Assembly (NCBI GenBank): GCA_004335835.1
Contig: RWJK01001534.1
Location: 32,558-96,557, forward strand
DNA: 64,000 bases
From: Scenedesmus sp. ARA3
Lineage: Eukaryota; Chlorophyta; Chlorophyceae; Sphaeropleales; Scenedesmaceae
Direction: 5' to 3'
A program made the position numbers and the translations under genes. A model generated the notes under the pieces. That model had not been told where the DNA came from. It made no database searches and worked only from the letters and a program-made list of their open reading frames with translations. Below, one piece after another: positions 1 through 64,000 of this stretch. Numbering within the stretch: position 1 is the first letter of the stretch; each line of letters opens with the position of its first letter.

Positions 1-14
1 CCCTTGTGTTCCAG

Positions 15-888
15 GCCTGCTGCAGCACATGCCTGGGCTGGGCGTGCGTGCGCTGCGCTACAGCATGCTTGTGGATGATGGCAAGGTGACCGTGCTCAAC
101 GTCGAGGAGCCAGGTGGGTAGACAAGTGGGTTTTAATAATTTATACGTTTGGGTGTGTACATGAGAGGAATGCGCTACAGCATGCTGGTGGACGACGGCA
201 AGGTGACCGTGCTCAACGTCGAGGAGCCAGGTGGGTAGACAAGTGGGTTTTAATCATTTATACGTTTGGGTGTGTACATGAGAGGATGGCGCTACAGCAT
301 GCTGGTGGACGACGGCAAAGTGACCGTGCTCAACGTGGAGGAGCCAGGTGGGTAGACAAGTGGGTTATGAAAATGTGCACGTTTGGGTGTGTACATGAGA
401 GGATGGCGCTACAGCATGAATGTTGATGACGAGGTGGTACAAGGTGGGTAGACGAGTGGGTTTGTACACTCGGTTGTGTACATAGGTGGGGATGCGCTAC
501 AGCATGCTGGTGGATGATGGCAAGGTGACCGTGTTCAACATACAGGAGCCAAATGGTGGCCAGAGGGGGTGTGTTCTTATCTTACCAGACCTTGTATGCT
601 GATAGAGGATGACTCTCGTCTGACATGGCAATCTGGTTGCCGGTGTATTTTCTGGGGGTTGGTCGTGCTCCTGCTGCACCACTCGCAGAAGGCAAGCCCT
701 GCACACAGCACAACGGCCCATGGCTTCAAGTTGCGCGTGCTGCAACAAACATCATGACTGCTTGCTGCATGCTTCGCTGCTGGTGCTGCTGCTGCTGTGT
801 GCATCGTGCAGGCGGCAAGTCGTACAAGATCAGCGGCCCTGGCCACATGCTGGAGGACCTGGCTCGTGTGAAGGGCCAGCAGGCGTGA
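15..888 (+). CDS. Type II peroxiredoxin, 3' end (partial)
   Basis: This is the 3' part of a thiol peroxidase of the PrxII/PRX5 family, which reduces H2O2 and organic hydroperoxides. Two exons are clear: 15-113 (reading LGVRALRYSMLVDDGKVTVL, then NVEEPG) and 812-888 (GGKSYKISGPGHMLEDL and on to a TGA stop at 886-888). The phase is consistent: the first ends one base into a Gly codon and the second supplies the other two. The family pattern is R-x-(S/A)-x-L-V-D-D-G-x-V near the C-terminus, followed by the final SG-x-x-ML helix. The peroxidatic Cys lies upstream, outside the window, so catalytic competence cannot be judged. Between the two exons lie four extra copies of the first exon's 3' part, listed separately. 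Family assignment is firm; the localisation (cytosol, plastid or mitochondrion) is unknown. Confidence 0.82.
55..560 (+). repeat. Five tandem copies of a peroxiredoxin exon 3' end
   Basis: The motif gcgctacagcatgct starts at about 55, 172, 289, 406 and 494, giving spacings of 117, 117, 117 and 88 bp. Each unit holds the last ~60 nt of the upstream exon (RYSMLVDDGKVTVLNVEEPG), its donor gtgggtag, and ~55 nt of intron. Copies two and three are almost identical to each other; copy four has lost much of the coding part. Only the first copy has the complete exon with a good acceptor (ttccag at 9-14). The others are either alternative exons or inert echoes. Confidence 0.9.
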
Positions 889-929
889 GCTGGACTGCCA
901 TTACTGTGCGGCACAGTCTGAGCTGAATT

Positions 930-934
930 TGTAA
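930..934 (+). terminator. Candidate TGTAA polyadenylation signal of the peroxiredoxin
   Basis: TGTAA lies about 40 nt after the peroxiredoxin stop. TGTAA is the usual polyadenylation signal in Chlamydomonas and other green algae. The motif is short, so this is a placement argument only. Confidence 0.35.
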
Positions 935-970
935 CAGAATTGCAGCTGGATCTGCATCTGCACTGCTGAG

Positions 971-1024
971 GCCCCGGCCACATGCTGGAGAACCTGGCAC
1001 GCGTGAAGGGCCAGCAGGCGTGAG
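971..1024 (+). repeat. Echo of the peroxiredoxin terminal exon
   Basis: This stretch repeats the final coding segment GPGHMLE(D/N)LARVKGQQA and its TGA stop, about 135 bp downstream of the true stop, with a few substitutions. It has no gene of its own and lies in the 3' flank. Confidence 0.85.
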
Positions 1025-1956
1025 CGCAGCTGCTGTTGCAGTACACCAGCTGCATGTCAGCTTGGAAACGCGACGGGGAAGACATAGAGACAGCTGGCAA
1101 GGCTGAGGAGGCCTTGGCGCAAGCAAGTGTGACGAATGCATATGCCTGTCAAGTTGTTGAGTTGTCGAGCTGTGGCTGTTTGTTGAGTTGTATGCATCAT
1201 GGATTGCTCATTGCAATGGCTCGGCCTATTGGGTTGCAACCAATTGGTGCACCAATGCGTGCTTGCTGCTGCTGGCAAGCACATGCGCGTTTAGGAACAC
1301 GAGTCTTCAGTGCTTGGGTCAGGCTGCTGCTGAGCATGCCAAGCGTTGGGCTGTAGCTGTTGCAGACATGTGTTTGCGACACAATTGGCGCTGCGCCGCA
1401 GGCTGTGGAAGCGCAGGCGGTGCATGCGCATCTGTGACATGCAGAGCAGCACTGTATCCTGTGCAACGCTTCCGATCACTGCCTAAAAGAGGTGTGGAAT
1501 GTTACCTCGCATTCTGCGGGTGTATCATTCATCTAATTGGACTGGCATTCGAGCTGGATGCTGCTGTGCAGTACAGCCGATCGTACAGCTGCACCAACCT
1601 GCAGCTGTACACCTGCGATAGAAAATTTGCGATCGCACGGCAGCGAAAGCAGCAACAGAGCTCAGATGCACGCCGCAGCCTCAACCGCAGCACAAAACAG
1701 TTCAACCGACACCCCTAGATTTTAACAACCAACTGACAGTGGTTGAACTTTTGAGTTCCATGCACAGGCGCGCGTCAGCCGCAACGAAGAGCTCAGATCA
1801 CAACGTTCCCTGTGTGTAGGTTTTGGCGTCGCCTGAGCGTCAGTGTATGACGTTTGCTGCACCTGACTTCGCGGCATGTGTAACCCCGCATCGTGCAAAC
1901 CTCTATAGGTCGAAACACCTTCTACAGACCACAAAGTACATTCAATCAAATCAATC
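1025..1956. other. Intergenic, no gene recognised
   Basis: Between the peroxiredoxin 3' flank and the epoxide hydrolase start I see only short overlapping frames with no family resemblance. The last few hundred bases must hold the epoxide hydrolase promoter and 5' UTR, but I see no clear TATA box. Confidence 0.5.
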
Positions 1957-3846
1957 ATGGCGGACGTGAGGCCGTTTCGTGTGTCTGTGCCCGAGAGCGA
2001 GCTGAAATATCTGAGGCAGAGGCTTGACACAGCAAGGTACCCCGATATCCTCACAAACATAGCACCCTGGGAGGATGGAACGGACCTAGATTACTTCAAG
2101 GTGGGATCTTTTACTGTCAGCAGCAGCGTGCAGGCAGATGCGGCCCAGTTACTGCCACAACAGCACAAGAACAGCAGCTGCTGCTGCCAGCAGTGCTGCA
2201 TTGGAGAACCACAGCCATGGCAAAGCTGCATTCCTGCAAATGATCTTCACGACTTACATCGTTGCGATCCAGCTTCAAAACCCTACAGATATTAAGCAGC
2301 GGCACACGCTGCTACTCGAACTGGCCAGCAGCTGTGCATGCATGCACTGGGACACATCCTTTGCACCAAGCGCTGCTGCTGCTGCTGCTGCTGCTGCCAG
2401 CCTGCTGCGCTCACAAGCACACCGCCACTGCTGCCCTGCAGACTTCCACTGACTGCAGGAGGCCGTGCTCAACAGCAGCACGCAGTTCACCCCCTGCTCT
2501 AAGCCCCGCTGCTGCTGCTGCTGCTGCTGCTGCCACACCCACAGACCTTTTTTGACTACTGGCGGCTGTCATACGGCTGCCGCAAATGTGAGGCTGTACT
2601 CAACAGCAGCGCGTAGTTCACTCAAGCACTGCTGCTGCTGCTGCTGCAGACCTTCATTGACTACTGGCGCCTGTCATACGACTGGCGCAAATGGGAGGCT
2701 GTGCTCAACAGCAGTGCGCAGTTCACGGCCACCATCCGCGGCATCCAGCTGCACTTTGTGTGGGAGCAGAGTGAGCGCAAGGACGCCATCCCGCTGCTGC
2801 TGCTGCACGGCTGGCCCGGCAGCTACTTTGAGGTGGGGTGCGGGAGGGGGTTGGGGTGGGTGGGTGGGTGGGAGAGAAGGTGTGAGGGCCTGCTGCGCAG
2901 CTTCCAGCTCATGTTTTGACAGCAGTGTCGAGTTGGTAGGGGCTGGTGGTGCTGCTGCACGGCTGGCCCGGCAGCTAGTTCGAGGTGCGCTGCTGAGACA
3001 GCCAGAGTGGCAGGGGCTGGTGATGCTGTGGGCGAGTAGGCTAGTCATAGTTGTGCTTGCTGTGCTTGTGAGTGCTGCTGCACGGCTGGCCTGGCAGCTA
3101 CTTGGAGGTGCGGCCTGGAGGGGAAGGGGAATGGACTGGGTGGGTGGGAGAGAAGGTGTGAGGGCCTGCTGCGCAGCTTCCAGCTCATGTTTTGACAGCA
3201 GTATTAAGGCCGGGCAAGGTCACAGCAGTAGCATCTGCAGAAGCTGTCTAGCAGCCATGCATGCAGCTTGCAGCGCACACAAGGCATACTGCAGCTGCGC
3301 GCCATGTGAGGTTTGCTGCTCGTGTTGTGCTGCTGCAGTTCCACAAACTCATACCCATGCTGAAGGCCACAGGTGCGCTTGCTGATGTGAAAGGCTTAGT
3401 TGAAGATTGTGTCAGAGTTGTAGGGGCTGCTATTGTGCATGTAATGCGTGCTGCTGACATTGTGCTGCTGCACGGCCCCAGGTGTGCGCAGACACATCAT
3501 GTGCTGCTGAATGCAAACCGACAGAATGGTGTTGTCACAAAGTTGTCGCCTTACAGCCAGCATTCAGGCTGGTGATACACATGCATGCTGCAGCTGTGGT
3601 CTATGCAATGGTGGGAACATCGCAGTGTCTGTTCACTGCTGCCAGCGCTGCCAGCAGCACATGCTTGTTGTTGTTGTGCATCTCAGGCAGCCCGACACAC
3701 TGTACAATGCTGTGCTATCTGCACATTGCTCTGCAATGGAGCTATGCAGGTCGCCTCCCAACGTAAGTTTGCGCTGTGTCAACTTTGTGCCATCATAATG
3801 CAGGCCGCTACCACATCGTGGCACCCTCACTGCCAGGTGCGCTCAC

Positions 3847-3882
<36 letters not shown>

Positions 3883-4033
3883 GAACAGCAGCAGCAGCGG
3901 CCCCTCATCAGGCGTTGCTTTACACCAGCCAGCACAGCCATGAGGAGGCCGACTTATGGCAGCAGTACAGCTGGTGTTAGCGCCAGCCAGAGAAGCCGCT
4001 GCATCTGATGTTGTCTAACCTATAATCAGCTCG

Positions 4034-4073
<40 letters not shown>

Positions 4074-4462
4074 CTATGGCTGGTCGTCAGCAGCCAGCGA
4101 GCGGGGCATGGGAGTGACTGCCATCGCCGGCATCATGGACAGGTGACACCTGCTGGGCATGCTGTGTGCAACAGCGAAGTGTGTGCAGCTGGCAAACCCA
4201 TATCTGGTGGCAGTGCTGCTTTCTAAATCAGTTGCAGCGGGGCATGGGCGTGACTGCCATCGCCGGCATCATGGACAGGTGACGCCTGCGCTGCTGCACA
4301 TGATGTGTTACGCTGCTGCCTGAAATGTTGCAGTTCATGTGAAGTGAGTGCCCCAGTGCTGCTTGCTTGCTGCCTTGATTGCGGCATTCATTTTTGCTGT
4401 CACCATGTTGCCAACTGCCGCCCTGCTGTTTGTACTGCTGCTGCCGCTGCTGCTGCTGCTGC

Positions 4463-4498
<36 letters not shown>

Positions 4499-7400
4499 CC
4501 TGATGTCTCAGCTGGGCTACAGGCGCTACCTGGCCCAGGGCGGCGACTGGGGGGCCATCATCTGCCGCGCACTGGGAGTGTGAGTGGGTGCTTGGTGGGA
4601 GGCTGTGCTGCTGTTGGCTTGCATGTTGTACTGTTTTGCACGTTGTACTGTTTGAGGGTGTGTTTAGGCCAGGGGCTGGGGGTTGTGCAAGGACAGCGGA
4701 TATGGGCTGTAGGTAGGGCGACTGGGGTGCCATCATCTGCCGCTGGGAGTTTGAGTGGCTCATGAGTGGGCCTAGGGATGCTGCCGCTGCTATATCTGCT
4801 GCATATGGCTTAAGCAACAAAGCTGCAGCAAGGGTAGGCTGCAGTGTTCCCAGATGTGGCGCACTTCGTGATGCTGTCGGCTGTTCAACAGGTCACCAGA
4901 CTTTACTCCAACAGCAGCGCAACCTGCCCCTTCATATTTTGGCGCGGTCAGTGCTGCTGGTGTCCCATGCAATGCGAGGGCCTCGCCAGTGACACCTCTG
5001 TTGACAGCTGACTGGCTGCGGCGTGGACATGCTTTTACCTTCAAGTACCATGCAGGTACCACTCCAGCAGCTGTGCGGGCATCTAGCTGAACATGTGCGT
5101 AGCAGGTGTGCTGGCTGACTGGTGTCAAACATGATGCATGATGCTGCCTGCTGCTTTCGCCTTGCAGGTACCACTTCGGCAGCTGTGCAGGCATCCACCG
5201 CAACATGTGCGTGGCAGGTGTGCTGGCTGACTGGTAGGCTGACTGGTATGCTGCCTGCTGCATTCGCCTTGCAGGTACCACTCGGGCAGCTGTGCGGGCA
5301 TCCACATCAACATGTGCGTGGCACCGCCCAAGCTGACCAACCCGTGGCACCTGGCACAGGTGCGCGGTTGTACACGGTGTTGGGGCCCAGTGGGGAGGGT
5401 GTTGATCAGGATCCAACAGCTGCTGCTAATGATGGTAATGCTGCTGTGCCTTGTGTAGTTGCTCGGTTGTTTGTTGCAGTACGCCAACACCTGGTTCAGC
5501 CCTGGCACCCTGAGCAGATACATAGGTATTGAAGCCAACCCATATTTCCCAGCTGCATCCATTTCACGCTGCATGCGTGCCAATGCAGCTGCTGCCTGCC
5601 TGCCTGCGTGCCTGCCGTGCTGCGTCAGGTGGCCAATGCGTGGCTGGCGCCGCGGCTGCCGCTGACCATGAGCGAGGCAGAGCTGCAGGGCGTCACGGTG
5701 GGTGTTGGGATCAGGGCTTAGGGAAATTAAAACCTCAACCTCATAACGCTCAAACTCGCTTGGGGTTCAGGGTTTGTGCCCAGACCCGCGAGTGAGGTCG
5801 AGCTGCTGGGTGTGGCGGTTTGCTGCTGTTGACTGGCGGGTCGCCCGGCAGGGTCAGCGGCTTCCGTGCTGTTTGTTGAGCTGCGTGCTAGTGCCCGGCT
5901 ACAGCTGCTAGCTGTGGCTGCTGTATAATGTCCATGCGGAGGTTCTGTGGCAGTTGCTGGCAGCAGTGAGGCAGCGAGGAGCGCCCAAAGAGGTAGCAAG
6001 GCTAGCCGAGGCTGCTGCTGCATTAGTTGGCAGTGCAGCATGAGCGCCGGCACGTGCATTGCTTCCAACGGGTGCCTTGTATTGTTTTGAAACTGACTTG
6101 CAGCCTGAAGTTGTTATGTACTGCTGTGTACTGCCTTGCATCTGTGCTTCATCAGGCCATGCAGCGCTTCATGCGTGATGAGACAGGCTACCAGAAGATC
6201 CAGGGCACCAAGCCGCAGACGCTGGCGTACGCGCTCACGGTGCGGGTGCATTGTGTATTGTATTTGTTTGAGCACGTGTACATTGTGTGGTGTATGTTCG
6301 CAGCTGAGGTGACAGCCGGGGCACCGTGCAACCATGCATGCTGCTGCTGCTGTTCCCCTTGCATCGAAATTGAGTGGCAGGACTCCCTGCTGGGCGTGGT
6401 CGCGTGATGTTGGAAAATATGTTCAAACCTGGAGGGACTGGGGAACTCAACATGCATACTCCTGCATGCCGCTGGTGCTGCTGCTTGCTCTTGCAATGTT
6501 TTTGTTTGACCGTTACACACCAGGACTCCCCGGTGGGCCTGGCCGCATGGATCCTGGAGAAAATCCGCACCTGGAGCGACTGCGGCGACACACTAGACAA
6601 CGCGCTGAGCAAGGACAAAGCACTAAACCAACATCTGCATCTGCTGCGCTGGCACCAACTATTTGTTTTTGTATCCCTGCACGCTGCTGCTGCTGCTTGC
6701 TCCGCTGCATTGTTTCTGGACCCCCAGGACTCTCCGGTGGGCCTGGCTGCGTGGATCCTGGAAAAGGTCCGCACCTGGAGTGATTGCGGCGGCGTGCCCG
6801 ACAACGCGCTGAGCAAGGACGAGGTGCTGACCAACATCTGCGTCTACTGGTTCAGCGGGCGCATCGCCAGCAGCATGCGGCTCTACAAGGAGAGCCTGCG
6901 CAACAAGTGGGTGGGCTGCTTTTGATTTGAGTTTGCTGGAACTGCGCAGCTGCAACTGCTAGAATGATTGGCTTGCTGGCCTGACAGCAGACAGTGTGGC
7001 CGTGGGCTGTGTTTCAAGGTAGTGCTTGCTGTGCTTGACAGCAGCAAGCATGACTGTACCGCTGGTTGTGCTTCTCGCAGGTGCCTTCAGTGTTCTGGGT
7101 GTGCCATGCTTGACAGCAGGTGCTGCCGCCCCTGCAAGAGGACCAGTATAGGTGTCGGCTTAGCTGCGCCAACTCCACTGAGCGCTGGACCTGCCACGTC
7201 CAACGGGCGTTGACTTGTTGTGTCTGTTTGCTGCTGCCTCAGGCTAGAGATGCAGAAGCTGCTGGGTCCCTACTGCAGCACCCCAACAGGCGTGGCCATC
7301 TTCCCAGGTGGGTGGGCTACACCGCAGCCACAAATGCTGCAGGTCAACAAGCGCATCAAACAGCACACGCAGCCTGGTGTGGTGCCTCACAGCAAGCGCA

Positions 7401-7519
7401 TTTCTGCATGTTCCTTGGGGAGCATGAGGTACAAATCAGAATCACCAGCATGAAGCATTGCATGCTGGTGATCACATCTTGCCTCCAACACGCTGCTGAC
7501 GAGCCCTGCTGCTCACCAC

Positions 7520-7563
<44 letters not shown>

Positions 7564-8197
7564 CGAGCTGCACCGGCCGCCGCAGTCCTGGGCCAAGTCG
7601 GTCTACAACATACAGCTGTGGAGCCAGATGCCGCAGGTGCGTGGGTGTGTGTTGTGGCTGGCTTGCTGGCTGGCTTAGTTCAGGTTCCCTGAGGGGGAAA
7701 GTTGGCTGCTGCTGCTGCTGTGCAGTGCTGATGCGGCTGATGGCAGAGCATGCCGCAGTGCAAAGTTCATGCACATTTTGACAGAGAACATGCATCTTGA
7801 CGCACACAAGGCAGGATAGCAGTACATCCACAAAACCCATATGTGTTGTTGTGCGCTGCTGTATATTGCAGCATGCCCACCATTGCCTCACGCTACAGAT
7901 GTGGCAGTAGATATCGTATATCTGCTGCCCGATGATCCACCCAATCATAAGCTTCTGAAAGTCAAATCACCTGGGACACCCCATGCTGTGCACTGCCACC
8001 TGGGACCACATGTCACCTGAGACACCCCATGCTATGTATGTTCACCCCAGAACTGTTTGCCACAGCTGTTTGCCTCCTGCTGCACTGTACTGTTCCTGCA
8101 GGGCGGCCACTTTGCAGCCTGGGAGCAGCCGGCGCTGCTGGCGGGTGAGATCGCCAAGTTTGCTGACCTGGCTGAGGCCAAGGGCTGGCTGGCGTGA
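1957..8197 (+). CDS. Microsomal (EPHX1-type) epoxide hydrolase
   Basis: An alpha/beta hydrolase that opens epoxides to diols. The N-terminal EHN segment (FRVSVPESELKYLRQRLDTA) marks the microsomal/juvenile-hormone subfamily. My exons: 1957-2100, 2650-2832, 3339-3372, 3804-3836, 4073-4142, 4499-4579, 5275-5359, 5480-5525, 5629-5697, 6156-6239, 6728-6906, 7243-7307, 7563-7636, 8102-8197, about 413 aa. Catalytic marks: oxyanion motif HGWPGS (exon 2), nucleophile Asp in GGDWG (exon 6), and the distal block DSPVGLAAWILEKVRTWSD (exon 11). The His is in GGHFAAWEQP (last exon). Junction phases agree except between exons 8 and 9, where the model is one base off, so a boundary there is wrong or a small exon is missing. 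Many exon-edge copies lie in the introns. There is no strong N-terminal anchor, unlike animal EPHX1. Family is sure; the substrate is unknown. Confidence 0.88.
2441..3112 (+). repeat. Echoes of both edges of epoxide hydrolase exon 2
   Basis: Upstream of exon 2 are two degraded copies of its 5' end (about 2441-2490 and 2543-2620; the second has TAG where the exon has CAG-type codons). Downstream are two copies of its 3' end (about 2946-2990 and 3070-3112), covering the LLLHGWPGSYFE segment and the donor. One of these reads GS-stop. A further ~60-bp block (2860-2917 and 3140-3197) is also duplicated. All copies have the same orientation as the gene. Confidence 0.85.
4235..4758 (+). repeat. Echoes of epoxide hydrolase exon 5 and exon 6 ends
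   Basis: About 4235-4281 repeats the 3' end of exon 5 (RGMGVTAIAGIMD plus the gtgac donor). About 4715-4758 repeats the 3' end of exon 6, including the catalytic GDWGAIICR segment, but shortened. Both lie in the intron just downstream of the parent exon. Confidence 0.82.
5049..5274 (+). repeat. Two upstream echoes of epoxide hydrolase exon 7
   Basis: Copies at about 5053-5106 and 5166-5219 repeat the acceptor and first ~45 nt of exon 7 (YHxGSCAGIHxNMCVA). The spacing is about 110 bp. The first copy has a stop where the exon has an Ile-His pair. The third unit, at 5275, continues into the full exon and is taken as real. Confidence 0.85.
6378..6625 (+). repeat. Alternative or echo copies of epoxide hydrolase exon 11
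   Basis: A copy at about 6523-6620 has its own acceptor (cacaccag) and reads DSPVGLAAWILEKIRTWSDC and on to DNALSKD, colinear with exon 11. A shorter damaged copy starts near 6378. The reading frame stays open from 6374 through the true exon to 6925. Use of the upstream acceptor would therefore give an in-frame longer protein rather than a frameshift. Confidence 0.75.
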
Positions 8198-8199
8198 AG

Positions 8200-8820
8200 A
8201 TGATACACAGCACAGCGCCTGGCAGGCAGCAACGCCTGGCAGGCAGCAACGGCAGGCAGGCAGGCAGCAACTGCAGGCAGGCAGGCGGGCAAGCAGGCAG
8301 GAACGGCAGGCAGGCAGGCAAGCAGGCAGACAGCAGCAGCAGCAGCAGCTGGCTGCAAATGCACAGCACAGCGCCTAGCAGGCTGCAGCGGCTGGCTGGC
8401 TTTACATGCACGCGCTGGCCGGCCTGGCAGAGACCAAGGGCTGGCTGGCTCAAGGTGCTGCCATGCGCAGCCAGCTGCAGGTTGGCTCACATGAGGGGCC
8501 ATGGGGCTGCGCTGGTGTGGAGCCGGCAAGCAGCACAGCGCCTGGCAGGCAACAGCGGCTGGCTGGCTACAAAAGCATAGCACAGCGCCTAGCAGACAGC
8601 AGCGGCTGGCTGGCCTGGCTCAGGCCAAGGGCTGGCTGGCATGACAAGCCAGCGGCATAGCTGACAGCGAGGGCTGGCTGTCTGAGAAGATAATTCAGTT
8701 GTACCGGCCTAGCTGAGGCCAAGGGCTGACTTGGCTGAGGCCAAGGGCTGGCTGGTGTGATAAGCTGACAAGCAGCACAGCACCTGGCAGGCAGCAGCGG
8801 CGGCTGGCTGCCACAAAGAA
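8200..8820 (+). repeat. 3'-flank amplification of the epoxide hydrolase stop end
   Basis: The last ~30 coding bases (DLAEAKGWLA-stop) recur at about 8418-8450, 8610-8644, 8703-8728 and 8730-8762, separated by aggcaggcagg-type microsatellite (8215-8340) and ggctggctggc runs. This lies wholly downstream of the stop, so it is 3' UTR or flank. Confidence 0.85.
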
Positions 8821-9212
8821 TAAAGCAGGCGCGTGTGTTAATTGGTATTATATGTTGTGTCTGTTAACTGTTATTATATGTTGTGTCTGCCTGACCTTGC
8901 AGAGCAGGCACCGTGTGTACCTTGTTTGATGACATGTTTGGTCGTGCGCTGCGCAAGCGCATGTGTTTTGTTGATAGGTTAGCAGCACTGCGATGGCAGC
9001 TATGTCTTGATGGGTAGGTTGATGATGACTGCAATGGCAGCGTGTATGAGCGCTTTTGCATGCAAATGTGCGGCGCTGTACTTGTTGGCACATGCTTGCT
9101 CATGTAGGGGGTTTCCATAATCACCTCTGTTCAAGATCCTCTTTGTGCGGCGCTATGCTGTGTGGGCTAGCAAAGCCGCATACGCTGTTGCCACTACCGG
9201 TTTCCACAAGCG

Positions 9213-9250
9213 TTGATGCTATGGCTTGATGGGTAACATTATGATGATAT
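9213..9250 (+). mobile_element. Short relic of a LINE 3' end
   Basis: The 20 bases gctatggcttgatgggtaac, preceded by g-t-t-(g/a)-a-t, also occur at the 3' end of the LINE fragment near 39811-39830. Both can be read as the end of a frame (V-(D/N)-A-M-A-stop) plus the same tail. A weaker relative lies near 8994-9018. The copy is extremely 5'-truncated, so the call rests on the shared tail. Confidence 0.45.
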
Positions 9251-9560
9251 CGGTTTCCACAAGCTTCCTGAGGTGCCTGGTCAGTGCCTCTCAATCCGGC
9301 TGCTTTGTCAAGGGCGAAAATTGGCAGTTTGTAGAGGCAAAATGTTTGGTCAATGCAGGCTGGAAGCATCACTCAGTGGGGTTGGAGTAGTGTGGAGGTG
9401 TAACAAAATGTCGGCATTATAACAACATGTCATATCCTGATAGGCTCGCTGTCGTGCAACACCGCCACCAGTCTAGTGACCTCAGCAGCGACATATGCAC
9501 GTAACCCTTGATACATATCACAGTACAGGCAGTGCCGTGCAGTGCCACTGCACGGTGCTG

Positions 9561-9616
9561 TTTGGTTCTATAGAACCAAAGGTAGCACTTTGGTTCTATA
9601 GAACCAAAGGTAGCAC
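9561..9616. repeat. Tandem perfect 20-bp palindrome
   Basis: TTTGGTTCTATAGAACCAAA is its own reverse complement. It occurs at 9561-9580 and 9589-9608, each followed by ggtagcac, giving two 28-bp units. It could form a cruciform or bind a dimeric protein. No gene starts nearby. Confidence 0.9.
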
Positions 9617-11425
9617 TGGTGTACCACGGTAAGACCAAGTGCAAAGCTAAAACCGATGTAATTCATTGAGATCCCTTGCCCATGCTGCAAGCAACTGACG
9701 TCCCGACTATGACGATTCCCATGCTTGCCAAATGTATGGTGACAGATGCACGCAACAGGGTACGGCAGTAGTGAAACGCTGTTGCATCGCCTACAATCAA
9801 GCTCGTGAGGTGGATATGATGCCACAGATGTTGCTGCATGCTGCTGCGCGCTATGCTCATCAGCAGAACAGAGCAGTAGTGGCTGCCGCAGGGTGCAAAG
9901 AGCGAGAGCTGCTCTCTGCAGACAGCGTGTAAAAGAACCTCAAAGCAACAGGGTTTACCAACCAGGCAATTGGCCCGCATTCCCATGCTAAACAACATGC
10001 ATGGGATTGCGCTAAGCAGTGCGGTGCACTGAGATGCGCAGCATGCTGCAACAATGCACTGATACTGCTTACACATCCAACTCCTCCACAGCAGCATCAA
10101 GTTCAACTCTAGCCACAGCTGATCTGCTGTTGGCTGAGCTGCACCTGAACCCCAAAACGCGCGATATACCTGCCTGCAAACAGCCAGGGGTGCGCCACTC
10201 TGCAGTTGAACAAAGCGCGCGCTGCAGCAAGGCACCAACAAGCGTAGCACATGCGTAGTACATACAAAGCATCAAATGCGCCACACCAATCAGCATGTGT
10301 GGTGGTTGTTAGCGACATAAGCAGACATAGGATGTGTACATGTGCAGAACATACAGCATGTCTCCTGGTTTACTGACGCACGCATGCGTACATGCTGCCA
10401 GCCGCCGAGACAGTGTTTACAGCACAACACGCCAAAACTACAGCTGTCAAAGAAAGTGATCAAGGGAGTGAGGATGTCGCATTCCGCCTTGTAGCGAGAT
10501 TCCGGCAGCACAGCACAACGGCACCTTGACAGCAGTCCAGGCCAGATATGACACCACGCCTCCCCACACACATGTAACACAGGCCGCCGGCAGCTGCAGC
10601 ACGTGTTTGTTTGTTTGTTTTTCTGAGCTGTCATGGCTGTTGCCGATTACATCGGCTCAGCACATGTGCACATTGTGCAAGCACAGCTCCTGCTGCATGC
10701 CAGCAGCACAAGCAGCAGCCCATATGGATCCGATGTGATGTTTGTGCCGCAACGATGCACAAAGACAGTGGCTGTGGCTTGTTGCGTGCTCATGCGATGC
10801 TCAAGCGTCATGCGTTGAGAACTCAAACCATTGGGGGCAGCTGCATGCATGCACAATGCAAGCGCTGCAATACAACGCATGGTGATCAGGACAAGCATGC
10901 AACACTAGCCTGCAGCTCGCCAACCAAATCAAACAGCAAATCCAACACGTAACAACACACAACAGCCAGCTGCAGCCGCATGAGTGTGCAACCCGCAGCT
11001 GCCAATGCAATGACCTACATGCAGCTGGCATTAGCACGCGTTGCGCATGCGCATGCAGCTGCACAGCGCTCCATAGCTGCTGCACCACACGGCCCCGTGT
11101 GTCAACAGCCAGTCAACAACAAGCTACCCAGGTGCTGTGACAGGTGCCAACACTCCGCTGCTGTGCCAGCCTGTCATTTCTCCCACACCACACTGTCCAG
11201 CACAGTGACAATCAGCAACCGTAGCCAGCCGCCGCCAGCCACCGAGCCAGTCAGCTGCATGCTTAGGCAGCTCCGCCGCCATCCTCCTACACAGCATTGT
11301 GATGATGATGATTGCTTACATGCCAACTGCAGTTTCACTGTCAACAGCACCGCCTGGCTCACAGAGATGCCGCCAACAACAATAACACGTGTTGTTGTTG
11401 ATGTGCACATCTGTAGCAACTCCGC

Positions 11426-11600
11426 CTATGCGGCTTTGCTGCTGCCAGCCTTGCTGCGCTTGCCGCTAGCAGCGTTCGGCACCGCCGCCTGCGCACGCCG
11501 CGCCTGCTGCTGCTGCCCATCCTTCCCAGCAGCAGCAGCACTGGCTTGACCTGCAGCAGCCGCCGGCTGCTTGCTTGCCCCGTAGCCCCTTGAGGCTAAC
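11426..11600 (-). repeat. Echo of the SDR C-terminal coding end
   Basis: This stretch repeats, in the same orientation, the last ~55 codons of the SDR gene (RGYGAxKQP through GSSKAA-stop), about 210 bp beyond the true stop. It has small indels and substitutions. It lies in the 3' flank. Confidence 0.85.
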
Positions 11601-11637
11601 AATGCACATGCCGCAAACAAAACTGCATCAACTCTGC

Positions 11638-14335
11638 CTACGCCGCTTTGCTGCTGCCAGCCTTGCCGCGCTTGCCGCTAGCAGCTTTCGGCGCCGCCTG
11701 CGCACGCCGCACCTGCTGCTGCTGCTGCTGCCTCTCCTTCCCAGCAGCAGCACTGGCTTGACCTGCAGCAGCCCCCGGCTGCTTGCCCGCCCCATAGCCC
11801 CTCTCAATGAACCACGGCAGGTACTCATCCACACTCCGCTGCTCCGGCTTATACCCCAGCTGGTACTTTGCGTGATCGCAGTTGAAAAAGTGTGTCACGG
11901 CTGCCTTGCGGACCTCGTTGCGCGTGAACAGGGGTTCGAACCCCAGCCTCCGCGGAAGCAAAAAGTAGGCCCACTCGGAGGCCCACGCCAGCCAGCACAC
12001 CAGCCAGAAGGGCAGCCGGGTTTTAGGCATGGTGTAACCCAGGCCTTCTAGCAGTGGCTGCATGAAGGCGGTGCTGTTGACTGGGGCTTGGTCGGTGATG
12101 AAGTAGGACTCGCCTGCTGCCACGTAGTGCTTCTCTTCAGTCAAAGCAGCAGCAGCCAGGACCTGTTGTACCAGTCAGCAGCAGCAGCAGCAGCAGACAC
12201 GCAGAAAGTGAGACAACTGAAAGCAGCGGCCACGTAGTGCTCCTCTTCGGCAAAGCCGCCGCCCCCAACACCTGTGGCACTGAGCAGGGAGCAGGCGTGA
12301 AAGTACAGCAGTGGCTGCATGCAGGCGGTGCTGTTGACAGGGGCTTGGTCGGGGATGAAGTAGGACTCGCCCGCTGCCACATAGTGCTTCTCCTCGGTCA
12401 AAGCAGCCGCCGCCAGCACCTGTTTTGCCAGACAGCAGCAGCAGCAGACAGGCAGAAAGTGAGACGATTGTAAACAGCGGCCACAAAACGTCTGCTGCGG
12501 ACAGCGCAGCCCCCGCCAGCACCTATGGCACAGACCAGGTGTGTAGTGCAGGCAGCAGCAGCCACGCAGAAGGTGAGATCACTGAAAACAGCGGCCACGA
12601 AGTGCTGCTCCGGCTTGAGTGCAGCCGCGGCCAACACTGGTGGCGCTGAGCAGGTGTGCTATTACAGCAGCAGCAGCAGCAGCCACGTGGGTGTTGAAGC
12701 TGTACAGGGGCCAGGTCCATCCGTGATGAAGTAGGACTGCCCTGCTGCAATGTAGTGCTTCTCTGAGGTGAGTGCAGCTGCTGCCAGCACCCACCTGCGC
12801 CTGCACCTTGATGACGGGCATGCATGTTTCCCACTGTCAGTAACAGACAGTAACATGTGTTACAATGCCGTTTGTAACGTGCCACCCACCTGTGCCTGCA
12901 CCAGATAATCAATGTGTGTCCAATCCTGTACCGCGTCAGCACGCCCAAACGTAGCCACAAGCACGTGCCTCTCTTTGATACAGGCATATGCGCTCTGAGT
13001 GATAACAAAAAACAAAACGTCATGCACACAATGTAACACATCAAGCCACCCACCTGTGCCTGCACCAGATAATCAATGTGTGTCCAATCCTGTACCGCGT
13101 CAGCGCGCCCAAACGTTGCCACCAGTAAATTCCCCTCTTTGTGACAAGGATATGTGCCCTGAGTAACATTACAAAAAACACGGCATGCACACAATGTAAC
13201 ACATCAAGCCGCTTACCTGTGCCTGCACCAGGTTGTCAATGTGCGTCCAGTCCTGCACAGCGTCAGCGCGCCCAAACGTAGCCACAAGCACGTGCCTCTC
13301 AGCCATGCGCAGCAACCTTAGGCTGTGGTGGATCTCTCCAGCCCCCCAAATGCCATTCGGCCGCAATGCACACGTGTGCAGCAGCCTCGGATACGTTGGC
13401 TGCTGCTGCTGCTGCTGCTGCGTGTTTTTGGCTGCAGCCCCACCAGCTACAGGAGCAGCAGCCAGCGGGGTGCCGTTTGCCCGCAGGACAATGATCTCTG
13501 CGTGTGTTTTGGAGCTGCTGTAATAGTCGAGCTGCTTTTTGGGGTCGATGTAATGCAGGGACTCATCACCTCCCTTGATTGGCTCGCCACCAAACACCAC
13601 GTTGCAGGTACTGGTGTACACGAGGCGCGGCACGGCTGCTGCTGCACAAGCTGCAATCACACGCTGGGTGCCCTGCACAGCAGCAAATATTGCAATGGAC
13701 AGCGATGTGTGAGGGCCTGGTTGTGTGTGCTCCAGCTAGCAGATGGGTCTAATAGCAAGGCCGCAGGAACGCGTTGTATTTATCGGTTGCTTCATGGCAT
13801 TGCAGGACGTCAGAAAAGAGACTGACAGGGCCGCTGTTTACGCACAACAGCGCAGCAGGTGCTGCTGCTGCTGCTGCCAGCCTGCTGCTGCTGCTGCCGC
13901 TGCTGCTGCTGCTGCTGCTGCTGCCGCCGCCGCTGCTGCTGCTGCTCACCAGCACATTGACCTCCCAGGTCTTCTTCTTGTCCAGTGAGGCAACCCCTGA
14001 CATGCCATATGCTGCCACATGAAATACAACACTGACAGGGCTGTGCTGCATCAAACAGTCTTGGAAGCACTGCTTGTCCTGTGTGGCACCCTGCACATAC
14101 TGCTCCCCAGGCAGCAGTGGCTCGCTGGGCTGCTCGATGTCATATAGAATGACAGTAGAGAACTCCCCGCCATCGAGCAGGGCCTTGGAGAGCCTGCAAG
14201 AGGCAGCCAGGGGCAGCAGCTGAGATCTGCTGTGCAGAGGCAGCAGTCCGGACAAGCAGCTGAGCGTGCGGTGCCTCAAACTCACTTGCGGCCGACGAAT
14301 CCCGAGCCTCCGGTTATGACAGTTGTGTCTGGCAT
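11638..14335 (-). CDS. 3-beta-HSD-like extended short-chain dehydrogenase (SDR42E type)
   Basis: An NAD(P)-dependent oxidoreductase of the 3-beta-hydroxysteroid dehydrogenase/isomerase family, probably acting on a sterol or related lipid. Exons on the minus strand: 14286-14335, 13950-14193, 13217-13672, 11638-12162. They total 1275 nt, giving 424 aa with all phases consistent. The start gives MPDTTVITGGSGFVGRKL, which holds the Rossmann TGGxGFxG motif. VxGT follows at the exon 2/3 junction, and the catalytic pair is YYSSSK. The C-terminal block LFTRNEVRKAAVTHFFNCD-HAKYQLGY matches 3-beta-HSD proteins, with a hydrophobic stretch before it (FWLVCWLAWASEWAYFLL) that may anchor it to ER membrane. 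A Gln/Ala/Lys-rich tail ends in GSSKAA. The last intron holds several echoes of the flanking exon edges. Family is firm; the substrate is inferred. Confidence 0.88.
12230..12790 (-). repeat. Upstream echoes of the SDR last exon
   Basis: The acceptor-side start of the last exon (VLAAAALTEEKHYVAAGESYF) recurs as a long copy at about 12310-12422 and as shorter or decayed copies near 12230-12265, 12480-12525, 12590-12645 and 12720-12795. The last of these reads LTSEKHYIAAGQSYFITD and ends earlier. Cag triplets and gagac-type spacers separate them. Confidence 0.85.
12889..13155 (-). repeat. Two downstream echoes of the SDR exon 3 donor end
   Basis: Two ~100-nt copies (about 12889-12990 and 13048-13150, spacing ~160 bp) repeat the exon segment HVLVATFGRADAVQDWTHID(N/Y)LVQAQ with its donor. 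Both are more similar to each other than to the parent exon, implying a second round of duplication. Confidence 0.88.
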
Positions 14336-15800
14336 AATGTTTGCGCTCGCGAGCAGCTACACGGAGCACGGGCTCACAGGTCACTAGGCTCTGGTCTTGC
14401 CAGGCCAGCTGAGCATACGTCAGGCAGCGCGTTTGAATTCCGATATCAACAATCAATTACGTGTATCAAGTGTGTGTACTACGGCGCGTGTGAGGATGAT
14501 CGAGACTCGATTACACCTTGCTGCGTTTGCTGTGAAGGCAGCGCGGGCGTCAAAAGTATGCTGCCGTAAGTAGTCTGAAGTGCACTTTCTTGACAATGCG
14601 AGCATGTGCTGCTGGCTTGGCGGCCTTGAGGGCGAACCGGCAATAGTAGTATCTTGGGCAACTGTTGGCTCTGGTTGAGATCTGCAGTGGCAAGTGAGAC
14701 TTCCTTATTGGAGGGCAACGGGACGCTGTGTTCGTGCAGGAACAGCAACTATAAACAATGTGATATACTGCCTCTTAAAATTGATCTTTACCTACCGCAA
14801 ATCATCAGCAGCACAAGCTTGTCAATCACCACAGCCGCTGTGGTGACCACTTAGTACACAAAGTTTGATATTTTGAAAGTATCCAACAGCCAGACCTCTT
14901 GCAACGAATGATACACCAAGATGATACCTTCAATACGCTGCTGACCTCTCTCTTCCAGCACATGGAGCAGTGCTTCCTCACACACATCAGGCACTGGCGG
15001 TGCAGTGCATGGCCTGCATGTGGCACATGCCATATGCTGTTTCAAATAGCCATCACAGCAGCGAGCTGGAGCACAGCCTTCCGCAGCAAAGATTGCTGCG
15101 TCCATTGACACTACCACCAAATCAAACGGCGCATGGAATGATGAAGCAGGGCATGCATGATGCATGTGACATGTGCTGCCAGGCAGTGTGCAGCTCTCAC
15201 AAAAGTGCCCAGCAGCTGCACGCCAGTTGGTGGCCCACCAACTGCGGCAGCTGCAGCAGCAAGGCAAATTGATCTCGTGTATGCAATGACACATACAATT
15301 CTGGACAATGTGGACAATGTAGACTCAGAGGAACCCCACGTTGCTGTGTGTGATGTGTACACTCAGCATGCATTAAATCACTGGACATGTTCACACGTCT
15401 GTGTTCATCAAAGTCACTTTGAGTGAGTCACTCAATGCCACCTAGCAGCCAAAAATACATGCCTCGTAGGCGCTGCTCAATATCTTGATTATATAATGTG
15501 CTGATCACACATGCTCCGCAGCCCACAAGTTGCACTTAAACTGAAGCCGCCACGTGTCATCACCACCACAGCTTGCACAAACAACACAGCACGTCTGATC
15601 ACAGCAATACCAAATCCCCTGGACACCCTTTGCAGTCAAGCAGATGCCCACACATCCAACAACGCATGGCGACCTATGCAGCATCAAAATCACCAGCAGA
15701 TCACTGCTCATCTCTAGAATCCTGGCACTGATGCTGACTGATCTGCTGCAGCCGATCTCCCGCACTGCAATCTGCAATCTAAACTGCATTCAAACTGAAT
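14336..15800. other. Intergenic, no gene recognised
   Basis: This holds the upstream region of the SDR gene and the 3' flank of the tyrosinase. I found no domain-like frame, RNA gene or clear promoter motif. The CAG content is lower than in the neighbouring introns. Confidence 0.5.
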
Positions 15801-16469
15801 TTATAAATCCATGCGCTGCGCAAACAGGAAGTGCGGGGCCCCATCCTCCCCAGGAAGCCCCAGGGGCATGCCCAGCTGCATGCCCTCACCCACACTGCCA
15901 GAGCCACCCAGCACTACCTCACCAGGTGACGTCAGCAAACTATCGGCTGCCATGTCTCTTGCATCCCCACTCAGTGGCAGTACCTGCGATGTGGCCCGAC
16001 CCTGCCCCTGCTGCTTACTCCAGCGACCAGCAGCAGCATTCCTCCTGCGCTCAAACGACTGCGCGGCCGCATCAAACCTCGGGCTCAGCACGCTCCAGCC
16101 AAGGCTCAACCCCCAGTTGCTGCTGCTGCTGCTGGTGGCCAGCAGGCCGCTGCAGTCACTGGCGGCTCCCCTCGCATCCTGCTCAATGCACAGCACGCGC
16201 AGCTGATGCCGTGTGATGGGCTTGCGGCTGGGGCCTGCTGTGGGGTCGCTTGGCTGTAGGGGTGGTATGTCTGGGCTGATGCCGCAGCGTGCCAGGCAGT
16301 GATCGATGTTGATGGCCACACTCACGTTCTGCAGCAGCAGCAGCAAAAGCAGCAGCAGGTTTAGGGTTGAGGTTTTAGATTAGGTCGATTGGCTGTAAGG
16401 GTGGTATGTTTGGGCTGATGTCGCAGCGTGCCAGGCAGTGGTCGATGTTGATGGCCACACTCACGTTCT

Positions 16470-16520
<51 letters not shown>

Positions 16521-16967
16521 GGGTGCAAGGGTCAGGTCTGATGGGTTGATCTGTTGTCATAGCGCTCATGGCAGCAAGCTGTCACAAATGCATGTCCAAT
16601 GGCTGCCACTAGACCTCAGGCCCCCATGCTGGCACCTGGCAGCTGGCAGTTGGCAGCACATGGTTTTGCTTTCACTGCATGCATGCTCCTGGGCTGCTGC
16701 TCACCACAAGCAAGATGCAACACATCTTCTGCATGTCATGTAACAGCGTACATGAACCTCACCTTGCCTGCTGCCATGCACTCTATGCTTGTTGAAATGC
16801 AACAAACACGGGCCCCACCATGTCTGTTGCTATGCACTCTATGCTTGTTGAAAAGCAACAAACACAAGCCTCACCTTGTTCGTTGCCATGCCCGTATGCC
16901 TGGTCACAAAGCCAGCGTTGGATCCGCAGTAGCTGCGCAGCTGCCTCAGCCGCTGCAGGTCAATCTC

Positions 16968-17019
<52 letters not shown>

Positions 17020-18303
17020 ATCTGCAGCGGCACGGGCTCAGCGCACGCCGAGGTGTTGAGCAGCACGTGCAGCGAGTAAACCCTGCCTTTCAGGGCGCTG
17101 GGGTTCAGCTGGTCGATGACCACACTCCAGCGGTAACCCGTGTAGCCGCCTGTCAGCCTGTCCAGGTACCTGTAGCGCACCAGCAGCAGAGGGCGGCGCG
17201 ATAGTAGTTCAGCAGACATTACAGCCACAAACACCTGCTTATGCAAACATCTGACAGCCCCTGTAGCCGCTTGTCGGCCTCTCAAGGTAAGGCCTGGCAG
17301 TAACAGCCCCACCGCACCTGCGCAGGTAGTCTCTGGCCTGGCCTGAAGCTGGGCCGCCGCCGATGGGGCGGCCGCTGTCCTCCGACTCACTGCTGTGGTA
17401 CGCATACGTTTGCAAGTATTGCTCGGCACGGCCTCACTACCCACGCACCTGCGCAGGTAGTCTCTGGCCTGACTCGATGCTGGGCCACCGCTGATGAGGC
17501 CGCCACTGTCCTCCTCACTGCTGTGGTGTACAGACATTGAGTCAACTGGCTGCTGAAAATAGCCTCCGACTCACCTGCGCAGGTAGTCTCTGGCCTGCTG
17601 TGAAGCTGGATCTCCACTGATGGGGCCACCACTGTCCTCCTCTTCGATATAACGCTCCACAACGCTGTCCGCAACGAGCCGTGTGGCAGCCGCCGCTGCT
17701 GTTGCGTGTAAGTTCACATGCGCCACACCCTCACTAATAGCTTGTTCTGCTTGGGTGGCTGCTTCCTCCTGGTGCTCCTCTGTGCTCTGCTGTGGCAGGA
17801 TCCAGCTGTTCATTTTTGCATCTGTAGAGCGGCTAAAAGTGCTGCTGCTGTTGAAGCCGAGTGCATTGACGGCAGCAGCACCCGGCATTCGAGCTTGGCT
17901 GCTGTTACTCGCCGCATCCACAGATGGGACCAAACTGTTGCTCTTGAAGCCGAGTGCATTGACAGCAGCAGCGCCCGGCACTCTGGCTTCATAAGTGTAG
18001 CTGCACTGCTCAATGCGTGGCCCGCAGGCAGCGCTTTCAGGGAAGGGCACATACAGCGACCTGCCTTCGTAGTTGCCTGAGCTGGCTTGGTACAGGAACA
18101 GCAGGCGGTCCACATTGACATGGTGCAGCCTGGGATGCAGGCAATGGCAACAGCAGCAGCAGCTGGTTTCTGTGAAAAAACAAACAAAGAGAAGATGAAG
18201 AAGTAGACGAAGCATTGGTCAAGCAGTTGTAAGAACAGCAGCCGGTCAACGTTGACGTGGTGCAGCCTGGTGCGTGCAGGGCATGGCAGCAACAGTGCCG
18301 GTC

Positions 18304-18335
<32 letters not shown>

Positions 18336-21187
18336 GCTCACAGCAGCAGCAGGAGTCTTGCAGGACAGAGAGAACCGCGTATATCTTGGCCAGGACATGC
18401 ATGCATGTTTGTGTGGCATGGCACAGGAACAGCAGCCGGTCTACGTTGACGTGGTGCAGCCTGGGATGCAGGCAATGGCAGCAGTAGCAGCAGCAGCAGC
18501 AGCGACAGCAGCTGAAAAAGATGAAAACCAAACAAAAAGTGTGGGGCGGTGCTGGTTCAAGGCTTGGCATGTTCACAGCGCGTGTGTTGCGCCACTGCAA
18601 CACATTGACAGGCACTGCCTGTCATCATCATGTGACATGATAGCAGGCAGCCACCCACCAGAACAAGGGGTCCCAGCCTGCCGTCGACAGCGTGGCCATG
18701 TCCCCTCCAATCGTGTTGTGCACGTTGTTGTGCAGCTGCTCCAGGTTTCCCGCACACTCATTGCCGTTGGCGATGTTGGTGCACGACCACGAAAAAGATG
18801 ACAAAAAACCCGAAACTTGGCCTCGGTAATCCCAGGAATTGCTGGCCATAGAATCGGCCCATCCAAAGGAGCGTCTGACGCAATCGCCTTCGCGGCGTAC
18901 GCCGTCCAGAGTTACGGCTGTGGCCTGGCAGCCACAGCGCAGGACAGCAGGCAGGGAATGTGAACCGCAGGAGTGAGGTGTGCATCTGTTTATGATTTTG
19001 CAGTGGTTGACGTGCACTGTAGCCTGCGCTGTTGTGCAAGCACGTATTGCTGCTCCCTGCCGCATTGCATGCTGATAATGTCTGCTGGCAAAACATTGGA
19101 CAGCCCCATCACGCACTTCTGCTAGTGCTGTGAACAGGTCACTTCCATGCACCATTAATGCAAACTCAATCCTCTACATCTGCGCGCACCCTGAAGCAGT
19201 AGTAGGTGAGGGACAAAGCATTGGACAACCGCATCATTAGTGCTGTAACCAGTTAACCATGCAAGATTACTGCTGGCGGAATTCTGTTAAGCTGCGCGCA
19301 CCCTGAAGCAGTAGTAGGTGAGGGGGTTGCGGATGGTGTCTGTGCCGCGCCCGTCCCTGCTCATGACCTTCACATTGTCATGGCTCAGCAGCGCAGGAAA
19401 GCTCGGCTCTGCGTGTGCAGCACAGCACAGCACGGTACAGCACAGCAGAGCGTGACAGCTAAGACATCAACAACAGCCTGACGGCGCAAAAGCTGGCAGC
19501 CATGCAGAAGCACTGCTGTATCCGTAGCAATGCTGAATTGCCAGGCCACAAGTTGACCGGGTACGCCTCAACCAATGCACTTTCCTGCTTCAGTTTCCAG
19601 ATCAAAGTGCAGGCCCACCTGCGTAATCCCAGTAGGGTGCTCTCAGCAGCTGGCAGCTGTAGTCTGCCTCCACGATGAGGGGCTTGGGCAGGAAGCGCGC
19701 CACCACCCTAATCAGGCAGCATTCAGTTGTACAGCATTGATGACACAGCAGCAGTGAACGGGACATACTTTATGTGTGGCACAAGATACATACAGTGTGC
19801 TCATTCAGCAGCGCCGCACCACCCTGACCAGGCAGCATTTAATTGTACAGCAGTGATGGCCGGCAGCAGTGAACGGCACATACTTGATGTGTGGCATAAG
19901 ATACATGCAGTGTGCTCATACAGCAGCGCCGCCGCACCACCCTGACCAGGTAGCATTGATTGCACAACAGCGACAACACAGCAGGAGTGGACGGCACATG
20001 CTTGAGGTGTGGCATAAGACACACTGCAGCTAGTCTGTTCCAAGTCAGCAACTGCACAGCGTGTGCCGCAGCTCAAGCAACATGCAGCAGTATGCACATG
20101 TGCTGCTGCTCTGCTGCTGCTGCGGCTGCTGCCCCAGCACTTCCCACCTGTCGCACGCTGCGCGCAGGTGCTGCTCAAAGAGAAAGCAGTGCGGCCGGTG
20201 CCAGGGGCCAAAGGAGGACGACTGGTGCAGGCAGAACCTGCAGCACATGGCAACCAGCACGTACCAGCAGTGCAATAGCTTTGATGAGAGCCGGTTGTAT
20301 GAAATATACCGGTGCCAGGGGCCAAAGGAGGACAACTGGCGCAGGCAGAACCTGCAGCACAAGGCAAACAGCACGTGCCAGCAGTGCAATAGCTTTGGTT
20401 GGAGCTGATGCGCTGATGCTACGGATCACAACAGCGCCAGGGAGAGCAAAGACCGACTGGTGCAGGCAGAACCTACGCTACACTGCATGCAATCATGGTT
20501 GAAGTACACAGCCGTGATCACATGCAATGTCACATCCGATTTGCCAGCAGCGCATGCATTGCTGGCTGCACACTTTTTCCCACCAGGAGCATCGCAAACG
20601 CATGGTGCAAGAAGATCAGAAGTGCGCACCCCTCCCCGCCAGGCCGGGCTCTGTTGTAGCTCTGGCTGCCTCCGTGTATTGAGGCACTGCCACACGCATG
20701 TATATCCAACAACCACACCTATCTAATGCTGCAAGCATTTGCATGCGCCCCTGTCAGCATGTACAGCCGGCATGCCTGGCTGCAACACCCTCCCCACCAG
20801 GAGCATTACTGCACTGTATGGTGCAAGGAGACTAAGCGTGCTTACCCTTCCCCGCCAGGGCGGGCCCCGTTGTAGCTCTGGCTGCCTCCGTGTATTGAGG
20901 CGATGCCGTGGTATGAATCATCACCATCATCAGGCCCGCGGTTCATGAACTCATCCAGAGCCATCAGGTACATGATCTGCAGATCACACAAATGAGGGGC
21001 ACAGGCTACATACGACGGCGCGTGCTGATTGCCCACATGTCCATGAACTCATCCAGAGCAGTCAGAGTACATGATCTGCGGACCATAAAGCAGGTGCACA
21101 CCCCTCTTTGCTCACCACAGGGGGTTAATTCATCAAACATGTCTTGCGGGCATACAGTGGCAGCAGGATAAATTTGATTGCAGCAGC

Positions 21188-21221
<34 letters not shown>

Positions 21222-22147
21222 GTGCTCACCTTGTAGAGGTTGGTGTCCTTCATCTCAGAGATGCTGTGGATGCTCAGCCGCGGCTGCAGCCCTGCGGCAG
21301 CAGCAGCAGCAGCAGCAGCAGCCAGCGCAAACGTGCATGGTTGTGGCCCTACTGACTGATGTCCTGCACGCACAGCTAGATCGATGTTTGATCATCGCCA
21401 CAGCACTGCGTTTCCATGTAATCATGTCCAGGCATTGACCCTTACAAACTGGGCAGCTGCTGCCCAGCCCAGCAAGCCATTGACTACTACCCATTTGCAT
21501 TTGATGCACGGCCTGTCTACAGGTGAGTCAGCTGTCCTAGTATATATGGCATACGATGTTCAATCCAGCCATGATGTGCATCCTCACTTCCTGCGGTCCG
21601 CTTGGCTGGTGGTGGCGGTGGCGGCGGTGGGGGTGGGGGCGAGGGTGGCGGGGGTGCAGGCGGCCGGGGTGGGCGGGGCGGCCGTGGAAAACTTCTGGGC
21701 CGGCGTGGAGGCCTGGTGTCACAGTCAGCACGCATGCAACAGCAACACACGTTCAAGTACCGGCACTTGTGCATGCACAGTGCAAAGTTTGATGCAAACA
21801 ACTTGTTGTTGAACAGGGCAGGCTGTTTGAGGTGGGGCGGCTTCTGAAGCTCCTAGGGGGCCGCGGAGGCCTGGCGGCACATTTTTGGCATGCATGCGGC
21901 AGAACAACAGTAGCAGAGATGGGCCGATTGTGCATGATCAGTGCCAAGCATGAAGCAAGTGGGGCAGCCTGTCATTTGCTGGCAGCTGCTTCTTGCAGTG
22001 CTGGCATATGGTCGAGCTGTGTCGTGTGTATACGCGCCATGCACGACAAACAACACAGCTGCCGCAGCGACGCTGACAGCTCAGCGTAGCTGGCTGACAT
22101 CTGTGCTCACCTAGGTGCCTGGTTGGCAAACAAGAGCTGCCGCTCAG

Positions 22148-22194
<47 letters not shown>

Positions 22195-22269
22195 GGCGGC
22201 GGCGGCGGCTGCGGCTGCGGCTGCGGCTGGGACCGCTGCTCCTGCTTGTGCTGAATCGCCAGGTGTGGT

Positions 22270-22328
<59 letters not shown>

Positions 22329-22735
22329 GATCTGCAGCAGCTGTTGTGCAGCTTGGCTGCATGCCTGCAGCACATCAGCCTGCCTGATGCGTAGCCTTTG
22401 CGCTACTGAGCTGGCTACGCGCAGCAGCAGGTGCTGACCATCACCTGAGTAACACAGAATACAGGATTCGTATGACAAGCTGCTGAAGCTGAAATTAGTG
22501 GTTTTTCTTTTGTGTAGCATAGTGCGTGCTGTCATGCTGCTTGCTTGGCTAGTTTCGGCTAAACATCAGTGGTGGACCTCAAGTCAACTCCGCCATTTGC
22601 ACTTGTGCCGCTGTGTGATGAGATATGATGTGGGCACTCAAATCCTTGGGTTCTACTCAAATCTGCGCTCACCTTGATGTTTTGCTGCTGACAGCTCCTG
22701 CTGGCACTCGTAAGCAAGCCATTGGGGGACAGGAG

Positions 22736-22794
<59 letters not shown>

Positions 22795-22982
22795 CCAATG
22801 CCACTGATGGGTCCAACAGCGGCAGCTTTGGGTGCTGAAGCTACAGCTAACAGTATGATTGCGCTGAACACTATGAAACTCAACGCTACTGAGGTAGACG
22901 GGCTTCGTTTGTGGCTCATGTGTACACAGAAAGCAGCAGCGGGAACCGTGGCCTTGGCTGAACTACATGGACTCCAAAACAT
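15801..22982 (-). CDS. Tyrosinase-like polyphenol oxidase, secretory
   Basis: A type-3 copper oxidase acting on phenols. Twelve exons (minus): 22673-22982, 22111-22444, 21588-21712, 21230-21291, 20846-20976, 20148-20237, 19619-19707, 19302-19408, 18659-18924, 17575-18129, 16875-17169, 15801-16328; 2892 nt, 963 aa, all phases consistent. A hydrophobic signal or anchor follows MSHKRSPSTS, so an ATG at 22919 is an alternative start. Next come poly-Ser/Gln and a Pro-rich linker. CuA is IHG (about H306), CLHQ (H325) and GPWHR (H334), followed by FEQHLR; then APYWDYA. CuB is LHNNVHNTIGGDM, then DPLFW joined across an intron to LHHVNVDRLLFLYQ. The C-terminal third is Ser/Ala-rich with an internal repeat (PGAAAVNALGF twice). 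Copper ligands look complete. It may oxidise cell-wall or extracellular phenolics, which is inference. Confidence 0.87.
16383..16470 (-). repeat. Upstream echo of the tyrosinase last exon
   Basis: This repeats the acceptor and first ~75 nt of the last exon (NVSVAINIDHCLARC) immediately upstream of it, separated by a cag run at 16470-16520 on the plus strand. Confidence 0.88.
16757..16874 (-). repeat. Tandem ~60-bp units after tyrosinase exon 11
   Basis: The block tgc(t/c)atgcactctatgcttgttgaaa-gcaacaaacac occurs at about 16777 and 16833, with a related donor-edge sequence (cctcacctt) at 16757 and 16869. It is a direct repeat spanning the exon 11 donor region. Confidence 0.8.
17315..17520 (-). 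repeat. Two downstream echoes of the tyrosinase exon 10 donor end
   Basis: Copies at about 17318-17395 and 17449-17522 repeat the exon end reading EEDSGGxISGxPASxQARDYLRR with its donor. The parent is at 17575-17650. Spacing is about 130 bp. Confidence 0.88.
18240..18475 (-). repeat. Two upstream echoes of the CuB exon start
   Basis: The acceptor and start of exon 10, which encodes the last CuB histidines (LHHVNVDRLLFL), recur at about 18240-18275 and 18425-18470, each followed by CAG repeats on the plus strand. The copies keep the HH-NVDR codons. Confidence 0.88.
19700..20020 (-). repeat. ~120-bp tandem repeat upstream of tyrosinase exon 7
   Basis: Three units begin with the exon 7 acceptor edge (ccaccaccctnanca on plus) at about 19700, 19810 and 19930. 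They continue through gtacagcagtgatg-gaacggcacatactt and a cagtgtgctcatacagcag segment. Confidence 0.85.
20303..20475 (-). repeat. Upstream echoes of the CuA exon 6
   Basis: Copies of the segment reading FCL(R/H)Q-SSFGPWHR with its acceptor occur at about 20305-20352, and a more decayed one at 20432-20475, both upstream of the real exon (20148-20237). They carry the CuA third-histidine motif. Confidence 0.85.
20630..20695 (-). repeat. Echo of the tyrosinase exon 5 donor end
   Basis: This repeats the exon 5 end (SIHGGSQSYN-ARPGGEG) about 200 bp downstream in sense direction. A further fragment of the exon 5 start is at about 21040-21075. Confidence 0.82.
22155..22330 (-). repeat. Coding CAG tracts in tyrosinase exon 2
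   Basis: Two long CTG/CAG runs (about 22155-22195 and 22268-22327) with a Gln-Pro section between them fall inside the exon and encode poly-Gln. They lie in the N-terminal linker before the catalytic domain. Confidence 0.85.
22738..22792 (-). repeat. Long CTG run in tyrosinase exon 1
   Basis: About 18 uninterrupted ctg triplets on the plus strand; in the gene's frame they encode poly-Ser just after the signal region. Such perfect runs are likely length-variable. Confidence 0.9.
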
Positions 22983-23599
22983 ATAATTTTAAGTGCACAA
23001 TCAGAATACGTTTTGCTATGCTACCATGGTAATCAAGTTCTTTCAGCAGGGTGACGCGCGCAACGTGGCCATCATCGTATTGTTGCAGCCACCCGCCCAT
23101 TCACGCAATGACCAGCCTTACAGATTGAGCGGCAGGTTCAAACTGAAATACGTGCTAATCACTGTCGCACTACGAATGGTGTCGTCCTTCGTCACGTAGC
23201 TAGCCGAGTGTATCTTCTCAACGCTTGAGTATGGCGGGAAACGTCCGGGCAGAGATGATGGAGAGGTCTCATTATTACACTACCATACATAACACAAATT
23301 GCACATATAGCCACGCATAGGCAGTAGAGCTCATTGCCCAGGTTGCCAGTAGCAACCTGGTAAGCACCGGCCTGTGCTACACCACCACCCTCTGGTGCAC
23401 GCAGCTTCTGTAGTATCTCTCCATCAATGCAGATGGCAGCACACCAGAGTTGCAGAAACCTGACACTCGACATATACATACAGCTAGCTTTCAGTACACG
23501 CGTCGCCGCGATCCAAACTTGATTCTGCTTCTTTGTGGCAGTCCTTGTTGTCCAGATGGACGCCTTGCTGCCAGCCCTCAACACAACTGCTGCAGGTCC
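22983..23599. other. Short intergenic region upstream of the tyrosinase
   Basis: This holds the tyrosinase promoter/5' UTR and the 3' flank of the coiled-coil gene. No other feature is recognised. Confidence 0.45.
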
Positions 23600-26500
23600 T
23601 CACAGTTGATCCTTGCCCTGCAGCACAGCACAACAGCACACAGCCCTCAAGCATAGATGTCACTTAGCAAAGTTTACAATGCAGAATGTGTAAAGAAGTA
23701 GAAGGCACAGCAGCACATGACAGCAGCAGCTGCAGTTCCACCATGCTGGCAAGCTGTGCAACCTCTGCAGCTGACATCTGATTGGCAGATCAAGCCATGC
23801 AGCATGTCAAATGCAATGCTGTGCAGTAGCACGTCAGATTTTCCAGCCATACACAACTACATGCCCAGCAGCTGCACAAGCAAAACCACTTTTCAAGTCA
23901 AAACACACGTGTCTCACCTTGACTGGTGATGCGCTGACGTCACATGCGCCGCCTCCTGCTTGGCAGCCCTGCTGCTGCACCTGCTTCACTGCCCTGCCCG
24001 ACAGCTCACCACCAACCCCTGCTGCTGCTGCTGCCCTGCCGCCCAGGTTGGAGCAGTAGCTGCCAGCCCTGCTGCTGCTGCTGCTGGTGTGGCCCTGCTG
24101 CTTCTGCAGGGCCGGCGTGGTCACCTGCGTGCTCATGTCCCTGGCATCCCAGGCCCTCTGCAGGCAGGCAGCAGCACGACAGGAGACCATACAACCTAGA
24201 CCATAAGCAGTATGTAACTTTCAGAGCTTCGCCAGAAATGCACACATGCCAGGCCATCCCAGGCCCTCTGCAGGCAGGCAGGCAGCAGCATCAAAGGATC
24301 AGCAAAACGGCTAGCAGCTGCGCACACAATGCAGCTCAATTCAACATGCGTGCATCTCAACAGATACTGTCAGTACAAGCAAGGAGGGCAAGCGATTCTT
24401 CAGATCTGCCCTGCTTTTAGAACTCCACACGGCATGCAACAAACAAGCTCAAGCACGACATCACCGACCGCAGCGCACCTGCGCAGCAGCGTCAGCCAGT
24501 GCCGGGCTGGTCTGTGTGGCCCTGCTAGCCAGGTTTGACGGCAGCAGCGGCGTGCGGCACACTTGCTGCGGCTCCTGCCCAGCATCTGCTGCTCCAGCAA
24601 ATTCCCCAGACCTCTCAGGACAGCCAACACCGCTGCTGCTGCTGCTGCTGCATGCCTCCTGTGCTGCTGCAGCTCCTGGCTGTGAATGTGTAGGCGAGCC
24701 AGCAGCAAGACCTGCTGCTGCTGCTGCTGCACCTAGCTGCTGTCCTGTAGCCACATCCTCCTCATCCTTCTGCTCATCTTGCTGGTCAGCCTCAGTGGCG
24801 CTGCCTGCGCAGCTGCCTCCATCCAAGCACTCATCGGTATCTGCGCCTGCAGCCATGCTTGCAGCCTGCTTCTCATCGCTCTCATCATCTACCATTTCAT
24901 CATCATTAACCGGGTCATCATCATCACACAGCAGTGCCAGCCGCTGCTCAAACGTCATGCCTGCCAGGTCACCATCTGTCCCGGCAGCTGGCTGCTGCTG
25001 CTGCTGCTGCTTCTCCTCTTCCATGCGTGCATAGTCTGCTGCTGTGGACGCCTCCATGAAACCAAGGTCTGACAGTGTAGGGCTCAATAGCTGCTGCTGC
25101 TGCTGCTGCTGCTGCGCCCCAACTGCAGTGCTGCTGCCGGGCCTAGCGCTGCTGCGAGCTGGCGTGTCATTTGCTGCTGCATGGACCTTGCCGCCGCTGC
25201 TGCTGCTGCTGCTGCTGTTCACAGCTGGCGCAGAGACTGGCCGCTGACTCGCACTGCCCCGCGGCAGGTGCTGCCGTGTGGCTGCAGCGCCGCTGCTGCG
25301 CCTGTATGCGCCAGTGTTGCTGCTGTCGATGCACGACTCACCTGTCCTGCAGTGCGCACTGCTGCTGGTGCCGCCGCTGACTGTGCTGCCCTCTGCTGCT
25401 GTTGCTGTGACGCTGACTGGGTGCGACACCAGCCCAGCAGCAGCAGCAACTGCAGACTGATGCGCTGCAACAGCATGGCCTGCAGCTGAAGGCTGTGCTA
25501 CTTGGTCACCGCAGCGACTCGCACAGCTTGCTGCATCATCAGCTTGCGTGGCAGCAGCTGCCTCTGATGATGGCTCCCATAGGCCGGGGCTTCCGCAGCT
25601 GCTGCTGCCTGCAGGACTGGCCAGCAGCTGCTGCAGCAGGTTGCTGTGCGCATCGGGCTGTACTGCTCTTGCTGCTGGCTCTGCAGTGTCTGGCGCTGCA
25701 GGAAAGGCGTCCTCAATAGCAGCAGCAGCGGCGGCGGCGGCAGCTGCAACTGCATCCTGCTCCTCGCTTTCCTCCTTCACAGCGCTCTCAAAGCCAGTAA
25801 AAGCCACAGTGCCAGCCACAGCTGCTGCCTGCCTCCGTGCGCCAGCATCACTGCAGGGCCCTGCAGACCGTGCCGTGTGCTGCATTGCTGTGTAGTACGC
25901 TTGCTGTGCTGATGTAGCTGCAGCACTGCTCACCCCAGGAGACTCAAAGGCTAGGGCTGGCGTGGCATACATGCTGCTGCCAGCGCCGGCAGCAGCACTG
26001 GCAGCTGGCATGACAGCTGTCACCTCTGACTCAGCCGGCTGCTGCTGCTGCAGGCCATGCACTGCATTCTCAGCCGCAGCTCTTGCACCGCCTGCTGCTA
26101 CCACAGCACACTCAGGAACTTCTGAATCCTGTCCTGCTGGCAGCTGCAAGCGGCTGCTGACATCGAGCCTGTCCTCACTGGAGGCCTCAGGCTCAGGGGA
26201 GTGCCCCAGCCTCAAGCCCTGCAATGCCACAGAGCCCACTTGGCTGCTGGGAGTGCCTGCTGCGCTGCTGCAAGCAGCCGCCGCCTGCTGGCCCCATGCT
26301 GGCCTGCCCTCCTCTGCCAGATGCTCCATGCTGCTGCTGCTGCTGTCTCCTGCATCTGCTGCACTTGCAGTTGCAGCTTGTGCACTGACAGGTGCAGTGC
26401 TGTTGGGTGGCCTGCAGCTAGTTGTGGGTGAGTCACCCAGCCTGATGTGCTCCGGCTCCACCCTGCTGCTCTCAATGCTGCTGCTGCACGCATCAACCCC

Positions 26501-29500
26501 CAAGCTGTCAGCAGTACCGGCTGCAGGTGTGCCAGCGCAGCTGCTGCTGGCTAGTGCTAGGCTGGCAGCGGAAGGTGCAGCAGCAGCAGCAGTAGCCCAG
26601 CTGCCGAGAGAGGGGTCTGCTGCACTGCTGCTGACACCCTCGCTGCTGCTCTGAGCTGCAGCTGATGCTGCACCGGCTGCAGCAGCTGCACTGCTGTAGG
26701 CTGGCTGCCGCGCTGCTCGTGCATCGGAAGCATGGCTGATGCTGCTGGCCCCTCCACCATTGCAGGGCGTGGCTGTGAAGGTGGCAGCAGTCAAGCTGCT
26801 CAGCTGGTGTCCCCTGATCGAGTGGCCGCCAGCGCTTGCAGATTCCTTGCCTGCTGCTGAACCCCCTGAACCCCCTGCACTCGCCTCTCCCTGATGCACA
26901 TGCTGAGCATAGTCAGCATCCTTTTCATCTGCTGATTCTGCTGTGTGCTCATCAGCATCTTGCAGGAGGCTGCAGCCGCCCTGTGCAGAATCAAACACGT
27001 GCTGCAGGTCAGTGCTGGGTGATAGCAGTCGTGACTCAGCGCCTGCATTGAGCATAGCTCCGGGCGTGAAGGGCGATGCTGCTGCAGCCGCCAGCTGCTG
27101 CTGCTGCTGCAGTGTCTGTGCTGGGCCTTTCTGAGGTGTCGCTTCAGGCACAGTTGCCTCAGGGAATGCTGAGGCAACTGCATCCGCAGCTGCAGCAACC
27201 AACGCTGCTGCTGCATTTCCTGTTGCTGCTGAGCTACCCTGGACATGGCTGTTGCTGCAGCTGCTGCTGTTGCTGCTGCTGTGCTCGCTGCCTTGCTCCT
27301 GCTCCGCTGCCTCCTTGCGGAGCTGCTGCATCCCCTCCTGCTGCTGCTGCTGCAGCGAAGGCATCGATGCTGTCCTGTCCAGGTGCCGCTGCAGCTGCTG
27401 CTGCAGGTGGCGAGCCATGAGCCTGCTGCTGCTGAGGCCAGCCAGCAGCCCAGTATCAGGCGATGCACCTCCCCTGCCCTCATCATCACCCCCTTCTGCA
27501 TCATCTCCAGCCACACTGTAGGCACTGCCAGGGGTGGGACAACCAGGCCTCTGCATTGCCTTATATCCCTGTGCGCTGCTGCTCCTGCTGCTGCTCCTGC
27601 TGGCATCGCCTGACAGAGCCTGCTGCAGCGCAGTCTGCTCCTGCTGCTGCATCATGTACTGCGCCAAGCTGCCGCCGCTATCGCAGCGCCCCAACTCAGA
27701 GTCAGCATCCACAGCTGCAGCAGCAGCACCTGCTGCTGCCAGTGCAGCAAAAGTAGCTTCCAAGTCAGCTGGGCTGGCTCCTCTGCTCACACTGCGCGCC
27801 TCTGCTGCAGCGCCGCCCTCTGCCGCTGCTGCACTGCCAGCAGGGGTACTGCTGGCGGCAGCAGCAGCAGCAGCTGCGGCGGCTGACTGTGCGATGGCCC
27901 TGCGCCGCAGCTTGTCTATGTTGCTGCGCGCACTGGCAGCGCTGGCAGCATGTGCGCTGGCTGCTGCAGGCACACTCTCACCTCCTGCTGCAACAGCAGG
28001 TGTGGCTGCAGCCCACCTGCCGCTGTGGCCCTGGCTGGTTGTTGAGCCCTGCTGCTGTACATCCCCACCAGCCCCTACCAAGCTGCCAGCTGGCATTGCC
28101 AACTCCTGTTGCTGCTGCTGGGCTGGCGTTGTGTTCTGTGCAGCGGCCACCTCAGGCACTGCTGCTGCTGGTGCTGCTGCTTCTGGCGTAGCCAGCCCAA
28201 GCTCCCTTCGCAGCTGCGCCACATGTACTGTCTTTGCTGCACACTGGCGCTTCAGGTCCCTCAGCCACTCTGGCGTCATGTATTTGATTGCTGCTGCAGG
28301 CACGACCTCACCAGGGCTGATGACACCTGCTGGGCTGATACTTGCCAGATATGCAGAGATCCTCAGCTGCTGCGGGGACGGCTCATTACCCTGTGCTGCT
28401 GCTGCTGCTGATGTTGCCGACGCTGCTGGTGTTGTAAAGGGCGCAACAGGCGAGTCAGCGTCTGGCTGTGCTGCAGGCTGTGCTGCCCAAGAGGCGGCAG
28501 TGCAGCTGCTGCTGGCAGCTGTGTACTCTGCAGCAGCATCGGCAGCAGCAACAGCAGCAGCATATGGCGTCTGAAGCAGCGCTTGCTCGACTGCAAGCAC
28601 ATCGTTAATGTGTTCAGCCCCTTCAGCAGCATGTGCTGCCTGCAGCTGCTCCTGCGCTGCTGCTGCCTCCAGTGCAACAAAGGCCTCCCCAGCTTCTTCC
28701 TCCTGCTGCCTTGCTGCTGAGGTGGCTGTGTCTTCTGTTGCAGGGCTCCAGGGCATGCCAAGCGCTGCCATCGCCCGCTTGTTGATGATCTCAGTGGGCG
28801 TGACAAATGATGGCGTCAGCAGCGAGCGCTGCTGCTGCTGCTGCTGCAGCACGCTGCCGCGCTGAGGGCTGCCCTCACTCTCTGAGCTGCTGGACTGCAG
28901 CATGTTGCTGACCACACGCTCCGAGCCCAACGGGGTAACTGCTGCATGGTCCAGCTGCATCTGCAGCGGCGTGATGTCTGCTGCTGCTGCTGCTGCAGAT
29001 GCGCTGCCTCCAGCCAGCCGCCGTGGCCGCACTGCTGATTGCATGTCTGCAGCGTCGTTGCAGTATGCAGCCGCAGCTGAGGGACCTTCTGGGGTGCCAT
29101 ACACCGCACGCGCCGCAAGCAGCGCCTGCTGCTGCTGCAGCATCCATGCGCGCGCTGCTGCCCCTGCATTGGCAGCTGCTCCTGCTGAAGAGCCTGCAGA
29201 GCCAGGCGTGTCTGCTAGGCAGTCAGCTAGCCGCTGCCGCTGGGCCAGCTGCTCCTGCTGCTGCTCTTGCGCTTGCTGCTGCTGCAGCATCCAGTCGACA
29301 CTGGAGCTGGTGACAGAGTAGCAGGTGCCTGGCTCTTTGCTGCTGGCAGCTGACATGGCTGGGGTCACGGGAGAGCCCTGCTGTTGCTGCTGGAGCCCAT
29401 CACTGAGCATTGGCTGCTGTGCTGGCGCTGGCAGTGATGCAGCAAACGCCTGAGCCAGTGCTGCAGCTGCAGCCACTGCTTCAGCTGATGGCTGCTGTGC

Positions 29501-32500
29501 AGCACCGGGTTTTGGCCTATCAGCAGCAGCAGCAGCAGTGCCTGCAGTGTCCTGCAAGCCGGCAGCAGGCCCTGGGCTCATGCCATACTCCAGGCTGACG
29601 CTCTCCCCCTCAGCAATGAACTGGTCCAGGCTCAGGCTGTAGCTGCCACTGCTGGCCTGCACCTCTGAACCCTGACCAGCCTGCTGAACCCTGGAGCAGC
29701 CAGCAGCGCCAACGCCAGCTGATGCAGCGGGAGTTCCAGCACAAGATCCAGCAGAAGTTCCAGCAGAAGCAGCAGCAGCAGCAGCAGCGGCGGCGGGAGT
29801 GCCAGCGCCGGTGCTGGCGGTGCTCCTGGTAGCCGGCTGCTGCTTGAAGCTGTGCTGACTGACAGCTGCTGCCAGTGCAGGCTGCCGAGTCCTGATCTGA
29901 CTGTTAGCGCTGCCAATGCTGCCGGTGCTCTCGCATGGGCTGGCAGCAGCAGCAGCAGCAGCAGCATGGTTGCTGCCAGCAGCTGCAGACCTTGGCGGCT
30001 GCGGCTGCTCACTGGTGCTGAGGCTTGGGGGAGCAAACTCTTTGCGGCCAGCGCTGCCGCCGCTGCTGCGCTGCGCAGGAGCGGCTGGACCACTACTCTT
30101 GTTGCCGGCTCCTGCTGCTGCTTTGGTTGATGCTGCCAACAGCGACTTGCTGCTGCTGCTCTGCCTGCCTCCTGTGCTGGTGCTGGACACCGCTGGCCGG
30201 GCACTGCTGCCTGCCATTGCCGCTGGCTTAGCAGAAGACATCTTGGCTGCTGCTGAGGATGCAGTGGGCCTGCCGGAGACCTTGCTGCTGCCGCTGGTGT
30301 TGCTGCGTGCTGCTGCACTGGCTGCGCCGCGGCTTGCCACACTGCCCTTGCTGCTGCTCGCGCTGGCTTGCAGGATGCCCGACCCTGCAGATCGCACTGA
30401 TCCAGCACCTCCAGAAGTTGCTGCTTTCGCCTTGTTTGTCACACTCCTGGCACCAGCAGCGGCGCTGCTGCTGCTTGCAGTGCTGCGAGCAGCAGCAGGT
30501 ACCTCTGCTGCTGCTGGCGCTGACGCTGCACCTCCAATGCCAGCTCTGAGCTGCCCTGCAATATCAACCAGCGCAGACTTAGCCTTCATGATTTCCTGGC
30601 GCAGCCCAAGCTGCTCCTGCTGCACATCCTGCAGCTCATGGCTAGCAGCCCTCCACTGGATCTGCTGCTGCTGCTGGCCAGTGCATGAGCTGAGCTCCGC
30701 TGCTGCTGCTGCCAGGATGGGTGAGACCGGGTCCTGGGGAAACTCGGCTGCATGTGCAGCAGCAGCAGGTGCGGCTGCCGCATGTTGCTCTGTGGCAGGT
30801 GTCTCTGGCAGGTCAAAGAGTGGGTTGCTGCGGCCCTTGACTGGTGTGATGAAGCCACCAAACTCCGGCGCTGCACCTGCGCCTGCGTCTGCTGCTGCTC
30901 TGAGTGCTGCTGTGGCACCGGCAGCCGTAGCAGCAGCGGTGTTAGGCTCCGCTACAGCAGAAACTACCGCTACTGGGCCTGCCACTGGGGTAGGTTCATC
31001 AGCAGCAGCAGCGCTCCAGTCAGTGGGTGTTGCTGTCAGCAGCAAGGGCTGCTGCTGCTGCTGCTGCCGACTGCGTGTGCTGCCGCCTGGGCGCTGCTGC
31101 AGGCAGGCGATGAAGGCCTGCGCCTGCAGCAGCCGCTGCTGCAGCTGGCTCTTCTCAGTGGCAAGGCTCAGGACAGCCTGGCAGCAAGGAGGCAGTGCAG
31201 TACAACACAAGATGCGTGTGAGTGTATTGTTGCGCATAGCACAGCTTGCTGCAGCACATTGTAGAAATGACCCAAGCACGCTGGTGTAATCAGACAGGCC
31301 AGAAACCAATTTCAACGCTAATCGAAGCTTGAAAATGTACCGCAAATTTGGTGCTACCTGCGCACATCACGGCCTCTGGCTGGCAGCTACCGGACAGTCG
31401 ACAGGCAGCCGGCCTCGCCTTGCAGTGCTACACCAAGCACAAAATCCTCAACAAACACCTCCCGCCCCCGGCAATTGGGCTCGCTCGTGCTGTGGTAATG
31501 AGCCACTAGGACTCTCCCCCCCCCCCACTGGTACAAAAAACAGCAACAACAAAAAGCACGCACCTGCTCAGCATCAGCCACGCGCTCCATCAGCTGCCGC
31601 TGCTGCTGGCGCTTGGCTGGCGGCGTGGCCTGCACTGCAGCCTGCACGTCATACAGCGCCTCATGCGCCTCCTTCAACTGGCTCGCCAGCTGCTCATTGG
31701 TGCTGGCAAGGTGGTGGTACCTGCAGCAAATATGAGCATGCGGCAACATGGCAGTGCGGAATACCATAAGCACAAACGCGGTTGAGCAGATGTAGCTGCT
31801 GACGGCCAGCCAAGCACCTAAATGCCTTTGGTAAGCTCCACGGCACTGCAGCCTGCAAAACATGTAGTGCCTCATGTGCCTCCTTGAGCTGGCTTGCCAG
31901 CTGCTCATTCGTGCTGGCAAGGTGGTGGTACCTGCACACAAGCACATGCAGATTAAGCAAACTTGGTAGCAAAAGTGAGCAGGACGAGACGCACAAGACA
32001 CACCGCGGTCAACATGACATACCAGGCAAGCACATAGATAACACTGTCGCGTCCCACTGCACTGCCCCTTCCCATGAGCACCCTTGCCATGGGCAGTGCA
32101 TTCTCCGGCAGCAGCAGCAGCAGCCACACCAACACAGTAAAGACCGGCAATGCCATGCACGAGCTTTGCAAGCCCGTAATTAACAGTATCGCCTGCAGCG
32201 CCCTCAACTGCGCCGCAGCTCCCTGTAGTCGCCAGCCAGTCTGGCAACCCCACCGCAAATATGCAGATAGCATTTCCAATAATTCGGCAACACAAGAGAC
32301 CCCGCAGCATTAGCAGCCCCACCTGCGTCGCAGATCCCCGTAGTCGTCAGCCAGGCTGGCATACTTGTGAGACAGCCGCCCAGCGTGCTCCAGCAGCGAG
32401 CCGGTGAGGCGCTGGTGCTGCTGCTTCTCCTGCTGCAGCTGCTGGTGCGCCTCCTGCAGCAGCAACAAGGCGGGCAGGGTGTGAGCTACACGTACGATGA

Positions 32501-35054
32501 TGTCATCATGCACCCAGGACACATTTGTTCTGGAGCACATGAGGTGAGTGGCAGTGCATGATCGACCAGTGCAGGTAGAGCTAAGCTGCAGGCTGTGCGA
32601 GATGCACGCCTTAATTAGGGGCAGCAAGAACTCAGCATCAGCAACAGAAACAACTTGCAACAACAAGGAACCAGGCGTCGAAGCAGGAGCGTGCCGTATC
32701 GCATCAGGCGACCGGTTGCAGCCGATGATACACAGCAAGCAGTGCATCTCACCATGAGCTTGTTGTGCAGGTCAGCCTGCTGCTGTGCGACTGGCAGCGT
32801 CTCCAGCTGCTGCCGTATGGCCTGCAGCTCCTGCTGCACTTGCTCCTTCTCTGCAGCCATCAGCTGCAGCTGCTGCGTGGCATGCTGCGCTGCTGCTGCA
32901 GCAGCGTGAACCTCCTCCTCGGCTTGCAGCAGGCGCTGCTGCACGGCGGCCTGCTGGGCGCTGCTGCTGCCAGGCCGCTGTGCTTTCATCGCTGTCAGCT
33001 GCTCCTTTGCCTGGTCGAGCTTCTTGATTGACGCCAGCTGCTGCTCCTGTGGATTGTTGTTGGTGGAGGCAGCGGTTCAGGTATGTGCAGGTGTGGGAGG
33101 AGCAGCAGCACTCAGCAGCAGGAATAGTGTGTGCACGGCGAGCAGCATTAAGGCACATTGCTGACTTTGTCTGCAACCCAGCAGCCCTCAAGCACAACCT
33201 AAAAGATGCTGCGGGTGCACAGGCGTGACTGCTACTGCAGCTACGCCCTGAGAAGCTGCCAGCATGCCGCTGCACAACCAGCCAGCACAGCAGCAGCAGC
33301 AGCTTGCACAGCGGCTTGCAGCTGAAACTACTTTGACCACTGCATGTCCTTGCTGGGTCAACGCTCTGCCCATGCAGCCAACCCAACATAAGCAGCAACA
33401 TCTGCCCTCGTGTGCACGCTCACCTCAAAGGCGCCAGACAGCCGGCTCGTGTCAGCAGCTCGCTGCAGCGCCACTGCAGCACGCGCCTGCACGCCATTCA
33501 CCCATTGCTGGCTTGCAGGAGTGCTTGCAGGATTGCTTGCAGGAGTGCGGGGGCTGCCTGCTGCATCAGTTTGCGCTGCCGCTGCTGCTCGTGCTGCTTG
33601 CGCTGCTGCCAGCCGCTCCTGCAGCTCAGCATTCTGAGCTACAAGGCTGAAATTCTCCTCCTCCTGCAGGCGGGGAAGCAGCAAGCAGCACCCAGCTTGA
33701 GCATAAGAATGGGCACGGGAGCGTGCACACTCCAATTGATTGTAGCAGCAGGAATCTCGTTGGCGGCTGTGCTGGCTCCTGTTTAAGCAGTCTGGCGTCC
33801 CATGATGCGGCCATACACACGAATTGCTACAGACAGACAGCACATAGCACGCCCACACAAGATTGTGCTACCCTGTGCATGCCCCTCACACGTGTTGAGC
33901 AGAAGCCATGCAGCAGATACATCACCCTCATAATGTCAACAGCAACATGATCTCTCAATCCCTCTGTCCTTTGTCTCAGCGCACCAGCATGGCAAAGCCA
34001 CACTAATTCTCCTTCACCTCCCGCGCAGCAAGCTCCAGCTCAGCCTTCCTCAGCGCCATGACCACATCTCAATCATCACATAGCATAACATAGCATGCAT
34101 ATGCACACGCACGCGCGCTGCTCTGGGCATAACCCTCGTGTGCTGCACAGCAGCGACGCTGCAAGCTAGCCCACATCAGCTAGCCCACATCATGCTGACA
34201 TCAACAGCTAGGCCCTAAACCCTCAACCCACCAGCATAGCAAAGCCGCGCTCATTCTCCTCTGCCTCACGCGCAGCCAGCTCCAGCTCAGCCTCCCTCAG
34301 CGCCTCCAGCTGCTTGCGCAGCCGCTTGCTGTCCTCAGCAGCAGCAGCCAGGCGGTGCAGCTCCTTGGCTGCGGGTGTGGGCAGCTGCACGCCTGCTGTG
34401 TCCAGCCACTCCTGCAAGTGCGGCACGCGGCCTACTGCATGGACGCCCGAGTCTGCGGACAGCAGCAGCAGCGGTGGCAGCCGAGGAGGAGGAGCAGGGG
34501 CAGCAGCACGGGTCATTTTAATAGCAGGCGTGCACTGGACAGGTGAGCAGCAGAGCACATATCTTTTGATCTACTATGGCTTGTTGAAATGACGACACAG
34601 CACATGCAAGGAAACGCTGGACGGGCTACAGCTGCAGTAGCAGAAGAGTGGGGATGACCAAGAATTGTCTGTTTGCCTGGTAGCACGGCATGTGACTGCC
34701 ATATGCCATCAACGTGCTTGCCGCTGCTGCTGGAGCAGCAGCACACCTGGTGTAGCATCCTGTGCATGCTGGATGGCCTGCTCCACTGCTTGCACCATGG
34801 TGGCACACTCCTGAGGTGTGGTAGGCGTTTGCAGGACAGGTGTCCTTCCCTGATGTGCCTGCCTTGTGGCGGGTGTAGCAGCCACATCATGCTCTCGCAG
34901 CACATCTGCAAGTGCAAAGCGCCAATTCGTAAGGGTTGCTGCAGGAAGGCACGGGGCACCTCCAGTTCAAATAAAGAAGTGTTGATATCATACCTGATGC
35001 TGGTGTGGCAACAGGCTTGTGGCCCTTCCTCTTGCTGGCTCCTTCCTGGTCCAT
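23600..35054 (-). CDS. Very large low-complexity coiled-coil protein
   Basis: I do not recognise a named family. Minus exons: 34994-35054, 34747-34905, 34232-34452, 33424-33663, 32753-33046, 32323-32453, 31564-31720, 24479-31177, 23918-24157, 23600-23611; 8214 nt, 2737 aa, phases consistent. The first ~430 residues are heptad-rich coiled coil (e.g. KRLRKQLEALREAELELAA, NAELQERLAAAQ, EEVHAAAA, LASTNEQLASQLKEAHEAL). The 6.7-kb exon then encodes ~2230 residues of Ala/Ser/Gln-rich sequence with few hydrophobic blocks and an acidic patch (DDDDPVNDDEMVDDESDE). The ATG at 35054 is the first in frame. The last two exons are the weakest part of the model; the final one is only 12 nt. A centrosomal, flagellar or RNA-granule scaffold is possible but unproven. 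Confidence 0.65.
31830..31932 (-). repeat. Upstream echo of a coiled-coil exon
   Basis: A ~100-nt copy of the exon at 31564-31720, covering YHHLASTNEQLASQLKEAHE and its acceptor. It ends before the exon's second half. It stays open in frame, so alternative use cannot be excluded. Confidence 0.85.
34002..34065 (-). repeat. Downstream echo of a coiled-coil exon end
   Basis: A diverged copy of the 3' half of exon 34232-34452 (ALREAELELAAREAEEN) lies ~200 bp downstream in sense direction. Confidence 0.75.
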
Positions 35055-35478
35055 CCTTTCCCTGCTGCTCTGCTCACTGCTCAGCGACAACTGCTGCTCT
35101 CAGCCGACCCAGAAGCCGATCAACAGAAGAATTTTCAAATTGATAAATCAATTCAGCAGCGTTTCAGCGAATGGATCGTCTGCATCGGTGTGCATGCTGG
35201 CCGTTGTGTACCCACGCTCATCACGGGCTAGCCATATCAGTACCCAACAAGTATGGCATAAGATCAGTGACAGGAAGTGGCGCACGTATGAATTCGCGAT
35301 CACTCGTGCCTCTGTGACCTAGCTGTCATGGTGTTCAATTTATCACACCCCAGCGAGTGACATAAATGGCTTCCGTTGCACGCGATTCTGCATTTGTTGA
35401 GGTTTTAAAGACCATTCAGATGAGTTTGAAACCCGGAACGAGCATAGGGCCTGCAGGTGTCGACGCACCAACAAGGAC
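35055..35478. promoter_or_regulatory. Divergent promoter region
   Basis: These 424 bp separate the start codons of the minus-strand coiled-coil gene and the plus-strand protease inhibitor. The region must hold both promoters or a shared one. It is less GC- and triplet-rich than its surroundings. No specific element is identified. Confidence 0.5.
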
Positions 35479-36496
35479 ATGCTGCAACGCTCTCGCCACC
35501 GCAATCTGGTTGTTGTCTGTCTCTTAGCAGCTGTTGTGGCTGGGTTGTATGTCTGCGTTCAAGCAGTGAGCGTCCGAGACCAGAACGACGACCTGAGGCT
35601 TATCAGGGAGGCAGCCAGCTCAGCAGCAGCTAGCAGCAGGGACATGGAGCAGTGCCCTGCAGATCCAGTAGGTGCGTAGAGAGATGCCCAAGCGTGGTTG
35701 TCCACGACGAGTCCCAGCAGGGATATGATGCTGATTTGAATGCAGCCATGCAGGTTGGGAACAGCTGCTGCAGGGTGCACTGCAAGCGTACTTATGCAGC
35801 TTCACCATGCATGCAGCCTATAGTTCTGCTGCTGACTTTGCTGGCTGCACGTGTTGTCTGTGATTTTTCTGACCTCGCTGTCTCTGTCGTTCCTGCTGTG
35901 GCAGTCGGTGGCCAATCCAAGACACAGTGGCCTGAGCTAGTCGGCAAGCCAGCACAGGAAGCGGTTGATACCATCAAGGCACAATCGCCAGGCTTTACAG
36001 TCCAAACCATTGGCCATGACATGATGGCTACCACAGACTGGCGCTGTGACAGGTCAGCAGCTACTACGCATCTCATGCCTGGCCAAGCAAAGCAATAGTG
36101 CATGTGCATGATGGAGTTGGCAAGTAATGCATGCAGCAGCAATGCCACACGCATTGGTCAGCATAAGGTGTGGGCGGGTGTGCAGTACAACGGCATGCAA
36201 AGCAGCATGTGAAGCCTTCTGCTGCTGCCTGGGATGTATGTGCATGGAACATGGGTGGCGCGTTTAAGCAGCAGCTGGCTACGTGGACGTTGGTGGTGTG
36301 CTGCTGTTGCCAATCGGATGAGACGGCCAACACCCGAGTGCTCAACTCTGAGCGCCACACAACCCAAAACTGGACTCTATTGATCTCAGAGGATTTGCCT
36401 GCCTGCCGCGCTGCTGCGTTGCTGGCTGCTGCTTGCAGGATTCGCATCTGGCTGGACAGTGCTGGCAATGTGTCCATGGCTCCACGTGTTGGCTGA
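35479..36496 (+). CDS. Membrane-anchored potato inhibitor I family protein
   Basis: A small serine-protease inhibitor (MEROPS family I13). Three exons: 35479-35671, 35905-36052, 36439-36496; 399 nt, 132 aa, phases consistent. The N-terminus has basic residues and one strong hydrophobic segment (LVVVCLLAAVVAGLYVCVQA), a signal anchor or signal peptide. The inhibitor domain begins SKTQWPELVGKPAQEAVDTI, matching the family's WPELVG start, and ends RIRIWLDSAGNVSMAPRVG with the family's final P-R-x-G. The binding loop reads MMATTDWRCDR. By alignment to chymotrypsin inhibitor 2, P1 would be Thr and P1' Asp, so it is hard to predict which protease it targets. A role against microbial or self proteases is inference. 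Confidence 0.87.
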
Positions 36497-37279
36497 GCCA
36501 TATGCGCCACCACGACAGCAGCAGCAGCAGCAGGGCTGCTGGCATTCCTAGATCTCAGGCAGGACAGCAGCGCCAGCCCAGGTGTTGGTGTGCAGTATCA
36601 AGCAGATGCAGCTGGGCAGCTGAGGAGGTGCCTCTGCAGCACCAGACATCAGCACCGCTTGCCAGCGTTGACTCTACACGCCAGTTCAGCGACAACAGGT
36701 GCAAGAAGTGAGCTTGGGAGGCGCAGCAGGAGAAGGACTCAGGGTATGGCGATGTCCGTTGTGCATGCCTAGCTCGCACCATGTGATGTGACGGCATCAA
36801 GTGCATGATGCAGCAGCAGAAGTGCATGTGCAGTGCCGCTTTGCGGCTGCCAGCCATCTGTTGAGTGTCACAGGGTTGATGTTGGGTCATGAAGTACTAC
36901 CGGATGGTGTATCCTGAACAGAGCAGCACAGATTTTATTCCACCTGTGTCCTTTTCACACCGTTTTACACCAAGCTTTGTTGCCTTGCTGGCAAGTTGTG
37001 TTGTTGCTGAACCCCGTCACATTGTTGGGGCAACTGTATTTGGACCGGTCGCTGCTTTGACAGCAGGCCTACATCACACTGCACCAAGAATTGCATTGGC
37101 AGCTTAAGTGCGTTGCTTACGGCTTGTGTGTGCAGCTGCTTCTCGTCGTGTGCTGAAACAAGCACCAGCAACCCTAGCAAGCAACAAGTTGATCACTACA
37201 GAGCGTCCAGCCTGCCTGTCTCTGCTGCAACTTGACGGAAGAACAACGAAAGTTAGTTGGATTCCTTCCTACCACGACG
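36497..37279. other. Intergenic region between inhibitor and hydrolase
   Basis: No coding feature is supported. A 72-codon frame at 36889-37107 shows no family resemblance. The right part must contain the hydrolase promoter and 5' UTR. Confidence 0.45.
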
Positions 37280-39181
37280 ATGCTATCACACTCTGAGACA
37301 ACCACGCACTTGCATCAACTGCCCGCGTCGGGGACACAGAAGCGCCTGCTGTCGTACATCGTGCTGGGCGTTCCCTTGAGCGCTGCGGAGCAACCAGGAG
37401 TGACAATCATCTACCATCACGGCAAGCCCCGCAGCTTCAGCAGCAGGCACTGAGTATCCTTGCACTGCAGCAGCAAGCTGCTGCCAGCAACAGCAGCAGC
37501 AAACAACAATCGACAGCAGGCACACGTGTTGTTGCCAAACCCACTATTCACAGTTCGAAAATGTATTGCATCTATGCTTTTTTTACGTCTGCTGCATCAT
37601 TGCCTGCAGGCTGGCCCAGCTGCCGCTACGAGGCGCTGCCTCTGCATGAGCCAGCACTCAGGCGCAAGTGGCGCGTCATTGCTGTCGACAGATATGGCGT
37701 GGGCCAAAGCACCTTCAACCCTCAAGGTTCGCGTATTATGCCAAGCCATATACATCGAATGCTGCTGGGCAGACCACATTGCAGTGCATGGTGCGGGGCT
37801 TGCTGCCTGCCTGCCCACCCTCTCAACCTCAAACTCACCATCCCACACACACCTACTGAAACTTTGCTGTGCACTCCCCACAGGCTCCTTCGTAACATGG
37901 GCAGCAGACATACAGCACCTGCTGGACTCCTTACACATCCAGCAAGCAGTTATGCTAGGCATGAGCGGCGGTGGGCCCTACGCCTGCGCCTGCGCGCGCT
38001 ACCTGCCCGCCCACACCGCCGCACTCGTCACAGTTGCTGGCATGCTGGCTACAAATGACCCGGCACACGCAGATCTACTGCAGCAGATGCATTGGATGGA
38101 TAAGCTCCACAGCCACATCATTGACAATAAGCTCGCACACAATGCAGTGCTGCTAGCCTCCCTGCCAATCATGGCGCTATCACCATACCCGCTAAAGTTG
38201 ATAGGCAAGCTGCCAGGCGCGGTGCAGCAGCTGGTGTGCAGGGTGCTGACGTCAGCAGGGTGGGCAGAGGCAGACAGGCAGCTGCTGCTGCAGCAGCCGC
38301 AGCTAACGTGGCAGCTGCTGCCGGAGCTGATGGCGCAGAGTGTGGCGCAGGGCGCGGCGGGCTGGGGCTGGGACATGAAGCTGACTAGCAGCGCCTGGAG
38401 CTTTGACCCCAAGTGAGCACAATAACAGAGTAACAGTGTTCGTAACAGTTGTATGACAGTAACAGTGATATAGGGGCATGGCAAACTGTGTGCTGCTTGT
38501 GCACCCACAGGCAATTGCAAGCACTTCTTGTTGAGTTGATAAAGATGCTTGAATGCGCTTATACATTGAGCATTTACCTGCTGCTGCTTCTGCTGCTGCT
38601 GCTTCTGCTTCTTCTGCTGCTGCCAGAGACATCAAGGCGCCTGCAGTCCTGGTGTGCCACGGCACAGGCGACGTGAGCCTGCCAGCTTCCATGGTGAGGC
38701 ACCAGCACTGATGCACTGCTGCCAGTACTGATGCAAGCAATGATGCAAGCACTGCTGCTAGAGTGGTTTCATCATAGTGCAAGACACAGCCATGGCTGCA
38801 ACTTGCCCAGGGATAGCTGCGAGCGCTTCTCCTGCTGTCATGCAGTGCATCAGGTTAGCGGCAGCTGTACTGCTGTTATGTTCGCTGCTCGGCAGGCGTA
38901 GCGGCTGGCTCAGCTGTTCCCTGGTTGCTGCTGCCATACATGTCCACCCTGGCTGGCTGATGCTGTTCCGTGTACCACAGATTCCGTGACGGAGTGTGAC
39001 TAACAAAGTCTGCGACTTGCATGATGTTGCTGCTATGCAGGCGCAGCGGCTAGCTCAGCTGATCCCTGGCGCACAGCTGAAGCTGTATGAAGGCGAGGGC
39101 CACCTGTCGCTGCTGTTCAGGCAGGCCGAGGACATTCTGGCGAGCCTGGCAGCAGCACTGCAGCGGCAGCAGCAGCGGTAG
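37280..39181 (+). CDS. Alpha/beta hydrolase
   Basis: A serine hydrolase of the alpha/beta fold, probably an esterase or lipase-like enzyme. Five exons: 37280-37421, 37610-37726, 37884-38412, 38627-38693, 39041-39181; 996 nt, 331 aa, phases consistent. Motifs: oxyanion loop YHHGWPSCRYE, AVDRYGVGQS, and nucleophile Ser in GMSGGGPYACA. The acid is Asp in CHGTGDVSLP, and the His is in EGEGHLSLL near the C-terminus. So the triad is complete. A cap region of ~130 residues lies between the nucleophile and the acid. The first intron uses a GC donor (g|gcaagc at 37422), which is the only choice restoring the HGWPS motif. The start ATG is the first in frame. A partial echo of the last exon's start lies at about 38893-38922. 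The substrate is unknown. Confidence 0.85.
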
Positions 39182-39219
39182 CAGCCAGCGGCCGTGCAGT
39201 CGATACAGGAGGCACCTGT

Positions 39220-39829
39220 ATCTATGTGCACCCTAAACATGCTGATGCTACGACGTTTGAGCGGGTCAGGCCTTTTTTGCGGTCTGGGGCGCCTACACGT
39301 GGTGTTGAGTTGATAATGCGTGTGCGTTTGGGCTGTTTGGCTGTACATGAACGCACCAGCCGTTATGGTGGCAGGCGAGCTGATGGTAATGCAGCATGTC
39401 CGGCGTGTGGTGCAGGTGTGGAGTCATTGTCTCATTTGTTGTCAATGTGTCATTTGTTGTCATTTGTTGTTTGATTGTGCTGCGACGTCTGTGCAAAGAG
39501 ATGAGATGTTTAACGAGATTTGGGCTTTGTCTGGTTGCGCTGCAAAATTGCGTAACTTGTTGTCTATCACAGATGCTGAGGTGAAGGTGAAGCGGTTTGT
39601 ATCGGATGATGCTTGGGGTTCTGTTAGGTTACTGGTGTTTAGGTTGCTGATTTTCTTGATTTAGGTCGCTGATTTTCTTTAGGTTGCTGATTTTCATTGC
39701 TGATTTTCTTGAAAAGGCTTGGCGTGTGCGTAATGCTTGCAAACATGATGGTGTAGTGCTCCCTTCTGTTGCCGCTCCATTGGGGCGCGGGGCCGATGGC
39801 GTTAATGCTATGGCTTGATGGGTAACATG
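39220..39829 (+). mobile_element. 5'-truncated non-LTR retrotransposon (LINE) relic
   Basis: The piece encodes the C-terminal end of a LINE ORF2: RVRLGCLAVHERTSRYGG, then the zinc-knuckle CPACGAGVESLSHLL with its closing His and Cys (CxxC...H-x4-C). Next is a tail with DEMFNEIWALSGCAAKLRNL, and finally VRNACKHDGVVLPSVA and GADGVNAMA-stop. Two tandem micro-duplications break the frame: tcatttgttgtca near 39430-39470 and aggttgctgattttctt near 39630-39700. The 13 bases aggaggcacctgt flank it at 39207-39219 and 39830-39842, as a target-site duplication would. It lies 39 bp after the hydrolase stop. Confidence 0.75.
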
Positions 39830-40107
39830 AGGAGGCACCTGTGTGCATAGCGCGTGTTGGCTGGGTCTGCCACAGCCAGCTGTTGCACGGCAGCACTGAA
39901 CTTCTATGCTCTGACACAATGGAGGCACAATGAAGATGTTGTGTTACACGGCGCCAGCGCAGCCACTTCACTTGCTTTGCAGCAAGACTAGTTGCACCCC
40001 ACCACAATCTCAGCGGCGGGATCCATCCTGTCGGCATCTGTCCAATGTCAAACAGTGCTGCATGAACTGACAGCCTTTCACACAGTGACACAAATCCACA
40101 TGCACCC

Positions 40108-41730
40108 TCACGAGAACAGCTGGTACTGCGCTGCATGCCGCGCTATCAGGTGCAGCGACCCCACCGCACCAAGCACCCCCACCAGCACACACAGCACCAC
40201 AATAGCCACGTTGCCGATGGATGCGATGCTGCTGCGTGGCGGCTTCCTCAGGTGTAGCCACAGCAGTGCGGGCATGAGGAATGTGGTGGGTGTCACACCC
40301 ACTGCACCCACCAGGCCCATGAGGTCGCCTGCAGCAGACGTAACAGCAGTACATGCAGGCGGACAGGCAGGTCAACGTTGGCAGTACAGTTTAATGGTGC
40401 AGCGGAAAACCCACAGGAACATGTCACAGCTGTCCGCCGGTGGTCCTTGCACGGAGTGGCATGCTTCAGAACAGCAAAGATCCTCAAGACAACCTGCAGG
40501 TTCTCAGCGCCGCATGCATGCACTGGAGGCATGAGGAAGGTGGTGGGCGTCACACCAATAGCACCCACCAGGCCCATGAGGTCACCTGCAATGGACGTAA
40601 CAGCAGCACATACAGGGGACAGGCAGGGCAACGCTGGCAGCACGTTTTTTACAGGTGCAGCGGCATGCTTCAATTCAGCACAATCCTCAGAAAAAATTCA
40701 TGAGGAAGATGGTGGGTGCTGGCACATGCGTGACCTAGCACCAAGGCGTGCATCACGGCGTGCATGGGTGTTACGTCATGATGGCCGGTGACGCATCTAC
40801 ACACTCGCAGAACATGTTTTCTATCAATACGCCCACGCTAGATTTGCTTGTAGCAAGTGTTTTTATCATTTAAATGATAATTGTAAGAGCTTATGTCTAG
40901 CTGGCACATGCGTGACCTAGCACCAAGGCGTGCATCACCGCATGCTTGGGTGTTACGTCATGATGGCCGGTGACGCATCGAAATACTCGCAGAACATGTT
41001 TTCTATCGATACGCCCACGCTAGATTTTCCTGTAGCATTGCTTCTTATCATGTTAATGTGATTTGTAAGAGCTTTTGTCTAGCTGGCACATGCGTGACCA
41101 AGCACCAAGGCGCGCATCACCGCGTGCATTGGTGTGATGTCATGACAGGCAAATGACACATCTACATACTCGCAGAACATGCTTTCTATTGATACGCCCA
41201 CGCTAGATTTGCTTGTAGCATTGATTCTTATCATTCCAATGCTATAATTCCAATGTTATTTGTAAGAGCTTTTGTTAAGCTGGCACATGCGTGACCTAGC
41301 ACCAAGGCGTGCATCACCGCGTGCATTGGTGTTACGTCATGACGGCCGATGAAGCATCTGCATACTCGCAGAACATGTTTCTATTCTCCCACACTAGATG
41401 TGCTTGTAGCATTGGTTCTCATCATTGTAAATGGCTTAAACCACCAACACAACCCCTCAGCTGTCCACTGACTCACCAAAAAACGGCAATAGCGCTGCAA
41501 CGAAGCATATCAGCAGCATGTAGCCAACGCGCACCAGCCGCGCCGCTGCCCTGCTCAGCCGCACGCCGCGCCGCCACAGCCCCTGCTGAATCATGTCATA
41601 CACGGGGAAGCTGTACACCTGCAGCAGCAGCAGCCGCAGCAGCAGCAGCAGCAGCACGGAGGTTGGTCCAGCGCGCCGCGCCGCCACAGCCCCTGCTGGA
41701 TCATGTCATACACGGGGAAGCTGTACACCT

Positions 41731-41766
<36 letters not shown>

Positions 41767-42043
41767 CGGAGGTTGGCGCAGCGCGCCGCGCCGCCACAAC
41801 CCCTGCTGGATCATGTCATACACGGGGAAGCTGTACGCCTGCAGCAGCAGCGGCAGCAGCAGCAGGGGGGAGCAGCAGCAGCACCATCAGTAGACATATG
41901 ATTGGGTTAGCACAGTGTCACAGCCCCTGCTGGATCATGTCATACACGGGGAAGCTGTACACCTGCAGCAATAGCAGCAGCAGCAGAGCAGCAGCAGAGC
42001 AGCAGCAGAGCAGCAGCAGAGCAGCAGGTGGAGCAGCAGCAAG

Positions 42044-42100
<57 letters not shown>

Positions 42101-43471
42101 GAGGTTGGCCGAGCACGGGGCGAGCACACGCTGGCAACCAACCAGTCACTCGACCAACCAGGCAGCCAGGCACTAAACTAATCACATTCGATCTGATCAT
42201 AGCATTCACCTCTCACCTGGCAGGAGGCAGCCACGTGCAGCACCACGCAGGCCTCAGCCACATCAACCAACACACCAAGCATTCAACCAACCAGTCGATC
42301 AGCCAATGGGGAGACTTTGTACATTGGATAAGATCCTCTCACCTGGCAGGAGGCAGCCACGTGCAGGCAAAACACCAATCAACTTTACTCTAATGACAGC
42401 ATCAGCCTCTCACCTGGCAGGATGCCGCCACGTGCAGCACCACGCAGGCGTCAGGCATCAGCAAGGCTGATCAGTGACAGCGGCTGCCCGATGGGCTCCA
42501 GCACATTGCCTGCCAGCCAATCAGCCAGCCAGAAGCAATCCTGTGCTGAAGCTGCCAGGCAGCTCTTGAAGGAGGTGGCCGCGTGCAGCACTACACAGGC
42601 CTCCACCAACAAGCCGTCCAACAGACCAACCATTAACAATAACATCCACCTCTCACCTGGCAAGATGCAGCTACATGCAGCACCACGCAGGCCTCTGCAA
42701 GGCTGATCAGTGACAGCGGCTGCCCAATGGACTCCAGCACATTCTCAGCCACCGCATTGCCAAACACGGCATAACCCGTGATGCTGACGCCAAAGTAACA
42801 GATGAAAGCCGCCAGGTAGGCCAGGTTGACACCCTGCGGTGACGGCAGGCGGGGCCAGAACAAGGGAAGAAACCAAAGGATCACACGAAGCTATCCTCTC
42901 TGTAAGCTTGTTGCGGCAGTTGATAGCTGACTAAGATGGGCAGCATCAGCAGTCTGATGACCTGCCAGCAGCAGCCGCTCGACAGGCCAGTGAACTCAGC
43001 ATTGCAGCGGTGCGTGGTGCTGCCTTGCCTTGCCTCCACGCAGCCAGCTGCTGAGTTGGCATATAGATGCAGCAGATACACACGCATGTCTAGGTGTGGC
43101 TGGGCTGCACTCTCCAGCGCAAGATGAAAGCGCATTTGCAGTAGCCACATGCGACGTGGTAAACTTTGCATAAGTGTGATTGCGCTGCACCCCTGGGCCT
43201 TACCCGCATCATGGGCTGCACTGTTGAGGGTGGGTAGGGCAGCGTGGCCTGGATCTCCTGCAGCACACATGCATAGGTACATGAACATATGCAGCTCAGC
43301 ATAAGGCAGTCTGATAACAGCAGATGGGGCCCAAATACAGCAAATATGCACATCCAACAAGACAGGTGGCTGCACGCACACATGTACAGCACCAAGCCAT
43401 CAATACATGTTCATCACGCTGTGATGCTACAGTTGCAGCTGCCCCCAGGATAGCGCCCAGTCAAACCCAAT

Positions 43472-43516
<45 letters not shown>

Positions 43517-46500
43517 CCAATGCCAGCTCACCAGTGCAACGTTGTGGCCGCCCCAAGCGAAGCAGACTGTGGCAATGGCATTGAACACGCCAAACAGAAA
43601 CTCCTGGCTGCTCTCCCCGGGGGTGCCCAGCTCATATGATGGCTGCTGCTCCTGAATACCAGAGGAGGCTTGACCAATTGACAGCGTCACTGCGATGACA
43701 CTGTACACCTGGCAAGCCATGTCACACAGAGCATGAGGCCGGAGTGTGTTACGCGTGGGAGTAGCAATGACACACTTGTGGATGATCAGGTTAATCTGAG
43801 GCACCTGCCATTTGTCCGTCCGGCTGCATACTGCAGCGCGGCTGTAGCAGTGTTGCCTACTGTGTGGATCAGTGCGCCATGCAGCATGCAACATGCAAAT
43901 GCACGTGCACATGTTCCCCAAGCAGATAACTGTACACATGTGCATACATGTCGCACACCCCATTGCTGCCTGCTCCGTGCAACACAGATCGTCACTCACC
44001 AGGCTCATGAGCGCCCCAATACCTGACACCCAGGTAAGGTCGTTAAAGGAGGGCAGCTGCGCCAGGAAGTGAAAGCAGGGTGCAGCAGCGACCAGCCATC
44101 ACGTGGGTGGCAGAGTTGTTGCAGGGACGCCAGGAAACCCGCAACAGGCTGTTCAACACGGTAGCGCAGGCCTAGTGTGATATTGCTCACTCACAAGCCA
44201 ACACAGTCCACTGGCAGTGCATATTTATGCCGTCCAGTATAAGCTGCCAAAAGCAGCAGGCACCATCGCTCGTCCTGTCAGGTGCACCTATCCTTGCAGC
44301 TGTGGCTGGCAGCTACACGGCGCCGAACCATTGGCAGCTATGACTTTAGCTGCACTACCTGAGACAGCAGCACCTGCGCTGCTGAAAAGGCCACGATGCA
44401 GCCAGTCCTGCTGACCGCCACATAGCCATGCCGCTGTGCCAGTGACACCAAAGTGCCTGGCATTCTCAGCATGCAGCATGCACTACACTCACCTGAGACA
44501 GCAGCACTTGCGCTGCTGAGAAAGCCACAATGCAGCCAGTCCTACTGACCCCTACATAGCCATGCCGCTGTGCCAGTGACACCCAAGTGCCTGGCATTCT
44601 CAGCATGCAGCATGCACTACACTCACCTGAGACAGCAGCACCTGCGCTGCTGAGAAAGCCACAATGCAGCCAGTCCTGCTGACCCCCACATAGCCATGCC
44701 GCCGCGCCAGGGAGGCCAAGCTGCTGCCACCTGTCACTGTGTAAGTTACACCCAGGCCAGACATGACTGCCACCTGCATGGCAGCAGCAGCAGCAGCAGC
44801 ATGCGCAGCAACTTTGACGCAGCGCTATTGCAGCAGCATCAGTGCCACCTGCTTGTTACGGCGTGCAGAAGAAGAGCAGTGCAGCAGCAGTTGCAGGTTG
44901 GCGCTGTGCTCCAATGCACAGCTGGCTGTGGAGGTCACTACGAGACCAGACATGACTGCCACCTGCATGGCAGCAGCAGCAGCTCATCTTTGAGGCAGCG
45001 CTAATGGCAGCAGCATAATGTCACCTGCTTGTTACAGTGTGCAGTGCAGCAGCACTTGCAGGTTGTGTGGCGCTGAGCTCAGATGTGCACAGCTGGCTGT
45101 GTAGGTCACTCCGATCCCAGACATGACTGCCACCTGCATGTAAAGCCATGTGGTGAGGTGGTCAGCTGATGTTATTTGTTTTGAATAACTGTTGGTTATG
45201 CAGCCTGTAACGCTTGCTTCCAGCCTCACCTGGAAGGGAAGAATGGCCCAGCTGCCGCGCACAACACCTGCAGGACAGCACGTAAAGTGACAAGGCTGGC
45301 ATACCAGGCTCAATGCGGTACGTTTGAGCTGGCTCGGCCCCACGCTGAGGTGTTGAGCTATATATGCTGCAATGCTGTACATCTGCAGAAGCAGCAACTG
45401 CTGTTTTGTTCCCGACTGGCACACTGCGCCAGCCAGCTGTTTGGTGTATCAAGCAGCAGAAAAGTAAGCAGACGCCCAGCCGCATCTCCACTGCTGCAGC
45501 TACCAGCAGCTGACTACCCGAGGCAGGGACAGTCAGCATGCGCGCAGCTGCTGCTGCTGCTGCTGGCACCCACCCCATGCATGTTGGGTCAGCTCGTGGT
45601 ATCTGTTGAGCCTGCGGGGTGGCTTGACGCCTGGGTGTGTAGGATGTGGTACCTCATGTAGGTGCACCAGCTCTGCAGCAGAATGAGGGGCAGCACACAG
45701 TGTCACACAACAGTACAGCAAGGTTGTTGTGAGCAGCAATCTGCATGCAGTCGCAACTGCTACGGGGCGGCTTGGTCCCTGGCTGGGTTGGGTGCGGCAC
45801 CTCATACAGGTGCACCAGCTCTGCAGCAGCTGGGCAAAAAAAGTGCTAAACACTACAGCACTATATGCGGCACGCTACTGCAGCACCAAGTGGCACCTCA
45901 TGCAGGTGCACCAGCTCTGCAGCACAATGATGGGCAGCACACATTGAGACAGAGTATAGCCAGGTTGCCTGATATGCAGCAGTTCGCAAGCAGTCGCCAT
46001 GACCACTGTTGCAGCTGTTGGTTGCAGCAGCTGCACACCATAGAAGGTGTACCATGAGACAACCAGCAACAGCAGCATCACCATTGTTGCGCCGCTGCTC
46101 TGCTGCATATCATGCTGCTATCTCCATAGTTGCAAGTTTCTCAATAGCAACTATTCACAGCAGCTGCGCACCGTAGAAGGTGTACCATGAGATGAGCAGT
46201 GACAGCAGCATCACGCACATTCCACCGGCCCACCCGAGGTACACAAAGCTGTACGGCAGGCCCAGCACGCCAGCGCCCACCATGGCGGTCACCTGCAGCA
46301 GCAGCAGCAGCAGCAGCAGCAGCACTGTATTGAGACATTACATCCTGCTTTACACAGCCACAGTAGCGCAGGCCCAGGACGCCAGCGCCCACCATCGCGG
46401 TCACCTAGCAGCAGCAGCAGCAGCAGCAGCGGCAGCAGCAGCAGCAGCACGATACATCTTGCTTCACACAGCCACAGTACGGCAGGCCCAGCACGCCAGC

Positions 46501-46647
46501 GCCCACCATTGCGGTCACCTGCAGCAGCAATACAGTACATCTGACATGCTTACATGCCATATGCAGACTCTCTGTCAACACCTTGCTTTACACAGCCACA
46601 GTACGGCGGGCCCAGCACGCCAGCGCCCACCATGGCGGTCAGCTGCT

Positions 46648-46690
<43 letters not shown>

Positions 46691-46961
46691 AGTTAGTGTA
46701 CAATAAATGGCAAGCTCAGCACGCCAGCGCCCACCATGGCGGTCACCTGCAGCAGCAGCATTACATTACATCTGACATGCTTACATGCCATATGCAAACT
46801 CTCTGTCAACACCTTGCTTTACACAGCCACAGTACGGCGGGCCCAGCACGCCAGCGCCCACCATGGCGGTCAGCTGCTGCAGCAGCAGCAGCAGCAGCAG
46901 CAAAGTTAGTGCACAATAAATGGCAAGCTCAGCACGCCAGCGCCCACCATGGCGGTCACCT

Positions 46962-46995
<34 letters not shown>

Positions 46996-47624
46996 AAAGA
47001 TTGCTAAACAGCCGCAGTACGGCAGGCCCAGCACCCCAGCGCCCACCATCGCACTAACTTGCAGCAGCAACAGTACTTGCTTTGCAGAGCAACAGTATGG
47101 CCATAACTTGCACTTCAAACCGCAAGACTGCCAGAGTAGGGGCAGCTGCAATCTGCACATGCTCTGCTTGCATGCTGCAGGCATGCAGGCGTGCTGCTAC
47201 GAAGCCTGACAGGTGTACTGCAGCGTACAGCTCACATTGTGGAAGGCGGATGAGTACCTGCATATCGTTACATAAAGGGCCAGCAGTACGTTGAGCAGAG
47301 TTATCAGGCAGCAAGCGAAGTTGCTTGCACTGCCGTGGCAGCAGCAGCAGCAGCAGGAGCAACAGCAGCAGCAGTATTGCTGGCGCACCAGTGGCCCTCC
47401 CTGCTAGCAGTGAGAGGCATATGCCTGTCCTCCTCATCCTGCTGTGCCTCTGTTATATCCTCTGTTGCATCGTTTGCATCACTACTTCGTGCGTGGAGGC
47501 GTTCGAGCTCGATCTCTGCAGGCACTTGGCTGTATGCCGGTTTGCTGCTGAACATGCTGCTGCCAGCTACACACTGTGCTCCGAGCGATGCTGTTTCCCA
47601 GATACTTAGGCGTAATTTGATCAT
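40108..47624 (-). CDS. LHT-type amino-acid transporter (AAAP family)
   Basis: A proton-coupled amino-acid permease of the lysine/histidine-transporter group, in the plasma or an internal membrane. Twelve exons: 47389-47624, 47236-47257, 46172-46292, 45574-45672, 45230-45267, 44627-44773, 44000-44056, 43532-43708, 43204-43257, 42657-42833, 41477-41618, 40108-40328; 1491 nt, 496 aa, phases consistent. Diagnostic blocks: HW/YSSAFHN/VTAMVGAGVLGLPYS (a 22-nt exon), YELVHLHEV, RYHELTQHAWG, and VAVMSGLGVTYTVTGG. Further on are VYSVIAVTLSIG, GHNVALEIQATLP and GVNLAYLAAFICYFGVSITG. The end has VYSFPVYDMIQQGLW, PFFGDLMGLVGAVGVTPTTF and a last membrane span. Eleven or so membrane helices are expected. 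The N-terminal ~75 residues are acidic and hydrophilic. A second ATG at 47555 is an alternative start. Confidence 0.92.
40500..40600 (-). repeat. Upstream echo of the transporter last exon
   Basis: A copy of the acceptor and first ~55 nt of the last exon (GDLMGLVGA(V/I)GVTPTTFLMP), about 250 bp upstream in sense direction; further decayed pieces follow. Confidence 0.85.
40718..41443. repeat. Four-unit ~182-bp satellite inside an intron
   Basis: The motif gctggcacatgcgtgacc starts at about 40718, 40900, 41082 and 41279, giving spacings of 182, 182 and 197. Each unit runs through caccaaggcg(t/c)gcatcac, acgtcatga, actcgcagaacatg, acgccca(c)gctagat and an A/T-rich end (e.g. tatcatttaaatgataat, an inverted repeat) before tgtaagagctt. 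It lies in the last intron of the transporter and contains no exon sequence, unlike the echoes. Confidence 0.9.
41675..41965 (-). repeat. Three upstream echoes of transporter exon 11
   Basis: Copies of VYSFPVYDMIQQGLWRRG with the acceptor lie at about 41680-41733, 41797-41841 and 41919-41964. Each is followed upstream by cag triplets (ending in a ~60-nt run at 42046-42099). The parent start is 41618. Confidence 0.88.
42210..42620 (-). repeat. Downstream echoes of transporter exon 10 donor end
   Basis: Four or more copies of the donor-edge block (tctcacctggcagga-gcagccacgtgcagcaccacgcagg on plus) occur at about 42212, 42340, 42410 and 42565. The copy at 42410-42510 extends furthest into the exon (LEPIGQPLSLISLADA). 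Confidence 0.88.
44340..44626 (-). repeat. Two downstream echoes of transporter exon 6
   Basis: The exon end GVSRTGCIVAFSAAQVLLSQ with its donor recurs at about 44358-44420 and 44490-44565, each with the same ~75-nt intron stretch (ccaagtgcctggcattctcagcatgcag). Further upstream, echoes of the exon's start (VAVMSGxGVTYT) lie at about 44935-44965 and 45105-45137. Confidence 0.85.
45673..45945 (-). repeat. Two upstream echoes of transporter exon 4
   Basis: The start of the exon (ELVHLHEVP) and acceptor recur at about 45800-45832 and 45895-45940. A copy of the preceding exon's end (SWYTFYG) is at about 46025-46080. Confidence 0.85.
46340..47060 (-). repeat. Seven upstream echoes of the transporter TM1 exon
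   Basis: The exon start VTAMVGAGVLGLPY recurs at about 46368, 46482, 46598, 46710, 46836, 46926 and 47018, in addition to the parent (46240-46292). Most are followed by cag runs and by the block cttacatgccatatgca-actctctgtcaac, itself duplicated. This is the largest echo array on this gene. Confidence 0.9.
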
Positions 47625-48902
47625 GAAGCCATCATTTGAGTTACACGTAGCACTGTTGCGCACAGTCGGAAGATGCAAAGGAACGAATGTAGGCGCGGTG
47701 CCTGGAACGGTTATCACAACCTGTCGGGCGTAATCTACGCAAAACGTGTTACAGAGTGTTTCTCGCACCAATATGACGACGCCACGCAGCACGTTGCTGC
47801 ACATTCACACCCTCATGCCACATCATGTGACTCACATGACTGTGCAATGCCACAACTTTGACTGCAGGTCAAACCCTGCTACAGCTGTTCAACCGCCAAC
47901 GCAATTGTGCTGGCAGGATCCACATGCCAGCACATGCACTGTCTCTTGGCTAAAAATTTTAACATTTCATCATACGCGTAACTGCAGGCCCTGCTGAACT
48001 TTGCAGGCATCCTGTGTACCGCGTGCAAGCTGGTGCTCTTCCTGCTTACAGTATGAAAAGTTGCAGGAACTACATTTTGCAGTAGCCAAATGCAACATAA
48101 TGCAGGCCACTGCCCATTGCTCACACAAGCTGCCGGCCCAGCAGGCACTACCAACCACTGCCCCAGCTGCACCTCCAGGTGCATCAGCCCCTTGGTGCCA
48201 ACTTGGTGGGTTGAACCCACCCCCCAAACAACAGCAGATACTGCTGCCCCAGCGCTCTACTGCCCCAGCGGTTACTGGTGGTGACTACTGCCCCAGCTGC
48301 GCGTCCCGGTACGTCAACTTCCAACTTGGTGCCAGTCCAGCCCTCAAAGTCTGCAAAGATTTACTGCTGTCCCAGCCCCACTGCCCCCAGCGTCACTGCC
48401 CCAGCTGTACCGCCCCAACCCCACCGCCCAAGCTGCTCTACTGCTGTTCTACTCTCCCTGCTGCGCTACTGCTGCCCTGCTGCTGCGCTACTGCCACAGC
48501 TGCGCCTCCAGGTACATCAGCTTCAGCATCAGCGGCTTCTACTGCAGGCCGACTTCTGCTACAGCCGCCCAGCGCTACTGCCACAGCTGTGCTGCCCCAG
48601 TTACACCTCCGTTCATGCTCTGCTACAGCCAACCATAGCCGTCCGTAGTTACTGCCCCAGCTGCGCCTCCAGGTACATCAGCTTCAGCATCAGTGACAGC
48701 ACCGGCCCGAACCAACAGCTGACACATCTGCCCCAGCTGCACGCCCCAGCTTTACCAGTCAAGTTCTGCCACAGCCGTCCACCTGCTACTGCCCCAGCTG
48801 CGCCTCCAGGTACATCAGCTTCCTGCGTAGGATGAATACTTGGCCCCAACCCAGCATCCCACCAACAACAGACACTACTGCCATAGCTGCTCTACTGCCT
48901 CA
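47625..48902 (-). repeat. Transporter upstream region and NEK 3'-flank echoes
   Basis: The left ~500 bp hold the transporter promoter region; no element is recognised. From about 48160 to 48825 the last coding bases of the NEK gene ([18 protein letters not shown]) recur five or more times (about 48165, 48290, 48490, 48652, 48792) between ctactgccccagctg-type filler. The real end is at 48903. Confidence 0.85.
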
Positions 48903-51900
48903 CTACTGCCCCAGCTGTGCCTCCAGGTACATCAGCTTCAGCATCAGTGGCAGCACCGCAGCAGCCTTGGCCCGATCCGGGATGATGCGCGCCACACTGG
49001 CCACCAGCAAGCCCTCGCTGCTGCTGCTGCTGCCGCTGCTGCCATCCTGCTGCTGCTCTGATGACTCTGCCATCATGTTGATGAGCATGTGCAGCGCCTC
49101 AAAGTTTTTGGCCCCGACCTGCAGGCACAGCGGCACAGGCAACGAGACAGCATGTATCATCAGGTGATGATGGATATCAGCTTGCAGGACGCATCATCAT
49201 CTTGATGAGCATGTGCAGCGCTTCAAAGTCTTTGGCACCAACCTGCAGGCAGAGCAACATGAAACGAGCGATGAAACAGCTGGCGTCAAGCACGATGTGT
49301 AGCAGCAGCAGGTGGTGGCGATGAAGTTGCACAGCAGATACACCTTGCATCTTGCAACAGCACATGGATGGGCTCTGCTTCCGCGCTGTGTTTGTGACGG
49401 GTTGAGCAGCGAATCATAACTATGTCGCTATATACAGTTGCATATCCCGAGCAAGCAGCAGACCCTTTCCTGCAACCCACCATTTCCGTAATGCTCTTCT
49501 GCAGCGCCGGCAGCGCCTGTTGCATGTGGTGTGACCTGTCGCTGCTGGGCGGCGTGGCATTTGCATCCTCAGCAGGCTCATGCAGCACAGGAGTGGTGGG
49601 CCCTCCGTTTCCTGCAGCCGCCAGGTCAGCGGCCGAAGAGCTTTCCTGCAAGCTGAGCCCCTGCAGCTGCAGCTCCGGCGGCTGAGGGCTGCTGCTGCTG
49701 CTGCCGCTGCCGCCTGCAAGACCAGACAAGCAGGCAGCAGCAGCAGCACCATCTGTTGAGCCCCAGGCTTGCCTTGCTGCAGGCACAGCAGCAGCAGCAG
49801 CACACTGCTGCTGCCTGCTTGCAGGCTGCTGCAGAGACCAAAAGGGTTCTATTTGCCCTTTGGATGGCCCTGCTGCTTCTATTTCCTCCCCTGACAAAGA
49901 CACAGGCTCCCTAATGATCACTTGTACTGTTGCTGCTGGATCCGCCCCTGCTGCTGCTGTTGCGAAGCTGCATGCGCTGCTGCCTGCTTGCGTTGGTGGC
50001 TGCCCAATAACCAAATCTGGCAGCACTAGCGGGTTGACCACTGTATGCTGCTGCTGTGAACACTGAACTGGCTCTGGCAAGCGGTGTATGTCTCCTAAAA
50101 TTGCATGCAGGAAAGTAACGCACACCCACCAATTAGTACCTTGTGTGCTGCCACCACACCCAGCCTGGTGACCTTACACTGACACAATACCTAATGCAGT
50201 GCTCAAAGACATTCACAGCCAGTCCCTCGACATGAAGAGCAGCTGCATCAGATTGCTCACCAGTGGCACGGGTGACCCCGCCCGCTTTCTTGTCTGCTGC
50301 TGCTGAAGTGGGTCGGCCGCCAGACCCTGCTGTTACGGGCCTGCTGCTGCTGCTGCTGGGCTCTGCAGTTGCCTTTGTTCGCTGCTGCACGCTTCTGCTG
50401 GCACTGATGACTGTTTTGGCAGATGCTGCTGCTGCATCAGCTGCTGCTGCTGAGCTGGGCTGCTTCTTGGCTGCACCAGCAGCTGCTGCACTTCCCGCCC
50501 CTACAGCAGCATCAGCAACAGTGCAAAGCAGTGTGAGCAGCAGGTTCATGGATTGCCGACGTCACAGACAGACATCTAGGACGTGTTCAGCTACAGCTGA
50601 GGAAGAGCAGCTGCAAATACGATACCACACCGCTACCATCACATGCTGCTTGAGGCTTGTGCACTGTGCCTCATCCCCAGGCAAACCACAAGTTGCAAAA
50701 ACCCACCTGTCAAGGCACCTGGCCCTGCAGAGCCGCCTGCCCCAGCCATCACATGCGGTGCAATGCCCGCCAGGGCGGGCTTTGCCACCTGGGCCACATG
50801 ACAGCATCATGCACTTCAAGGCCCCTGCTTTTCCATCCAAACATAAAACACAACCCCCACCTGTTAGTGCGCCTGGCCCTGCAGAGCTGCCTGCCCCAGC
50901 CATCACATGCGGTGCAATGCCCGCCAATGCCGGCTTGGCCACCTGGGCCACATGACAGCATCATGCACTTCAAGGCCCCTGCTTTTCCATCCAAACATAA
51001 AACACAACCCCCACTTGTTAGTGCGCCTGGCCCTGCAGAGCTGCCCGCCCCAGCCATCACATGCGGTGCAATGCCTGCCAGTGCCGGCTTGGCCACCTGG
51101 GCGGTGGATGGCAGGGCCAGGCCCAGCTCTGCTGCTGCTTCCCGCACCGCCCTGAGGGCCAGCAGGCTGCTGGTGTCGGGGCGCTTGCGGTGGTCCTGAA
51201 CAATGAAGCAGCGACACGGCACGGCATGCACATTATTGATGTTGACGTGGGTGATGAAGCCCAGAGCATTGCTGTGCCACTGCTTCTTCAGAGGTGCAAG
51301 TAAGCGGATGACAGCAGCAGCAGGCACTTGCAGCTGCAAGCTGAGGTAGGTAACTGCTGTATGCTCCTCTTGCTTAGCCTTGATACTTGCTGGTCTACAT
51401 CTCCTCCTTCCCCTCCTGTTGCTCAATTCACATGTTGCTGACAAATACAAACCCATACATGTGCTACAGTGCTATCAAAAAGTGCTCTCAAAAAAAAGCC
51501 CACAGCCTCACCAGAGTGAGGCAGGCCTTGACCACGTCTGTCACCTGCTTTGCTGCAAGCTGAGCCACCTTGCTGGCGTACGGCCTAACAACCCTCCTGC
51601 CTTTTCACATATTTGCTGTTCAACCAAAAAGCCACACATGTGCTACACAAAGTGCTTTGAATAGAATGCAGCCTCACCAGCGTGAGGCAGGCCTTGACCA
51701 CGTCTGTCAGCACCGTTTCTGCAAGATGACGTGCCTTGCTGGTCTACCATGCGTTTCAAGACCCCCTCCCCCCCTGTTGCTCATTTTGCATGTTAATATA
51801 TAGTCAAGAAGCCACACGTGGTGCTACACAAAGTGCTCTCAAAAGCACACAGCCTCACCAGTGTGAGGCAGGCCTTGACCACGTCTGTCAGCTCCTTGCT

Positions 51901-51953
51901 GTAGCCCTGCACTGCCGGGTACTTGCCCCGCAGGATCTTCAGGATCAGCGCAC

Positions 51954-51993
<40 letters not shown>

Positions 51994-54760
51994 GCAGCGC
52001 AACCGGATTTTCAATTGGTTTGCACAGCAACCTAATCACGCACACGTGGCAACGCATCTACGCTTTGGCTGCATAGGGCTGATTCCACCGCCTGCTGCAG
52101 ATGTGAGCACTGTGGTTGCAGCCTGCCCATCTCATGCTTCAGCAGGATAGGCAGCAGTAAGCAGATGCTGTGCTTGTGTTTTGCTTGGTGTTGCGTGCAC
52201 GTGCCGCCCGCCTGCTACCCTGCTGCTGCAGCACAGCGCGCCGCACCTGGTTGTCTGCGTCAAAGGGGTGCTTCTGTGTGCAGCACTCGTACAGGCACAC
52301 GCCCAGCGCCCACACGTCACTCTTTGTGTTGTACGGCTTGTCCTCACACATCTCTGCGGGCAGCAGGTGCAGCACAAAGAGCAGACACAGCAGTGTGTGA
52401 GCATGTGCTGCGCACGACACAACATGCACGTCACGCTTTGTGTTGTAGGGCTTGTCCTCACACATCTCTTTGGGCAGCAGGTGCAGCACAAAGAGCAGAC
52501 ACAGCAGTGTGTTGTCAGTTGCATCACACAACCCAAGGTTGGCGTGCAAGTAGATTGAGCATGGCTGGCGGCAGAGCACAGCGCTGTGCTAGCACAGGAT
52601 CAGAAGTTAAGCTTTTGGTTCCAAGCTACATATGTTGTGACGCAACAGCGGTTACTGCTGTATGTGGGCCTTTCCTGCAAACCTCAAAGAATAGCCACCA
52701 CCAATTGTGCTCTTCTCACCTGGCGACAGGTAGTAGGGCGTGCCGATCACTGTCTTTGCAAAGTTTGTGTTGGTGGTCAGCACCTGCAGCAGCAGCCATG
52801 GCAGCGCAGCACAAGTTCAAGCTTACACGCGCTGCTGCTAAAGAAAGCGGATGGTTGCCACAACTGCCAAGGCACACATCACCCGGATGCAGTGGCTGCA
52901 CGCGCTTGTGTTTCAGCCGCATGCACGTCAGCTGATGCACCTAAATGCAAGCACGGCCTGTACAGAGTTGCTAGCTACCTTGGCCACTCCCAGGTCTACT
53001 AGCTTTACGTTGTGCTGCTGGTCCAACAAGTTGTTGAGCAAACCCGACACCCCAAAATCCACCCCACCCCCTAAACCCGATAAATCCAAACACTTCTGTG
53101 CAGGTTGTCCCACGTTGGCCACGCCCAGGTCTCCCAGCTTCACGTTCAGCTGCTGGCCCAGGAACTGAGCACGCCCTAAAACCAACCCTAATCATAAACA
53201 AGCGGTATACAGCTTTCTCCCACCTTGGCCACGCCCAGGTCCCCCAGCTTCACGTTCAGCTGCTGGTCCAGGAAGGTGTTGAGCAAACCCGACAGCCTGA
53301 ATCCACCCCACCCCCTAAACCCTTAAACTAAAACACTGGGGTACAGGTTTTCCCACCTTTGCTACCCCCAGGTCCCCCAGTTTTACGTTGAGCTGCTGGT
53401 CCAGAAAGGTGTTGAGCGTCTTCATGTCCCGGTGCAGCACCTTGCGGCTGTGCATGTGGTGCAGACCCAGCAGCATCTGCAGCAGCAGCGCAGCAGATGC
53501 AAGCATGTGATGATCCGCTTGCTACAGTTCCAGTGGAGTGTGTGATGAAGCACTGCAGAAACAACCCTGCTGTCCTGTTTCACAGCTGTTGCTGTCGCAA
53601 GGCTAACAGCACATGCTATGCTGCCTGCCAACACAGCCCCAACTGGCACAACTGGTGAGTTGCAGCACAATGGCATTGTGGGTTTCAGCTATGCACTGCA
53701 CTAGCAGCAACCAATGCATTCCATACAGCTTTGCTGCATGTGCTGCCATGCTGAGTCAGCATTGCTGACCTGGATGAAGAACTTCCAGATGATCTGCTCC
53801 GGCAGCTTGCTGGCCTGCCTCTTTATGAACTCGTACAGGTTGCCCGCTGCTGCATACTCCATGCAGATGTACAGCTTGCCCTGCAGCAGGCAGCAGCAGG
53901 CAGCAGCGACAGCAGCACTTGCATGTGTTCATACAGCACAGTAATAGCCAAACACCTGGAAAGACAAGCTGCATGTCATAGGAGTCAAGTACAGTGATGC
54001 ACAGCAAACAGAGCTGCCCCAGCTGTGTTATGGATTGACAACTGCTCCTGCTGTTGCACACAGGGTGCCGCTCGCTGGTGCTGCAATTACTGGTGCTGCA
54101 ACTACAGGAAATTGCCAAATCGTTGCTGCACGTATGGCAGACAGCAGGAGCTGTGGCTGCAGAAGTGCAGTGCTGCTGGTGGCATCTGCTGCTGCTGGTT
54201 CTTATTGCTGCATCTGATGCTGTTGTAGTTGTTACCTTGTCCAAGAAGGAGTCAAAGTACTTGATGATGTACTCAGAGTCAAGGGAGCTGAGGATCTGCA
54301 TCTCTTTGATGCACTCCTCTTGCTCCTGCAAGCAGCAGCGCACAGACAGTAAGCATGACCTGGCACTGCCTTCAACAGGCCTAGCAAGAACCTTCTCAGC
54401 TGCTGCACAACACAGATACAAACGACTCATGTTGAAGCATGTATATGTGATTGTGGCAAGTGTTTCCCTCTGTGGGTGTGAAGCTGATGAGTTACCTTTC
54501 TGCTCATGCCCTGAAGGTCCACTTCTTTCAGGGCGTATGTGTTCCTGCAGGAGTTGCACAGCTCTGTGAGCATCTCGTCGCGTGAAACGGCTTCTAAAGC
54601 CGTATACGCGTTCAATCCTCATCTGGGAGGCTAGCCTGCAGTTCCTGTGCAGTTTCCCTCCACACCTGTCCACTTTTCTCGTAGCCCTGTACACTGCACC
54701 GTAGCTGCCAGTACCTATTTTCTCTTTAACAATAAAGTCTTCTAGCGTCGACCTGGCCAT
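48903..54760 (-). CDS. NEK (NIMA-related) protein kinase
   Basis: A Ser/Thr kinase of the NEK family, usually tied to cilia, basal bodies and the cell cycle. Thirteen exons: 54666-54760, 54496-54544, 54236-54325, 53770-53880, 53357-53476, 52720-52783, 52247-52353, 51859-51954, 51097-51195, 50707-50788, 50261-50500, 49481-50094, 48903-49118; 1983 nt, 660 aa, phases consistent. Kinase marks: glycine loop [19 protein letters not shown] lysine, HRDMKTLN catalytic loop, and GDLGVAK (DLG in place of DFG). Then [20 protein letters not shown] and the final HRKRPD. The domain spans ~1-260. The C-terminal half is Ala/Ser/Gln-rich and low in complexity, ending with a helical block ([12 protein letters not shown] ... 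[10 protein letters not shown]). ATG at 54760 gives MARSTLEDF; an upstream codon in frame is less likely. Exon edges are echoed throughout. Confidence 0.9.
49196..49245 (-). repeat. Upstream echo of the NEK last exon
   Basis: This repeats [16 protein letters not shown] with its acceptor about 120 bp upstream of the real exon start at 49118. Confidence 0.85.
50789..51096 (-). repeat. Two ~154-bp units between NEK exons 9 and 10
   Basis: Near-identical units (about 50789-50942 and 50943-51096) contain the exon 10 sequence ([18 protein letters not shown]) with acceptor gtggcccag, followed by a shared ~70-nt intron stretch. The reading frame from exon 9 stays open into the first unit, so tandem-acceptor or exon-repetition isoforms are possible. 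Confidence 0.88.
51505..51730 (-). repeat. Two downstream echoes of NEK exon 8 donor end
   Basis: The exon end reading [10 protein letters not shown] with its donor recurs at about 51506-51535 and 51672-51710, with the ctcctg-cttgctggt intron filler also shared. Confidence 0.85.
52430..52490 (-). repeat. Upstream echo of NEK exon 7
   Basis: A copy of the acceptor and segment [11 protein letters not shown] sits ~120 bp upstream of the real exon, with a shared ggcagcaggtgcagcacaaa block. Confidence 0.88.
52975..53290 (-). repeat. Three downstream echoes of the NEK activation-segment exon
   Basis: The exon 5 end [16 protein letters not shown] with donor recurs at about 52977-53038, 53110-53165 and 53223-53282, each followed by aaacccgacancc-type filler. 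These copies carry the kinase metal-binding DLG motif. Confidence 0.9.
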
Positions 54761-55729
54761 GGTGTTGCCCTCGGCTTGGTGAATGAAAGTTGCGAACGAC
54801 ACTCGTACCCGTAGTTACACAACCGTTTGAAGGAAACAACAACAAGAAAGAAGTATGTTTGCCAGTAGAAGAGGAGATAGGGAACCGAGACTTGCCGGCA
54901 ACCATATACGCACAACTAGCAGGCCATCTACACCCCGAACCAGCTGAACACCGGTGGCAGCTTCTCCATGATCAAACATTCCCCGGCTAGGACCCTATAG
55001 CTTCTAAAATGTACTATATATGTATGTTCGGCATGCATTTCGTTCATAATAAACACATGCGCACTCTGTCTGGCTCAGCACCACCAGTCCCTGACAGCAG
55101 CAGGCTGCAGAAACATTGGGCAAGGCAAGCGACAGCAGGCGCCTCACCAAGCTGACATGTTCTACTGTAGCTCCACGCCAAAGGAGCCTGGTAGATGCCA
55201 GTTGGTTGAAAATACCACGGCATGTGTCTGCATAGCAGCACGCGAGGGGTGATGGACCAAGCGGCCAGCTGGCGCAAGCTGGCCTATCAGTCACCACTCA
55301 CCTGGGGCAGGCAGCAGCCCTTGCTGCTCTTGAAAACTGTACAGCAGCCCTAGCTTGACTGGCAGCCAGCGCCGCATAGCGTGTTGCTCCAGCCACACCA
55401 GTCCCAGTGGCAGCACCAACGACCTGCAGTGCAGTATGGATAGCAACACGCGTCAGTGCTGAGCAACAAGGAGCTGCTGCACAGCATCATCACAGAATCA
55501 CTTACAGTGCAACCCTGTTTGGCCTTGATAATAAGAGCTGTTGTTCACAACAATCTCTGCACGATCATGCACGTATCCACAGCAACCAAGGTAACTGCGG
55601 CTCTCACGCTGTTGTTCAGGAAGCACAGCACACCTTCTGTGCCGGCACCGTCGTGCAGCAGTACGTCTGCTGTCAAGCTCCAAAACATGGAACCGCGCAC
55701 TGCCTGCGCAAGCCGTGAGAACCCGCTCG
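54761..55729. other. Intergenic: NEK promoter side and MFS 3' flank
   Basis: No gene recognised. A ttaca (TGTAA on minus) at 55502-55506 could be the MFS polyadenylation signal, ~225 nt past its stop, but the motif is short. Confidence 0.4.
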
Positions 55730-58073
55730 TTACGCCTCTGTGGCTTTGCGCCCCAGGGACCCAAAGCGAGCAAACAAGGTCAGCAGCAGCAGCGCAGCGA
55801 GCGAGGCGCAGCCGCCACCGTAGAAGCAGCCGGTGTTGCCCAGGGCCCTGCTGTTGGTCCAGTCGCTGAGGCAGCCCGCCAGCGTGTTGCTGGCAACCAG
55901 GGCAAAGCCTGCGGGCGGCAAATAATAAGCAGCAGTAGCAATGGCAGATGGTGATTTGCACAGCAGCCGGTGTTGCCCAGGCCCTCCTGTTTGTCCAATC
56001 GCTAAGGCGGCCAGCCAGCGTGTTGCTGGCCACAAGTGCAAAGCCTGCAAAGAGCAGACATATGTACAGCAGCAACGGCACATGATAAATGCACAGCAGC
56101 CGGTGTTGTTCAGGCCCCTGCTGTTTGTCCAATAGCTGAGGCAGCCTGCCAGCGTGTTGCTGGCCACCAGTGCAAAGCCTGCAGAGAGCAGACATATGTA
56201 CAGCCGCAACGGCAAGATTCAGGCCCCTGCTGTTGGTCACGTCGCTGAGGTATCCTGCCAGCGTGTTGCTGGCCACCAGCGCAAAGCCTGCGAATGTAAT
56301 ACAGATGCAACGCAGCGGCAGCGGCAGCATATGAGGTAACAGAAGGTACACACCAAGGTGATGTGCGTTGTTTACGGGATGAACACAGCCTGCCAGCGTG
56401 TTGCTGGCCACGAGCGCAAAACCTGCAGGCGGCAAGCAGTAAACAGCACCAGCGGCCAAACTGTGAAATGCACAGCAGCCGGTGTTGCCCAGGCCCCTGC
56501 TTTGTCCAATCGCTGAGGCAGCCTGCCAGCGTGTTGCTGGCCACAAGTGCAAACCCTGCAGAGAGCAGACATATGTACAGCAGCAACGGCACATGGTGGA
56601 ATGCACAGCAGCCGGTGTTGCCCAGGCCCCTGACGTTTGTCCAATAGCTGAGGCAGCCTGCCAGCGTGTTGCTGGCCACCAGTGCAAAGCCTGCAGAGAG
56701 CAGACGTACGTACAGCAGCAACAGAAACGCATGGTGAATGCACAGCAGTCAGTGTTGCAACAGCCCCTGGCGTTAGTACTGTCGCTGAGGCATCCTGCCA
56801 GCGTGTTGCTGGCCACCAGCGCAAAGCCTGCGGATGGAAGAGGTATGTACAGCAGCAGCGGTGGCAGGCGTTGCACTAATCGCTGATGCCTGGCATGCTG
56901 TTGTACGGCATGTTGTGTGGACCACTGTGGTGGTGGAGTGTGCAGGCAGCCAGAGAGAACTCGCAGACCCTTGTTGGGCCTTCCTGAGTCCTTACAAAAG
57001 CTATGCACGATACGAACACAGGATGAGAGCAGAGAACTCTGAAGCCTTCCAAAGTGCCAGCTCGCTCACCCAACAAGAAGTCAGTGAAGCTGACTGCGGT
57101 GCCGCCCAGCTTGCCAATGCCCGGCACGCTGCTGTGTGGCATGTGGGCGGCCACCATGGCGGTGATTGTGGAATGCGTGAGCGCCATATGAATGCCCAGC
57201 AGCGACGCTCCCAAGAGCATGCCTGCGGCAGGCAATAGCCGCAGCAGCATGAAAGGCAACAAAGTTGAGTGCAGATCGCAATGACAGCTAGCATGGTGGA
57301 GAGCGTCAGCGCCATGTGCACACCCAGCAGCGCCGTGGCCAGGGACATGCCTGCGGCAGCAGGCCCTGCGGCAGCAGATAAAGTAAGAAAGGTGCCGGTG
57401 CCCGGCACGCTGTGCGGCATGTGGGCGGCCACCATGGCGGTGATTGTTGAATGCGCCATATGGATGCCCAGCAGCGCGGCCCCAAGGAACATGCCTGCAC
57501 CACATATATATCACATCTCAAATCAGGAGTCAATGCAGAGCAAGCAGGCAGCAAGCTTAGTGCAGTGCGGCAATTGGTCGCCACGCAGCTATGCAATCTC
57601 ATCATTGACGTGAGAAGCAAGCAACCATGGAATGGATTATTGGTGTGCCGCAAGCAGCTCCGTGTGGGTTTCCAGCAGCGCAGCGCCCAGCAACATTGCC
57701 TGCAGCATCAAAAGCAGTCTGAAAAACAAACAAAAGCTGTTTGGCGGCCGCTCACCTGGCATGTTGCCTGTCAGCTGCGAGGCGAAGACCCAGTTGCCCA
57801 GAGCCATGGCTGCAAGGCCCACGCCCAGCAGCCGGTTGCGCACCTGCGCAGCAGCACAGACACAAACAGCAGCAGCAGCAGCAGCAGTAGCGGCAGCAGC
57901 AGCAGCAAAGGTCGCAGCTGGCATGTGCTTGCAGAAGAATTTTTTACAAAAGGTCACATCGCAGGCTGCAACTGCATCATGTCAACATGCTCAGGCGCTC
58001 AGTTGCCCAGAGCCATGGCTGCAAGGCCCACGCCCAGCAGCCTGTTGCGCACCTGCGCAGCAGCACAGACACA

Positions 58074-58130
<57 letters not shown>

Positions 58131-58591
58131 GTTATGCCAATGTTGCAAGGCCCACGCCCAGCAGCCTGTTGCGCACCTGCGCAGCGGCAGCGGCAGCAGC
58201 AAAGCTTGCCATCCGCAGGTACTTGCACGATGACGCCGAGCGCTATATAACGCATGCCTGCTTTCAGCAAGCTATCCTGCACAGCATATGCTCTAGCTGT
58301 ATTCTAAACACAGCGAGTGCTTTTCCCTGTATGCTGCTGCTGCTGAGCTTGGAAAGCGGTTCTTTCAGCAACGTCTGCATGCTGGCAGTCACCTAGCCTG
58401 TGCAAAGGCTGCCAATAACCGGTGCACACTGCAATGTTGTTGTGTTCATATCCGCTTGCCTGGATGCTGCTGCCGCTGAGCTTAGACAGCGGCGCTGTGA
58501 GCAGCGTCTGCAGCAGGCTGTTGAGCAGGTACAGCAGCGGGATGTGACTGGCAGGCATGACCTGCAGCAGCAGCAGCAGCAGCAGCAGCAT

Positions 58592-58622
<31 letters not shown>

Positions 58623-59400
58623 AGGGCACTGTGCAGGTGCATTGTGATGTCTGCAGTAGGCTGTTGAGCAGGTACAGCAGCGGGATGTGGCTGGCAAGCA
58701 TGACCTACAGGGCAGCAGCAGCAGCAGCAGCAGTAGCAGGGCAACAGGCGATTAGCAGGGCTGTGGTGCAGTTGCTTTAATGATGTCTGCAGCAGGCTGT
58801 TGAGCAGGTACAGCAGCGGGATGTGGCTGGCAGGCATGGCCTACAGGGCAGCAGCAGCAGCAGCAGCAGCAGAACAACCCGCAATTAGCAGGGCTGTGGT
58901 GCAGTTGCTTTGATGATATCTGCAGCAGGCTGTCGAGCAGGTACAGCAGCGGGATGTGGCTGGCGGGCATGACCTGCAGCAGCAGCAGCAGCAACAAGCA
59001 GCAGCCAGTCAGCAGGGCACTGTGCAGTTGCACTGGTGATGCTTGCAGCAGGCTGTTGAGCAGGTACAGCAGCGGGATGTGGCTGGCAGGCATGACCTGC
59101 AGCACAGCAGCAGCAGCAGGCAGCAGCAGCAGGCAGCAGACAATCAGCATGGCAGTGTGCTGTGATATCAAAGCGAGTGAAGTACACCACAGCAGCAAAC
59201 CGCACCATCAAGTGCCTGGCAGCCGCCCCCCCACCTGTTTGGCCCTCAGGCCGACAAAGGCAGCATCAAAGCGGGTGAAGTAGACCACAGCAGCTACTGC
59301 CAGCGCCTGCCAGTAGGCTGGCTTGAAAGCAGCCACCAGCGCCCGAAGCTTCTGAGGTAGGCTGTACTGTGGGGCAGGTGATGGAGTGTCCCCTGCTGCT

Positions 59401-59431
<31 letters not shown>

Positions 59432-62420
59432 CTGTGCTAGCTGCAGTACTGCCAGCCTTGCCTGCAGGGGTGCCAGCAGATGAGTCTGCAGCAATTGCAG
59501 GCAAAGTTTGAACATCAGCAATGATTGCATATGGAACATGCATGTGTTTGCTCAGCATGCAGGTGTTGCAGAGTTACGCTGAGCGTGTGCATCCATACAT
59601 GTGCAGATGCTGTGCGTGTTTCACGAGCCAGGATGTGTGCAGTACTGCGCATACACTGAGGTCTGGTTTGTTTCTGAGGAAACTACAGCAGACAGCCAGC
59701 CCCAACATTACCTGTTGATGTGCGGCCCTGGTGCAGTCTGCAGCTAAGCTCATCCCTGAATTGCTGCAGCAGCAAGGAGCCGTGGGGGTGCAAGCAGAAC
59801 AAGCAGGCTCAGGGCACACAGAACTGCAACCTTAGATCGCAGACGTTGTGGTGTAGCATTGTCGCGGTTGAGGGCGTTTAACGGTAGCCGTGTCAGGCAA
59901 TGCCATAAAGTGCAGCAAAGCGCAGCAGCCAATACACAGCACATTAAGCGCGGCACATCTGCTATATTAAGTTGCAACTCAGCTAATTGCTCGATGTTTG
60001 CCCACGTACCCCGCTGTGCGGACAAGATACAAACATGCTCACCGTCATTAGCCATGCAGCAGCAACAGCGGGTGGTATGACAGCAGCCACGAACGTGGCC
60101 TCATACGACTGCCCTGTTGCAATGAACACCAGCCCTGCCACTGAGGAGCCCAGCAGGGCACCGGCAGTAGCCAGGGACTGCCGCAGGCCTGCAGAGCAGG
60201 GACAGGAAACAGGGACAGCGTGTGGCAAGACACAAGCATAAGTAGCAGCAGCGGCGGCAGCAGCAGCAGCAGCAGCATACTGCCCTGTGCCAATAAGACC
60301 AGGCCAGCCACTGAGGAGCCTAGCAGGGCGCCTGCAGCAGCCAGAGACTGCCGCAGGCCTGCAGCGGCACGCATGAGAGAGAAGTTGTATTATGACACAA
60401 GCAGCAGCAGGAGTCAGCAGCTGCTGGTCCACTGACACCACCGCACATGCACCCAGAACGCACTAAAACAGCAGTGATTAGAAGCAAGCCCACCACAGAT
60501 GGAAACACTGCAGCATATGCAGCAAGCAGCCTTTTGCACTACAAGTGCTACCTGACATGCAGCAACACCAACGGCCCGTACAGCTGCCCTACTTGTCCTG
60601 GCAAACTGTGCAGGCAGCAACTTACCAAAATCAATTGTAGCCATGAACTAGCTTGCTGGCCACTCACCATACGCAGCATCTGGCGCATCTCCACTCCTTT
60701 TTGCCAGGTCATTAGTAATCGCCTTGGCAGGGGCATCTCTTAAGCCCTTAGCCATGCGATCCAGAAACCTAGTGGCCATAAACCACGCCACTGTGGCGCC
60801 AATGCCTGCCACAGCATTCACTGTGCCCAGCGCCGCAAACATCAGCTTGCAGGAAAGCGTTATGAAGGTTCCTGCAAGCAGCATAAACAGTTGCAGAAAA
60901 AACATTTGCAATAGCACAATGCAACATAATGCGCACTTCACTTTAGAAGAGGTGTGGCCGAGCTGTAAGATGCGAGCGCTGTAAGTTCTCTTCCATTGCT
61001 AGAAGGTGCCCCCGCCACCATGGCTGCTTATGTTTAGAACCTCAGTTGTTCAGGTGTTCAGGTGCGCTGCTCATCCTGCTGTTGGTTCTAGCATTACCTG
61101 CAAGCAGCACGCAGACCTGGCAGTCCAGTATGTCCCCAGCCACGCCTGCAAAGCCCTTGGCGAATTGGCAGAGCATCTGCGCCACGCCCTGCGCTGCGCC
61201 GATCTGCAGCAGCAGTTCAGTTGTGGCAGTTGCAGCAGTTGCGGCACGAGGGGTTGGGATGGCAAAAAATGCAAAGGGTGGCACAAGCAAAAGAACGATT
61301 ATGCACGGCACTTGGACTTATAAGAACCAAGGTAAATGCACAGTTACTCACCTCCAACTTGAAGGCTTCAAGCAAACCTAGACCAGGAGATGTGCGGCAT
61401 GTGCGCATACTCCTCGTACTGCTCTGATCTGCTTGCCCAGGCATGGCCAACGGCAAAATACACTCTGATGTCAACATTATACATAGATTGCAATGCCGCT
61501 CAAGTTCTCAGATGATCTGCCTCTGCTGCCGCTGCTGTGCGCTGTGTGCTGCTTGTCCCGTGCCCAGCATCATTGCTTGCATTATCCTCACCTTGGTGTT
61601 GCTCAGCCCCAGCACGTCTTGCAGGTACACTGGCAGGTAGGCGTCATGCATGTAGGTGGCAAAGCTGAACAGCAGCTGGCTCACAGACAGAGCCACAAGC
61701 TTCCTGCAAACAGCAAATGCAGCAGCAGCAGCAGCAGCGGCGGCGGCCGCGGCGGCAGCAGCAGCAATGCGGCCGTTGGTGTTGCTGCTGCTTTTACGAT
61801 GATGTTGATGTGCTGTGTTCAAGGTGCTGATCAAGCTGTTTCGCAGCCAGCCGCAGACAGCTCCGCGCCAGTTGCTGCCTGCTACATTCCACAATCAACA
61901 ATGCTGTAGGCACGCTGCTGCTGCTGCTGCCGAGGCGCATTGGCCACACAGCAACACAGGGCGCTGGCTGCTACTACTACACAAGCTGCAAGGGAACGTG
62001 TAGCCGCACAGCTGATGCATTTCAACCACCAATCAGTGCGTAGCTGCAGGTGTTATTTGGATTTGAATCTCACCTGTTGCAGGCAGGGTCCTTCACTACC
62101 TGGAAGATGTTTAAAACCCTAGGCAGAGCCAGCCCCTTTGCTGGCTCATCAGCTGGCTGATCTGCTGTTGCTGCCGCTTGCAATCGCTGGAGGGAAAGCC
62201 TCAGGCGCTGAGGGTTGTGTGGCGAGGCGGGGTGCAGGTCGTGCTGAGGCCTTTGCAGCAGAGCAGCAGGCACTGCCCTGCAGCGTGCTGTTGCTGCTGC
62301 TATGCTGCAGGAAAGCCTTGCTGCTGCCATTCCTGCGACTGGGTGGGCTGTGAAACAGCATGGTCGACGCTGTACAGTGCATGAGGGCATGATGATGTGA
62401 GTTGGGTGCGGCAGCAGCAT
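55730..62420 (-). CDS. Major facilitator superfamily transporter
   Basis: A 12-helix secondary transporter. Eleven exons: 62074-62420, 61592-61703, 61098-61203, 60668-60871, 60043-60188, 59712-59763, 59235-59485, 58460-58561, 57756-57843, 57070-57222, 55730-55908; 1740 nt, 579 aa, phases consistent. The first MFS half has QLLFSFATYMHDAYLPVYLQ and DRMAKGLRDAPAKAIT, the loop-2/3-like signature resembling bacterial MFS DR-GKG-R-APR proteins. It also has LRQSLATAGALLGSSVAGLV. After a Ser/Ala linker the second half has YFTRFDAAFVGLRAKQ, MPASHIPLLYLLNSLL, NRLLGVGLAAMALGNW, GMLLGASLLGIHMALTHS, and GFALVASNTLAG. The N-terminal ~100 residues are Ala/Arg/Ser-rich and resemble a plastid transit peptide. 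The exon 8 donor is GC (ag|gcaagc). The substrate is unknown. The ATG at 62541 is in another frame and was not used. Confidence 0.85.
55960..56865 (-). repeat. Seven upstream echoes of the MFS last exon
   Basis: Units of ~110-130 bp repeat GFALVASNTLAG(C)LSDWTNSRGLGNTGC with the acceptor at about 55966, 56096, 56212, 56388, 56473, 56606 and 56748, next to the parent (55842-55908). Shared filler gagagcagacatatgtacag marks the same unit. The copies differ in whether they read C/Y at one site and in small indels. Confidence 0.9.
57300..57706 (-). repeat. Three upstream echoes of MFS exon 10
   Basis: The exon start G(M)xLGAALLGIHMALT recurs at about 57305-57355, 57410-57497 and 57650-57706; the middle copy extends through TAMVAAHMPHSVPG. 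The parent is 57070-57222. Confidence 0.88.
57998..58190 (-). repeat. Two upstream echoes of MFS exon 9
   Basis: VRNRLLGVGLAAMALGN with acceptor recurs at about 58000-58055 and, shortened, at 58142-58180, separated by long cag runs (58076-58128). Confidence 0.88.
58640..59230 (-). repeat. Four upstream echoes of MFS exon 8 and one of exon 7
   Basis: VMPASHIPLLYLLNSLLQ with acceptor recurs at about 58652, 58790, 58918 and 59040 (each ~60 nt, spacing ~125-140 bp). About 59160-59220 echoes the end of exon 7 (VVYFTRFD). Confidence 0.9.
60285..60370 (-). repeat. Upstream echo of MFS exon 5
   Basis: A copy of GLRQSLAAAGALLGSSVAGLV with acceptor, ~175 bp upstream of the real exon. It stays open and highly similar. 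Confidence 0.88.
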
Positions 62421-62856
62421 CACGGCGAGGGCAGAGGACGATGTCCAGATCAGAGGAGCAGCAAGGAGCACTTGTCCATAGATTCCCCGACACTCTCGGA
62501 ACACTGAGCGATGGTACAAGCAACGGACGCGTTAAAAACATTGCTGGATACGTTCTGGCACGTTAGAGTCCTGGGTGTGGCTGCTCAAAAGCAGCAGCAC
62601 GGCGAAGGCCGTAGCAGTTACGCCGTAACAGTCACAAGCGCCAGTTCCGCTCAACCGAGCAAACGTTCCCTATAGAAACACGATTCAGGTTGTAGATGAC
62701 CTTACTATCGCCTATGAAGGCTTGCAGGCCGCGTTGTTGTGCCGCAAACTGTTGTCAACTTCGTCGAAGTGGCTGCCTGTGGTGTTATCTCACAGAACAT
62801 GATACAAAAGGTGTGCTGAAGCTGACCAAGACAAAAACAAACGGGCGGCAGGGACC
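62421..62856. promoter_or_regulatory. Divergent promoter between MFS and DnaJ genes
   Basis: These 436 bp separate the start codons of the minus-strand transporter and the plus-strand DnaJ gene, so both promoters must sit here. The AT content is somewhat higher than around it. No defined element is seen. Confidence 0.5.
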
Positions 62857-64000
62857 ATGCGGTGCCTGTACGAGGTGCTGTCAGTGGACAAGGCAGCAGA
62901 CGATGACACAATCAAGAAAGCTTACCGGAAAGCAGCCTTGATCTGGCACCCAGGTGTGTGCAACTGTACCTTGCCAGTTTGTAGATAGGTCCCTAGGACA
63001 GCAGGCGTAACAAAAGCAGCTGCAGCTGCAAGTCAGCATCTGTGAGAGTTGCTGCTGCTGCTATGCTGCTGCACTGACAGCAAAACGTCAATCACAATGC
63101 CAAACCGCTCCTGCAAACCCAGAACAGCAAGTTTGACTGCTCGTGATAACTTGACTAAATACCCCAGCAGTCAACACACTTAGCGGTGTGTTGCCTGAAC
63201 AGAACTTGTTGTGTAATTGCCTGCAACTGCACACCTGCTAGCAGCCTAGCCCACATGCACACCTTCTGCCCTGCTCTTCTGATAGCACGTGCTCTGACGC
63301 ATACTTGTTAGCAAGAAACTCAGTAATTGCCTGCGGTCACCCTGCTGCGGCTTGCTGCCGCCCTGACACAAACCAGACAAGAACCAGCAACTGCTGGCAA
63401 AAGGTTGATGCAGCCTTTGATGCGGCCCTCACAGCTGTGGATGGCTGCACGCAGCTCAGTAAACCTCCCTGCTGCTGCTGCTGCTTGCCTTGCTGACCAG
63501 ACAAGAACCAGCTCAGGCTGGAGGAGGCCAATGCGGCTGGCAACAAGTATCTAAACTTTGCACAGCTGCATACATACAGCTCAAGAAAACTTGCCTCCTG
63601 TCACCCGCTGCTGCTTGCCTGCACAGACAAGAACCAGCACCGGCTGGAGGCTGATGCGGCCTTCAAGCATCTCAGCAGTGTGCATGGTTGCGTTCGGCTC
63701 AGTTAACCTGCCTGCTGCTGCTGCCCCCTTTTTTGACCAGACAAGAACCAGCACCGGTTGGAGGAGGCTGATGCTCACTTCAAGGAGATTCAGAATGCTT
63801 ACGAGGTGCTATCAGACAAGCACGAGCGCGTGTGGTGAGCAGCAGCAGCAGCATCATAATAACACAGCAGGAGGAGCAGGAGAAGCAGTAGAAGCAGCAG
63901 CAGCAGCAGCAGCAGCAGGTTTTTAGGAAATTCAGAATGCATACGAGGTGCTGTCAGACAAACACGAGCGCGCGTGGTGAGCAGCAGCAGCAGCAGCATA
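62857..64000 (+). CDS. DNAJC21/JJJ1-type J-domain protein, N-terminus (partial)
   Basis: The first exon (62857-62953) starts MRCLYEVLSVDKAADD and runs to KKAYRKAALIWHP; the second (63741-63834) gives DKNQHRLEEADAHFKEIQ then NAYEVLSDKHERVW. Together they form a J-domain with the HPD motif split by an intron inside the Asp codon. Phase is consistent (one base plus two). The start M-(K/R)-C-x-Y-E-x-L and the end LSD-x-x-ER-x-W are typical of DNAJC21/JJJ1, cofactors of Hsp70 in late 60S ribosome maturation. The rest lies past the window. Several echoes of exon 2 flank it. The J-domain is certain; the subfamily is likely. Confidence 0.82.
63366..63685 (+). repeat. Three upstream echoes of the DnaJ exon 2 start
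   Basis: The acceptor and DKNQHRLEEADA segment recur at about 63372-63445, 63495-63545 and 63622-63680 in different states of decay. The downstream intron sequence ctcagtnaacctncctgctgctgctg is shared as well. Spacing is about 120 bp. Confidence 0.88.
63920..63985 (+). repeat. Downstream echo of the DnaJ exon 2 end
   Basis: A copy of EIQNAYEVLSDKHERxW with its donor lies ~90 bp beyond the real exon, after a cag run. It has its own AG acceptor before GAAATTCAG. Confidence 0.88.

Follow-up and report, generated by a model that had tools for sequence, protein, structure and literature searches.

The edges of exons in this part of the Scenedesmus sp. ARA3 genome are echoed in the adjoining introns. 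The data support an origin of these echoes by tandem duplication of units which cross a splice junction and typically measure about 125 bp, and they support that introns already present grew by such duplication. As a whole, the echoes have diverged from their exons in the manner of splice-competent coding sequence rather than of neutral DNA.

The window, i.e. the whole stretch of 64,000 nucleotides analysed, was compared with itself at E ≤ 1e-3, the check proposed in an earlier sequence-only reading of this DNA. The comparison gave 46 arrays spanning 18,407 of the 64,000 bases, and among self-matches less than 1 kb apart 111 were direct and none inverted, which confirmed the direct copies. At 1e-6, 99 of 100 self-matches had their partner less than 1 kb away. 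Dispersed repeats or transposons were ruled out as the source of the echoes, based on one distant pair per 100 and the lack of nearby inverted repeats. Across 170 arrays the median spacing was 125 bp (quartiles 112-146), and it was not tied to three (56, 50 and 64 arrays with a spacing modulo three of 0, 1 and 2, respectively). The exon-derived part of the copies had a median length of 57 bases (10-90 % range 34-89), and aligned copies were mostly 70-97 % identical. Arrays were present in 15 of the 19 readable stretches of the genome sample. The features catalogued in the window are:

1957..8194, + strand: epoxide hydrolase gene, 13 exons, from spliced alignment to the T. obliquus protein P0014 (398 aa) and two relatives, the exons agreeing save for the outermost ends
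2458-2726, 2795-3202, 4100-4289, 4542-4758, 5048-5323 and 6461-6849, + strand: epoxide hydrolase arrays, as follows
2458..2726, + strand: upstream copies of the start of exon 2650-2832, with 77 exon bases in the array, at offsets 131 and 236
2795..3202, + strand: downstream copies of the end of exon 2650-2832, offsets 122, 152 and 275
4100..4289, + strand: end of exon 4073-4142 copied downstream at offset 136, 54 bases being 96 % alike and the spacer mostly unlike
4542..4758, + strand: downstream copy of the end of exon 4499-4579, offset 175
5048..5323, + strand: upstream copies of the start of exon 5275-5359, offsets 112 and 219, the self-match exceeding the period
6461..6849, + strand: start of exon 6728-6906 copied upstream, with 122 exon bases
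8162..8814, + strand: repeats from the stop-codon end of the last exon, running downstream in a GGCA-rich region, with no splice edge
40263..40663, - strand: amino acid transporter, upstream copy of the start of exon 40112-40328
40718..41433, - strand: amino acid transporter, intron-internal array without exon overlap, an exception
41558..42117, - strand: upstream copies of the start of exon 41477-41618, offsets 110, 220 and 344
42167..42751, - strand: end of exon 42657-42833, copied downstream; that end apparently has a copy in a genomic reading frame of a relative too
46248..47076, - strand: upstream copies of the start of the QVTAMVGAGVLGLPY-coding exon, near 46503, 46612, 46843 and 47043; the copy near 46277 we take, by the family motif, to be the real exon
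51406..51901, - strand: NEK-type kinase, downstream copies of the end of exon 51859-51954
52313..52512, - strand: NEK-type kinase, upstream copy of the start of exon 52247-52353
52977..53417, - strand: NEK-type kinase, downstream copies of the end of exon 53357-53476
55825..56867, - strand: MFS transporter, seven upstream copies of the start of exon 55748-55908, the array making up 959 of the 1161 bases of the intron
57112..57498, - strand: MFS transporter, upstream copies of the start of exon 57070-57222
57791..58189, - strand: MFS transporter, upstream copies of the start of exon 57756-57843
58506..59157, - strand: MFS transporter, four upstream copies of the start of exon 58488-58561
59167..59294, - strand: MFS transporter, downstream copy of the end of exon 59235-59461
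60108..60364, - strand: MFS transporter, upstream copy of the start of exon 60043-60188

Arrays were related to exons in nine homology-based gene models, comprising three window genes and six models of five chaperonin genes elsewhere; the fourth window gene, that of the NEK-type kinase, was checked apart from these. The chaperonin family search ignored repeats, and the five genes were picked for modelling after its table had been viewed, so the choice was not fully blind: doubled matches were already visible in the table for C1492 and C1032. In the MFS transporter model exons 3-11 are in the correct frame, and the first two exons (61592-61703 and 61111-61203), which carry no echoes, were merged from different homologues, are out of frame and contain one stop.

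With an overlap of at least 28 bases as the criterion, 38 of the 42 arrays in the nine models overlapped an exon end, four were confined to introns and none was wholly exon-internal. One of the 38 (8162-8814) is located where a last exon ends with its stop codon, not at a splice site. Random placement of 39 arrays on collapsed introns, the three arrays extending past model ends being left out, predicted 15.2 edge arrays, or 21.5 if edge units were given double weight, compared to the 36 observed, a number reached in none of 200,000 simulations. Alignability may favour edges, and a weight far above two would shrink this excess. Exon-derived sequence diverges more slowly, and among old arrays those at edges therefore remain recognizable for longer than those confined to introns. 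The three arrays in the body of the NEK-type kinase gene were likewise all at exon edges.

The copies also lie largely on the side expected, those of exon starts upstream (48 vs 2 downstream) and those of exon ends downstream (40 vs 9 upstream). In total 88 copies were found in the expected direction, at 23 of 54 starts and 19 of 53 ends. Equally frequent copies of mid-exon or inverted sequence had been named beforehand as evidence against edge copying; no array was exon-internal, and only one of 132 probes had an inverted match. Mid-exon probes matched in 9 of 25 cases, with 19 copies; 17 of the 19 lay within 10 bases of the offset of an edge copy (manual count), the repeat unit extending that far into the exon. 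Copies were present in eight of the nine gene models. CCT6 had none at any of its 11 edges, and echoes are thus not universal. The sequence-only reading, which had placed same-orientation copies of exon edges in the adjoining introns of nine out of ten genes, is borne out as to position and orientation; as to number, it holds for the four window genes checked, all of which have copies.

A whole exon was spanned by only two of the 42 arrays, at a 47-base CPN60 exon and at a CCT5 exon copied on both sides, the remaining edge arrays containing one edge each. Tandem duplication of whole exons with both splice sites, as in mutually exclusive exons, was thus not the general case. Neither was there a preference for exons starting with GT, as stepwise splicing would suggest (9 of 23 starts with copies vs 10 of 31 without). 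Direct tandem units joining an intron tail to an exon head, or an exon end to an intron head, were counted for 38 of the 42 arrays. In 20 of the 38 edge arrays the self-match covered at least 0.85 of the period, so that the spacers were duplicated too, and for the other 18 the spacing indicates a tandem structure. Since clear tandem repetition of units crossing a splice site was seen in about half of the arrays, we conclude that pre-existing introns grew. The start copies have their own AG and pyrimidine tract, and their units were therefore cut from junctions which already existed. Arrays made up roughly one quarter of the intron length in the genes modelled, and the median intron length was ~700 bases beside edges with copies compared to ~290-335 beside edges without. 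Of the tandem-duplication footprint read from the sequence earlier, junction duplication and intron growth are supported, whereas birth of introns from AGGT-bearing exon sequence is not.

When 70 echoes were aligned to their own exons, 119 of 2766 0-fold sites (4.3 %) and 174 of 779 4-fold sites (22.3 %) differed, a ratio of 0.19 (bootstrap 0.14-0.26). A copy neutral since duplication on the same chromosome is expected to give ~0.5, and two neutral copies 1.0 between them; simulated neutrally decaying cis duplicates, aligned in the same way, gave 0.47-0.57, and the echoes are accordingly not diverging as a neutral cis repeat array. The ratio was 0.18 both when each of 39 edges contributed a single echo and when the MFS gene was left out, and by gene it was 0.13 in CCT5, 0.30 in the epoxide hydrolase and 0.40 in CCT7, which has few sites. 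Base composition was ruled out as the cause of the codon-position bias, C and G being replaced 2-4 times as often at third as at first and second positions. Splice dinucleotides were kept in most echoes (AG 39 of 41, GT 25 of 29), the pyrimidine fraction was 0.66 in both echoes and real acceptors compared to 0.48 in the background, and the donor score was 4.80 in echoes, 4.69 in real donors and -0.21 in the background. Donor identity was 0.97 at +5, 0.72 at +4 and 0.59 at +6, and ungapped identity deeper in the intron was mostly 0.2-0.6, several copy heads being 90-97 % alike next to near-background spacers. Exon-echo divergence at 0-fold sites was 0.037-0.050 in every spacer class, while that at 4-fold sites rose from 0.165 to 0.239-0.295. 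The earlier description of copies in all states of decay is thus half right, amino-acid-changing differences between exon and copy being mild at every degree of spacer divergence.

Indels in the exon-derived part were not multiples of three in 14 of 16 cases, a tally which, like the codon total of 86/70/331, includes a few echoes aligned twice, e.g. CCT5 8 START -241 and -330; with the duplicate alignments removed, 14 gaps remained among 70 pairs and the codon picture was unchanged. In echo-echo pairs whose spacers were at least 0.8 alike, the three codon positions had 12, 8 and 17 differences, no significant departure from evenness (P 0.19, non-independent pairs), and the 0-fold/4-fold ratio was 0.56; for eight exon-echo pairs with similar spacers the ratio was 0.30. 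Private changes of echoes in deep arrays were biased to third positions (12/16/32, P 0.004). Faster silent evolution of the real exon was not seen in the private changes: at third positions there were six in the real exons of eight edges and 32 in their 32 echoes, alike per lineage.

The best explanation appears to be, tentatively, that junctions were duplicated and that unequal exchange between haplotypes then left silenced exon edges as echoes. Splice signals are kept and spacers diverged, yet most indels shift the frame, and therefore many copies seem to be former working edges of other haplotypes. The outermost intact junction would be the one used, which would make junction duplications harmless, while exon-internal ones would be purged. 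Once two units were present, unequal exchange of homologous chromosomes could put the junction of one haplotype before or behind that of another. Each echo would then be a recently silenced exon edge of another haplotype, and the arrays would lengthen the introns. The frame-shifting indels and the near-even codon positions in echo-echo pairs with similar spacers both count for silent echoes.

The main rival is that echoes work today, as alternative exon ends, stepwise splice sites or decoys under selection. Their splice signals match the real ones in strength and are kept at functional positions, third positions are favoured even in changes private to single echoes and in exon-echo pairs with similar spacers, and in the potato RdRp gene a duplicated junction serves a new intron (PMC4974935, in the part available). 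Such use is nevertheless rather unlikely in view of the frame-shifting indels, the spacing not tied to three and the near-even echo-echo pairs. Splicing to an echo start would also leave the spacer in the message if there were no further intron, and no common donor-acceptor pair for removing the spacer was seen by eye in the listed heads.

Plain same-chromosome tandem duplication with neutral decay, in which copies confined to introns fade earlier and those inside exons are purged, would account for the tandem structure of about half of the arrays, the absence of exon-internal arrays (0 of 42) and the six regular copies of CCT5 exon 29467-29587, 107-108 bases apart. As the whole story it is disfavoured and improbable: it predicts a ratio of ~0.5 instead of 0.19, spacers should decay at most about twice as fast as heads, unlike those next to the well-kept heads, and the edge excess persists at double weight. 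That the arrays are the origin of the introns, born by tandem duplication of AGGT-bearing exon sequence, is a mechanism known elsewhere (PMC3443670, in the part available) and would suit the MFS intron before exon 55748-55908, which is mostly array; we consider it very unlikely here, as start copies with their own pyrimidine tract and AG imply that the intron pre-existed. Repeats of 100-250 bp are able to confuse assembly, but an assembly or sequencing artefact is hardly credible and was discounted, since copies mostly 70-97 % identical differ in a structured way and arrays recur in most of the sample stretches and probably also in a relative's genomic reading frame.

The exchange between haplotypes has its own difficulties. 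It requires ~18 % silent divergence between haplotypes, very high within one species. The similar-spacer ratios of 0.30 (below 0.5) and 0.56 (below 1.0) and the third-position-biased private changes could mean constraint today, and the variation of the ratio among genes, from CCT5 to CCT7, also counts against it. Neither a homeologue nor a second haplotype or paralogue was found in the assembly for the two pieces tested (1001 and 651 bases), which had only short partial matches besides themselves, and the supposed donors are therefore unseen. With this explanation it is conceivable, though we put it forward with caution, that introns are an archive of the exon edges of the population, one genome holding several silent-site haplotypes per exon end. 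In a bolder form, some echoes may still serve as alternative junctions.

A tandem duplication crossing a junction has been described in the potato RdRp gene, where, in the part of the paper available (PMC4974935), a single event in one gene made a new intron. In the present genome the echoes concern eight of nine gene models and both exon starts and ends, often in several copies, with coding-type divergence between them. The intron-gain model of Gao and Lynch 2009 and Hellsten 2011, as far as it is covered in the available parts of PMC3443670 and PMC4974935, likewise involves local tandem duplication in genes, tolerated as splicing removes the extra copy; in that model, however, exonic AGGT is duplicated and a new intron created, whereas here duplication affects junctions already present and enlarges introns already present. 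Introners, which also affect introns widely, are dispersed copies of one element, whereas here the echoes in each gene derive from its own exon edges; no near-identical intron sequences shared by many unrelated genes were found, given that nearly all self-matches (99 of 100) lay less than 1 kb apart. Intragenic minisatellites consist of head-to-tail units of ~100-200 bp in variable copy number. The arrays are similar in unit size and arrangement, but their units sit on splice junctions, the exon parts being conserved and the spacers diverged. A literature search of open-licence PubMed Central papers found no description of such pervasive exon-edge copies, which is weak evidence of novelty.

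Intron growth is usually ascribed to transposons or scattered small insertions. Growth from a gene's own exon edges may help to explain the mean intron length of T. obliquus, which is the same as or very close to the genome here: 462 bases compared to 230, 302 and 284 in three other Sphaeropleales (PMC5966456, in the part available). The copies, if former working exon edges, are a record of how introns grow. If the haplotype explanation is true, several alleles per exon edge can be obtained from one assembly, and a single genome is enough for reading within-gene recombination and silent diversity. The echoes also raise the question of how the spliceosome bypasses several equally strong sites for the outermost one.

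A separate dispersed repeat, unrelated to the echoes, is also present in introns of the window and forms the sole distant self-match pair.

The sequence-only reading had reported that, in nearly every gene of the 64 kb window, exon edges are copied, with their splice sites and in the same orientation, into the neighbouring introns. The existence and orientation of such copies were confirmed: comparison of the window with itself (within 1 kb, E ≤ 1e-3) gave 111 direct and no inverted matches, and 38 of the 42 arrays within modelled gene bodies overlapped an exon end, which in one case was where a last exon closes with its stop codon. No array lay wholly inside an exon, and four were confined to introns:

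40718-41433 (window), intron-only array in a gene body
C1492:2199-2382 (another contig), intron-only array in a gene body
C1552:105786-105976 (another contig), intron-only array in a gene body, 97% alike over 72 bases at an offset of 119 and therefore probably recent
C1492:8312-8676, intron-only array adjoining a truncated gene model

The gene models were built with a spliced aligner written for this analysis. Alignments in a structure database supplied the homologue rows, and some of the sequence linking them was filled in from outside these alignments. In the window, the MFS transporter (exons 1 and 2 out of frame as joined, the remaining exons in the correct frame), the epoxide hydrolase and the amino acid transporter were modelled. 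The product of the epoxide hydrolase gene (1957-8194) had one difference, counted by eye in the spliced alignment, from the 398-residue Tetradesmus obliquus protein P0014, and the window is accordingly attributed to T. obliquus or a strain very near it. Outside the window, five genes were modelled via a Pfam PF00118 search (CCT5, CCT1 in two parts, CPN60, CCT7 and CCT6). They were picked from a larger number of retrieved chaperonin loci once the match table had been seen, with doubled matches already visible in two of the five.

Repeats of this kind were common in the sampled parts of the assembly (87.3 Mb, 1567 contigs). The window contained 46 arrays with a total of 18,407 bases. Twenty further stretches were sampled (18 arbitrary contigs, one stretch beside the window on its contig and one around an arbitrary match); one was all N, and the 19 readable stretches (167,170 bases) held 149 direct pairs and one inverted pair, with 69 arrays making up 17% of the bases and present in 15 of the 19. 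The chaperonin loci (64,886 bases) gave 129 direct and no inverted pairs, covering 31% of the bases. The smallest spacings of the 170 arrays in the window and loci had a median of 125 (quartiles 112-146) and were spread over all three classes modulo three (56, 50 and 64). They were concentrated at 100-140 bases, and for this narrow range no cause was found among the 170 arrays. GCA/CTG trinucleotide runs were very common throughout the window (e.g. 22148-22327, 41965-42099, 46407-46449 and 58057-58129), some immediately 5' of acceptors (CTGCTGCAG) or within repeated units, and might act as seeds of slippage.

The concentration at exon edges was compared with a null model in which random units were placed on introns collapsed to one copy, with no unit allowed to lie wholly within an exon or to contain one entirely. 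The model predicted 15.2 edge arrays, or 21.5 with edges weighted double, compared to 36 of 39 in the data, a count not attained in any of 200,000 simulations. Doubling allows for slower fading at edges, since two neutral copies diverge from each other twice as fast as a neutral echo does from an exon that stays fixed. Should exon-derived parts remain recognisable far longer than this, the excess is partly a detection effect. Probes of ~60 bases from exon starts found 48 copies upstream and 2 downstream, those from exon ends 40 downstream and 9 upstream, with a single inverted match among such probes. Nine of 25 mid-exon probes matched, in most cases at an offset already known from an edge copy. 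Altogether 42 of 107 edges had a copy in the expected direction, 88 copies in total. In the NEK-type kinase gene of the window all three in-body arrays were at exon edges. The array at 46248-47076, a region suspected beforehand as an assembly error, held copies of the start of a single transporter exon, lying upstream of it. CCT5 had copies at 14 of 22 edges, in contrast to CCT6 (L035/L024/L049, contig C837), whose seven exons and introns of 190-401 bases had none. An uninterrupted minus-strand ORF of 2301 codons (24464-31366) contained no direct repeat arrays of this kind; one at 24145-24287 lies just outside it.

Of the 38 edge arrays, 20 had a self-match spanning 0.85 of the period or more, and their intron tail and exon part were therefore duplicated jointly; in the other 18 just part of the unit was still recognisable. 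Start copies have an acceptor of their own, so that the units are younger than the intron and represent intron growth, and the suggestion that the arrays reflect intron birth by tandem duplication was not borne out. Median intron length was ~700 bases beside an edge with copies and ~290-335 beside an edge without. The mean over 58 introns, 524, fell to ~378 when arrays were collapsed to one unit, and extra copies thus account for roughly a quarter of intron length. PMC5966456 lists a mean intron length of 462 in T. obliquus, compared to 230, 302 and 284 in three other members of the Sphaeropleales.

The echoes have diverged as functioning exon edges. In the 88 junction-anchored copies, identity to the real edge was 0.86-0.89 over the first 30 exon bases and 0.62-0.72 over the first 60 intron bases (background 0.53). 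In several pairs the exon-derived heads were 90-97% alike with spacers near background; in others the tails were as alike as the heads. Exon-echo differences numbered 86, 70 and 331 by codon position (some duplicate alignments included) and, with duplicates removed, 134/3049 at 0-fold and 201/864 at 4-fold sites. Stricter anchoring (70 pairs) gave 0.043 and 0.223, a ratio of 0.19 (0.14-0.26, bootstrap over 39 edges), compared to 0.47-0.57 for simulated, neutrally decaying cis duplicates aligned in the same way. The ratio was 0.13 to 0.40 per gene; restricting each edge to one echo, or leaving out the MFS gene, gave 0.18 in both cases. Splice dinucleotides were kept (AG in 39/41, GT in 25/29), pyrimidine content and donor score equalled those of real sites, and identity was high at the informative consensus positions (+1, +2, +3, +5; -1 to -4) and lower elsewhere.

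The chief rival explanation is that echoes are in use today. Speaking for silence instead, 14 of 16 indels in exon-derived parts were not multiples of three (some alignments counted twice), and pairs of echoes whose spacers were at least 0.8 alike, hence recent duplicates, differed 12, 8 and 17 times by codon position (P 0.19 versus even), whereas among diverged-spacer pairs the 0-fold/4-fold ratio was 0.28-0.30 for echo-echo and 0.13-0.19 for exon-echo comparisons. Exon-echo 0-fold divergence likewise stayed at 0.037-0.050 across all spacer classes while 4-fold divergence increased. Evidence against silence comes from the ratio of 0.56, not 1.0, in the same recent echo-echo pairs, from 0.30, not 0.5, in the eight exon-echo pairs with similar spacers, and from the changes found in just one echo of a deep array, which numbered 12, 16 and 32 by codon position (P 0.004). 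Taken together, the copies seem to have been echoes for a short and uniform time, and to have been separated from the resident exon for long, mostly under coding constraint. As an array has one working edge at a time per chromosome, two units can both have been constrained through most of their separate past only if they were in different genomes, or if echoes are used.

Given the location and coding ancestry of the copies, the simplest account that we found is junction-crossing duplication with shuffling between haplotypes. Tandem duplications crossing splice junctions would arise and be harmless, because the outermost intact junction would serve in splicing, and unequal exchange could then make the working junction of one haplotype the echo of another. 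Such haplotypes would need ~18% silent divergence, and no full-length partner for two tested pieces was present in the assembly. Gene flow by introgression from a sister species would leave the same picture as this haplotype exchange.

Tandem duplication is described in reviews as one recognised mechanism of intron gain (PMC3443670; see also PMC2891723). A potato gene carries a duplication crossing an intron-exon boundary, like those of the window arrays, but in that report it concerns a single gene (PMC4974935). No description of a genome with pervasive exon-edge copies was found in the open-licence literature. Exon-edge copying probably extends beyond this strain, judging from one protein: P0141, a reading frame in the genomic DNA of a related alga, spans the amino acid transporter exon ending at 42657, continues into the intron and then enters, in a different frame, an apparent second copy of the same exon end (residues 116-134 versus window 42708-42652, 68%, E 1.9e-4). 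At 43204-43257, P0140 (eukprot, GHRQ01028065), translated from a related alga's transcript, seems to run from the exon into the next intron, which suggests intron retention there. A short dispersed repeat was also noted in an MFS intron at about 60869-60987, and at 48039-48103. Thirteen of the 15 other matches of the searched piece fell on it, with identities of 77-96%; they lie on at least 10 other contigs and, in one case, at another place in the window. The repeat is separate from the exon-edge copies and might be an intron-borne element.
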